A stretch of 44,181 nt of DNA from a bacterium (GTDB lineage: Bacteria > Bacteroidota > Bacteroidia > Flavobacteriales_D > Sanyastnellaceae). The stretch's first letter is position 1, and each line of letters begins with the position of its first letter. The DNA lies in NCBI GenBank assembly GCA_029979565.1, contig JAPOHG010000012.1, positions 1-44,181 on the forward strand, in the 5' to 3' direction. The position numbers were made by a program, and so were the translations under genes. Positions 1-44,181 of this stretch are shown here, in pieces. The notes beneath the pieces were generated by a model. That model saw nothing but the letters and a program-made list of their open reading frames with translations, had not been told where the DNA came from and did not search any database.

Positions 1-48
1 CAGCACGTCTTCCACACCATGAGTTCCTCAACCGACGCAGAAGGTTAA
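1..48 (+). CDS. C-terminal end of an upstream gene (partial)
   Basis: Frame 1 is open from the window edge to a TAA at 46-48 and would give a 15-residue tail (QHVFHTMSSSTDAEG). It is too short to identify. A 54-bp gap follows before the next gene. The reading could be chance, since 45 open bases are not significant; nothing on the minus strand is better. Confidence 0.3.
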   Translation, partial: QHVFHTMSSSTDAEG

Positions 49-90
49 ACCCTCTTTTTCAATTCCGGTCGGCTAAGGCACCGGAGTCAG

Positions 91-98
91 TACCTTCG
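91..98 (+). promoter_or_regulatory. -7 promoter box, 4 nt before ATG
   Basis: TACCTTCG differs from the Bacteroidota -7 consensus TAnnTTTG at one position and is followed by CGCC and the ATG at 103. With the box centred near -7 the transcript would begin at or within a base or two of the start codon. Confidence 0.45.
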
Positions 99-102
99 CG
101 CC

Positions 103-1065
103 ATGGAAAGCAAGCAGGTCAAGGCGGATACGCCGTTGCTGGAATTTTTGATGGAACACGGTCAGTACTCAACACGTACCCGTGCCCGAACAGCCATCAA
201 GACAGGTGCCGTCACGGTCGATGGTGAGGTGCTCAAAATCCCTTCCGCCGACTTGAAGGCAGGCCAAACTGTGACATGGCAGTCGCTTGCTGCCCGCAAA
301 AGCATCAAAGATTTTGACCTCGCTGGAAGTGCATCCGATCGCGCGAAAGCCTCGAAAGCGCCCTACGAAGTGGTGTACGAGGATGAGAACATCTTGGCCT
401 ACATCAAGCCAGCAGGCATGGTGTTTGCCTCCCCGAAGCCACAGGTGAAGACGTCGTTCACGGCCATGAAACTGTGGATGACCAAAGCTCGGCCCAAATG
501 CGAGTGCATTCAATTTGTCAACCGCATTGAGAAAGAATCTTCGGGCATCAGCATCATTGCCAAAAACCTGGTTTGGCGAAAGCACCTCCAAGACCAGTGG
601 CAGCATTTCCAGCGCCGCATGTATGTATTGGTGGAGGGGCACTTGCCGGCGGACGACGTTCTGTTCTGTTTCGATCAAGAAGAGGGAAAGAAGAAGCGAA
701 CAAAACACGAATTTGCCTACCGAACGATGCGTGCCACCCCAGCGCATACCCTATTGAAAATGGAAGCGGGCTTCGAGCACGTGCCGTTGCTCATGAGTGG
801 CCTGCGCCGCCAGCAGTGCCTTTTGATCGGAAAGGGCAAGGAGATGCCTGACCCACTTGGGCGCAGCGGCCTCCATCTATTTGGTGTGGACTTGGTGGGA
901 CCAGATGGGGAAGTAATCAACGTCAAGTCCCGCGTCCCTCAGCCGTTCTTGAACCTCATGAAAGGTGGGAAGGGCCCCAAAGCGGAGCCTAACTGGAAGC
1001 GCAAGCAACTCGAAGGAGTGCAACGCGAACGTTCGCCACGTGGGAAACAAAAAAGGCACCGGTAG
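103..1065 (+). CDS. RluA-family pseudouridine synthase-like protein with altered catalytic motif
   Basis: 320 aa. The N-terminus (about residues 10-60) looks like an S4 RNA-binding domain; residues about 88-290 resemble the RluA/RsuA pseudouridine synthase fold, which isomerises uridine in rRNA or tRNA. The family's catalytic motif HRLDxxTSG is here NRIEKESSG at residues 140-148: the catalytic Asp is Glu143 (codon GAG at 529-531) and the His is Asn140. The C-terminal stretch LHLFGVDLVGPDGE matches the usual LHAxxLxFxHPxTG region only loosely. The tail is rich in Lys/Arg, consistent with RNA binding. The start follows a -7 box at 91-98. The protein may be a catalytically weakened or inactive RNA-binding paralogue; family assignment is firm, activity is not. 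Confidence 0.8.
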   Translation: MESKQVKADTPLLEFLMEHGQYSTRTRARTAIKTGAVTVDGEVLKIPSADLKAGQTVTWQSLAARKSIKDFDLAGSASDRAKASKAPYEVVYEDENILAYIKPAGMVFASPKPQVKTSFTAMKLWMTKARPKCECIQFVNRIEKESSGISIIAKNLVWRKHLQDQWQHFQRRMYVLVEGHLPADDVLFCFDQEEGKKKRTKHEFAYRTMRATPAHTLLKMEAGFEHVPLLMSGLRRQQCLLIGKGKEMPDPLGRSGLHLFGVDLVGPDGEVINVKSRVPQPFLNLMKGGKGPKAEPNWKRKQLEGVQRERSPRGKQKRHR

Positions 1066-1076
1066 TGGGTGCCTTT
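1049..1076 (-). terminator. Hairpin terminator, best oriented for the minus strand
   Basis: AAAGGCACC (1052-1060) pairs perfectly with GGTGCCTTT (1068-1076), with a 7-nt loop that contains the stop codon of the pseudouridine synthase-like gene. Read on the minus strand the stem ends in a run of six T (1054-1049); read on the plus strand only three T follow. It could work in both directions but fits a transcript coming from the 1091-1276 side better. Confidence 0.6.
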
Positions 1077-1090
1077 ACACGTTTAGAATT

Positions 1091-1276
1091 TCAGAGTTGG
1101 TACCGGTTCTCGAGCCAGTCTCGGAGCTCAATGGACTCCTTGGGGCTCAAATTGCGGAAGGCGATTCGCATCGCTCTTCGGATCATCACCGGCTCCGCAT
1201 GCACGTGGCGAATGAGCGTTTTGTATTGCTCGAGTGCGCTTGGTGAGTGCATTATGGGGATACCTGTGATCGACAT
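1091..1276 (-). CDS. Possible small protein, 61 aa, unknown function
   Basis: A 61-residue basic reading frame starting ATG at 1276 and ending TGA at 1091. The C-terminal half (RRAMRIAFRNLSPKESIEL) looks like two amphipathic helices; there is no signal peptide, membrane segment or recognisable motif. The argument for a gene is position: it lies in an otherwise empty 490-bp gap, and a hairpin whose T-run faces it follows its stop by 14 nt. Against it: no -7 box is visible upstream of 1276, and a frame of this length can arise by chance. A second ATG (residue 9) is an alternative start. Confidence 0.35.
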   Translation of the reverse strand: MSITGIPIMHSPSALEQYKTLIRHVHAEPVMIRRAMRIAFRNLSPKESIELRDWLENRYQL

Positions 1277-1392
1277 GAGAACGTGTTGTAAGAATCGTGG
1301 TCTTCCTACGGCATCAGGCCAGCATTTGTTGCAGTTCAGCCCGAGTTTTTTGAGCTGGGTAAGTCTAACTCGTTGAATACCATTTAAAAAGA

Positions 1393-1422
1393 CAAAGCAC
1401 CGGGACGTTTCCCAGTGCTTTG
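1393..1422. terminator. Strong hairpin, possible terminator
   Basis: CAAAGCAC (1393-1400) pairs with GTGCTTTG (1415-1422); inside, GGGA (1402-1405) pairs with TCCC (1410-1413) around a CGTT loop, with one C-A mismatch. An A-run at 1386-1390 would become a T-run on the minus strand. No gene obviously ends here, so its role is unclear. Apart from this hairpin, 1277-1535 holds nothing else I can support except the hairpin at 1501. Confidence 0.45.
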
Positions 1423-1500
1423 CTTAACCTAAACCAAATTCACCTGATGCATAAGCTCATGTGCTTGTTGTCGGGTTAAGTCCAATCACCGTGCCAAACA

Positions 1501-1522
1501 CCCCGAAGGGCGTCCTCCGGGG
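1501..1522. other. GC-rich hairpin upstream of the thiolase promoter
   Basis: CCCCG (1501-1505) pairs with CGGGG (1518-1522) and AGG (1507-1509) with CCT (1514-1516) around a GCGT loop, with one A-C mismatch. No T-run follows, so it is not a classic terminator. It lies 13 bp before the -7 box of the thiolase gene. Confidence 0.3.
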
Positions 1523-1535
1523 AGCCAATAGCCGT

Positions 1536-1543
1536 TAAATTTG
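1536..1543 (+). promoter_or_regulatory. -7 promoter box of the thiolase gene
   Basis: TAAATTTG matches TAnnTTTG exactly and ends 10 nt before the ATG at 1554. No good -33 TTTG is seen 17-23 bp upstream; the GC-rich hairpin occupies that space. Confidence 0.5.
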
Positions 1544-1553
1544 CCGAAATTCA

Positions 1554-2738
1554 ATGACAATGAGCAAACCAGTTTACGTTGTTTCCGCGGTGCGAACACC
1601 GATGGGAAGTTTTTTAGGGGCATTGTCCGCTGTGCCGGCAACAGACCTCGGAGCCGCCGCTATTCGCGGTGCATTGGAGAAGGGAGGAGTAGCTCCTGAC
1701 CGGGTGGAAGAGGTGTTCATGGGCAACGTACTGCAAGCAGGACTGGGCCAAGCACCTGCGCGCCAAGCAGCGATGGCAGCGGGCATTCCGAACGACGTGC
1801 CGTGCACCACCATCAACAAGGTGTGTTCCAGCGGGATGAAATCCATTGCATTGGCCGCCCAAGCCATTGCCAACGGGGATATTCAAGTAGCAGTAGCTGG
1901 AGGCATGGAAAACATGAGCCGCGTTCCCCATTACTTCGACGGACGGTCGGGCACCAAGTTTGGCGATGTCAAAATGAAAGACGGGATGCTACTGGACGGT
2001 TTGACCGATGTGTACAACGCCACGCACATGGGCAATTGTGCAGAACTGTGTGCCAAGGAGCACAACATCAGCCGCGAGGCCCAAGATGACTTTGCCATCG
2101 AGAGCTACACCCGTTCGGCCAAGGCATGGTCCGAAGGTGCATTCGCGGATGAAGTGGTTCCCGTCGCGGTTCCGCAGCGCAAAGGCGACCCCATACACGT
2201 GGATACCGACCAGGAATTCAGCCAAGTCAAGATGGAGAAGGTCCGGACCTTGCGCCCAGCCTTTCAGAAGGACGGCACAGTAACTGCGGCCAATGCGTCT
2301 ACCCTGAACGACGGAGCGAGTGCTTTGGTTTTGGCATCGGAGGAAGCTGTGCAAGCCAACGGCTGGACTCCCATTGCTCGCATCGCTTCTACAGCTGACG
2401 CAGCCCACGCCCCTGAATGGTTTACCACGGCGCCTTCCAAGGCCGTACCCCGGGCATTGGACAAAGCTGGCTGGCAGTCCAACGACGTGGACCTCTGGGA
2501 ATTGAACGAAGCGTTTTCGGTGGTGGGCTTGGTCAATGTCGACCTGCTCGGCCTCGATGCTGCCAAGGTCAACGTCAACGGTGGTGCCGTGTCGCTCGGT
2601 CACCCACTCGGTTCGAGCGGTTCGCGGATTGTGGTCACATTGATCCACGCGTTGCGATCCCGGAACTTGAAAAAGGGTGGAGCCGGCATCTGCAACGGGG
2701 GCGGAGGTGCATCTGCGCTCATGGTTGAGTTGGTCTGA
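1554..2738 (+). CDS. Acetyl-CoA C-acyltransferase (thiolase)
   Basis: 394 aa, normal length for a thiolase. It condenses two acetyl-CoA or cleaves 3-ketoacyl-CoA in the cytoplasm. The nucleophile is Cys91 in the motif NKVCSSGMKS, with His350 in GHPLGSSG and the second active-site Cys380 in CNGGGGAS; the NEAF motif lies between. The N-terminal VSAVRTPMG is typical of biosynthetic or degradative acetyl-CoA acetyltransferases (AtoB/PhaA/PaaJ). The start at 1554 or the ATG two codons later are both possible. An NlpC/P60 gene follows after 6 nt and a 3-hydroxyacyl-CoA dehydrogenase lies just beyond, so a role in beta-oxidation or short-chain acyl-CoA interconversion is likely. Substrate range cannot be told from sequence. 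Confidence 0.95.
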   Translation: MTMSKPVYVVSAVRTPMGSFLGALSAVPATDLGAAAIRGALEKGGVAPDRVEEVFMGNVLQAGLGQAPARQAAMAAGIPNDVPCTTINKVCSSGMKSIALAAQAIANGDIQVAVAGGMENMSRVPHYFDGRSGTKFGDVKMKDGMLLDGLTDVYNATHMGNCAELCAKEHNISREAQDDFAIESYTRSAKAWSEGAFADEVVPVAVPQRKGDPIHVDTDQEFSQVKMEKVRTLRPAFQKDGTVTAANASTLNDGASALVLASEEAVQANGWTPIARIASTADAAHAPEWFTTAPSKAVPRALDKAGWQSNDVDLWELNEAFSVVGLVNVDLLGLDAAKVNVNGGAVSLGHPLGSSGSRIVVTLIHALRSRNLKKGGAGICNGGGGASALMVELV

Positions 2739-2744
2739 ACCTCA

Positions 2745-3509
2745 ATGAAAAAGGGCGATTCCATCGTACTCATCGTTCCTGTTGGTCCGGTCCGGACCGA
2801 TGCGAATGACCGCGCTGAACAGTGCACCCAAGCATTGGCCGGAGAGCAGGCTGTGGTGCTGAACACCGGAAAGAAAGATTGGGTGCTCATCCAATTGGAA
2901 TCGGATGGCTACACGGGTTGGGTGGACCGCAAGCAATGGGCGTCTCCGGCGGACGATTCCGGAGCGACGTTCATTCTTCAAGCGCCGTTCTCTGCATGGC
3001 TTCGTAGCGATGGTGCTTTGATGCATTACCCGGCAGGGAGCCGACTCCTGCGCGACGATGCTGGCCATTGGTCCCTCAATGGCAACGGACTTGAACCCGT
3101 GGAACCGGTAGGCCGAGCATTGGAGGTAGCTGAAGATGCGGTCGACGCGACCGAGCAATTTATCGGTGCTCCGTATTTGTGGGGCGGGAAAACAGTCGCA
3201 GGTTTTGACTGCTCAGGGTTGGTGCAGGTGGCCTGGAAATTGACGGGACATGACGTCCCACGCGACGCCTCCCAACAAGCAGAGGTGGGGGAGTTGATAC
3301 CGTGGGGCAAGCAGCAACGGGGGGACGTGGTATTCTTCCAAAATGAAGCAGACAAGGTGGTACATGTCGGTGTTTTGATTGATGCGACGACCATCGTTCA
3401 CGCGGCCGGAGAGGTACGCGTGGATTCCCTTCTACCCAAAGGAATCCAACGGGATGGCCGGTTGACGCATGCCTTTCACAGCATCCGCCGGTGGAGCCTC
3501 AAAGGGTGA
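2745..3509 (+). CDS. NlpC/P60 family cell-wall hydrolase (C40 peptidase)
   Basis: 254 aa. Residues about 5-125 form two SH3-like segments (GWVDRKQW is typical of the first), and residues about 135-245 the NlpC/P60 domain, which cuts D-Glu to meso-diaminopimelate bonds in peptidoglycan stem peptides. The catalytic residues are visible: Cys156 in DCSGL, His207 in HVGV, and His219 in IVHAAG. No signal peptide is apparent: the N-terminus MKKGDSIVLIVPVGPVR runs straight into the SH3-like fold, so cytoplasmic recycling of muropeptides, as for YkfC-type enzymes, is as likely as export. It starts 6 nt after the thiolase stop and overlaps the convergent dehydrogenase gene by 11 bp. Confidence 0.9.
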   Translation: MKKGDSIVLIVPVGPVRTDANDRAEQCTQALAGEQAVVLNTGKKDWVLIQLESDGYTGWVDRKQWASPADDSGATFILQAPFSAWLRSDGALMHYPAGSRLLRDDAGHWSLNGNGLEPVEPVGRALEVAEDAVDATEQFIGAPYLWGGKTVAGFDCSGLVQVAWKLTGHDVPRDASQQAEVGELIPWGKQQRGDVVFFQNEADKVVHVGVLIDATTIVHAAGEVRVDSLLPKGIQRDGRLTHAFHSIRRWSLKG

Positions 3510-4668
3510 AACTGGACTTGTGTGCGGCCAAGTCCCGCAGCACGGGGCTGGGGCGGTAGCGGTCATCCCCGTAGCGGATTTGCAGGCTCTCCAATACGTT
3601 CAACGTTGCTTTAGCGCCCCATTCGTTGCACCAGGCAAGCAGGCCTTTGGGGTAGTTCACGCCTTTGGTCATGGCTGTTTCCAAGTCTGCAGGAGATGCG
3701 ATGTTGAGGTAACATGCGTCCGCTGCTTCGTTGATGAGCATGGCGACTATGCGCTCCACAATCCAATCGAATTGGTTGGGGTCAATGGATGCTTCGCCGG
3801 CCGCTTGCCCTTCGGCATATGTGTAATAGCCCTTGCCTGATTTGCGCCCGAGCCACCCCGCATCGACGTGTTGTTTTTGAATCAAGCTCGGCCGGTACCG
3901 CGGATCGTTGTAAAATGCCTCAAAGACCGAGCATGACACGGCGTAGTTGACGTCATTTCCGATCAGGTCCATCAATTCAAACGGACCCATTCGAAACCCG
4001 GTACTGCGCATGGCCGCATCGATGGTCTCTCGGGAGGCCAATCCTTCCTCGAAAATCCGCAACGCTTCGCCATAGAACGGCCGCGCCACCCGATTGACAA
4101 TGAAGCCAGGCGTGTCTTTGGTGACAACAGGGGACTTGCCCCAAGCGTCCATCATGGACTTGGCCCGGTCCACATGCGCAGCATCGGTTTGCAGAGCAGG
4201 GATAACTTCAACCAAGGCCATCAAGGGGGCAGGGTTGAAGAAGTGCAATCCCATGAAGCGTTCCGGGTGCTGCAGCTTGCCGGCGATGGCGGTGACACTC
4301 AGTGAGGAGGTGTTGGTGGCGAGAACAGCTTCAGGTGCGACGATTGTTTCCAAGGATTGAAAAAGCGATTGCTTCACGCCGAGGTCCTCCACGATGGCTT
4401 CGATCACCCAATCGCATGCCGCCAACGAATCGAGAGCCGTTGTGCGGTCAATGGCGGATTGGATGCGTTCACTATCGGCAGCGGACCACTTGCCCTTTTC
4501 CACCAGTCGCGCAGCAACCTTTGCTAAGGAGGCCTCACTCCCCTCCAACGCTGATTCCTTTTGATCAACCAAAACGACGGCATGACCTGCCTGTGCCGCG
4601 AGTTGAGCAATGCCCGAACCCATGGCTCCAGCTCCCACGATGCCAATGGTGGACGTTCCTGTTTCCAT
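3499..4668 (-). CDS. 3-hydroxyacyl-CoA dehydrogenase
   Basis: 389 aa from the chosen ATG at 4668. It oxidises 3-hydroxyacyl-CoA to 3-ketoacyl-CoA with NAD+. The Rossmann motif GIVGAGAMGSGIA begins at residue 8; the substrate-binding segment LHFFNPAPLMALVEVI and the signature TPGFIVNRVARP follow; residues about 190-285 are the first C-terminal 3HCDH domain and about 300-385 a second one. This two-domain form is larger than the 280-residue Hbd type and resembles PaaH-like proteins. An upstream in-frame ATG at 4695 would add nine residues (MPEKYELRP), but start 4668 puts the glycine motif at the usual distance and has a partial -7 box (4673-4680) 4 nt before it. It acts one step before the neighbouring thiolase. 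Confidence 0.93.
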   Translation of the reverse strand: METGTSTIGIVGAGAMGSGIAQLAAQAGHAVVLVDQKESALEGSEASLAKVAARLVEKGKWSAADSERIQSAIDRTTALDSLAACDWVIEAIVEDLGVKQSLFQSLETIVAPEAVLATNTSSLSVTAIAGKLQHPERFMGLHFFNPAPLMALVEVIPALQTDAAHVDRAKSMMDAWGKSPVVTKDTPGFIVNRVARPFYGEALRIFEEGLASRETIDAAMRSTGFRMGPFELMDLIGNDVNYAVSCSVFEAFYNDPRYRPSLIQKQHVDAGWLGRKSGKGYYTYAEGQAAGEASIDPNQFDWIVERIVAMLINEAADACYLNIASPADLETAMTKGVNYPKGLLAWCNEWGAKATLNVLESLQIRYGDDRYRPSPVLRDLAAHKSSFTL

Positions 4669-4672
4669 GGGA

Positions 4673-4680
4673 CGAAGTTC
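4673..4680 (-). promoter_or_regulatory. Weak -7 box for the dehydrogenase gene
   Basis: On the minus strand GAACTTCG (two mismatches to TAnnTTTG) is followed by TCCC and the ATG at 4668. The 4-nt spacing and the TCCC-ATG junction are the same as for the helicase gene at 7235. Confidence 0.25.
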
Positions 4681-4681
4681 G

Positions 4682-4689
4682 TACTTTTC
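4682..4689 (+). promoter_or_regulatory. -7 box of the purine nucleoside phosphorylase gene
   Basis: TACTTTTC has one mismatch to TAnnTTTG and ends 4 nt before the ATG at 4694, predicting a leaderless transcript. Confidence 0.4.
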
Positions 4690-4693
4690 CGGC

Positions 4694-5518
4694 ATGGAAA
4701 TTCAAGAAGAGTTGCAGGCTTCAGTGGAATACCTGCAGGAACGTGGAGTGGGCGAGGTTGACGTTGCCATTGTCTTAGGAACGGGGCTGGGCGGTTTGGT
4801 TGGGGAAATTGATGAGCTCATGGCCTTTAATTACAGCCAGATCCCGAACATTCCAGTGGCTACGGTGGAGTTTCACTTTGGAAAATTGATCTATGGCTTA
4901 CTGGGTGGAAAGCGTGTGCTGGCGTGGCAAGGTCGTTTCCATTACTACGAGGGATACACCATGGAGCAAGTGGTCAAACCGGTGCGCATCTCCAAGATGC
5001 TTGGGGCGAAGGCTCTGCTCATATCGAATGCTGCAGGCAGTTTGAATCCCGATATCAAGAAAGGAGCGCTGATGTGCATTGAGGACCACATCAATCTGTT
5101 TCCGGATTCTCCGCTGCGTGGAAGAAACTTGGATGCCTTGGGCGGTCGCTTCCCCGACATGTGTGAACCGTACCACGTTGAATTGAGTGGTTCGCTTTTC
5201 ACCGTGGCGAGGGAACTTGAGATTCCGCTTTATACAGGTGTATACGTCGGTGTTCCTGGACCACAGCTGGAAACGCGAGCGGAGTACCGATACCTCAGAA
5301 CCATTGGTGCGGATGCGGTTGGTATGTCCACGGTACCTGAAGTCATTGCGGCGGCCCACATGAACATGCCGTGCGCGGCTGTGAGTGTTATCACCGATGA
5401 ATGCAATCCGGAGCACTTGGCTCCCTTTAACATCGATGAAGTGCTTGCCATCGCAAAGGAATCTGAGCCGTTGTTGACCAAGTTGTTCAGTGAATTCATG
5501 AACCGACTCGTCGTATAA
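4694..5518 (+). CDS. Purine nucleoside phosphorylase (trimeric family)
   Basis: 274 aa. The enzyme phosphorolyses purine nucleosides to the free base and ribose-1-phosphate for salvage. Family landmarks: phosphate loop GTGLGGL (29-35), RFHYYEG (81-87), SNAAGSLNP (111-119), GPQLETRAE (189-197) with the base-contacting Glu193, and GMSTVPE (210-216). The residue that is Asn243 in the human enzyme appears as Asp235 (VITDECNP), which may change base preference. The ATG at 4694 is chosen because the protein then begins a few residues before the family's first helix; the frame is open further upstream into the opposite-strand gene but this is a shadow. A strong terminator follows. Confidence 0.93.
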   Translation: MEIQEELQASVEYLQERGVGEVDVAIVLGTGLGGLVGEIDELMAFNYSQIPNIPVATVEFHFGKLIYGLLGGKRVLAWQGRFHYYEGYTMEQVVKPVRISKMLGAKALLISNAAGSLNPDIKKGALMCIEDHINLFPDSPLRGRNLDALGGRFPDMCEPYHVELSGSLFTVARELEIPLYTGVYVGVPGPQLETRAEYRYLRTIGADAVGMSTVPEVIAAAHMNMPCAAVSVITDECNPEHLAPFNIDEVLAIAKESEPLLTKLFSEFMNRLVV

Positions 5519-5546
5519 CGGCTGTTAATTCCGTGCCTTCACTCGT

Positions 5547-5582
5547 AAATCACTCATTCCGAGTGATTTGGTGCATTTTTTT
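5547..5582 (+). terminator. Intrinsic terminator after the phosphorylase gene
   Basis: AAATCACTC (5547-5555) pairs perfectly with GAGTGATTT (5561-5569) around a 5-nt loop, followed at 5576-5582 by seven T. It is one of the few textbook terminators in the window. Confidence 0.85.
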
Positions 5583-5591
5583 ATTGTAGGC

Positions 5592-5996
5592 ATGTTCAGA
5601 ATCAAATCCCACCGGTGCAAGGAATGCGGTGACCGATTGAACGGCCGCAGCGACAAGTTGTTTTGCGATGACGGGTGCCGGGTTAGGCACCATCGAAAAT
5701 CCAATTCCCTGCATGCTTTGAAACGTGGCGTCGATCATGTGCTGCAGCGCAATCGGTCGTTGTTGGCGGCCCTCCGCAAATCAACGTTTGCGGGGTACAA
5801 TGCCGAAGACCGGGCCTTTTGGCTCCGTCGGCAGGGGTTTGATTTCAATTTTCACACGCATGTATTGCCTTTAAAGGATGGTCGCCTCGCTATCATGTGC
5901 TACGATGAAGGTTATGTCCTGGATGGGGATGGTATTTTGCCGTGGAAGGATACCAGCCGGAGCTCCGGTTCATTGGCGCCGCGTTCGCTTTCCTGA
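5592..5996 (+). CDS. Conserved zinc-ribbon protein, unknown function
   Basis: 134 aa from the ATG at 5592, just after the terminator of the preceding gene. Residues 9-35 hold a treble-clef or ribbon-like metal site: CKECG, then FCDDGCR about 16 residues on, followed by basic RHHRK. Short proteins with this CxxCG...FCsxxCR arrangement are common in Bacteroidota and may bind nucleic acid, but I know of no defined function. The middle (about 45-70) is probably helical, and the C-terminus (HTHVLPLKDGRLAIMCYDEGY) has alternating hydrophobic residues suggesting a small beta sheet. It overlaps the convergent helicase gene by 27 bp. Confidence 0.75.
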   Translation: MFRIKSHRCKECGDRLNGRSDKLFCDDGCRVRHHRKSNSLHALKRGVDHVLQRNRSLLAALRKSTFAGYNAEDRAFWLRRQGFDFNFHTHVLPLKDGRLAIMCYDEGYVLDGDGILPWKDTSRSSGSLAPRSLS

Positions 5997-7235
5997 CTTG
6001 CGCTTCTTTTCGTGAAAAGCGCCTTTGTAATTGGGGTCGCGTTTTCGCAATTCGCGGTCAATTTCGCGGGCTTGGTTTTGCTTTTCTCTTTGGGGAGTTT
6101 CAAAAGGTTCCAATTCTGGAGCATCCGTGAATTCCAACAAGGCTTCCCCGGTAAGGGTTTCAATCCTTTCCATTGCGAATTTTTCAGCGGGATCCACCAA
6201 AGTGAGCGCGGACCCTTCGCGGAAGGCGCGTCCTGTTCTTCCGATGCGGTGAATGTAATCGTGCGGGTCGCGTGGAACTGAAGCATTGATGACCCATTGG
6301 GTTTCTGGAACGTCGATGCCCCGACTTGCGACATCGGTCGCGATCAGGATTTGCACTGCGCCCGACCTGAAATCTTGCATCGCATTGATGCGGGCATTTT
6401 GACCTTTGTTGCTGTGCACGGCTCGCACCCCGTTGTCAAATGACCGATCCAAGAACTTGAAGAGGTTCTCCGCCTCTTCTTTGCGCCGGGTGAAAATCAA
6501 CAAACGGTCATCACCCAACCGCTCTCGGACATACCACTCGATAAAGGCAATCTTGGTTCGAAGGTTGGGCAAGGCCAATTTGTATTGCGTGACCGTGGAT
6601 ACCGGTGTGCTTTCGGGTGTGACCTCAATGCGGGTGGGCCACAACAGGAATTCCTCGGCGAGCCGCTCTACACGCGGGGGAAAGGTGGCAGAAAACAAAA
6701 TGTTCTGTCGCTTTGTGGGCACGACTTCTTGAACCTGCCGAATTTGCGGCATGAACCCCATGTCCATCATGCGGTCCGCCTCATCCAACACGATGTGCTT
6801 GAGCTTCTTGGTTTCCACATACCCACGGGAATAGATTTCCAGGAACCGTCCAGGCGTGGACACAATCAAATCCACGCCGCCTGCGATTTCTTCGATTTGC
6901 TTTTTCGGCCCTACGCCTCCATAAAACGCAACGATGCGCAGGTCCGTGTAACGGGCAAATTTCAAGGCCTCTTGGTGGATTTGAACGACCAGCTCTTTGG
7001 TGGGTGCGAGAACCAAGCCTCTCGGGGCTTCTCCTTGCGCGAACTTCAGGGTCTGCAGCATAGGGAGCAAAAATGCTGCAGTCTTGCCCGTTCCAGTTTG
7101 AGCGATGCCAATGACATCTTGACCTGCACGAAGCGGTGGAATCGCCTTTTGCTGAATTGGTGTGGCGCTTTCGTACCCCGCGTCGGCTATGGCGTTTAAG
7201 AACTGCCTTGTCAGCTTGAGGTCTTCAAATCGCAT
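5970..7235 (-). CDS. DEAD-box ATP-dependent RNA helicase (RhlE-like)
   Basis: 421 aa. All helicase motifs are present in order: Q motif (GYESATPIQ), I (AQTGTGKT), Ia (PTKELV), Ib (STPGR), II (DEAD), III (SAT), IV (LIFTRR), V (ATDVASRGID), VI (HRIGRTGR). The C-terminus is short, Lys/Arg-rich and without an extra RNA-binding domain, as in RhlE-type proteins that help ribosome assembly or mRNA decay. The ATG at 7235 gives the normal RhlE-like N-terminus MRFEDLKL and is preceded by a perfect -7 box at 4 nt spacing. Divergent from the acyltransferase gene across a 36-bp gap that contains a 19-bp palindrome. Confidence 0.96.
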   Translation of the reverse strand: MRFEDLKLTRQFLNAIADAGYESATPIQQKAIPPLRAGQDVIGIAQTGTGKTAAFLLPMLQTLKFAQGEAPRGLVLAPTKELVVQIHQEALKFARYTDLRIVAFYGGVGPKKQIEEIAGGVDLIVSTPGRFLEIYSRGYVETKKLKHIVLDEADRMMDMGFMPQIRQVQEVVPTKRQNILFSATFPPRVERLAEEFLLWPTRIEVTPESTPVSTVTQYKLALPNLRTKIAFIEWYVRERLGDDRLLIFTRRKEEAENLFKFLDRSFDNGVRAVHSNKGQNARINAMQDFRSGAVQILIATDVASRGIDVPETQWVINASVPRDPHDYIHRIGRTGRAFREGSALTLVDPAEKFAMERIETLTGEALLEFTDAPELEPFETPQREKQNQAREIDRELRKRDPNYKGAFHEKKRKSGKRTRRQ

Positions 7236-7239
7236 GGGA

Positions 7240-7247
7240 CAAATTTA
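7240..7247 (-). promoter_or_regulatory. -7 box of the helicase gene
   Basis: TAAATTTG on the minus strand, a perfect TAnnTTTG, followed by TCCC and the ATG at 7235. The transcript should start at or next to the start codon. Confidence 0.6.
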
Positions 7248-7260
7248 GGTTACCTAAATT
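7242..7260. promoter_or_regulatory. 19-bp palindrome between divergent genes
   Basis: AATTTAGGT (7242-7250), a central T, then ACCTAAATT (7252-7260): a perfect inverted repeat with 9-bp arms. It overlaps both -7 boxes, so it is either a repressor site controlling both genes or the by-product of two back-to-back AT-rich boxes. The GGT/ACC core lies outside the boxes and argues mildly for a protein site. Confidence 0.4.
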
Positions 7261-7262
7261 CG
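7255..7262 (+). promoter_or_regulatory. -7 box of the acyltransferase gene
   Basis: TAAATTCG, one mismatch to TAnnTTTG, ends 9 nt before the ATG at 7272. Confidence 0.4.
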
Positions 7263-7271
7263 TGCCGGAAG

Positions 7272-8441
7272 ATGGAGGATACTTTTGCGCATATGCGTCC
7301 GTATTTGGATCACGAGGTTCCTGAAGCCATCGCGTGCTTGGTCGGTGCGCTCGATTGGGAATCACACCTTGGTCCCTTTATCGGAGAGAAGCACGCTTCG
7401 GATCTGCTGAATGGCATACGAGATCTTCAAAGTGTAGAGGCCTTCCAGGAAAACCTTTCACGGGTATTCATCGACCTTCTGCTTCAGCGAACATCAGAGG
7501 ATGTTACGGTTTCTTTTGATTCGGACATTGAGGGCCACGGCGCCCTCTTTATTTCGAACCATCGTGACATTGTGCTCGACCCGTCCCTCATCAACATGGC
7601 GTTGCTTTCCCGAGGAGAGTCGACCACTCAAATTGGAATTGGCAGCAACCTCCTGCAAACCGAGTGGGTCGAGAATCTGGTTCGGCTCAACAAAAGTTTC
7701 ATCGTGCGAAGGGGTGGAACACCCCGGGAACAACTGATGGCAAGTGCGGAAGTCGCACAGTATGTGCGCCACGTTATCACAGAGCAAAACGCTTCCGTTT
7801 GGTTGGCGCAGCGCGAAGGCCGTGCCAAAGATGGAGACGATCGGACGTCGCCTGCATTGATTCGAATGCTGCTCAACGGCGAAGACGGAGCTTCGTGGAA
7901 TCGCCTCAAGGTGCAACCCGTCAGTTTGAGTTACGAGTGGGATCCATGCGACGGCATGAAGGTTCGGGAATTGTTGATTCGGGACGAGAACGACGGAGAA
8001 TACATGAAAGCCGCAGGAGAGGACGAACGCAGCATGAAGCAAGGGTTGTTCGGTTGGAAAGGGCGAATCCACGTCGCTTTTTGCAACCCCCTTGCTTGGG
8101 AAGAGCCGCCTGAAGGAGTTCGTCCAGCAGCTCATTTGGCTGCTCGGGTGGATCAGGTGTTGCACGAAGCCATGCGCACATGGCCTTGTCAACATTGGGC
8201 AGCTCGCGAGTGGATGCGACTCAAGGGAGACAGAGCCTCCCACTGGCCGAGCGACTGGACCCCCGATGCTGTGGATGCTCAGGTTGAACAAGCGTGTGAA
8301 AAACGCATCCGTACCATCGCAGGATCATTGGCTGATTTAAACGCCAGCGACGAAGCGGTTCGATTGAAGTGGTGTGAGATCACCATGAATCCGCTTATCA
8401 ATGCGGTCCTTGCCGAAAGGGCATCATCGGTGACAGCCTAA
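7272..8441 (+). CDS. Glycerol-phosphate acyltransferase-like protein
   Basis: 389 aa. It belongs to the PlsC/LPLAT acyltransferase superfamily, which moves an acyl chain to glycerol-phosphate lipids or related acceptors at the inner membrane. Block I is ISNHRDIVLDPS around residue 95; the GPAT-like block with VRRGG follows near 142; and AQREGRAKDG near 178 takes the place of the family's PEGTR block. This Bacteroidota subfamily has NHRD rather than the usual NHxxxxD spacing. The rest is soluble with no clear membrane span, so it would act as a peripheral enzyme. The exact acceptor is unknown; phospholipid or ornithine-lipid synthesis are both possible. An internal ATG at residue 8 is an alternative start. 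Confidence 0.8.
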   Translation: MEDTFAHMRPYLDHEVPEAIACLVGALDWESHLGPFIGEKHASDLLNGIRDLQSVEAFQENLSRVFIDLLLQRTSEDVTVSFDSDIEGHGALFISNHRDIVLDPSLINMALLSRGESTTQIGIGSNLLQTEWVENLVRLNKSFIVRRGGTPREQLMASAEVAQYVRHVITEQNASVWLAQREGRAKDGDDRTSPALIRMLLNGEDGASWNRLKVQPVSLSYEWDPCDGMKVRELLIRDENDGEYMKAAGEDERSMKQGLFGWKGRIHVAFCNPLAWEEPPEGVRPAAHLAARVDQVLHEAMRTWPCQHWAAREWMRLKGDRASHWPSDWTPDAVDAQVEQACEKRIRTIAGSLADLNASDEAVRLKWCEITMNPLINAVLAERASSVTA

Positions 8442-8453
8442 TTTTTCCATGCA

Positions 8454-9203
8454 TCACTTGCCCGTCTTCACGCGTGCAATTTCAGAACAGACAATGGCAG
8501 AAGCCACGCCGGCGTTGAGTGACTCTGCTGCACCTACACGTGGAATGTGGACCGCAATCGAAGACGAAGGCAATTCCACTTCTTCAAAGCCATGGGATTC
8601 CGATCCTACCCATATCCAACCGCTTTCCCAACTCATTTCGGAATGAGGTGTACCGTGCATTTCAAGGTGACAATGACCGGACAACCCGTGCAGAAAATCA
8701 AAGGAGACTTCCACGATTGGAATCCGGAAGATGGATCCCATGGAAGCTTGAACCGTTTTGGCATTCCAGGGGTCGACCGTTCCCTCGGTGATGAGCACTC
8801 CTCCGAATCCAAACCAATCCGCTGAACGGATGAGCGTACCTAAATTTCCAGGGTCTTGTATTCGGCAGCCGATCAATCCGTACTGCATAGGCGATTCGTG
8901 AACAGTGCGGACTACATAATCTGCTGAAAGGTCAGGTATCTTGGCCAAAGCGAGCAATCCGGGTGCGGTGTTCATTTGCGAGATGCGCCCCATTTCCTTA
9001 ACAGAGATTTGCTCGGCGAGGAAACGATGTGAATCGGGCACCGCATGTTCCATGGTAGAGACGTAGTACATTCGTTCCACTTCAATGGAGCTCGCAACCA
9101 ATTCTGCCACGCCTTTGTCGCCTTCGACAACAAACCGCTTCTGCTCGGAGCGCTCCGTCTTCCTGCGCAAAGCGCGAATGGCGTTGAGGGTGGTTTTGTC
9201 CAT
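8454..9203 (-). CDS. TrmH/SpoU-family RNA 2'-O-methyltransferase
   Basis: 249 aa. It should methylate the 2'-O of a ribose in tRNA or 23S rRNA using SAM and the trefoil-knot fold. Motif 1 is IQDPGNLGTLIRSADWFG (about 117-134), motif 2 VGSESHGF (about 197-204), motif 3 IPRVGAAESLNAGVASAI (about 218-235), close to the canonical IPMxGxxESLNVSVAxxI. The N-terminal 90 residues form the small substrate-binding domain, with the usual FVVEGDKGVAELV segment. The ATG at 9203 fits family starts. It shares a CATG with the divergent outer-membrane gene, so both start codons overlap by two bases. Target nucleotide cannot be told. Confidence 0.92.
   Translation of the reverse strand: MDKTTLNAIRALRRKTERSEQKRFVVEGDKGVAELVASSIEVERMYYVSTMEHAVPDSHRFLAEQISVKEMGRISQMNTAPGLLALAKIPDLSADYVVRTVHESPMQYGLIGCRIQDPGNLGTLIRSADWFGFGGVLITEGTVDPWNAKTVQASMGSIFRIPIVEVSFDFLHGLSGHCHLEMHGTPHSEMSWESGWIWVGSESHGFEEVELPSSSIAVHIPRVGAAESLNAGVASAIVCSEIARVKTGK
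9191..9198 (+). promoter_or_regulatory. Possible -7 box of the outer-membrane protein gene
   Basis: TGGTTTTG (one mismatch to TAnnTTTG) lies 3 nt before the ATG at 9202 and inside the opposite-strand methyltransferase gene. Confidence 0.3.
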
Positions 9204-11469
9204 GAAGCCTAATTTTCCTTTGCAAAGCTATGCGATATGTGCGTTGGCCATGTTTTCCGCATGTTCGCCTGCTCGTCGATTGGGAGAAGGAGAGAAGTTC
9301 CTCGAACGGGTTGAAATCAAATCGCCCGACGGCTCATCGCTACCGAACTCAGGTGTGTATGCAGATGTGTTGCGGCAACGGGCCAACACCCGCCTATTGG
9401 GTGTTCGACTCCCCATGCAGATTCATCTCCTTGTTCGACCGGAAGCGATTGCTCGTGCCCAACAAAAAAGGCGGGAGAAGGGCAAATCCGAGGGCGGGAT
9501 TCGTTGGTGGTTGGCCAATCGAATGGGAGAGCCGCCCGTGGTTTATGATGCTTACTTGGCGGAACGATCACGCTTGAATTTGACTGCATTTGCCCAGCAA
9601 ATGGGCTACCTCGACGCGGTATGCACCTTGGACATTGACACGGCTGATGCAAGGCGGGCCAGCCTTGTCTATGGTCTTGACCTCGGAGCGGTCTGGACCA
9701 TTCAATCTTGCAACTGGGCAACCGAAGGGAGCGGGTTGGACACAGGGCTATTGGATTTTGCGCCAGCCAGTCTGATCGGTGCGCCTTTTGACGTCCGTCA
9801 GCTAGAGGCAACCCGCAGTTCCATTGCAGGCGTATTTCGAAATCGGGGATACCCGTCTGTTCAGGCCTCTCACGTTGCTTTCGTTGCGGATACCTTGGGC
9901 AAGGCAAACGAGCGACATGTGGCGTTGACCATTGAATTATTGCCCTTCGATTACACGAATGAAGGAATGCCAATTTCGCACCAATTGACGCGGTTCGGAA
10001 ATGCAGCCTGGTCGTGCAATGAAGGACTGGATGGCAAAGTTCCTTGCATTGATTCGGAGGTGGTGGATTTTTTAATTGCCGTTGATTCGGGCATGCTCTT
10101 CAATGAGCGGGTGTTGGCTGACACCTACAGACGACTGTCCAACGTGCCCGGCGTAAGTCGAATTGAAATGCCGGGAACCATGCGAGTTCAAGACGCTGAG
10201 GTGGCCTTCTACGATGTGGATGTCGCCTTGGAATTGGAGAAGCGCTTCGAATTGTCAGCTGAAGCGCAAATGATACGCAGCGATGCCCGTTACGGCCCAA
10301 TCGGGAGCATTGGCCTTCGAAATAACAACCTGCGTGGGGTGGCCGATGCATTCGAAATCGCTTTGACAGGCGGAGTTGTTTCCACTCGGCCATTCAGTTA
10401 CACCGGTGACGCCTTGGTTCCGAACAGCGGAACGTGGTCCATTTCGAGCACATATTCAACCTTGGGGATACCGCCGTTATCGCTCAACCGTTTGCGTCCA
10501 TCGAATCAAGCCCGAACGGAGTTCAAATTGAATTGGGGAAGGGAAGTTCGTCCAGAATACGCCAGGCAATCTGCTTCATTTTCCTACGGCTTCAGCTACA
10601 TTGAAAACCCGGAAAAGGAAAGCAAGCTTCAGGTCACACCGTTCGAGTTTCGGTACTCTGACATCACAGCTGACTCCGAATTTGCAGCTTGGCTCACCCA
10701 ACAAGCGAATCCCGTACTCGAAGGCCGCTTTGTGGATTACACCTCGCTCGCTTCGAAACTCAGTTGGAGTTCGAAATGGGAGGAAAACCGTGCCGGTGGT
10801 CGTTGGCGGTTGGACGCCGAATGGACCGGGATGGGATTGAGCATGCTTGCAGCTCCATTGGGGCTGAGACAGGGGGACGGGGAGGCCTACTTGCTGGGTG
10901 GCATTCCGTTTGCGCACTATGTGCGAGGTGCTGGGGAATGGACCATGGGGCAATCGTGGGGCAGGACGGGTTCGCTTCACGCCAGGATCAAAGCAGGCTT
11001 TGCAACGGTCGGATCGAACATGGAGGTGCTTCCTTTCGACCGGGCATTCTTCGCTGGTGGTGCCAACGGCGTTCGGGGCTGGTCCGTGCGGGACCTGGGT
11101 CCAGGCTTTGCCAAACAAGATGTCTTGGATGCGGGTTATGTCCCGGGCGTAGGGGATGTTCAATTGGATGTGGGTGTTGAAATCCGCAAGTCATTGACGG
11201 ATGCTTTTGGCGCGGCTTGGTTTACCGATGCAGGCAATGTTTGGATACACCAGAACGGCGGTTTATCCCCTTCGGAGGCCACTGCTTTCTCGGTTCGCTC
11301 CGTGGCTTGGGGTGGAGGATTGGGACTCCGATTTGATTTCGAATTTTTTCTCTTGCGGCTGGATGGCGCATTGCGAGTGCATGATCCATCTCAGGAGCCG
11401 GGTCAGCGATGGATTGGACAAGGGCAGCCGAGAGGAATGGTGCATTTGGGAATCGGCCACCCTTTTTGA
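9202..11469 (+). CDS. BamA/TamA-family outer-membrane lipoprotein
   Basis: 755 aa from the ATG at 9202. The N-terminus [21 protein letters not shown] is a lipoprotein signal ending at a lipobox-like FSAC. Residues about 35-390 contain POTRA-like repeats; the remainder is a 16-strand-type Omp85 beta barrel. The diagnostic Omp85 segment [17 protein letters not shown] (VRG motif, with LGP after it) is near residues 617-633, and the protein ends in a Phe (GIGHPF), as expected of a beta-signal. Omp85 proteins insert or transport proteins across the outer membrane. Many Bacteroidota encode such a lipid-anchored TamA-like protein next to a TrmH-type methyltransferase. Its partners are not known from the sequence. 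Confidence 0.9.
9223..9230 (-). promoter_or_regulatory. -7 box of the TrmH-type gene
   Basis: TAGCTTTG on the minus strand is a perfect TAnnTTTG, 19 nt before the ATG at 9203. It lies within the signal-peptide codons of the divergent outer-membrane lipoprotein gene. Confidence 0.5.
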
Positions 11470-11473
11470 ACAA

Positions 11474-11507
11474 TTGCATTCAGATTCAACCAAGTCATTT
11501 ACCTTTG
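11474..11507 (+). promoter_or_regulatory. Promoter of accD
   Basis: TTG at 11474-11476, a 23-bp spacer, and a perfect -7 box TACCTTTG at 11500-11507. The box ends 18 nt before the ATG at 11526, so this gene should have a short leader. Confidence 0.55.
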
Positions 11508-11525
11508 GGTACAAATCAGACGAAT

Positions 11526-12386
11526 ATGGGATGGTTTAAGCGGATTCAAGACGGCATCACGACCAAGAGTACGGAGAAGAAGGAAATCCCAGAAGGTGCC
11601 TGGTACCAGTGTCCGGGCTGCAAGAATGTCATTACCTCTCAACAGCACGTTGAGCGCTTGAGCGTTTGCGAGTATTGCGGCCACCACGATCGGGTGGGAA
11701 GTGAAACTTACTTCGCTATGTTGTTCGACGATGGGAAATACCGCGAGGTGGCCCCCAAAATTACGAGCGATGACCCGCTTCAGTTCAAGGACACCAAAGC
11801 TTACACGGATCGCCTTGAAGCCGCCAAGAAGAAAACCGGATTGCATGACGCATTGCGCACCGCATCGGGCGACTTGGATGGAATCCCCGTTGTCATCAGT
11901 TGCATGGATTTCCAATTCATTGGAGGTTCCATGGGCAGTGTCGTGGGCGAGAAAATTGCCCGTGGTATCGATTTGGCACTAAAAAAGGGATGCCCGTTCA
12001 TTTGCATCAGCAAGTCCGGTGGTGCACGGATGATGGAGGCGGGATTGAGCTTGATGCAAATGGCCAAAACAAGCGCAAAATTGTCCCTGCTAGCGAAGGC
12101 GGGATTGCCTTACATCTCCATTTTGACCGACCCCACAACAGGAGGGGTGACTGCGTCGTTTGCCATGTTGGGTGACATCAACATTGCGGAGCCGAATGCA
12201 TTGATTGGATTTGCTGGTCCTCGCGTCGTAAAAGAGACCATCGGCAAGGACCTTCCGGAGGGCTTCCAGCGTTCAGAATTCTTGTTGGAACATGGCTTTC
12301 TGGATGCGATCGTGGAGCGAAAGGAACTCAAGACCAAGGTGGCATTCAGCCTTCGAGCGATGGGGGATTTTGCGAAGGGAGAATAA
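11526..12386 (+). CDS. accD: Acetyl-CoA carboxylase carboxyltransferase subunit beta
   Basis: 286 aa from the ATG at 11526, the normal start ([10 protein letters not shown]). With AccA it transfers the carboxyl group from biotin to acetyl-CoA, giving malonyl-CoA for fatty-acid synthesis. The N-terminal zinc ribbon is visible (CPGC and CEYC, four Cys), followed by the crotonase-fold domain with [11 protein letters not shown] and [18 protein letters not shown]; the oxyanion-hole segment [12 protein letters not shown] is intact. The frame is open upstream into the preceding gene, but the promoter and the family's N-terminus favour 11526. Upstream lies the Omp85 gene, downstream the rpsO promoter. 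Confidence 0.97.
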
Positions 12387-12400
12387 AAACCTCGATAGCA

Positions 12401-12431
12401 TTGGATGGCGTTGTCATTCATTGTACATTTG
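12401..12431 (+). promoter_or_regulatory. Promoter of rpsO
   Basis: TTG at 12401-12403, 20-bp spacer, perfect -7 box TACATTTG at 12424-12431. The leader of about 38 nt before the ATG at 12474 is AT-rich and could hold a site for autoregulation by S15, but no specific fold was identified. Confidence 0.65.
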
Positions 12432-12473
12432 CACCTCAATTTTTAGCATTACGAACATCATTTCGATTTCGCC

Positions 12474-12743
12474 ATGTACTTAGATTCAGCAAAAAAGAAA
12501 GAGTTCTTCGCCACGTTTGGCGCGAACGAAAAGGACACCGGCAGCGCTGAGGCACAGATTGCCATGTTCTCTTACCGGATTGCTCATTTGACAGAGCATC
12601 TGAAGCAAAACCGCAAGGATTTCCACACGCAACGCGCCCTGATCAAGTTGGTCGGTAAGCGTCGTAAATTGCTGGATTACCTCAAAGCAAAAGACATTAC
12701 ACGCTACCGCGAAATCGTTTCAAAACTCGGTTTGCGTCGCTAA
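12474..12743 (+). CDS. rpsO: 30S ribosomal protein S15
   Basis: 89 aa, standard length. S15 binds the central domain of 16S rRNA and is a primary assembly protein. Recognisable by DTGSAEAQIA at residues 22-31, the HLKQNRKDFHTQRAL segment and the C-terminal GKRRKLLDYL. It heads the rpsO-pnp-rpoD cluster; a hairpin terminator separates it from pnp, so much of its mRNA is probably monocistronic. Confidence 0.98.
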   Translation: MYLDSAKKKEFFATFGANEKDTGSAEAQIAMFSYRIAHLTEHLKQNRKDFHTQRALIKLVGKRRKLLDYLKAKDITRYREIVSKLGLRR

Positions 12744-12764
12744 TGACAATTTTACAAACGGGGG

Positions 12765-12803
12765 AGGCAATCGGTATCACACCATTGCCTTCTTCGTTTT
12801 TTT
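12765..12803 (+). terminator. Terminator between rpsO and pnp
   Basis: AGGCAAT (12765-12771) pairs with ATTGCCT (12784-12790) around a 12-nt loop; a run of seven T follows at 12797-12803. The stem is short, so partial read-through into pnp is likely. Confidence 0.6.
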
Positions 12804-12853
12804 GCGTCTGCACCCAACGGGGTGAGATGCCTTAGGATGATTTTACAGGAAAG

Positions 12854-15094
12854 ATGAATTACACGGTACACAACCAAACCATCGATCTCGGCAATGGGCG
12901 CGAGATCAGCATTGAAACCGGCAAGCTTGCCAAGCAAGCACACGGTTCCGTTGTCGTCAAGAGCGGCAAGACCATGTTATTGGCAACTGCAGTTTCTGCA
13001 CACGACGTTCGAGACGATGTCGACTTCTTGCCATTGACTGTCGATTACAGAGAAAAATACGCAGCCGCCGGACGTTTCCCAGGCGGTTTCTTCAAGCGCG
13101 AGGCACGACCTTCGGATACAGAAGTGTTGGTCATGCGCTTGGTTGACCGGGCGTTGCGCCCCACGTTCCCAGGCGATTACCACGCCGGAACACAGGTCAT
13201 GATTCAATTGATGTCTGCTGACGAAGAAGTGCTGCCAGACAGCTTGGCGGGCCTCGCAGCTTCTGCATGCATCGCAGTGAGTGACATTCCTTTTGACGGC
13301 CCCATTTCGGAAGTGCGCGTGGCGCGCGTAGATGGCGAGTTCATCATCAATCCGTTCCGTTCAGAGCTGGAGCGCGCAGACATGGACATCATGGTCGCGG
13401 GCAGCATGGACAGCATTGTCATGGTGGAAGGCGAAATGAGCGAAGTGAGCGAAGATGAGATGGTTGATGCCATAGAAGTCGCACACGCAGCCATCCAAAA
13501 GCAATGCGAAGCACAGATTGCGTTAGCCAAGGCGACCGGTCACCACGGCGTACAACGTGAGTATTCGCACGAAAATCACGATGAGGATTTGCGCGCACGC
13601 GTCAACGATGCCCTCGTTGAGAAATTCTACGAAGCCGCAAAACAAGGCAGCACGAAGGAGGAGCGAAAGGCCAAATTTTCGGAGTTGAAGGAAGCCTTCA
13701 TGGCCACCCTCTCCGAGGAAGCAGCAGCAGAAAAGAGCTTCATGTTGCGCCAATACATCGGTGCGGCTCAGAAAAAGGCTGTTCGCGATTTGCTCTTGAA
13801 CGAGGGCATCCGCCTCGACGGCCGGTCCTCAACCGACATTCGCCCCATCTGGACGGAAGTGGATTACCTGCCTAGCACGCACGGCAGCTCAATCTTCACC
13901 CGGGGTGAGACCCAGTCGTTGACGACGTTGACCTTGGGTACGAAACTCGACGAACAATTGATTGACGGTGCTTTGGTCCGGAAGAATGAGAAATTCTTGT
14001 TGCACTACAACTTCCCTCCGTTCTCAACCGGAGAGGAGCGTCCATTGCGCGGCACGAGCCGTCGTGAGGTGGGACACGGAAACTTGGCACTCCGCGCTTT
14101 GAAGCCGGTTTTGCCTTCAACCGATGATTGCCCTTACACCATCCGACTGGTCAGCGAAATCCTCGAATCCAACGGTTCGTCATCGATGGCGACGGTGTGT
14201 GCGGGAACATTGGCCTTGATGGACGGTGGGGTGCCGATCAAAGCACCCGTATCCGGAATCGCAATGGGATTGATCACCGATAAAGACTCTGGCAAGTATG
14301 TTGTACTCTCCGATATCTTGGGAGATGAAGACCACTTGGGCGATATGGACTTCAAGGTGACCGGGACAGAGCACGGCATCACAGCGTGCCAAATGGACAT
14401 CAAAATCAAGGGATTGAGTTTCCAGCAGTTGCGTGAAGCACTGGCCCAAGCGCGTGACGGCCGCCACCACATCCGCAAGGAAATGCTTGGCAGCCTCAGC
14501 GAACCGCGTGCCGATTACAAGGATCACGCGCCACGAATCGTATCGTTGACGGTTCCAGGCGAAGCCATCGGTCCAATCATCGGCCCAGGCGGTAAAATCA
14601 TTCAAGAAATCCAAGCCGAAACTGAGACGACCATCAGCATTGAGGACGTGGACGGCAAGGGCATCGTGGAAATTGCCGCTTCGAACAAGTCGGCCATTGA
14701 CGCCGCCCTCGCGAAGGTCAAGGCCATTGCATTCCCACCGACTGTAGAAATCGGGGAGGAATACGAAGGCAAAGTGAAGAGCATCATGCCATACGGCGCG
14801 TTCGTTGAGGTCATTCCTGGCCAAGACGGCTTATTGCACGTCAGCGAGCTGGACTGGAAGCGCGTTGAGCGTGTGGAAGATGTCTTGAAAGAAGGCGAAG
14901 TGGTGAAGTTCAAAGTGGTCGGTCGAGATGAAAAGACCGGCAAAATCAAGTTGAGCCGTAAAGTCTTGTTGCCAAAGCCAGAAGGCTACGTTGAACGCCC
15001 CGAGCGCCCACGTGGCGAGCGCGGACGCGGACGTGGCGATCGCAACCGGGACCGCGGACCCCGTCGCGAGGAGCGCAGTCGCAACGAGGATTAA
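12854..15094 (+). CDS. pnp: Polyribonucleotide nucleotidyltransferase (PNPase)
   Basis: 746 aa, slightly longer than usual. It degrades RNA 3' to 5' by phosphorolysis. Two RNase PH domains flank a helical linker; the second contains the catalytic-site signature [16 protein letters not shown] (about residues 485-500). A KH domain begins near 570 ([16 protein letters not shown]) and an S1 domain near 638 ([17 protein letters not shown]). The C-terminal 25 residues are an Arg/Gly-rich tail ending in RNED, likely to add RNA contacts. It sits between rpsO and rpoD, an order found in many Bacteroidota. No clear promoter is seen directly upstream, so it may rely on read-through from rpsO. Confidence 0.98.
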
Positions 15095-15159
15095 CACCCG
15101 TTAGGCAACAACTTTCACGCATTTCCACTTATTTAAATACGACGAAATAAACACCATCC

Positions 15160-16029
15160 ATGCGGCAGCTAAAAATCACCAAGCAGGTTACCAACCGTGA
15201 AACGGCATCCCTTGACAAATACTTGCAAGAGATTGGACGTGTTGATTTGATTACAGCAGAAGAGGAAGTGGAGTTGGCCCGTCGCATCAAGAAAGGCGAC
15301 CAGGTGGCGTTGGAAAAGTTGACCAAGGCGAACCTTCGTTTCGTGGTCTCCGTGTCCAAGCAGTACCAGAATCAAGGGTTGAGTTTGCCGGATTTGATCA
15401 ACGAGGGCAACCTTGGATTGATCAAAGCGGCTCAGCGTTTTGACGAGACGCGTGGTTTTAAGTTCATCTCGTATGCTGTGTGGTGGATTCGCCAAAGCAT
15501 TCTGCAGGCACTTGCTGAGCAGAGCCGTATCGTTCGACTTCCGTTGAACAAAATTGGTTCAATCAACAAAATCAACAAGGCCTTTGCCCGTTTGGAGCAG
15601 GAGTTTGAACGCCCGCCAACGGCAGCGGAACTGGCTGAAACACTGGACATGACGCTGGATGAAGTGAAGCAAAGCATGAAGAATGCGGGGCGTCACGTTT
15701 CCATGGATGCGCCGTTGAAAGACGGAGATGAATCCTCCAGCAACATGTACGACGTCATGCGGACAGGGGATACCCCTTCGCCGGATACGGAACTAATGAC
15801 CGAATCCCTCCGCAAGGAGATTGAACGATCATTGCGAACGTTGACACCGCGCGAAGGCGACGTGATCCGTCTGTACTTTGGGCTGAACGGTGAGCACCCC
15901 ATGACCCTGGAGGAAATTGGGGAACGCTTTGATTTGACCCGTGAGCGCGTACGTCAAATCAAGGAGAAGGCCATCCGACGCCTGAAACACACCAGCCGCA
16001 GCCGCATTTTGAAGAGCTACTTGGGCTAA
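15160..16029 (+). CDS. rpoD: Primary RNA polymerase sigma factor
   Basis: 289 aa, the short primary sigma typical of Bacteroidota, without region 1.1. Region 1.2 starts near residue 16 ([10 protein letters not shown]), region 2 holds [28 protein letters not shown] and [10 protein letters not shown] (2.4), region 3 starts near [12 protein letters not shown], and region 4.2 has the helix-turn-helix [19 protein letters not shown]. Proteins of this group direct polymerase to TTTG/TAnnTTTG promoters, which is the pattern seen across this window. It follows pnp by 65 bp. Its stop overlaps that of the convergent glycosylase gene within CTAA. Confidence 0.97.
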
Positions 16030-16637
16030 TCAACGGCATCGAGCACCTGCCACAGGTGCCGGCACGCCATCGAACGGAAGGGGCTCCACCGCTCCGAAAA
16101 AGCCATAAGTTCACGATCTGAAGAAGCCATGGGAAGGCCGTACAGCCGCTCCATGGCTTTTTTAATGCCCAGATCTCGGGGGGCAAATACATCGGGCCTT
16201 CGCAGCGTAAAGAGCAAAAACATCTGAGCGGTCCATTCGCCGATGCCTTTTACAGCCGTGAGGGCTCTGATGACCTCTGAGTCTTCAAGCAGCTCCAATT
16301 GATGGAGCGTGGCATCCTGATGCCATGCTTCTGCAAGTGCGACGATGTACGTTGTTTTCTGACCACTGAGCCCCAGTTTTCTTAATTCAGTAGAGGGCGC
16401 ATTCAGCACCACCTCGGGCCGAAGGCCACCTACGCTATCGGCCCACGTTTGAAATCGCTGAGCGATGGTCGCAGCGGCTTTGGTGCTGAGTTGTTGCCCG
16501 ATAATCGCACGGCACAGGGCTTCGAAATGCGGACGTTGCGGAGACCAAGGCAGTTCCCCATGAAGTTTGACTGCCTTCCATAAGATTGGATCAGAACCTT
16601 CAAGGTGCGCAATGAAAGCCGCATGGTGTTCGTTCAT
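16026..16637 (-). CDS. DNA-3-methyladenine glycosylase II (AlkA-type, HhH-GPD)
   Basis: 203 aa from the ATG at 16637. It excises alkylated purines to start base-excision repair. The helix-hairpin-helix is [12 protein letters not shown] (130-141) and the catalytic Asp is D155 in [11 protein letters not shown], the position of Asp238 in E. coli AlkA. The N-terminal [13 protein letters not shown] (43-55) matches the family. The compact length resembles yeast MAG/AlkA2-type enzymes without AlkA's extra N-terminal domain. Upstream in-frame ATGs at 16652, 16655 and 16676 are possible; 16637 gives the usual length. Its stop codon overlaps that of rpoD. Confidence 0.92.
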
Positions 16638-16666
16638 ACGGTGAATATGCATCATCTTTGCCGTGC

Positions 16667-18184
16667 ATGAACACATCCTTGCAATCAATGGACCGCATCA
16701 AAAGCTTAACCGGCTTCTTTTTTGGGATGCTGCTGTTGAGTGGCCTGTTCACAGGGGGCTGCGGCAAGGTGCAGTTTTCGGATGATCCAACGCTTCAATT
16801 GGAGTTTTCAGCCGATACCATTTTGTTCGATACGGTTTTCACCACCATCGGTTCTGTGACCTTGCCTTTGAAGGTGTACAACCGCAATTCCGAAGCACTT
16901 CGTATTGACGAAATTTCACTTGTTGGTGGCACCGATTCGCCGTTTCGCGTGAACATCGATGGCGAAGTAGGTCCGAGCGTTACCGATTGGCCCATCTTGG
17001 CCGAGGACAGCCTGTGGATTTTTTTGGAAGTCACGGTCGACCCTACATCGACTTCAACCCCTTTCATCATAGAAGATGAGATGCGCTTCAATACGAACGG
17101 GAACGAGCAAAGCGTCACCCTCATTGCCTGGGGCCAAAACGCTCATTTTCACGGTGGATTGAACCAACTGAATGTGCTCCCCTCGTGTGATGAAGTGTGG
17201 ACGGATGATCTGCCGCATGTCATTTATGGAATTGTGGAAGTTGAACCGGGATGTTCCCTGACGATTGAAGAAGGGACGCAGGTGCACGTGCACGATGGTG
17301 GCGGGTTACTCGTCTACCAATCGACCTTGAACATAGAAGGGGAGCTGGGCAATGAGGTGGTTTTTCAAGGCGATCGCTTGGAATCGTCCTATGAGGATGT
17401 ACCCGGACAGTGGGGCATTGAGATTGATTTTCAGTTCGAGACCGAATACGGCATCGAGGAAGTAACGGCCCAGCGTGGCGGCATCTGGCTGTACGGTGGC
17501 GTGGAATGCACCATGGATTATGCGGTATTGAAAAACGGCACCATCGGCCTGCAGGTAGACACCACGGGCACCGACCAGGCTCCGGCCTTGGACATTCGCA
17601 ACACCATCATCCACAACATGAGTGCCTACGGCCTGTATGCTCAGGGTGGGACCATCGAAGGGTACAATAATTTGTTCTACGACTGTGGTCAGTCAACAGC
17701 GGCCTTTACCCTCGGCGGCTCTTACAAATTGGATCATTGCACGTTCGCCAACTACTGGGCAGAAGGAGTGAGGCAGTCGCCTTCGGTATTGTTTACGGAC
17801 TGGTATGAGGACATCAATGGCAACATTCAAGTGCGTTCGCTCGAAGGCTCGGCGTTCAATAACTGTATTTTCTGGGGCAATAATTACAGCTTGACCGACT
17901 TTGATGAGCTGGTCGTGAGCTTACTCAATCCGCCTTCCTCACCGTTCATTCGGTTTTCAGCAGTGGATGCTCAAGACCCCGAGTTTCCCATGGAAATTCT
18001 TGAGGCAACATTGACCGATAACACCCCGCCTTTTGCGTCGACTAGCGATCGCGACTTTCATTTGGCCTCCAACAATTCCCTCTGGAATGGCGGATCCTCA
18101 CAGTTCGCAATTGGATTGGATTTAGACGGTTTGCCCCGGGCGATTGGGCAACCGGATATGGGGTGTTTCGAGCGACAGCAATGA
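16667..18184 (+). CDS. Surface lipoprotein with parallel beta-helix region, unknown function
   Basis: 505 aa from the ATG at 16667 (an internal ATG at 16688 would give 498). The N-terminus has a hydrophobic segment (FFFGMLLLSGLFTGGC) that looks like a lipoprotein signal with a relaxed lipobox; the mature protein would begin at Cys. Residues about 40-140 form a beta-sandwich-like region (TLPLKVYNRNSEALRIDEI) similar to cytochrome-c-less choice-of-anchor domains. Residues about 180-420 have the short repeated beta turns of a right-handed parallel beta helix (LDIRNTIIHNMSAYGLY, LDHCTFANYW, FNNCIFWGNN). No catalytic residues are recognisable and no T9SS signal is present. Such proteins are common on Bacteroidota outer membranes and may bind polysaccharide. 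A weak -7 box (CATCTTTG, 16653-16660) lies 6 nt before 16667. Confidence 0.8.
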   Translation: MNTSLQSMDRIKSLTGFFFGMLLLSGLFTGGCGKVQFSDDPTLQLEFSADTILFDTVFTTIGSVTLPLKVYNRNSEALRIDEISLVGGTDSPFRVNIDGEVGPSVTDWPILAEDSLWIFLEVTVDPTSTSTPFIIEDEMRFNTNGNEQSVTLIAWGQNAHFHGGLNQLNVLPSCDEVWTDDLPHVIYGIVEVEPGCSLTIEEGTQVHVHDGGGLLVYQSTLNIEGELGNEVVFQGDRLESSYEDVPGQWGIEIDFQFETEYGIEEVTAQRGGIWLYGGVECTMDYAVLKNGTIGLQVDTTGTDQAPALDIRNTIIHNMSAYGLYAQGGTIEGYNNLFYDCGQSTAAFTLGGSYKLDHCTFANYWAEGVRQSPSVLFTDWYEDINGNIQVRSLEGSAFNNCIFWGNNYSLTDFDELVVSLLNPPSSPFIRFSAVDAQDPEFPMEILEATLTDNTPPFASTSDRDFHLASNNSLWNGGSSQFAIGLDLDGLPRAIGQPDMGCFERQQ

Positions 18185-18237
18185 GCTGCTGACCTTTGAT
18201 TTGCAACCTTTTCGGCAGATTTCCGTAGGAAGTCAAC

Positions 18238-21147
18238 ATGATGACCACTGGAATTCTCGATGCCCTCGTTCGGCTATTTGCGCTGTTTGCCGCAGGCCGA
18301 ACGCCGAGAGAGGCCATGTTCGGTCGTCAAGCCGCAGAGCGTTACCTGGCCGGACGTTTGTCCTACGAGTACACCCAAGCTTATTTGAAGCAATACGACG
18401 CGGAAATCGCCCGCATGAACAAGCGTATGCCGCATTCAAGCGATGAGCGGTTGTTGGCGAAACGACGTTCAAAACTATCGGTGCGTCTGCTCGTTCTCTG
18501 CCAACAAGTCATTGCAGAACTCGATACGAAGGACCGATTGATTGTTTTCGCCCGATTGGCGGAGATGGCAAAATCAACGGAAACCATTGACGATGCCGAT
18601 AGCTTCCTCAACACGGTTGCCGATGCGTTGCATATGCTGCCATCGGACTCAGACGGATTGAAAGCCTTGGTCAAATGTGCCTCTGCCGATGGGTTGGAGG
18701 TTTCGCTGTTCCCGGTACCGCTGCCCCACGAAGAGGAGCACAACCTCATTGTCTGCAAGGTGTCGGCGGAAGACCTTTTTTTCATCAAGGATTTAGGACG
18801 AGGTGATTTGAAATTGAATGGGAACCTGTTGCACAAGATGTCCATCGCCCCGATGGCGCAGGGCAGTGTGATCAAGGACGGCACAGGCCATGCGGTTTTC
18901 TTTAGCGATGTGGTGCAGTGCTGCAGTACATGCGATCGTATCGATCGTCGCATGCAGTTCGAGGCGTTGAACTTGGCTCATTTCTTTCATTATCCAAACG
19001 AAGTTGCCTTGCGACCTTTATCCATTCAGGCCCAATCCGGTGATTTGATTGGAATCATGGGCGCGAGTGGTTCGGGTAAATCCACGTTATTGAATATCCT
19101 AAACGGCTCTCTTCAGCCCACATTTGGTGAAGTATTCCTCAACGGCCGTTCCATCTATGGTGATGATGGTTTGTCCAAGGGTAGCCTGGGCCACATCGCA
19201 CAGCAAGATGTGCTTATCAGCGAGTTGACGGTTTTTGAGAACCTCAAATTCGCTGCAGAGCTCAGCCTTGGCGGGGCGAACGAGAAAGAGCGAATGGAGC
19301 GCGTGGAGTTGACCTTGCGGCGCCTTGGCCTTTGGGAAATTCGCGACCTCCGGGTCGGCTCGGTAATGGACAAAACCATTTCAGGAGGCCAGCGCAAGCG
19401 ATTGAACATTGCATTGGAATTGATTCGAGAACCGGCGGTGCTCTTCGTTGACGAACCGACAAGTGGATTGTCCAGCAGGGACAGCGAGCACATCATGGAC
19501 ATTTTGAAGGAGTTGACCTTGCGCGGCAATATTGTATTCGTGGTCATTCACCAACCGAGTTCGGATGTTTTCAAATTGTTTGATCGGTTGCTCCTTTTGG
19601 ATGAAGGCGGGTATCCCATTTACCAGGACAATCCATTGGAGTGTTTGGGTTACTTGAAGCAGATGTCCAATCAAGTGCAGGCAAGCGAAGCAATGTGCGC
19701 CTCGTGCGGTACCGTAAATCCGGAAGAAATTTTTGACACGATTGCATCGTGCATGGTGGACGAATACGGTCAATTGACTGAAAACCGCCGCGTGTCTCCT
19801 GAGGAGTGGAATGACTATTACAACATGCTCCAGGGAGACGGACCAGCCACGCGCTCTGAGGAACCATTGGATCCCCCACAGTCAACGGTTGTTCCTCGTT
19901 GGTGGGAACAGTTTCAGACCCATTGGCGCAGGGATGTCACGGCAAAACGCAAGAACAAACCGTACGTTTGGATGAACCTTCTGCAGGCACCTGCATTGGC
20001 GTTGATTCTTGCGGCGTTCACACGTTACCGGAGTGGAGAAGGCGAATTCGTTTACCGGTTGAGTGAAAATTTGCCACAGTTCCTGTTCATTTCAGTGATT
20101 GTTTCGCTCTTTCTCGGACTCAGTTTCAGTGCCGAAGAAATTTTTCGCGACCGTCCCACATTGCGTCGCGAACGATTTCTACGGTTGAATTGGAATGCCT
20201 ACCTCGCTTCTAAAATGAGTGTGATGCTTGGAATTTCAGCGGTCCAGAGTTTACTCTTTACGGCGGTCGCTGTAGCAGTGCTGCAGATTCCTACGGGCAC
20301 AGGCGTGCTCTTCATGACGTTGTTCAGTTTGAGCGCTTTTGCGAATGTCTTGGGCTTGAATTTGTCTTCTGCGATGAAGTCGGCCAAGACGATTTACATC
20401 ATCATTCCACTGCTGATCATTCCGCAGATCATCTTTGGTGGAGCCATCATTCGTTTTGATCGCTTCAACCCGATTTTTACCCAGGTGGACCGAGTGCCAT
20501 TGATTGGGAATTTGATGGCATCACGGTGGGGATTTGAATCACTGGTTGTGCACCTGACGCGAGAAAATGATTCGGATGCACCTTTCATGGAATTCGAAGA
20601 CCGGATGGAGCGCGCTGCGTGGCGACGGGATTTCTGGCACCAGCAATACCGGTTGATCGACGATGCCGATGTGCGTGCACGGGAATGGAGCCAAGCGATG
20701 CAGGAATTGGATTCTTGGGACTACTCAACAGCCGAGTTAAAGACGGTAGAGGAAGTACGCACAGCTTTTAAGGAAGCCTACAAAGATGCCTTCAGGGCAC
20801 GTGACTTGGCGCGGAAGGACCTTGCGAAAGAAGTGGACTTAAAGGCGTTGAAGGATGCCCATCACAACGATGCCCTGCATGAGTGGGTGATGCAAACCGA
20901 TCGGCATGAGCGCATCGCTATGACAGATCGGGGATTGGTGCAAGAGACGGCGTTTATTCATCAAATGCCTCTTGGGCGCCAAGCCTGGAATGCCCCATTT
21001 TATGTGCCAGAGAAACAGCTGGGGGATTGGAAGATCAAGACCCCGGTTTTTAACTTACTCGTATTGTGGGCGATGAGTTTGTTCCTCTATTTCATCCTGG
21101 CGAATCGTTGGCCAGAACGATGGGGATGGGGAAAGGAGTTGGATTAA
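18238..21147 (+). CDS. ABCG-type ABC transporter with TerB-like N-terminus
   Basis: 969 aa fusion. Residues about 1-120 are helical and resemble the TerB tellurite-resistance domain (AAERYLAGRLSYEYTQAYL; VLCQQVIAELDTKDRLIVF). An ATPase domain follows: Walker A GASGSGKST (about 275), signature SGGQRKR (about 382), Walker B VLFVDEPTSGL (about 401), H-loop VIHQPSSD. A Cys pair (CASCG) lies about residue 483. The permease begins near 590 and has about five membrane spans before a hydrophilic insert of some 150 residues (about 785-935) rich in Asp, Glu, Arg and Trp, then a last span (FNLLVLWAMSLFLYFIL). The order ATPase then permease is that of ABCG/White half-transporters, so it probably works as a dimer. 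Substrate unknown. Stop codon overlaps that of convergent siaC within TTAA. Confidence 0.9.
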   Translation: MMTTGILDALVRLFALFAAGRTPREAMFGRQAAERYLAGRLSYEYTQAYLKQYDAEIARMNKRMPHSSDERLLAKRRSKLSVRLLVLCQQVIAELDTKDRLIVFARLAEMAKSTETIDDADSFLNTVADALHMLPSDSDGLKALVKCASADGLEVSLFPVPLPHEEEHNLIVCKVSAEDLFFIKDLGRGDLKLNGNLLHKMSIAPMAQGSVIKDGTGHAVFFSDVVQCCSTCDRIDRRMQFEALNLAHFFHYPNEVALRPLSIQAQSGDLIGIMGASGSGKSTLLNILNGSLQPTFGEVFLNGRSIYGDDGLSKGSLGHIAQQDVLISELTVFENLKFAAELSLGGANEKERMERVELTLRRLGLWEIRDLRVGSVMDKTISGGQRKRLNIALELIREPAVLFVDEPTSGLSSRDSEHIMDILKELTLRGNIVFVVIHQPSSDVFKLFDRLLLLDEGGYPIYQDNPLECLGYLKQMSNQVQASEAMCASCGTVNPEEIFDTIASCMVDEYGQLTENRRVSPEEWNDYYNMLQGDGPATRSEEPLDPPQSTVVPRWWEQFQTHWRRDVTAKRKNKPYVWMNLLQAPALALILAAFTRYRSGEGEFVYRLSENLPQFLFISVIVSLFLGLSFSAEEIFRDRPTLRRERFLRLNWNAYLASKMSVMLGISAVQSLLFTAVAVAVLQIPTGTGVLFMTLFSLSAFANVLGLNLSSAMKSAKTIYIIIPLLIIPQIIFGGAIIRFDRFNPIFTQVDRVPLIGNLMASRWGFESLVVHLTRENDSDAPFMEFEDRMERAAWRRDFWHQQYRLIDDADVRAREWSQAMQELDSWDYSTAELKTVEEVRTAFKEAYKDAFRARDLARKDLAKEVDLKALKDAHHNDALHEWVMQTDRHERIAMTDRGLVQETAFIHQMPLGRQAWNAPFYVPEKQLGDWKIKTPVFNLLVLWAMSLFLYFILANRWPERWGWGKELD

Positions 21148-21512
21148 CCGGCTGTGGCAATCAGCCGAAACGGCAAGTCGATGATGGCGTCGTAGTCTTC
21201 ACCGGCTTCGAGCATGTCCTCGTCTTCTTCTTCATAATACCATAGAACCGTTGCCTCCGCAGGTGATTGTTCAACGCGTTTGAGCAAATCCATTAGACAC
21301 TTACTGCTGCTGGTATTGAAGTATTCCAGTCGGATGGACACTTCAAGGGACCCGCCTCCTTTCAAATGCTCATCCACCCAATCCAAAAGCGGGGTGTAAA
21401 AAGCGATGGAATTTTCAGGTATGGACCGTCCTGAAATTTCCATGGACAAAGGAGCATCATGGAATGCGACACGGGGCGTTTTAACGGTGCCTTCAAGTTG
21501 AATGGTGCTCAT
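21144..21512 (-). CDS. siaC: SiaC-like regulatory phosphoprotein (DUF1987)
   Basis: 122 aa. It matches the SiaC family: PENSIAFYTPLLDWV near residue 32, LEYFNTSSSKCLMDLL near 62, and a C-terminal acidic region followed by LPFRL. In Pseudomonas aeruginosa SiaC is phosphorylated by SiaB on the Thr of an LNTSS motif and, when unphosphorylated, activates the diguanylate cyclase SiaD. The equivalent is Thr67 here. The start codon overlaps the stop of the upstream siaB-like gene in ATGA, implying translational coupling. No SiaA phosphatase or SiaD cyclase is in the window, so its output partner is unknown. Confidence 0.85.
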   Translation of the reverse strand: MSTIQLEGTVKTPRVAFHDAPLSMEISGRSIPENSIAFYTPLLDWVDEHLKGGGSLEVSIRLEYFNTSSSKCLMDLLKRVEQSPAEATVLWYYEEEDEDMLEAGEDYDAIIDLPFRLIATAG

Positions 21513-22057
21513 GATTGTAAGGGGATTTCTGCAGAAAAAGTAACGCAGGCTACTTCGGAGCGATTTTCAATGTTCATGTCCACTTGGCCATCGGCTTTTC
21601 GGAGAATTTCATTCAATCCTACACCGCCTCCGCCGTGTTCGCTTCTTGAATCACCTGCGAGCTTATCACGTTGCATGGAGCGGAGTTCATTTTGGCATTT
21701 GGACTTCAGTTTTGTCCAGGTTTCTTGCAACTCTTTCACACAGCGGTGATCAATGGCGTTGGACGCCTCGATGCGCCACGTGATTGAAGGAGTGGAGTAA
21801 ACGGCGAATTCAGGCTGGGTATCATGCACCAGCGCATGGTGATGCATGTTTTGCAGGAGTTCAATGGCAACGCGGATGATTCTTTTCTTCTGAAGTGAAT
21901 GAGCATCAACTGCTTCTAAACGCGATTCCATCCAGTGCATCAAAAAGTCTGTTGTTTGGTCTTGGATGCTGCCCTTCCATTTCAATTCCAAGGCATGCTG
22001 CTCCGTCGGAAGAAAACGAGCAGATGGGTGTGCATCGGAGGGGAACGTTCCGGACAT
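21509..22057 (-). CDS. siaB: SiaB-like protein kinase
   Basis: 182 aa. Related to the GHKL-type kinase SiaB, which phosphorylates SiaC. An N-box-like motif AIELLQNMHHHA (about 67-78) and a glycine motif GGGGVGLNEILRKA (about 141-154) mark the ATP-binding fold. The pairing with an overlapping siaC-like gene supports the assignment. The start at 22057 has a TTAATTTG box 4 nt upstream. It is divergent from the methyltransferase gene over 53 bp. Confidence 0.8.
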   Translation of the reverse strand: MSGTFPSDAHPSARFLPTEQHALELKWKGSIQDQTTDFLMHWMESRLEAVDAHSLQKKRIIRVAIELLQNMHHHALVHDTQPEFAVYSTPSITWRIEASNAIDHRCVKELQETWTKLKSKCQNELRSMQRDKLAGDSRSEHGGGGVGLNEILRKADGQVDMNIENRSEVACVTFSAEIPLQS

Positions 22058-22061
22058 GAAT

Positions 22062-22069
22062 CAAATTAA
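22062..22069 (-). promoter_or_regulatory. -7 box of the siaB-siaC operon
   Basis: TTAATTTG on the minus strand (one mismatch to TAnnTTTG), followed by ATTC and the ATG at 22057: again a 4-nt spacing. Confidence 0.4.
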
Positions 22070-22110
22070 CTTCACAAGGCCGAACTTCGCGATGTGGTTA
22101 GTCAATAGTA

Positions 22111-22887
22111 ATGATGAGTGATTTGTGGAAAAGCGATGCCGATTGGTTTGTCACTTGGTTCGATACGCCGGCCTATCATGCATTGTATGGGGAACGCGAT
22201 GAGGATGAGGCGATACGTTTCATCCACGGATTGACTGAAAAGGTTCTGAATGAGGATTGCCGGACCGTGTTGGACATCGGATGTGGCGCGGGACGGCATA
22301 CAGCAGCCTTCGCTGGCCGAGGGCTTCGTGCTGTTGGTCTGGACCTGAGCCCCAACAGCATCGCAACCGCACGCATGAAGCATGGAGAATCCGAGCGGCT
22401 GCAATTTCGAGAAGGCGATATGCGTGCATTGCATCGACATGTAGAGCAAGGCTCGTTTGATGCTGTGGTTTCCTTGTTCACGAGTATCGGTTATTTCGAG
22501 CAAAGCGAAGACTTGGAGAAGACGTTGGAAGGAGTGGTTCGAGCGTTGAAATCGAAGGGGGTGTTCATCCTTGATTTTTTGAACCCCTTCCAAGTTGTTC
22601 GTGGGCTTGTAGAAAAGGAAGTGAAGGAGGCAGGAGGGTATTCGTTCTCCATTCATCGCCGAGTGACCACCGAATGGATTGAGAAAAGCATCCAATACAC
22701 TGACACCCATGGGACGCAACGCCATCATGTGGAACGGGTCCGCGCCTTGACTCCAGATGACTGGATAAAAGCCCTTTCTGAGGTGGGAATGAAGGTCGAA
22801 GCGCACTTTGGTGATTATGCACTGAATCCTTGGCACGAGCACGCTCCGCGCAGTATACTTGTCGCTCGAAAATCAACATGTGGTTAA
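22111..22887 (+). CDS. SAM-dependent methyltransferase (class I)
   Basis: 258 aa. Rossmann-fold methyltransferase: motif I VLDIGCGAGRHTAAFA (about 53-68), the acidic end of strand 2 in AVGLDLSPNS (about 75-84), and motif IV-like FDAVVSLFTSIGYF (about 116-129). The C-terminal half is rich in charged residues and probably gives the substrate site. Substrate cannot be inferred; small molecules and protein or lipid targets are all possible. Two ATGs in tandem (22111 and 22114) are equal start candidates. It overlaps the ZIP transporter gene by 10 bp, suggesting one transcript. Confidence 0.85.
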   Translation: MMSDLWKSDADWFVTWFDTPAYHALYGERDEDEAIRFIHGLTEKVLNEDCRTVLDIGCGAGRHTAAFAGRGLRAVGLDLSPNSIATARMKHGESERLQFREGDMRALHRHVEQGSFDAVVSLFTSIGYFEQSEDLEKTLEGVVRALKSKGVFILDFLNPFQVVRGLVEKEVKEAGGYSFSIHRRVTTEWIEKSIQYTDTHGTQRHHVERVRALTPDDWIKALSEVGMKVEAHFGDYALNPWHEHAPRSILVARKSTCG

Positions 22888-23651
22888 CCGGATTCATATT
22901 GTTGTTGATTGCGTTGCTCGGAGCGGGAGCCTATGACCGTTTTGGAACCACGCTCAAAGCCCATTTGAGTTTGATTTTGGCCTTTGGCGGGGCATTTTTG
23001 ATTGGAATTATTTTCAATCACCTGATTCCGGAAACGTATGCGATGGGGGAGCACGTCGGATGGATTGTGGTGCTTGGCTTCCTGCTTCAAGGCGTTTTGG
23101 AATATGGTTCTCAGGGCATTGAGCACGGCCACATGCACACTTCCCATGTGAAGAGCTCTTCCCGCATGCCATGGGCAATGTTTGTGAGCTTGTGTTTGCA
23201 TGCATTGATTGAATCCATGCCCCTTCATGGCGATGACCACGGCCACGCGCATCATGATCACGCGCACCATGGCCATGTACATATGCATGGGATGGAGGGC
23301 GTGGACACGGCCTTGTTGATAGGATTGATTTTGCACAAATTGCCCGTCGCGCTTGTCCTTATGGGGATGTTGGATGCCCTTGGAATCAAGCGCTCGTCCC
23401 GCTGGTTGGCCATGGTGGTTTTCGGTCTCATGCCGTTGGCCGGCATGATGCTTTTTGATGCATTGGTTCACGCTGGAACGCGTTGGAGTGAACTGGTACC
23501 TGTTTGGTCGGGCGGGCTGCTCATCGGCATTTTGTTGCACATCAGCACCACAATCCTTTTCGAGGCAAGCGATGGGCATCACTTCAACCGCAACAAGCTT
23601 TTGGTCACCATAGCCGGGCTTGTTCTCGCCGTTCTAACGACTGGAATCTGA
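22878..23651 (+). CDS. ZIP-family divalent metal transporter
   Basis: 257 aa from the ATG at 22878, which starts directly in a membrane span. About seven to eight spans are visible. The two metal-binding helices are recognisable: HALIESMPLHG (TM4, His and Glu) and LILHKLPVALVLMG (TM5, HKxPxA). Between them lies a His-rich loop (HGDDHGHAHHDHAHHGHVHM, about 14 His including neighbours), typical of the variable loop in zinc or iron ZIPs. It likely imports Zn2+, Fe2+ or Mn2+. It overlaps the methyltransferase gene and is followed by a 175-bp stretch with a micro-ORF and terminator. Confidence 0.9.
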   Translation: MWLTGFILLLIALLGAGAYDRFGTTLKAHLSLILAFGGAFLIGIIFNHLIPETYAMGEHVGWIVVLGFLLQGVLEYGSQGIEHGHMHTSHVKSSSRMPWAMFVSLCLHALIESMPLHGDDHGHAHHDHAHHGHVHMHGMEGVDTALLIGLILHKLPVALVLMGMLDALGIKRSSRWLAMVVFGLMPLAGMMLFDALVHAGTRWSELVPVWSGGLLIGILLHISTTILFEASDGHHFNRNKLLVTIAGLVLAVLTTGI

Positions 23652-23688
23652 GGATAAAACGCAACTTTTTTTAGATGAACACGTAGAA

Positions 23689-23710
23689 ATGAGCACTTAA
23701 CCATGCTCAT
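23689..23710 (+). other. Hairpin covering the start of a micro-ORF
   Basis: ATGAGCA (23689-23695) pairs perfectly with TGCTCAT (23704-23710) around an 8-nt loop. The pairing includes or borders both candidate ATGs of the micro-ORF (23703 and 23709). Confidence 0.4.
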
Positions 23711-23810
23711 GAAACACTACCGTATCCACATCGACATTCACAAGTTTGAGCAGATCTACCTGCACCGTCATCGGTTTGATGTGAACTTGTTTGAATATTG
23801 CCTCAATTGA
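23703..23810 (+). CDS. Possible His-rich micropeptide, 35 aa
   Basis: A 35-residue frame from ATG 23703 (33 residues from ATG 23709) ending in TGA at 23808-23810. The sequence alternates polar and hydrophobic residues with five His (KHYRIHIDIHKF, YLHRHRF), as in a beta strand. The codons are those common in nearby genes, and a very strong terminator begins inside the last codons. No -7 box is obvious upstream. It may be translated, may be a small RNA with incidental coding potential, or may be the 3' end of the ZIP transcript. I do not recognise a family. Confidence 0.4.
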   Translation: MLMKHYRIHIDIHKFEQIYLHRHRFDVNLFEYCLN

Positions 23811-23828
23811 AAAATTGGGGCTTTTTTT
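23801..23828 (+). terminator. Strong intrinsic terminator with GAAA loop
   Basis: CCTCAATT (23801-23808) pairs with AATTGGGG (23813-23820, one T-G wobble) around a GAAA tetraloop, followed by C and seven T (23822-23828). It ends the plus-strand transcript of the ZIP gene or of the micro-ORF, and its T-run reaches the stop codon of the convergent lyase gene. Confidence 0.85.
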
Positions 23829-24690
23829 ATCGGAACAAATCAACTGAGAATGCCTGTGCCTGGTTCCAAGCGCGCGGATTCAATTGAAGATCAGCATGCT
23901 TTTGGAGGAATGACACCAGCGTTTCAGTAGGCACATTGCCCACCAATTCATCTTGCGCCATGGGGCAACCTCCGATTCCGCCTAAAGCCCCATCAAATCG
24001 GCGGCATCCACCATCCCAGGCCGCTTGGATTTTGGAAGGGGAATCCCATGGAGTTGCGTGTAAATGGGCGCCAAGCGTTGCCCGAATACCGCCAACAGTT
24101 AGGGTAGAAAATACAGCGCGAAGCATGGAGGCATGCGCCTGGCCGGTGGTATCGCTCAGGGCAATGACCTCAGGCGACAGGTCTTCATCCACCTTGGCGA
24201 CCCAATCCATCAATAAGTTTACGTTCCAATCGTCACCGTAAGGATTGCCAAAGCCCATGCTCAAGTAAACAACCAATTTGCGGCCGCCAAAGTCAACAAT
24301 GTCGCGTATGCTGAGCAAGCGATCCCATGCTCGCTTTAAGTTAGCACCGGTATTTCGGATTTGAAACGTTTCTGAGATGCTCATGGGAAAGCCCACGTGT
24401 GTTACCCCGGGTGCGGCCACGGCGTCCTTAGCTCCTCGTTCATTGGCGACAATGACCAGAACATTCGTGCTGCTGGAAAAAAGGCCTTCATCTTCCAAGC
24501 GTTGTAAGACCTTTCGGGTGTCTTTCATTTGGGGTACCGCTTTGTGCGAAACAAAACTCCCCAGGTCCAGCGTGTGAAAGCCGACCTCCAATAAGCTTTT
24601 GTAGTAAGCAATCTTGTCTGCAGAGGAAACGGGACTGGGCCATCCTTGGATGGCGTCGCGCGGGCATTCGACAAGTTGGACCGTGGACAT
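23827..24690 (-). CDS. HMG-CoA lyase family protein
   Basis: 287 aa TIM-barrel protein of the DRE-TIM/HMGL family. It should cleave 3-hydroxy-3-methylglutaryl-CoA (or a similar substrate) to acetyl-CoA and acetoacetate, the last step of leucine breakdown. Motifs: ECPRDAIQ (8-15) with the catalytic Arg, the metal-binding HLH at about residue 209 (GAHLHAT) and the loop GGIGGCPMAQDELVGN (about 240-255) with the active-site Cys. The HxHD of true lyases is HLHA here. The ATG at 24690 follows a perfect -7 box by 4 nt. Confidence 0.88.
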   Translation of the reverse strand: MSTVQLVECPRDAIQGWPSPVSSADKIAYYKSLLEVGFHTLDLGSFVSHKAVPQMKDTRKVLQRLEDEGLFSSSTNVLVIVANERGAKDAVAAPGVTHVGFPMSISETFQIRNTGANLKRAWDRLLSIRDIVDFGGRKLVVYLSMGFGNPYGDDWNVNLLMDWVAKVDEDLSPEVIALSDTTGQAHASMLRAVFSTLTVGGIRATLGAHLHATPWDSPSKIQAAWDGGCRRFDGALGGIGGCPMAQDELVGNVPTETLVSFLQKHADLQLNPRAWNQAQAFSVDLFR

Positions 24691-24694
24691 TATC

Positions 24695-24702
24695 CAAAGT
24701 TA
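24695..24702 (-). promoter_or_regulatory. -7 box of the lyase gene
   Basis: TAACTTTG on the minus strand, a perfect TAnnTTTG, followed by GATA and the ATG at 24690. A TTG at 24720-24718 lies 15 bp upstream of the box. Confidence 0.6.
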
Positions 24703-24778
24703 ATTCAATTCGAGTCGCAACCTTTTTTCGTCCAATCACGTAAGAATGCCTACAAATTTTCACTTAGTATATACCAAA

Positions 24779-25033
24779 ATGGACTTGACTGCTTTCAACC
24801 GCCTCCCGCTCGACGAGAAAACGAATTACATGTGGGACCACGGAGTATGCCTCGCCCAGCGCATCGTTGAGAACCGATACATTCTTTGCATCTTCGAGTT
24901 GAATGGGTTTTATGTTGAAGCGATTTACAGCCGACGCAACAACCGGGTCAATGCCATCTTACCGATTGCTGATTTGCCAGAATGGGAAGGATATGTTGAC
25001 CAGGTGCTCACCAACCTCTTGCACTTGAATTGA
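24779..25033 (+). CDS. Small conserved protein, unknown function
   Basis: 84 aa from the ATG at 24779; an upstream ATG at 24746 would give 95. The pattern (FNRLPLDEKTNYMWDHG, then YILCIFELNGFYVEAIYSR and a C-terminal amphipathic helix) fits a family of about 85-residue proteins seen in many Bacteroidota, predicted as one helix, a beta sheet and a final helix. No function is known. The start 24779 matches the family's usual beginning. Its TGA abuts the TGA of the convergent comEC gene in TGATCA. Confidence 0.75.
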   Translation: MDLTAFNRLPLDEKTNYMWDHGVCLAQRIVENRYILCIFELNGFYVEAIYSRRNNRVNAILPIADLPEWEGYVDQVLTNLLHLN

Positions 25034-26800
25034 TCAATCCAGAATGGTCGGGCGCTCCCAGCGTGTTAAACGCATTGTGTCCTGTCCAAAACTGAATAGC
25101 ATAAGAGAGCCGTCCACTCGCTTCCAAGCGAAAGGGCGGCTTTTTAGCTTCCCAATGCCAGTATTTGCTGTTGGCGCAATGGCCCAAGTTTCCGATGACA
25201 GTGCCGCAATTGGCCGAGGAAGAAGCGGTGGATTATGAGGTGGTGTGGTTCCAAATTTCGCGTGTTTGGCACTGAGCTGAATGCTATCACGACCGGCTGT
25301 AACCAACGACCCTGAGCAGCAGGTTGCTGCGTCCAATACCAGACCGTAGCGGTAACTCACCGCGGCTCGCGTATTCATTTGCCAACCAATCCATGGAAGC
25401 AATGCGGCACATAAACCACCATAGATGATGAGGAATTGGCGGCGTACAAATCGCCCTGCAACAGCCAAGGTTCCCCCAATGAGGAAGCCCAAACTCACGG
25501 CCATCAACAACGGCTTATCTACGGTTCTTAGGTCCCAGGTCCATGAACTGGAATGCCAGCTGTCGAATGGTTCGAGAATCACATGAATTGCCTGGTTGAC
25601 AACGTTGGTCACCAAGTTGGCGCATTCCTTCCAATCCAGAATGAACTCGGCACCGAGGGAGCTTGCGAATGCTGCGCCGAGAAAAGCCATGATTGGCGAG
25701 GCAATCCAATTGAATAAAAGAAAGAACTTGGGAAACACCCCAAATGTGGGCCAAGCAATGCATCCGGTTCCGACTTGAGCTGCAATCGGCACAATGAAGT
25801 ACACCATGAGCGGGTGCCTGTTTTGGCTGCCCTTGACCAATTGAATTCCCAGCAGGATGGCATAGACGGCCACAAAACTGAGTTGCATACCAAGATCCCG
25901 AGCCCACATGGGGTTGTAAATCAACATGCCCCACGCGGCGATGCTCAACAACTGCATAGCAGACAGGTTCAGGCGCATCAACTGGGAAAGGCCATACCCG
26001 GTGATCATCAGTCCGGCCCGAACGGCGGAGATTGGGAATCCGCAATAGGCAATGAAGCTCCAAGTGATCAATATTCCGGTGAATCCCATGAGGCGAGTAC
26101 CTGTTCTTCGATGCCGGAGGAGCAGGAGGAATGGAAACGTAACCAATCCGACATGGTACCCGCTCACAGCCATTAGATGGGCGAGTCCAGCATGAGCAAG
26201 GCGGATTTTCAGCGATGCATCCAATTGTCGTTTTTCACCGCTGAATATGGCAAGCAGCAGGCCGGGAATCGGTCCGGTAAAGTGCGCTTGCAAGAATTTC
26301 CATAGCGGTTTGTCACGGCCCGTGTTTACATGCGAATCCAAAGGAGATTGAGCGACAGGCATTGTGCTGCGAATGGCACCGTGTAGTCCTTTGCTGTGAT
26401 TGAATTGTCGCCAAGCATTTCCCCGAAAGGGCCACAGTGTGCCGAGAAATGATACCCTCAACGGCGATGAATCAGAAGCTTCTACCGTGTAAACATGGCC
26501 CATGGCATCGACGCAATCGAGGTAATGACGCTCACGGCCGCCTCCATCCCGGGAATTGCAGGTCCAAATGGACGTCTTGGGTGCAACGACGGGAGGATTG
26601 AAGGCGCATTGAATGGAACATCCGGTCCAGCCCAAGGCGTAAAGGGCCGCCACATACCAAGCATCCCTGCGTGCTTTGGGCTGCCGCAGAAGACAGGGAA
26701 GCACCACAACCAAGGGGATGGTTATCGGCCATTGCATGCACCCGAGCCACAAGGCCAACGCAAACTTGGCAACTGGTGATTGGAATGGAGGGACGTCCAC
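25034..26800 (-). CDS. comEC: ComEC/Rec2-family competence protein
   Basis: 588 aa, start GTG at 26800. ComEC forms the inner-membrane channel for single-stranded DNA in natural transformation. The N-terminus has spans followed by an OB-like extracytoplasmic region; the competence domain starts near residue 210 with AHLMAVSGYHVGLVTFP, the family hallmark, and contains some ten spans. The C-terminal metallo-beta-lactamase domain of larger ComEC proteins is absent, as is usual in Bacteroidota. No ATG lies near the proposed start, and a CAATTTTG box 4 nt upstream supports GTG. It follows the GT2 gene by 76 bp on the same strand. Confidence 0.9.
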   Translation of the reverse strand: MDVPPFQSPVAKFALALWLGCMQWPITIPLVVVLPCLLRQPKARRDAWYVAALYALGWTGCSIQCAFNPPVVAPKTSIWTCNSRDGGGRERHYLDCVDAMGHVYTVEASDSSPLRVSFLGTLWPFRGNAWRQFNHSKGLHGAIRSTMPVAQSPLDSHVNTGRDKPLWKFLQAHFTGPIPGLLLAIFSGEKRQLDASLKIRLAHAGLAHLMAVSGYHVGLVTFPFLLLLRHRRTGTRLMGFTGILITWSFIAYCGFPISAVRAGLMITGYGLSQLMRLNLSAMQLLSIAAWGMLIYNPMWARDLGMQLSFVAVYAILLGIQLVKGSQNRHPLMVYFIVPIAAQVGTGCIAWPTFGVFPKFFLLFNWIASPIMAFLGAAFASSLGAEFILDWKECANLVTNVVNQAIHVILEPFDSWHSSSWTWDLRTVDKPLLMAVSLGFLIGGTLAVAGRFVRRQFLIIYGGLCAALLPWIGWQMNTRAAVSYRYGLVLDAATCCSGSLVTAGRDSIQLSAKHAKFGTTPPHNPPLLPRPIAALSSETWAIAPTANTGIGKLKSRPFAWKRVDGSLMLFSFGQDTMRLTRWERPTILD

Positions 26801-26804
26801 CCCG

Positions 26805-26812
26805 CAAAATTG
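26805..26812 (-). promoter_or_regulatory. -7 box of comEC
   Basis: CAATTTTG on the minus strand (one mismatch to TAnnTTTG), followed by CGGG and the GTG start at 26800, the same 4-nt spacing as at several other genes. Confidence 0.4.
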
Positions 26813-26876
26813 TCCTAGACTTCAGCCCACGCATCGCACAAATTGAAGGATGCGACCCCTTGTTTTTTTTACGCGA

Positions 26877-27941
26877 TCAAAGGAAGCGATTCGGATTTAG
26901 CTGGCCGAAGGTGTGCTTTTTTCGGATGAAATAATCGATGATGATGCTGCCCTGGTACCGACCGGTTTGATTCGGCGTGCCTCGTCTGCGTTCCTTGCAG
27001 ACCTCGATTTCCTCCTTGCGACGTGCCTTCATGACGCTGAAGTGCTTCCAGAAATCCCGGTGGGCTTTCAAGACCGCTGCAAACAATGAGGTAGACCCTT
27101 CAATAAGAAATTTGAGTGCTGCAATGCCGTCCAGTACCATTCTTCGGATTAACATGGGGTACAATGCACGTTGGTGGTGGTTTTTCACCAGCATGTAGAG
27201 GTTGTTTCGAAAGTTCAAGTAGGATTTGAAAGGACTGATTTTCTGCAAGGTTCCTCCTCCTAAGTGGTAGACAATGGAATGTCCGCATGCACCAACCTTG
27301 TACCCCCTGTTTTTCAATCTCCAGCACAAATCAATTTCCTCCATATGAGCAAAGAAATCTTCGTCCAATCCACCGACTTCCCGCCACGCATCGGATGCGA
27401 TGAAAAGGGCCGCTCCAGAAGCCCAGAATACTTCGCGATTGGAATTGTATTGCCCTTCATCGGTTTCAAACACTTCGAAGATGCGTCCTGCGCAAAATGT
27501 GAAGCCGTCGCGATCGATGAAGCCTCCTGCGGCCCCCGCATATTCAAACAGTTCCGGATCGGTGTCGTTTCGAATCAGCGGTTGACAGGCAACATAACCC
27601 TCGTTTTCCATCATGTCCACAACCGGTTGAATCCAATTGGGAGAGGTGCGAACATCGCTGTTCAACAAAACAAATACCTCGGCGTTTACGCGAGCAAGTC
27701 CTGCATTGTACCCCCCGGCAAATCCCATATTTTTTTCCAACTCCACCACGTGCACATGGGGATGGTGTTGCTTCAGCCATTGCACGGAGTCATCGGTGCT
27801 GCCGTTATCAATCACAACTACATCGGCATCTTCGTTTGAATGTTCCACGACCGAAGGCAAATACGTGGCTAAATGGTGCCGACCATTCCAATTCAAAATG
27901 ACCACTGCTACCCGAGGTATGGCGTGTTCGGAAGTTGTCAT
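26877..27941 (-). CDS. Glycosyltransferase family 2, rhamnosyltransferase-like
   Basis: 354 aa. GT-A fold transferase using a nucleotide sugar, probably for surface polysaccharide or glycoprotein glycans. VVILNWNGRHHLATYLPSV (12-30) is the typical N-terminus, DNGSTDDS (about 46) and NMGFAGGYNAGL (about 70) bind the nucleotide, LNSDVR (about 93) is the DxD-like site, and the ALFIASDAWREVGGLDEDFF segment (about 175) is the acceptor-side signature of WbbL-like enzymes. The C-terminus is basic. Its start overlaps the stop of the GWxTD gene by 4 nt (ATGA), so they are co-translated. Confidence 0.93.
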   Translation of the reverse strand: MTTSEHAIPRVAVVILNWNGRHHLATYLPSVVEHSNEDADVVVIDNGSTDDSVQWLKQHHPHVHVVELEKNMGFAGGYNAGLARVNAEVFVLLNSDVRTSPNWIQPVVDMMENEGYVACQPLIRNDTDPELFEYAGAAGGFIDRDGFTFCAGRIFEVFETDEGQYNSNREVFWASGAALFIASDAWREVGGLDEDFFAHMEEIDLCWRLKNRGYKVGACGHSIVYHLGGGTLQKISPFKSYLNFRNNLYMLVKNHHQRALYPMLIRRMVLDGIAALKFLIEGSTSLFAAVLKAHRDFWKHFSVMKARRKEEIEVCKERRRGTPNQTGRYQGSIIIDYFIRKKHTFGQLNPNRFL

Positions 27942-29425
27942 CGTGGATTGAAAAAGAGGTCTTCCGGTTCTTCTCCTGAAAACGTATCACGGCGTGGGTT
28001 CAATCGATTCAGCTGGCTGCTGGTCACGCGCAAACGATTCTCCCTGCTGCGTAGAATCTGCAACCAGTCGGTATTGGAAACTTCACCAAGCATGTCTGAA
28101 TGCAGGAGGGTGAAGCATTCGTTGACCATGTGGGGAGAGAAGAAGAGAAAACGCTTGTTTGTGAACGGTCCGGCACGATGATAATGCCAGATTTCGTAGG
28201 GATAGTAGTCGGTTTCGTTGTGACGCTTTACAATGGTGTTGGGAGGTCCATACCGCAAATAGATGTACCCCATGTCCGTTTCCGCACCGTGCCCTTGCCT
28301 GCAGGCCCCATACGCCGAATCTGCATATGCAATAGCCGTGGTATATGCACGCCAACCCGCTTCAGGATCATCGGGCGATTGTTGCTCCCAGAAGTAAGCG
28401 AGAAACGCCTGCATCTGAGAAACACTGGCTTCCGTTATGAATCCATCAATGGTTTTGCGCTGGGATGCATCGGCTTTGGGATGGTGGTCACGGATGTGTT
28501 GAACCAAGGTCAGGGAATCGGTGAATCCCTCGATATAAGCGGGGAGGACACTTCCAAATTCGGCCAAGCCCATGTTGCTACTGGGAGCAATGAATTGAAG
28601 GGGCAGCGAATTCTCGGTGATGAGTTCGTTGTTGCGCGTCAACGCCTGCACAACAAGCCTCGCTCGCTGTGTTTCCTGCACATCTACAAGCGGAATGGAG
28701 GTAAAAACCGGTAGCACAGGCGCGGCCTCTTTGCGAAAAAATCGCCGGGTTGACGGGATGATGGTGCCCTCATCCGTTTCTAACCAGCACTGGACCAGAA
28801 ACAAGGAGTCGACGACCTCATTTACACGATAGAGTTCGGTGTAGAATTGAAGTTTGCTTGCTTCGGTGGACAATGCTGCTTGAACGAGCGGCAGCATCTC
28901 GTAGCCTGAACGCGTCAGGTTCGTCGGCTCTCCATCCGCTGAAGGGGCAAACGCTTCCACGATGAAGGGATCAGAAAATCGAGGGGCGTCCGTTTCCAAA
29001 AATTCGATGGGAATGGTCGTCGTCTCCTCGAATGTTCCCACACCGCTCGCATCACGCAAGGTGACGGCGACGTTGAATATTCCTGTGGGCACAGCGATGC
29101 GCTCCAAGTGAAATTGACGACCGTCCAGAGCGGCAAGGGAATCTGTTCCCAGCGGGCCTTCGATGTTGGTTTTGCCGTAATTGACAATCCCTTCTGATGA
29201 TTCAACGACGGCCTCAATTTGCACACGTGTACGCCAGCCTTCGTCTGTTTGCAGGGCATGAAAGCTTCGACTTTCAAAATCCACGTGCACTTCAAGGAAA
29301 CCGGTTTCTTGGCTTTGGAACCGCAATACATCACAAGCGATGGACCCTTGGGCGAGTGAATGGCTGTATGCGAATCCACATGCCAATACCAAAAGCGCAG
29401 CGATTGTTCGTTTGCCAAAGTCCAT
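27938..29425 (-). CDS. GWxTD-domain secreted protein
   Basis: 495 aa from the ATG at 29425, which begins a clear signal peptide (MDFGKRTIAALLVLACGFAY) with likely cleavage after SLAQ. Residues about 25-330 look like beta-sandwich domains. The C-terminal region (about 370-470) fits the GWxTD domain, a Bacteroidota-specific family of unknown function: DMGYIYLRYGPPNTIV and YEIWHYHRAG are diagnostic, though the name-giving GWxTD is GAETD here. The chosen start is supported by a perfect -7 box at 4 nt; an upstream in-frame start would run into the promoter. It heads the operon with GT2. Confidence 0.85.
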   Translation of the reverse strand: MDFGKRTIAALLVLACGFAYSHSLAQGSIACDVLRFQSQETGFLEVHVDFESRSFHALQTDEGWRTRVQIEAVVESSEGIVNYGKTNIEGPLGTDSLAALDGRQFHLERIAVPTGIFNVAVTLRDASGVGTFEETTTIPIEFLETDAPRFSDPFIVEAFAPSADGEPTNLTRSGYEMLPLVQAALSTEASKLQFYTELYRVNEVVDSLFLVQCWLETDEGTIIPSTRRFFRKEAAPVLPVFTSIPLVDVQETQRARLVVQALTRNNELITENSLPLQFIAPSSNMGLAEFGSVLPAYIEGFTDSLTLVQHIRDHHPKADASQRKTIDGFITEASVSQMQAFLAYFWEQQSPDDPEAGWRAYTTAIAYADSAYGACRQGHGAETDMGYIYLRYGPPNTIVKRHNETDYYPYEIWHYHRAGPFTNKRFLFFSPHMVNECFTLLHSDMLGEVSNTDWLQILRSRENRLRVTSSQLNRLNPRRDTFSGEEPEDLFFNPR

Positions 29426-29429
29426 GGCA

Positions 29430-29457
29430 CAAAGGTATTCCCTTTCCGACATCACAA
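29430..29457 (-). promoter_or_regulatory. Promoter of the GWxTD operon
   Basis: Minus strand: TTG at 29457-29455, 17-bp spacer, perfect -7 box TACCTTTG (29437-29430), then TGCC and the ATG at 29425. This is the most complete of the predicted leaderless promoters. Confidence 0.65.
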
Positions 29458-29474
29458 CCAATGTCGTACATTGG
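29458..29474. promoter_or_regulatory. 17-bp inverted repeat in a divergent promoter region
   Basis: CCAATGT (29458-29464), CGT, ACATTGG (29468-29474), arms perfectly complementary; flanking AA/TT extend the symmetry if one G is bulged. The right arm is part of TACATTGG (29467-29474), a one-mismatch -7 box 12 nt before the plus-strand ATG at 29487. It adjoins the -33 of the minus promoter, so a bound protein could affect both genes. Confidence 0.4.
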
Positions 29475-29486
29475 GTTACCAAGAAG

Positions 29487-31715
29487 ATGACGATGAACCT
29501 TCGCACTTTCGCAATGCCCTTGGCGATTCTGCTGCATATAGTGGCGCGACCTCAACAGGTTTACGCCACACACTTGGTGGGAGGCGAGCTGACCTACGTG
29601 TACCAAGGTGTGAATGCGTCGGGTCAAAATGAATTCGAGGTGCATTGTTACATCTACCGCGACTGCAGTTCGTCAAATACCAACCAGACCGGCTTTGATA
29701 ATTCAGCTGCCATAGGCGTTTACCAAGGTTCCAGTTTGATCACCACCGTGTCTGGCAATCTGGATTTCAATTTGGTGACGGATGTCATCCCCCAGAATCC
29801 AAACAACTGTGCCTTTCTCCCAGAAGACCTTTGCATCGAGCGAGCTGAGTACATCGTGAACATTGCCCTTGAGCCAAGTCAACAGCCCTATACGCTGGTT
29901 CATCAACGGTGTTGCAGGTCACCGGCAATCACCAACTTGGACACACCTCAAGACCAGGGCTTTTCGTTGACCACGACCATTCCGCCCAGTTTGTCGCTGT
30001 CCAATCCCAATTCTTCCCCCACCTTTTCAGAATTGCCGCAAGCTTTTGTTTGCAACAATTACCCGTTTCAATTGGACAATGGGGCGGAAGATGTGGACGG
30101 GGATTCATTGAGTTACTCCTTGTGTTCGATTTATTTGGGAGGGACTTATTTGTCACCAATTCCCAATCCTCCAACAGGACCTCCTTTTTCAGAGGTGGGA
30201 TGGGCTGCGGGATTCAATGCAGCCAATCCGCTTGGAGCTATGGCCGGATTGAACATCAACTCAACCACGGGCCAATTGACAGGAACGCCCACCTTGACGG
30301 GGAAATTCGCCTTGGGTATTTGTGTCACGGAATGGCGTAATGGTCTTCCCATTGGCACCATATTGCGTGATTTTACCGTGGATGTTGTTACATGCAACAT
30401 TTTATCACCGGGGTACGACGCTCCTGAGCCGTGTTCAGGAATGACGGCGCAATTCGCCCAATTTTCCAATCCCAGTGAGTCGTATACCTGGGATTTTGGT
30501 GTCGAAGGAACAACGGATGATGTGAGTTACGAGGCCGAGCCGGTATTCACCTATGACGAGCCAGGCATATACAACGTGAGCTTGTATTTCGAAACAGGAA
30601 CGTGTGCAGATTCGCTGTTTTTTGAAGTAGTGGCCCATGATCCTTGGGATACGGAATTCGATGTGGTCGATTTGTCGTGTGACGATGGGGGATGGTCAGG
30701 GACCGTTGTTCTCGATACCAGCGATTGGACCCCTTACATCAGTTATAATTGGGACTTTGGCCTCAATTCGATGCCGCCTTCACTTGACAACCAGCACCCG
30801 AATGAGGTCTGGTTTCCACAAGGTGAAAGCATCAATGTTTCGTTGGAGTCCAATGCGTTCGGTTGTCAAAACGATGCTACTTTGGCGTTCGAATTACCGG
30901 AATTGCCCGAAGCGAATTTTGAAGTGATTTCGGAGCCTTGTTCAGGCCTGGAGGTGGCATTCCAAAACTTGTCTCCCGATAGCGGTCCATTTTCATGGGA
31001 TTTTGGTGGAGGGGCGGGCTTGCCCAATTCGGAAACGAGTCCAACGTTCACCTACCCTGCATATGGGACGTACGGTGTCACCTTGACGGCTGGAGCTGGA
31101 TCTGAATGTCCCGATGTTCTGACCCTCGAAGTCAGTGTGCTGCCCGTGGTGCCATTCGATACAGTTTGGACGATTCAGCCCTTGTCCATGTGCGAGGAAA
31201 CGGGATTTACATTGCTGCAATACCTTGGAGATGGGGCAGATGCAGTGACGTGGGATTTCCCGGGGGTGATCAACTCAAACGAGATGACCGTGGAGGCCTA
31301 TTTTCCTGGAATAGGCGAATATTCCGGTTCCATCACCCTGTACAATGCGTATTGCGATATTGAACAGACCTGGCCTGTTACAGCAGAAGTGCCTCCTCCC
31401 ATGTTGGGCGTCGACTACGTCGTTCCCAATGTGATTTCTGCAAACAACGATGCTAAGAACGACGTCTTCACTGCCGCGTTAATCGGCCCGGATGGCGAGC
31501 CTTTGGCAGTACTGGATCCTGGTCAATTTGTCTCGTATCGCCTCCAGGTATTCAACCGGTGGGGCAATGAACTGTTTGCTACAAACCAAGCCGGAAAGGG
31601 ATGGCGTCCAGGACCGGAAATCAGTGAAGGGACGTATTACGTTGTTTTTGATGCTTTCCACGTGTGCGATACGGAACCGTTCCACCACACGGGTCCGGTG
31701 ACCGTTGTCCGTTGA
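29487..31715 (+). CDS. T9SS cargo protein with gliding-type (type B) C-terminal domain
   Basis: 742 aa from the ATG at 29487 (a second ATG at 29493 is equally good). A signal peptide ends at VYA, giving the mature start THLVGGEL, a common beginning for this Bacteroidota family. Residues about 160-330 hold a region with GAEDVDGDSLSYSL and STTGQLTGTPTLTG, like Ig/cadherin folds; residues about 330-640 are PKD-like domains (YTWDFGVEG, YNWDFGL, FSWDFGGG). The C-terminus (YRLQVFNRWGNELFA, then EGTYYVVFDA) is the gliding-motility-associated sorting domain; its entry motif is ISANNDAKNDVF instead of the usual FxPNGDGxNDxF. The protein is likely exported by type IX secretion to the cell surface. Function otherwise unknown. 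Confidence 0.88.
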   Translation: MTMNLRTFAMPLAILLHIVARPQQVYATHLVGGELTYVYQGVNASGQNEFEVHCYIYRDCSSSNTNQTGFDNSAAIGVYQGSSLITTVSGNLDFNLVTDVIPQNPNNCAFLPEDLCIERAEYIVNIALEPSQQPYTLVHQRCCRSPAITNLDTPQDQGFSLTTTIPPSLSLSNPNSSPTFSELPQAFVCNNYPFQLDNGAEDVDGDSLSYSLCSIYLGGTYLSPIPNPPTGPPFSEVGWAAGFNAANPLGAMAGLNINSTTGQLTGTPTLTGKFALGICVTEWRNGLPIGTILRDFTVDVVTCNILSPGYDAPEPCSGMTAQFAQFSNPSESYTWDFGVEGTTDDVSYEAEPVFTYDEPGIYNVSLYFETGTCADSLFFEVVAHDPWDTEFDVVDLSCDDGGWSGTVVLDTSDWTPYISYNWDFGLNSMPPSLDNQHPNEVWFPQGESINVSLESNAFGCQNDATLAFELPELPEANFEVISEPCSGLEVAFQNLSPDSGPFSWDFGGGAGLPNSETSPTFTYPAYGTYGVTLTAGAGSECPDVLTLEVSVLPVVPFDTVWTIQPLSMCEETGFTLLQYLGDGADAVTWDFPGVINSNEMTVEAYFPGIGEYSGSITLYNAYCDIEQTWPVTAEVPPPMLGVDYVVPNVISANNDAKNDVFTAALIGPDGEPLAVLDPGQFVSYRLQVFNRWGNELFATNQAGKGWRPGPEISEGTYYVVFDAFHVCDTEPFHHTGPVTVVR

Positions 31716-32564
31716 TCAATCATTTGAAAGCAAATCGGGTCGAACGAATTTCAACCAACGTTTGGCCCAAGGCGCGATTCGTACAGCGCGTTCACGGAAT
31801 TGCATTTCAGCCCCAAACTCTGCGTAGAACCTGTCGACTCCAGGATCTGCAGAGCCGCCGAAATCAAAGATCTCATTTCCGACAGCTGCCGCATCGGAAA
31901 TGCCTTGTTGGATGAGCATCACAGTGGCCAGGCTCGAAATGGGGGAACGCAATTGACCGCCGAAGGCATAAACGGTTCTTCCTTGGTCATGCAAGAAGGT
32001 GGCGCTGGCGATGGCCTCACCATATTCATCCCGAACGACATAGGTTGACTGATGCATGGAGTCCAATACCCAAGAAAGCAATCCCTTGAGCTTGCCGGCA
32101 TCGGATGCGATGGATTTTCGGACCCGGGCGCGCTGATGAAGGTGGAGCAGCAGGTTGATGTCCCTCTCGGGCTGAAGCGTTAAACCGCGCTCAGTGCCTT
32201 TCCGAATTTGCTTTGCACGGTGCTTGGGCAAAGCGGGAAACGTCGGCGTGTTTCCTGTTGCACGTAGCCAGCGCGTATGCCGGGATTGAACAATCCAAGT
32301 GTTGTTCCAAGAGCCACGTTGACCTGGCGGGAGGTCGCAAACAATCAATGGAACCCCTGATTGATCCAGTTCTTGGCGAAACCGAGCCCAAGCTTCTGGT
32401 TCTGTGGCAGATTCAATGGCCCATGGCGGTGTAATCCAAGCCCGAACGCCCTTGATTCGGGTTGCAACCAAGGGCGCATGCGTTGGCGCTGTGTTCATTC
32501 CCAACGATTCAATCCAACCTGGATCGGCGAACCAGGAGGTGGGGTGGGTTGAAAACGTTGGCAT
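31716..32564 (-). CDS. GNAT/FemAB-like acyltransferase
   Basis: 282 aa. The C-terminal half has the GNAT-like core seen in FemAB-type proteins: ASATFLHDQGRTVYAFGG (about 187), STYVVRDEYGEAIA before it, and FDFGGSADPGVDRFYAEFG (about 238), a hallmark of a Bacteroidota acetyltransferase family. The N-terminal half is probably a second, degenerate GNAT fold. Substrate unknown; cell-envelope amines are a guess by analogy. It follows clpB by 29 bp on the same strand, and its stop abuts the stop of the convergent T9SS gene in TGATCA. Confidence 0.75.
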   Translation of the reverse strand: MPTFSTHPTSWFADPGWIESLGMNTAPTHAPLVATRIKGVRAWITPPWAIESATEPEAWARFRQELDQSGVPLIVCDLPPGQRGSWNNTWIVQSRHTRWLRATGNTPTFPALPKHRAKQIRKGTERGLTLQPERDINLLLHLHQRARVRKSIASDAGKLKGLLSWVLDSMHQSTYVVRDEYGEAIASATFLHDQGRTVYAFGGQLRSPISSLATVMLIQQGISDAAAVGNEIFDFGGSADPGVDRFYAEFGAEMQFRERAVRIAPWAKRWLKFVRPDLLSND

Positions 32565-32593
32565 GGTTCTATGAAGTCAAACGCAAAGAAACA

Positions 32594-35215
32594 TCAGTTG
32601 ATTGTAAACGCAGTTTCCGCTTCAAGTGGTTCACGCAGCACCACCTCGTTGTCAAACACATCGATCACAACGGGGCGATCCTTATCCAGGCTTTCAGATA
32701 ACAGGGACTTGCTCAGGACGTTGAGAATTTTCTGCTGAATGAGCCGCTTCAATGGCCGGGCGCCGTATTCGGGATGATATCCCTCTTTTGCAAGCCATTC
32801 GAGTGCTTCCTCAGAAATCCGAAGTTGGATGCCCGCACGGTTCATACGCGACTTCAATTGCTTGAGTTGGATTTGAACGATGGCTTCCAGATTCGTTTTA
32901 CTCAAGGGCTCAAACACCACGATTTCATCAATGCGGTTGAGGAACTCAGGTCGCAGGTCACGTCGCACCTGCTCAAGGGCATCAGCTCGCATAGCTGAGA
33001 TCAATTCAGGAGTCAAGTTGCCTTCAGCTTGTTCGAATCGGGCTTGAATGTGAGCCGCTCCGGCGTTGGAGGTCATGATGACAATGGCGTTTCGAAAGTT
33101 GACCAGACGACCTTTGGAATCGGTCAATCGTCCATCATCGAGGATTTGCAAAAGCAGATTGAAAACGTCATTGTGAGCCTTTTCGATCTCATCCAGTAAG
33201 ACGATGGAATAGGGGCGGCGGCGAACCGCTTCAGTGAGCTGTCCTCCTTCGTCGTGGCCAATGTAGCCGGGAGGTGAGCCGATGAGACGACTAACGCTAT
33301 GACGCTCCTGGAATTCACTCATGTCCAATCGAATCATGGCTTGTTCATCGCTGAACAAGGCATCAGCAAGGGCTTTGGCGAGTTCGGTTTTACCGACGCC
33401 TGTCGTACCCAAGAATAAGAAAGAACCTACGGGCTTGCCTTCGTCATTGAGCCCACTCCTGGACCTTCGCACCGCATCCGCTACAGCTGTGACCGCAGTT
33501 TCCTGTCCCACCACGCGTTCGCCCAATAGCGATTCCAAGTGCAATAAGCGGTCTTGCTCTTTTGTGACCATTTTGTTGACGGGTATGCCAGTCCAAGAGG
33601 CGACAACGTCAGCGATTTCAAAAGCGTCTACTTCTTCTTTGATCATCTTATTATCCGCTTGGATGGAGAGCAAAGAAGCGCGGTCCGCTTTGATGTGCTG
33701 GTCGACCTCCTGCATTCGTCCGTACCGGATTTCTGCAACACGGCCGAAATCCCCTTCGCGCTCCGCACGCTCCGCCTCCAACTTCAAGTTTTCCTTGGCA
33801 GCATTCGAGGCTGCGATGCGGTCCGCAATCTCTTTCTCATTCTCCCACTTGGTTTGCAGCACATCGCGTTCTTCTTGCAAATTCGCGAGCACCATGCCGA
33901 GTTCAGCAAGTTTAGCCGTGTCGCTCTCCCGTTTGATTGCTTCCCGTTCAATTTCGAGCTGCATGATGCGGCGATTGAGTTCATCCAATTCCTCTGGCCT
34001 TGAATTCATCTCCAACCGCAATTTGGAAGCGGCTTCATCGATTAAATCGATGGCCTTGTCGGGCAACTGGCGGTCGCTCACGTAACGTGTTGACAAGTCC
34101 ACCGCCGCAATGATGGCCTCATCCAAAATTTGGATCTGGTGGTGGTGCTCGTACTTGTCCTTGATTCCCCGTAAAATCGAAATGCTTGCCTCGCGGTTGG
34201 GCTCCTCGATCAATACCGGTTGAAACCTCCGCTCCAACGCCTTATCCCTTTCAATGTATTTCTGGTATTCGTTCAGCGTGGTGGCTCCTACAGCACGTAA
34301 TTCACCACGAGCCAGCGCAGGTTTCAGGATGTTTGCTGCATCCATGGCGCCTTCACCAGCACCTGCTCCGATCAGGGTATGGATTTCGTCTATGAAGAGG
34401 ATGGTGCGGTCGGATTGGCTTTGAACTTCCTTGATTACGGCCTTCAACCGTTCCTCGAATTCTCCTTTATACTTTGCCCCAGCAATCAAGGCTCCCATGT
34501 CCAAGCTGAAAATGGTCATCCTCGCCAAATTATCGGGGACGTCACCTTGGACGATGCGGTGCGCGATGCCCTCGGCGATGGCGGTTTTACCTACACCGGG
34601 ATGGCCCATCAACAAGGGGTTGTTTTTGGTTCGCCGGCTGAGGATTTGAAGAACGCGGCGTATCTCCTCGTCACGTCCAATGACCGGGTCGAGTTTGCCG
34701 TCAGACGCCAGTTCGTTCAAATTGCGCGCGTACGTGTTCAGGGCATTGTACGTGGCCTCTTGGGATGCGGACGTTGTTTTATCCCCTTGACGAATGGCGG
34801 CAATGGCTTCATTGAGGTCTTTTTCGGAGACTCCGGCATCCTTTAAGAGTTGAGCAGTTTCATCGGGTTCAGCTAACAGTGACTGCAAAAGACGATCGGT
34901 AGAAACGTAATCATCTCCAGATTTTCGCGCCAATCCGACGGCGCGCTGCAAAACCTGCGAAGCGGCACGGGACCACTGTGGAGAAGCGCCTTGTTGTTGC
35001 GGTAAGGCTTGTAAGCGTTTGGCATTTGTGGCCATGAGGACATCGGTCGCAAGGCCCATTTTCTGTAACAATGCTGGGACAATGGGGTCTTCACCCCGCA
35101 GCAGTGCATCCAACAAATGAGGAGTGTCTACGCTCGGGTGATTGTTGATCAGGGCCTCTTGCTGAGCCGTGCTGATGACAGCTTGGCTCTTCAAGGTGAA
35201 TGTGTTTGCATCCAT
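32594..35215 (-). CDS. clpB: ClpB disaggregase
   Basis: 873 aa, full length. ClpB works with DnaK to dissolve protein aggregates after heat stress. Domains: Clp-N repeats (about 1-145, [19 protein letters not shown]), AAA1 with Walker A GHPGVGKT (about 205), the coiled-coil middle domain (about 400-540, rich in Glu, Arg and Lys heptads), AAA2 with Walker A GTTGVGKT (about 605), and the C-terminal small domain ending about 860. No ClpP-binding IGF loop is evident, which separates it from ClpC/ClpA. The ATG at 35215 fits the family. A 151-bp gap upstream carries a possible promoter; no CIRCE element was found. Confidence 0.97.
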
Positions 35216-35252
35216 GGGTTTGTGTTTGGCATGCCTTGCACAAAACCAATTC

Positions 35253-35283
35253 CAAAGCGATGAAGGCCATTATTCCATGCCAA
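35253..35283 (-). promoter_or_regulatory. Possible clpB promoter
   Basis: Minus strand: TTG at 35283-35281, 20-bp spacer, TCGCTTTG (one mismatch to TAnnTTTG) at 35260-35253, giving a leader of about 35 nt. A second one-mismatch box, TGGTTTTG at 35248-35241, is an alternative. Confidence 0.3.
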
Positions 35284-35366
35284 GGTGGCTGCTTGAGCCT
35301 CCAGAACACGACAAAATTTCAGCGTTGACAGGAATGAGCGGTAAAGTTGACAGCAAATGGAGACGG

Positions 35367-36638
35367 CTACCGCACCACCGTAAACTGCGCATGTGCACCA
35401 TTGGCGCAGCTAATGAAGTAAGAGCCTACAGACCAATCAGTTACATCAACGTTCACTTCCTGAGACCAATCAACCATCAATCGACCTGCTTGGTCGTGAA
35501 TGCGATATGGTGTGTTTTTGCTGTGAATTTGGACCTGTGTAGTAGCAGGATTGGGCCAGACGGATAATGTTGGAGCAGGGGAAACCTCTGCGACGTCGTT
35601 TGCTGCGCCATACGCTGCTAGCATGAATTCACGGTTGTTGATTTGCAATTCGATGAATGAGCCATCAATTTCATGATCTGCAACAACTTCGCCTGCCACA
35701 GGATCGATTACAACGATGTGAGACTGGTTGCTGACGTCGTAGTACAGCATGATGAATAACCCCGTCATTTGCTCAAAGACACTCGCATTGGGCGAGAACG
35801 CATATATCTGTGGCAGTTCCACAATGTTGGTCAAAACACCTGTGAGCGGATCCACCGACACCAATGCAGTCGTTTCTGTGTTGGGGGTGGGGGCGCCAAA
35901 TGGGCGTTTCAAACCAATGAACGATTCGCCTGCAATGAAGCACTCCAACTCATTGAAGCCCATGTTGGATGCTAAATCCAGGTTGACAGAAGAAATAACT
36001 TCTCCGGTTGTTCCATCGAGCTGGATGAACTTCTGGTTGTAGCTGTTGTCCATGCCCACCAGGGCATATACGTTGTTTTCGGGATCAAATGCCGTTGCGC
36101 CGAGCACCACACCATTGATGCCTTCAATGGGAGCGATGGAGGTGACTGAGCCTTCTGTATCCAATTCAATCAACGATGACCCCCATTCGTATTCCCAATA
36201 GCCGGTTCCGTCACCGAAGTCGATAAAGGTTGAATCCTCGGCATAGGTTCCTAGAGCGAGCAATCGGTCGCCGGCCATGTCGTGTTGAATGGCGTTGATG
36301 GTTTGATTGAAACTTGGGTTGTTGATGATGGCGTTGTCGATGACGTCGTAATCCCAGAATTGGATGCCGTTGTTTGAGGGCGGCGCGCCAATGCCGGCAA
36401 ACATGTAACTCTCCGTTCCGGCATCAAATGCAGATGATCCCATTACGACACCATCGCAGAACCCAAGCGTATCCCATTCCAGCCATTCACCAGAAATGGC
36501 CTCGTACTGGCCGAGGACAATCGGATTGCTGGGGTCAGTGTATGTGCTGTAAAACCCATAAACGCTGACTTGAGCCATCAATGTGTTGGTGAAAATCCCA
36601 GCAACCAGAATGAACAAAATACGGCCAACGTTTTTCAT
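35367..36638 (-). CDS. T9SS cargo protein, type A sorting domain
   Basis: 423 aa from the ATG at 36638, which opens a signal peptide (MKNVGRILFILVAGIFTN) with likely cleavage at LMA/QVS. Most of the protein repeats short beta segments (GATAFDPENNVYALVG, LLALGTYAEDS), as in a beta propeller. The last 70 residues are a type A T9SS C-terminal domain: LSVWPNPATTQVQIHS, then YRIHDQAGRLM, then GSYFISCANG and the final FTVVR. It should be exported across the outer membrane and anchored or released. It lies 49 bp downstream of the amylase gene on the same strand. No catalytic site is recognisable. Confidence 0.85.
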   Translation of the reverse strand: MKNVGRILFILVAGIFTNTLMAQVSVYGFYSTYTDPSNPIVLGQYEAISGEWLEWDTLGFCDGVVMGSSAFDAGTESYMFAGIGAPPSNNGIQFWDYDVIDNAIINNPSFNQTINAIQHDMAGDRLLALGTYAEDSTFIDFGDGTGYWEYEWGSSLIELDTEGSVTSIAPIEGINGVVLGATAFDPENNVYALVGMDNSYNQKFIQLDGTTGEVISSVNLDLASNMGFNELECFIAGESFIGLKRPFGAPTPNTETTALVSVDPLTGVLTNIVELPQIYAFSPNASVFEQMTGLFIMLYYDVSNQSHIVVIDPVAGEVVADHEIDGSFIELQINNREFMLAAYGAANDVAEVSPAPTLSVWPNPATTQVQIHSKNTPYRIHDQAGRLMVDWSQEVNVDVTDWSVGSYFISCANGAHAQFTVVR

Positions 36639-36687
36639 GAAGAGACAACACCTGTTCGTGAAAATAGTTGCACAACCGCTCATCTTA

Positions 36688-39183
36688 TTATTCATTGGAA
36701 CAACTCTCGGCGAAGGCCGAAAGCAATGCCAACAAATCATCGACGGCTACAAGGCCATCTCCTGTAATGTCTTCAGCACAGGTACTGTCATCGCTCGTAC
36801 CAACGCATAACTGAAGGGCGGCATCCCAAACAGTACCGGGACCGCAATAGGTGGATCCGGCATCTTCATTGATGCACGGTTCACAGCTTGACCAACAAAC
36901 GAGCTCAGGATCGGATGTCAAGGCTGTTTCAAAATTCCAAGATCGATTGAAACCACCTAGGCCATTGGGAACCCCACATGCTTCTGGAACCCCTTCATCC
37001 AATCCCCATTCGTTACCGTTGACGAATTTGTAGGCAAAAGCTTGTCCTGGTGTCAAGATTACCTGTGCCTCCCATGTTCCGCTGTCATTCAATAGCATAG
37101 GGGTACTGCTCGGGTTCCAACCTTGAAAATCGCCGGCCATGTGGACGCCATTTGAATGGGGTTCTGTAGCCCCTAAATCCATAGAAAACGTCACCCAATA
37201 GCTGCAACTTCCATCATCAGCCGTTGCCTCCGGATCGTAGTTAGCGGCCTCGCTATCCGTGCAACCGGTATGAACCTGCAAGGGTGTATTGGGGTCCAAA
37301 TCCGGCACGGGCAAAGGGGTGTCGAGCAGGATGCGGAATTCTCCGGGTTCGAGGTACCATGCATTGGTCAAATCGGACACGCTGATTTCTTCGCCTGTCA
37401 AATAATCATACCAAGTCCCGGCGTATGGAAAACCAGGGACCATGTTGATTCCTTCCGTTGCAAAATTCCCTAGAATAACGGCATTTTGAGTAGGGGAGTA
37501 GAGGTGGATCCGCTTGCCTGGATTTGCCATGTCTACATTGAAATCCCAAGATGAGAACACAGGCTGCGTGGTCTTAAGCTTTGTCAATGCACTGATGTGC
37601 TTGACGAGTGCTCTTCGCTCAGGAATCTCTAAGTATTCCCACAACGCCGGTTTCTCATCCAGTTTGCATGACTCGGCAACCGTTCCATTTCCGCAATCGA
37701 AAAGGTTCAAGTCGTACCCCAATTCACCTTGTTGCCACAGCATTTTGGGGCCTGGAGCACACAGGAGAAAGGCATGTGCCAATGCAATCCGCTCCATGGC
37801 GGTTTCAAATTCTTGAATGTTGTAGCCGTTATTGCTCGCCCCGTAGGCCTGTACCTCGTAGGCAAACCGTTGCTCGTCATGGCTTTCGAAATAGGTCAGG
37901 AGGTTGGGCCAATTCCAACCGCGGTTGCTCCAGACGCCCCAGTTGAGATCGCCTCCATAGCCCATGGTAGCCTGCGTGTAGGCATAAGTCATTTTGCCCC
38001 AAAGCATGAAGCCACCGTTGGCCAATACGGTCTCTTCCGCATTGCTGCCTAAATGCTCCAATATGATGTATGCCCCGGGGTTTTCGGCCCAAATGTGGTT
38101 ACCGTATTCAAACAAGATGTCGATACGGCTTTGGTCGAATTGGTTCCATTGTCCAACATCCGTTCCGCTGTAGGTTTGGGTGAGGCCCTTGCTCAGGTCG
38201 ATTCGGTATCCGTCGAAATGGTATTCCTCGAGCCAATAGTCAAAGATGCGCTTCCAATGTTCGACGGTCCAGGGGTCGCTGTGATTGAAGTCGTAGCCTG
38301 GCGAATAGGGGTGCGTGGCTACTTCGTTGAACCAAGGGTTATCCGACGCAACAGAACCGTCAGCATCTTGGTACATGCGGACCATGGGGTCCAATCCAAA
38401 GCTGTGATTTGGCACAATATCCATGATTACAGCAATTCCGCGTTCATGAGCTGCATTGATGAGGCTCTTGAGCAACTCGCCTGTGCCGTAATATTTGTCC
38501 GGTGCCAAACGAAAACTGGGATTGTATCCCCAGCTCAAGTTCCCATCAAATTCGCTAACGGGCATCAATTCAATGGCATTGACCCCAAGCCATTCTAAAT
38601 AATCCAACCGGTCGATGACGTCTTGGTACGTCTGTCCTTCGTCAAAGTCCCGGATCAGCAATTCATAAACCACCAACTTGTCCTGGGTAGGGCGAATAAA
38701 ATCTTGGTCGGTCCATTCAAATTCCACCGGAACGGTCCGGAAAACCCCATTCGGCCAATTGGCTTGACCGAATGGAAACGAGGGCATATTCGGGAAATGG
38801 TCTGGCGGTATGTACCCGTCATTCCATGGATCCAGAACGAGTTCGGCGTAAGGATCGCCAACTTCGAGGGATTCCTCAATCAAAAAATGATATCTCCAGT
38901 TTTGATCTCCATTTAATCCATCAACTTGAAGCCAATGCTTCGTGCCATCCACGGATTGGTTCATCAGCGAAGCATCGTTGATGGCAAATCCATTGAAATC
39001 GCCACGTAAATGCACATAGTCTTTTCCCGGAGCGCGCAGCTGGATAATGGCAGACGTTGGCGATAATGTGTTCACGCCATCCACAGTTCCATCAGGTGGA
39101 TCTTGGATCAGTGGCGATTGTCCGAAGCTTAAAGCAGTTATGAAGACCGCCGCGACCGTGACTGTGGCGCGGTAATGAAGCAT
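36688..39183 (-). CDS. Secreted GH13 alpha-amylase-family protein, multi-domain
   Basis: 831 aa. A signal peptide (MLHYRATVTVAAVFITALS) precedes an N-terminal Ig-like/CBM48-type domain (about 20-150) and the GH13 barrel (about 160-600). GH13 regions: I DIVPNHS, II GYRIDLSKG with nucleophile Asp329, III IILEHL with acid/base Glu376, IV ESHDEQR with Asp436. It should hydrolyse or rearrange alpha-glucans. After the barrel come a Cys-containing CTDxxAxNYDPxA motif (GCTDSEAANYDPEATADDG, about 640-660), a starch-binding-like beta domain (about 665-755), and a Cys-flanked EF-hand/dockerin-like end (CAEDITGDGLVAVDDLLALL, about 803-822). There is no canonical T9SS domain at the C-terminus. Upstream 3 nt a weak -7-like TAAATTCA precedes the ATG. 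Confidence 0.9.
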   Translation of the reverse strand: MLHYRATVTVAAVFITALSFGQSPLIQDPPDGTVDGVNTLSPTSAIIQLRAPGKDYVHLRGDFNGFAINDASLMNQSVDGTKHWLQVDGLNGDQNWRYHFLIEESLEVGDPYAELVLDPWNDGYIPPDHFPNMPSFPFGQANWPNGVFRTVPVEFEWTDQDFIRPTQDKLVVYELLIRDFDEGQTYQDVIDRLDYLEWLGVNAIELMPVSEFDGNLSWGYNPSFRLAPDKYYGTGELLKSLINAAHERGIAVIMDIVPNHSFGLDPMVRMYQDADGSVASDNPWFNEVATHPYSPGYDFNHSDPWTVEHWKRIFDYWLEEYHFDGYRIDLSKGLTQTYSGTDVGQWNQFDQSRIDILFEYGNHIWAENPGAYIILEHLGSNAEETVLANGGFMLWGKMTYAYTQATMGYGGDLNWGVWSNRGWNWPNLLTYFESHDEQRFAYEVQAYGASNNGYNIQEFETAMERIALAHAFLLCAPGPKMLWQQGELGYDLNLFDCGNGTVAESCKLDEKPALWEYLEIPERRALVKHISALTKLKTTQPVFSSWDFNVDMANPGKRIHLYSPTQNAVILGNFATEGINMVPGFPYAGTWYDYLTGEEISVSDLTNAWYLEPGEFRILLDTPLPVPDLDPNTPLQVHTGCTDSEAANYDPEATADDGSCSYWVTFSMDLGATEPHSNGVHMAGDFQGWNPSSTPMLLNDSGTWEAQVILTPGQAFAYKFVNGNEWGLDEGVPEACGVPNGLGGFNRSWNFETALTSDPELVCWSSCEPCINEDAGSTYCGPGTVWDAALQLCVGTSDDSTCAEDITGDGLVAVDDLLALLSAFAESCSNE

Positions 39184-39215
39184 AGATGAATTTAATCATC
39201 CCATGGCTTGAAACC

Positions 39216-39240
39216 AAAAACGTCCGCTGTTGCGGACGTT
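39216..39240 (-). terminator. Terminator of tRNA-Ser
   Basis: On the minus strand AACGTCCGC and GCGGACGTT (39240-39232 and 39227-39219) form a perfect 9-bp stem with a 4-nt loop, ending in a run of T (39220-39216). It lies 10 nt beyond the tRNA 3' end. Confidence 0.8.
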
Positions 39241-39250
39241 AAAGGTTTTG

Positions 39251-39336
39251 CGGAGGCTGAGGGATTCGAACCCCCGGTACCTTGCGGTACGCCGGTTTTC
39301 AAGACCGGTGCAATCGACCAACTCTGCCAAACCTCC
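39251..39336 (-). tRNA. tRNA-Ser (anticodon UGA)
   Basis: 86 nt on the minus strand. Acceptor stem GGAGGTT pairs with AGCCTCC, discriminator G73. The anticodon stem CCGGT/ACCGG encloses the loop CTTGAAA with anticodon TGA (39301-39299). A long variable arm (GTACC, GCAA loop, GGTAC) marks class II, and the T arm has GGTTCGAATCC. CCA is not encoded. It reads UCA and, by wobble, other UCN codons. Confidence 0.96.
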
Positions 39337-39345
39337 GTGCGGGTG

Positions 39346-39353
39346 CAAATTTA
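39346..39353 (-). promoter_or_regulatory. -7 box of tRNA-Ser
   Basis: TAAATTTG on the minus strand, a perfect TAnnTTTG, ends 9 nt before the tRNA 5' end. No convincing -33 at the right distance was seen. The rest of 39354-39475 is AT-rich and otherwise empty. Confidence 0.55.
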
Positions 39354-39475
39354 CGTCATTCGCTTCAAAATGTTTCGGATTCCGCTTTCAAATCAACAGT
39401 GTGTTGTACTTGAGCGAATTAGATTGCTCCCGATTGAATGATAATAAATATTATGTTAAATAGCATAGGGAACAG

Positions 39476-39502
39476 AAAAGGGACCGCAAGAGCCCCTCTT
39501 TT
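39476..39502 (-). terminator. Weak hairpin after the TPR gene
   Basis: AAAAGGG (39476-39482) can pair with CTCTTTT (39496-39502, one wobble) around a 13-nt loop. The minus-strand end of the stem is CCCTTTT, giving a short T-run. It follows the TPR gene by 21 nt and is a modest terminator candidate. Confidence 0.35.
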
Positions 39503-39523
39503 GCTTGCAATATGAAGTCAGGA

Positions 39524-40663
39524 TTATTTAAGTAGTCCGCTCATCTTGAGCATCAACTCATCTTGTCCAGTTCGTGCGTAGATATCGCGCAAGGAACGGA
39601 TGGTATCAATGTCTTCAGGATTGGTTTCGTGTGCCGCCTCCAAGAATGGCCGCGCTTCAATGAATTTTTCCTTGGCTGCATCCTCGAGGGCCTTTTGCTC
39701 AGCGCTTTCTGCTTTGGTCATTCGCGGCTTCCACATATCGTTCGCAGCATTGATGCCCTGCACAGCTTCGTTGAAGTACATCGCTCCGAGGTTGTAATTC
39801 GCATCGAAATAGGCCGCGTCCAACTCAAGTGCCTTTAGGTACGCTTCTGAGGCAAGATCCGATTTGCCTAAGTTGTCATAAACGCTGCCCAAGCTGAACC
39901 ACAAGATTTCATTGGTGGGATCTCCTTCTGCTGCGAGTTTCAAGTTGTTTTCAGCGCGCTCGTAGTCCTTGCTTTCGAGGTAAATGTTGAGCTCTTCAAT
40001 GATTAAGCTCTGCTCACGTGGGAAGAGTTCACGAGCTGCTTGGAGCTCTGTCAACGCCTCTTCAACGCGATTGTCTTGACGCAACAAGTTGGCAACAAAT
40101 AAATACACGTTGGGTACTTGGTAGCCGTAGCTGCCGCACGTTTTGTACCGAGCTACAGCGAGATCGACATCGCCTGACTTCTCGTAGCATAAAGCTGCAT
40201 TGAAAACGGCCATCGTATCTATGACATCGAACATGCCGGCGACTTCGGCACTCAAATCAAACTTGGCTGCAGCTCCGGTGTAGTTCTCCGATGTGTAATC
40301 AGTGATGCCTTGATTGCCCGCTGTGGTTTGCACCAAGCCGAGTCCTGTGATGATTTCACGCTCGTAGTTGCTTTTGACATCCAATTCTTTGGCTTTGGTG
40401 TATGAATCTTTTGCAACCCACAAGGCATTCGGAAATTCAACAGATAGCGCGCTGTCATTGGCGATGTTCAAGTAAATCTCCCCTCGGTAGCGCCAAGTTT
40501 TGTCTTTGATGGCCGCCTTTTCAATGGTAATGGCTTCTTCAATATACCCCGCTGCAGCCTTGTAGTCACCGGATTTATTGGCGTTGTAGGCTGAGACGAC
40601 TTGTTTTTGTGCCACGGCGACACTAGCGGCCGCAATGAACACGATGGCGAAAATGTTTTTCAT
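39524..40663 (-). CDS. Secreted tetratricopeptide-repeat protein
   Basis: 379 aa with a signal peptide (MKNIFAIVFIAAASVAVAQ). TPR-type helical repeats cover most of the chain: YNANKSGDYKAAAGYIEEA near 26, FNAALCYEKSGDVDLAVARY near 152, LWFSLGSVYDNLGKSDLASEAYLKAL near 250, and a final repeat near 345. Such proteins scaffold complexes in the periplasm. A gene of this kind often follows gyrA in Bacteroidota, as here (72 bp downstream on the same strand), but the function is unknown. Its own -7 box lies at 40697-40704, so it need not depend on gyrA transcription. Confidence 0.85.
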   Translation of the reverse strand: MKNIFAIVFIAAASVAVAQKQVVSAYNANKSGDYKAAAGYIEEAITIEKAAIKDKTWRYRGEIYLNIANDSALSVEFPNALWVAKDSYTKAKELDVKSNYEREIITGLGLVQTTAGNQGITDYTSENYTGAAAKFDLSAEVAGMFDVIDTMAVFNAALCYEKSGDVDLAVARYKTCGSYGYQVPNVYLFVANLLRQDNRVEEALTELQAARELFPREQSLIIEELNIYLESKDYERAENNLKLAAEGDPTNEILWFSLGSVYDNLGKSDLASEAYLKALELDAAYFDANYNLGAMYFNEAVQGINAANDMWKPRMTKAESAEQKALEDAAKEKFIEARPFLEAAHETNPEDIDTIRSLRDIYARTGQDELMLKMSGLLK

Positions 40664-40696
40664 CGCTGGTTTGGTCTTGATGTGCTATTCAGGGCG

Positions 40697-40704
40697 CAAA
40701 AGTA
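40697..40704 (-). promoter_or_regulatory. -7 box of the TPR gene
   Basis: TACTTTTG on the minus strand matches TAnnTTTG exactly, leaving a leader of about 30 nt before the ATG at 40663. Confidence 0.5.
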
Positions 40705-40734
40705 ATGCCACAATTCAAATCGTTCTTGTTGTGC

Positions 40735-43236
40735 TTACTCAGCGCTTTCTGTATCGGTAGTTGGCTCCTCTCCTTCAGCTGCGACTTCTTCATCGTCGCC
40801 CTTCGGAACGCGGCACACCGAGGCGATTTGATCGTCGCCTCGCAGCGAAATCAACTTCACCCCTTGTGTGGCGCGGCCCATGACCCGCAAGTCCTCGACG
40901 CCGGTGCGGATGGTGATGCCCGATCGGTTGATGATCATCAAATCGTCATCGTCCGTCACGTTCAGAATGCTGATGAGTGAACCGGTTTTTTCGGTGACGC
41001 TCAGCGTTTTAACGCCCTTACCACCTCGGTTGGTGATGCGGTAATCTTCGACAGCCGATCGCTTGCCGTATCCGTTTTCAGAAACGACCAGGATGTCACT
41101 ATCCAAACCACGGACGCAAACCATCCCAATCACTTCGTCTTCCGGCCCTTCGAGGGTGACCCCTTTCACGCCCATGGCGGTTCGGCCAACGGCACGTGCT
41201 GTGCTCTCGTGGAAACGAATGGCTTTGCCGGACTTCTTGCCGATGATGATTTCATTGTCGCCATTGGTCAAGCGGGCTGTGAGCAGCTCATCCCCTTCAC
41301 GGATGGTAATGGCGTTGATGCCGTTGGAACGGGGACGTGAGTACGCGGCCAGCGTTGTTTTCTTGATCAAGCCTCGACGCGTAGCCAAGACCACGAAATT
41401 ATTGTTGGCGTATTCTTCGTCCTTCAAGTCCTTAACCGGGATGTAGGCCAAGACCTTGTCGTCCGGTTCGATTTGAATCAAGTTTTGAATGGCGCGGCCT
41501 TTCGATGTTTTGGACCCTTCGGGCACTTCGAAAATGCGCATCCAGAAGCACCGGCCGTTGGCCGTGAAGATGAGCAGCCAATTGTGGTTGGTTGCGGTGA
41601 AGATGTGTTCGACGAAATCTTCATCGCGTGTGGTTGCCCCCTTGGACCCCACTCCTCCTCTGCTTTGCGATCGGTAATCGGCCAGGCGGGTGCGTTTGAT
41701 GTAGCCCGCGTGGCTGATGCTCACGACCACTTGCTCGTCAGCAATCAGGTCCTCCATGCGTACGTCTGCGCTGCTGAACTCGATGTCCGAGCGGCGTTCG
41801 TCGCCAAAGCGTTCCTTGACGTCCAACAATTCTTGCGTAATGATTTCCATTCGGCGTTCCACACGTGCAAGGATGTCCTCCAAATCGGCAATGGTGGCTA
41901 AAAGCTCATCGTACTCTGCGCGCAGTTTATCGCGTTCAAGGCCGGTTAGCTTTTGCAAGCGCATGTCGAGGATCGCCCGAGCTTGAACTTCGGATAGCTC
42001 GAACGTGCTCATCAAATTGTTGCGCGCCTCTTCTGGGGTAGCACTGGCGCGAATCAACTCAATGACTGCATCCAGGTTGTCGATGGCAATGATTAGGCCT
42101 TGCAGGATGTGGGCGCGCTCTTGCGCCTTGCGCAAATCGTATTGTGTGCGTCGCGTGACCACATCGTGGCGGTGCTCCACGAAGTTGGAGATGAGCCCGC
42201 GCAAGTTCAACAACTGAGGTCGGCCTTTGACCAAGCAAATGTTGTTGACTGAGAATGAACTCTGCAGTGCGGTGTACTTATACAACTTGTTGAGCACGAC
42301 CGATGCCATGGCATCGCGCTTGATTTCGTAAACGACCCGCATCCCCTTCCGATCCGACTCGTCCCGAATTTCCGAGATGCCTTCGATTTTCTTGTCGTTG
42401 ACCAACTCGGCAGTCTTTCGAACCATGTCGGCCTTGTTGACGAGGTAGGGGATTTCTTCGACGATGATGACCTCCCTCCCGGTCTTGGTTTCCTCGATGC
42501 GGGCGCGGCCTCTAACCACTACGCGACCACGGCCTGTATGGAAAGCTTCGTGCACACCTTCAACACCGTGAATAATCCCGCCGGTTGGAAAATCTGGTGC
42601 TTTCACGTGCTCCATGAGCTCATCAACGGTGATGTCCTTGTTGTTGATGTAGGCGATGGCCCCGTCCACCACTTCGCTGAGGTTGTGGGGTGGCATGTTC
42701 GTAGCCATACCGACCGCAATGCCGGAGGCACCGTTGACCAACAAGTTCGGAATCTTGGAAGGCAGAACGGTGGGTTCGTTCAAACTCTCGTCAAAGTTGG
42801 GACGGAAATCAACCGTCTCTTTGTCGAGATCGTCCAGCATTTCCTCCGCGATTTTGCGGAGGCGGGCCTCCGTGTAACGCATCGCTGCCGGGTTGTCGCC
42901 GTCAATGGATCCAAAGTTTCCCTGGCCATCGACCATAGGGTAACGCAACGACCAGTCTTGGGCCATGCGGACCATGGTATCGTAAACCGAGCTGTCGCCG
43001 TGAGGGTGGTATTTACCCAACACCTCCCCTACGATTCTTGCGCTCTTCTTGTATGCTCGGTTCGAAAGCACGCCCAAATCGAGCATGCCATACAGCACGC
43101 GTCGGTGAACGGGTTTCAACCCGTCCCGTACATCGGGTAGTGCGCGGGAGACAATGACGGACATCGAGTAATCGATGTAAGCCGACTTCATTTCTTCCGC
43201 AATGTTGATCTGGACTATTTTTTCTCCTTCTGCCAT
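40735..43236 (-). CDS. gyrA: DNA gyrase subunit A
   Basis: 833 aa. With GyrB it introduces negative supercoils. The N-terminal [19 protein letters not shown] and [18 protein letters not shown] are typical; the quinolone-determining positions are Ser82 and Asp86 (E. coli 83 and 87), the sensitive forms. The active-site Tyr is Y121 (MRYTEA). The C-terminal domain has six blades; the GyrA box is QSRGGVG, not the QRRGGKG of proteobacteria, a variant I believe is common in Bacteroidota. The chain ends in an acidic tail ([18 protein letters not shown]). Divergent from clpC over 245 bp. Confidence 0.97.
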
Positions 43237-43335
43237 CGTGTCAGTGGTTCCTAATTTGGTGCAATTCGCCTCGTTTCAATCTGCTAACGAAAATACGCAG
43301 GCAATCCGCCAGTAGCGGGTTTCACAGGCCTTCAC

Positions 43336-43369
43336 TTACCCACAAAACTCACCAAAGTGCTGTGGATAA
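43336..43369. promoter_or_regulatory. Two DnaA-box-like sites between gyrA and clpC
   Basis: TTACCCACA (43336-43344, one mismatch to TTATCCACA) and TGTGGATAA (43361-43369, a perfect DnaA box on the minus strand) face each other across 16 bp. The 245-bp gap 43237-43481 otherwise contains only the clpC promoter region and a leader hairpin; no cluster of boxes or strong AT-rich unwinding region is evident. Confidence 0.4.
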
Positions 43370-43389
43370 ACCATACCATTGGCAAGATG

Positions 43390-43415
43390 TTTGTTATAAG
43401 GGGATTGTAGTTTAG
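43390..43415 (+). promoter_or_regulatory. Possible clpC promoter
   Basis: TTTG at 43390-43393 and TAGTTTAG at 43408-43415 (one mismatch to TAnnTTTG) with a 14-bp spacer, shorter than usual. It would give a leader of about 60 nt carrying the hairpin at 43423-43450. Confidence 0.3.
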
Positions 43416-43422
43416 AAACGTC

Positions 43423-43450
43423 GAAGGGACGGTTTCAGAAATGTCCCTTC
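43423..43450 (+). other. Hairpin in the clpC leader
   Basis: GAAGGGAC (43423-43430) pairs perfectly with GTCCCTTC (43443-43450) around 12 nt, and TC/GA can extend it past a one-base bulge. No T-run follows and the ATG is 31 nt away, so it is not a terminator; a leader structure or an operator dyad is possible. Confidence 0.4.
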
Positions 43451-43481
43451 CGAAGAGACAGAAAAACAGAAATACAGCAAC

Positions 43482-44181
43482 ATGGACGCTAAATTTTCGC
43501 CGAGGGTAAAAGATGTCATCACGTACAGCAGAGAAGAGGCGCTGCGGTTAGGGCACAACTACATTGGGGTGGAACACCTCATGCTGGGAATCATCCGCGA
43601 AGGAGAAGGGACAGCAGTTCGCATCTTGGAGGGGTTGAATGTTGATTTGCAGAAATTGCGCAAGGCCCTTGAAGGGAGCATTCGACCTACAGCGGGATCC
43701 TCGGTTGGAGCGGGCAACATTCCCCTTGTGAAGCAGGCTGAGAAGATTTTGAAAATCACCTACCTCGAAGCGAAAATTTTCAAGTCCAATTTGATTGGCA
43801 CGGAACACCTGCTGCTCAGCATTTTGAAGGACGAAGACAATGTAGCGACCAAAGGGTTGGCAGCGTTCAACATCGATTACGACGTAGCCAAAGAAGAATA
43901 CGAGAGCATGATGGACAACGGCAAGGAAGGCGAAGTGAGTTCTGCCCCGCGTGCAGAAGCTTCAGATTATGGCGAAGAGGATGCGGGCAATGACCCAATC
44001 GGCGGTTCCGGAGGTGGATCATCAAGAAAAGTGGACCCGAAAAGCAAAACGCCCGTTTTGGACAATTTTGGTCGCGACTTGACCAAAATGGCAGAAGAAG
44101 GACGGCTCGATGCCATCGTCGGACGCCAAAAGGAAATTGAACGTGTTTCACAAATCCTTTCACGACGGAAAAAGAACAACC
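43482..44181 (+). CDS. clpC: ClpC ATPase, N-terminal part (runs off the window)
   Basis: The first 233 codons are present. Residues 1-145 form two Clp-N repeats (MDAKFSPRVKDVITYSREEA, and NLIGTEHLLLSILKDED), followed by a Gly/Ser/acidic linker (about 150-188) and the start of AAA1 (FGRDLTKMAEEGRLDAIVGR, QILSRRKKNNP) before the window ends ahead of Walker A. ClpC unfolds substrates for ClpP. The VDPKSKTPVLDNFGRDLT junction is typical of ClpC rather than ClpB. The ATG at 43482 follows a 5' leader with a hairpin. Confidence 0.93.
   Translation, partial: MDAKFSPRVKDVITYSREEALRLGHNYIGVEHLMLGIIREGEGTAVRILEGLNVDLQKLRKALEGSIRPTAGSSVGAGNIPLVKQAEKILKITYLEAKIFKSNLIGTEHLLLSILKDEDNVATKGLAAFNIDYDVAKEEYESMMDNGKEGEVSSAPRAEASDYGEEDAGNDPIGGSGGGSSRKVDPKSKTPVLDNFGRDLTKMAEEGRLDAIVGRQKEIERVSQILSRRKKNN

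Follow-up and report, generated by a model that had tools for sequence, protein, structure and literature searches.

Sigma-A -7 boxes at a fixed spacing from start codons and predicted leaderless mRNAs in a Sanyastnellaceae genome (Bacteroidota)

-7 boxes beside start codons in the window

The window analysed here is a stretch of 44,181 nucleotides from a Sanyastnellaceae genome (contig JAPOHG010000012.1, positions 1 to 44,181), in which 30 genes were scored for TAnnTTTG, the Bacteroidota sigma-A -7 box. The total number of such boxes is at chance level (14 found versus 14.6 expected), and the non-random feature of the window is the position of the boxes, not their number. Against a background taken from a genome sample that includes the window, three perfect boxes at one spacing among the 30 genes have p ~5e-7, and seven boxes with at most one mismatch have p ~6e-11. 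All nine boxes listed in an earlier note on this DNA are in the sequence as described: perfect ones before 7235, 24690 and 29425, one-mismatch ones before 103, 4694, 22057 and 26800, a two-mismatch one before 4668, and one at 3 nt before 9202. Seven of the nine leaderless cases that the note had proposed hold or are plausible, and those at 4668 and 9202 are unsupported by orthologues.

In the DEAD-box RNA helicase gene (5970-7235, minus strand), the ATG at 7235 is preceded at 4 nt by the perfect box TAAATTTG (7240..7247). The TAA of this box is an in-frame stop, so that no upstream start is possible for this gene. Of 15 orthologues, down to 55% identity, 14 have a perfect box at 4 nt and the remaining one has a box with a single mismatch there. 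Its divergent partner, an acyltransferase-like gene (7293 to 8441, plus strand), is an additional case absent from the earlier note, with the perfect box TACTTTTG (7280..7287) 5 nt before the ATG at 7293; its orthologues carry a one-mismatch box at 5 nt in 4/6 cases and a perfect one in 0/6. The hydroxymethylglutaryl-CoA lyase-like gene (23827-24690, minus strand) has the perfect box TAACTTTG (24695..24702) 4 nt before ATG 24690, again with TAA as an in-frame stop, and both box and spacing are retained in 11/11 of L043-L053. The third perfect box at this spacing, TACCTTTG (29430..29437, minus strand), precedes ATG 29425 of a GWxTD-domain protein gene (27938-29425); a box with at most one mismatch is found at 4 nt in 11/15 homologues at a credible start, the best-box start being picked among the in-frame starts.

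Four genes have a one-mismatch box at 4 nt. On the plus strand, TACCTTCG (91..98) precedes ATG 103 of a gene (103-1065) for an RluA-like protein that has an S4 domain and scores below the curated RluA cut-off, and all three orthologues found have a one-mismatch box at equal spacing. TACTTTTC (4682..4689, plus strand) precedes ATG 4694 of a purine-nucleoside phosphorylase gene ending at 5518; this box is kept in G395 and G399 and absent in G403 and G045, the upstream region being cut off in G401 and the start not covered in G405, and the leaderless case is plausible only. TTAATTTG (22062..22069, minus strand) lies before ATG 22057 of a gene for a SiaB-like DUF6272 protein (21509-22057), with a one-mismatch box at 4 nt in 3/6 orthologues; it is alternatively readable as a 7-nt TAnTTTG. 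CAATTTTG (26805..26812, minus strand) precedes the GTG at 26800 of a ComEC-like gene (25034-26800). Our gene caller favoured 26737 as the start of this gene, a box with at most one mismatch occurs in one of the four orthologues scored, and the case is uncertain.

Two listed boxes are probably coincidental. For the two-mismatch box before ATG 4668 of a 3-hydroxyacyl-CoA dehydrogenase gene (4673..4680, minus strand), the four orthologues with the start covered show 3-5 mismatches at the 4-nt position. The one-mismatch box 3 nt before ATG 9202 (9191..9198, plus strand) corresponds to 2-6 mismatches at 3 nt in six orthologues, only two of which have an ATG aligned with this start. A perfect box, TAGCTTTG (9223..9230, minus strand), lies 19 nt before ATG 9203 of a TrmH/RlmB-like gene (8454-9203) and may be the promoter of this gene, which would then be an ordinary leadered one.

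Spacing and promoter character across the genome

The earlier note had proposed a spacing histogram as a check, and when run on an 840-kb sample (43% of this genome) it gave a sharp peak: TAnnTTTG occurs exactly 4 nt upstream of ATG at 36 sites, versus ~5 per other spacing. Its width is a single nucleotide, apart from a small shoulder at 5 nt. The whole genome, compared at 4 and 2 nt before ATG, has 66 sites at the former spacing versus 5 at the latter. TAA or TAG falls within the box at 14 of the 36 raw sites as an in-frame stop, which excludes a start codon farther upstream. Gene starts were taken from a home-made caller (616 genes, 88% coverage), which replaced a first one (479 genes, 75% coverage) that already gave the peak, with a perfect box at 4 nt in 15/472 genes. 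A perfect box at 4 nt precedes 30 of 583 called genes (background 0.28; Poisson p ~1e-49) and a one-mismatch box another 34 (background 2.3). The claim that this fixed spacing is beyond chance persists with the window excluded (perfect box in 27/554 genes, at most one mismatch in 60/554). The 30 perfect-box genes look like a mixed housekeeping set, with three in the shikimate pathway and two having no Pfam match.

The box-gene class thus defined (perfect or one mismatch at 4 nt) comprises 64 genes, compared below with the 519 others, and starts with ATG in 59 cases, GTG in 5 and TTG in none. A peak 4 nt before GTG is seen in the 840-kb sample (10 versus about 2). Among 14 clade genomes GTG is not clearly enriched at 4 nt (176 GTG and 117 TTG versus 133 ATG at 2 nt), its 176 sites being below its own reversed-pattern control of 270. 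Other called genes show a second, broad box excess 9-50 nt upstream of their starts, in agreement with the two initiation modes suggested previously. About 12.5% of genes look leaderless, as does 39-43% of the signal from boxes lying up to 50 nt from starts. Fixed-position mixture (EM) modelling of the leaderless fraction was abandoned, as at control positions it converged on other composition signals, with fractions of 0.08-0.59.

The box genes carry further marks of a promoter. G at the free positions -10 and -9 is found in 2 and 0 of the 64 box genes versus 97 and 107 of the 519 others, both positions are G-free at 33/36 perfect 4-nt sites versus 71% of the 220 boxes that the sample contains, and A at -11 is kept by every one-mismatch box. 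Divergent position is overrepresented (38/62 box genes versus 144/495 others, p 1e-6). At -1, C is present in 86% of box genes versus 51% of others and G in 0/64; C at -1 was rejected as a special start signal, in-frame internal ATGs being likewise preceded by C in 53%. A -33 TTG at the expected spacing occurs in 5/64 box genes versus 14/519 others (p 0.047, uncorrected for multiple looks) and in 0/54 leadered promoters, and is at best a hint. 4-mers resembling Shine-Dalgarno (SD) sequences are not enriched between -20 and -4, being found in 8% of box genes and 8% of other genes, compared with 11% in a control stretch from the latter. Structure is reduced at gene beginnings in this genome. A search for the 16S 3' end in this incomplete MAG gave no match.

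Conservation in relatives and in the phylum

Box, spacing and start are conserved together among orthologues down to 55% identity. In six relatives, a box with at most one mismatch lies at 4 nt in 21/34 orthologous starts of the flagged window genes versus 0/114 of unflagged ones, and in 14/26 versus 0/71 for pairs below 80% protein identity. Pooling 13 relatives yields 912 sites at 4 nt versus 128 at 2 nt. The phylum statistics cover 108 of 395 genomes, namely all 98 of the class (this one included) and 10 of family f25; among the 98 same-class genomes, sites at 4 nt outnumber those at 2 nt in 89, with p<1e-3 in 29 of these. The remaining 287 genomes, outside these statistics and inspected by eye, mostly have no clear 4-nt excess, and in family f18 the 4-nt sites are by eye often fewer than the control. 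Density per Mb is higher in this clade than in the comparators; the bootstrap intervals of the leaderless-promoter share overlap between the two, and a clade-specific share is not proved. Judged from these genomes, the present one is a strong example of a more widespread habit and does not represent a new system.

Predicted leaderless initiation and its alternatives

The sequences show the box with its exact spacing and conservation, and the absence of SD enrichment; a transcription start on the start codon and the translation of leaderless messages are inferred. With high confidence, we propose that in many genes the housekeeping sigma-A -7 box occupies -12 to -5, counted from the start codon, and directs a leaderless mRNA. 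RNA polymerase would initiate on the A of ATG, or within one base of it, leaving no leader; ribosomes would accept such 5'-terminal AUG messages directly, and other genes would have leaders without an SD sequence. The predicted +1 on the A of ATG follows from Flavobacterium johnsoniae, where transcription starts 4 or 5 nt after the same box (PMC6847099). The peak coincides with this distance, which supports the transcription start at the start codon predicted in the earlier note.

Chance, meaning a short degenerate motif met near some of ~30 inspected genes, would fit the box total in the window and the coincidental look of 4668 and 9202, but is already refuted by the spacing histogram, with its peak in 840 kb, the whole genome and relatives; its probability is close to nil. 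It is very unlikely that the box is a promoter while translation begins at a later codon, behind a short leader, the ATG at +1 being incidental. Sequence cannot prove start codons, and the first codons align poorly in some homologues of the GWxTD family; however, an incidental ATG would give no peak at a single spacing, and box and ATG move jointly among the GWxTD homologues. Moreover, the box-adjacent start of the DEAD helicase aligns with residue 1 in 15/15 orthologues (ATG in 14, GTG in G045), and the conserved protein starts within a few residues of it.

Still less credible is TAnnTTTG as a translation signal in a leader, such as a U-rich ribosome-binding element. SD-lacking Bacteroidota do use other upstream signals, Kozak-like sequences, as described in PMC6847099. 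Against such a role stand the promoter consensus, including the near-absent G at the free positions and the A at -11 in all one-mismatch boxes, the concentration of the class at divergent genes, and the enrichment of the same box 9-50 nt from other starts too.

The proposed leaderless promoters resemble known promoters of the Bacteroidota primary sigma factor (sigma-ABfr), whose TAnnTTTG box lies at -12 to -5 (TAHHTTTG in F. johnsoniae), in the box, the near-absent G at free positions, the 4-5 nt to the inferred +1 and the indistinct -33. PMC6847099 reports that the -33 TTTG/TTG element is weak in F. johnsoniae too and that the primary sigma factor of Bacteroidota lacks region 1.1. Transcripts of F. 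johnsoniae, B. thetaiotaomicron and F. psychrophilum mostly have leaders (87% >10 nt, ~3.7% <10 nt, 5.5% leaderless), whereas here the leaderless position accounts for roughly two fifths of the signal from boxes up to 50 nt from starts. Leaderless genes of Actinobacteria and Deinococcus-Thermus have a Pribnow-like box near the start codon. They share with the present genes a fixed short box-start distance, mostly ATG starts and coexisting leadered genes, but belong to other phyla and have another -7 consensus, and the leadered genes here lack SD enrichment. SD-blind ribosomes of Bacteroidia are marked by a conserved anti-SD that is hidden by bS21/bS18/bS6. The Kozak-like SD-independent initiation of Bacteroidia likewise goes with no SD-like enrichment and reduced structure at gene beginnings; it acts via upstream context, which could not act in the mRNA of a box class that, as predicted, has no leader. 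The abundance of leaderless genes in Actinobacteria and Deinococcus-Thermus is documented in PMC3160421.

Leaderless initiation was previously considered rare in this phylum. Bacteroidota ribosomes do without SD pairing, leaderless messages were judged in F. johnsoniae too rare to account for initiation (PMC6847099), and experiments in other Bacteroidota found few leaderless mRNAs (3.7-13%). We tentatively suggest, as a possibility somewhat short of probable, that starting leaderless messages from the -7 box is a general second mode of initiation, hitherto underestimated, throughout Bacteroidia and in one or more further classes of the phylum. In this marine lineage and in related members of its order it would have become a main mode (~40% of box-type promoters), enabled by ribosomes that ignore the SD. 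A lineage in which the promoter box by itself appears to mark the start codon in roughly one of eight genes would be a natural system for leader-free initiation. For gene finders it carries a warning, as a sigma-A box beside an ATG would here signal a start, and gene starts and transcription starts may be predictable jointly from sequence.

Spacing of the box relative to start codons

The source genome (1.96 Mb in 96 contigs, ~80% complete), of which the window is contig C3, has as its closest named relatives MAGs labelled Flavobacteriales or Crocinitomicaceae, as judged from one protein with 78-80% identity, which places it in the phylum Bacteroidota. All copies of the Bacteroidota sigma-A -7 promoter box TAnnTTTG and its variants that the earlier note listed are present at their places in the window. 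The TAnnTTTG box occurs 14 times on both strands of the window, which equals the shuffling expectation, and therefore a signal is only possible in its position relative to start codons. Given the genome's own background rate, finding three perfect boxes with the same spacing in 30 genes has a p-value of about 5e-7.

The 4-nt peak that had been predicted for the genome-wide distance between box and start was found in an 840-kb sample comprising the window and 40 stretches (43% of the genome). With k as the number of bases between the box and the start codon, 36 TAnnTTTG-ATG sites have k=4, as compared with ~5 on average at other k in 0-40, and none of four control patterns peaks at k=4 in this sample. 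If the ATG must open a reading frame of 100 codons or more, 32 sites remain at k=4 and 8 at k=5, and the other spacings average ~2. Over the whole genome, 66 sites were counted at k=4, compared with 13 for the reversed pattern, and only 5 have k=2. For the 583 called genes with 150 nt of upstream sequence, 30 perfect and 34 one-mismatch boxes were observed at k=4 vs backgrounds of 0.28 and 2.3, respectively.

Interpretation of the box as a promoter

According to excerpts of PMC6847099, the box of F. johnsoniae is located at -12 to -5, and a distance of 4 or 5 nt separates it from many predicted TSSs downstream. Because this spacing equals the box-to-ATG distance observed here (a peak at 4 nt with a shoulder at 5), transcription would start at the start codon, and the leaderless transcripts proposed in the earlier note stand as a prediction. 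The free box positions -10 and -9, which played no part in the selection of the 64 box genes, are nearly without G (2/64 box genes vs 97/519 other genes, and 0/64 vs 107/519, respectively), likewise in F. johnsoniae; G is absent from them in 33 of 36 perfect sites vs 71% of the sample's 220 boxes overall. Position -1 of the box genes is C in 86% and never G. As expected for promoters, the box genes are mostly in divergent position (38/62 vs 144/495 others, p 1e-6). A TTG near -33 provides a hint only (5/64 vs 14/519, p 0.047).

The box genes start with ATG (59), GTG (5) and never TTG. GTG codons at k=4 number 10 vs about 2 in the 840-kb sample; across 14 clade genomes they show no clear excess (176, below the 270 of the reversed-pattern control). 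No enrichment of SD-like 4-mers was seen upstream of starts.

After background subtraction, boxes with no more than one mismatch precede 12.5% of genes (95% interval 9.9-15.3) at k=4-5, and these positions hold 39% (31-48) of all such box signal within 50 nt, or 43% (31-56) for perfect boxes. The remaining signal is scattered across k=6-50, and therefore leadered and leaderless genes would coexist, in agreement with the suggested two modes of initiation. The 30 perfect-box genes have mixed functions, including SSB, TatC, LpxD-like protein, chorismate synthase, RNA methyltransferase and glycerol-3-phosphate dehydrogenase. Three of them belong to the shikimate pathway, namely DAHP synthase/chorismate mutase (L023:10914-12011), dehydroquinase II (L024:9016-9444) and chorismate synthase (L034:3714-4796), the L-numbers being sequence loci.

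Conservation at individual genes

Comparison of 30 window genes, named by start-codon position, with six relatives identified a box with no more than one mismatch at 21/34 orthologous starts of seven flagged genes (103, 4694, 7235, 22057, 24690, 26800 and 29425) vs 0/114 for the other 23 genes; for pairs with <80% identity the counts are 14/26 vs 0/71. Judged by orthologue starts, the predictions for 103, 7235, 24690 and 29425 are well supported, that for 22057, whose box differs slightly, is supported, and those for 4694 and 26800 are plausible; the two further cases of the earlier note, 4668 and 9202, lack such support.

For the DEAD-box helicase gene 7235, 14 of 15 orthologues keep a perfect box at a distance of exactly 4 nt from the start, and the box of the fifteenth has one mismatch; in the more distant orthologues the sequence around the box differs. 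Among the 45 of 80 loci inspected by eye for the HMG-CoA lyase-like gene 24690, 11/11 loci L043-L053 show the same arrangement and L054 has it with one mismatch; beyond L054 it is mostly missing at the aligned start, except for a perfect copy in L077. For the GWxTD gene 29425, 11/15 homologues have a credible start with no more than one mismatch in the box at 4 nt, as scored by a script that picked the best box among in-frame starts. Gene 7293 (+) is an added case, with a perfect box at 5 nt and a one-mismatch box in 4/6 orthologues. Together with its divergent partner 7235 (-) it would form a compact two-way leaderless promoter region, with perfect boxes at 4 and 5 nt within 57 bp.

At the SiaB-like gene, the box (22062-22069) reads TTA[A/C/T]TTTG here and in three relatives, which fits TAnTTTG, one base shorter; a promoter class with a TA-TTG gap one base smaller is described for F. 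psychrophilum in excerpts of PMC9723704. Start codons of the divergent genes 4668 and 4694 are just 25 bp apart, and the relatives support one box at most (4694). A single CATG palindrome (9201-9204) is common to the called starts of divergent genes 9202 (+) and 9203 (-). In only 2/6 orthologues of 9202 does an ATG align with the called start, and therefore the true start of this gene may be elsewhere. Upstream of the tRNA-Ser gene (39250-39336), a perfect box TAAATTTG at 39346-39353 (-), 9 nt before the gene, is consistent with its promoter.

Distribution and extent of predicted leaderless genes

In the thirteen relatives whose genomes are behind the named loci, counts per genome range from 50 to 87 at k=4 and from 1 to 18 at k=2 (912 vs 128 when pooled), so that k=4 is in excess by 23-32 sites per Mb. 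Within the class (98 genomes including the source genome), k=4 exceeds k=2 in 89 genomes, 29 of them at p<1e-3, and the median excess per Mb is 5.8 vs 31 in the source genome. Within the order, sites exceed the reversed-pattern control in 74/80 genomes, 45 of them at p<1e-3. Families f1 (1464 vs 459) and f2 (2145 vs 797), with 17 genomes each, are rich in sites, and family f66 (421 vs 371, 6 genomes) is not. Family f25 of a distant class (e.g. genomes G144 and G381) has 393 sites at k=4 vs 78 at k=2 in 10 genomes; in 15 stretches of one f25 genome a perfect box at k=4 precedes just 2/203 genes. Sampled stretches of Brumimicrobium (6/291 genes) and Sediminibacterium (5/292) show a smaller peak, and genome G115 a strong one (13/295); the intervals of the leaderless share of the comparators overlap that of the source genome.

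Leaderless mRNAs were reported to be few in studied Bacteroidota. Excerpts of the respective papers give ~3.7% of 5' UTRs <10 nt in B. thetaiotaomicron (PMC7366714), 5.5% leaderless in F. psychrophilum (PMC9723704), leaders <=10 nt in at most 13% in F. johnsoniae (PMC6847099), and leaderless genes in 1/37 Bacteroidetes/Chlorobi genomes in a Pribnow-box-based survey that itself warns of a possible underestimate (PMC3160421). Nucleotide biases led Nakagawa 2017 (PMC5397173, in excerpt) to suggest that mRNAs of Bacteroidetes could frequently lack leaders. A box peak at start codons is not described in excerpts of the literature combining TAnnTTTG and leaderless mRNAs, nor in related titles and abstract openings. 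The kind of transcript and the box are thus known, and the heavy, conserved use of the box in this lineage looks new. The reading in the earlier note was correct, and leaderless transcripts in this genome are a real, well-supported prediction from sequence, of ordinary mechanism and interesting extent.
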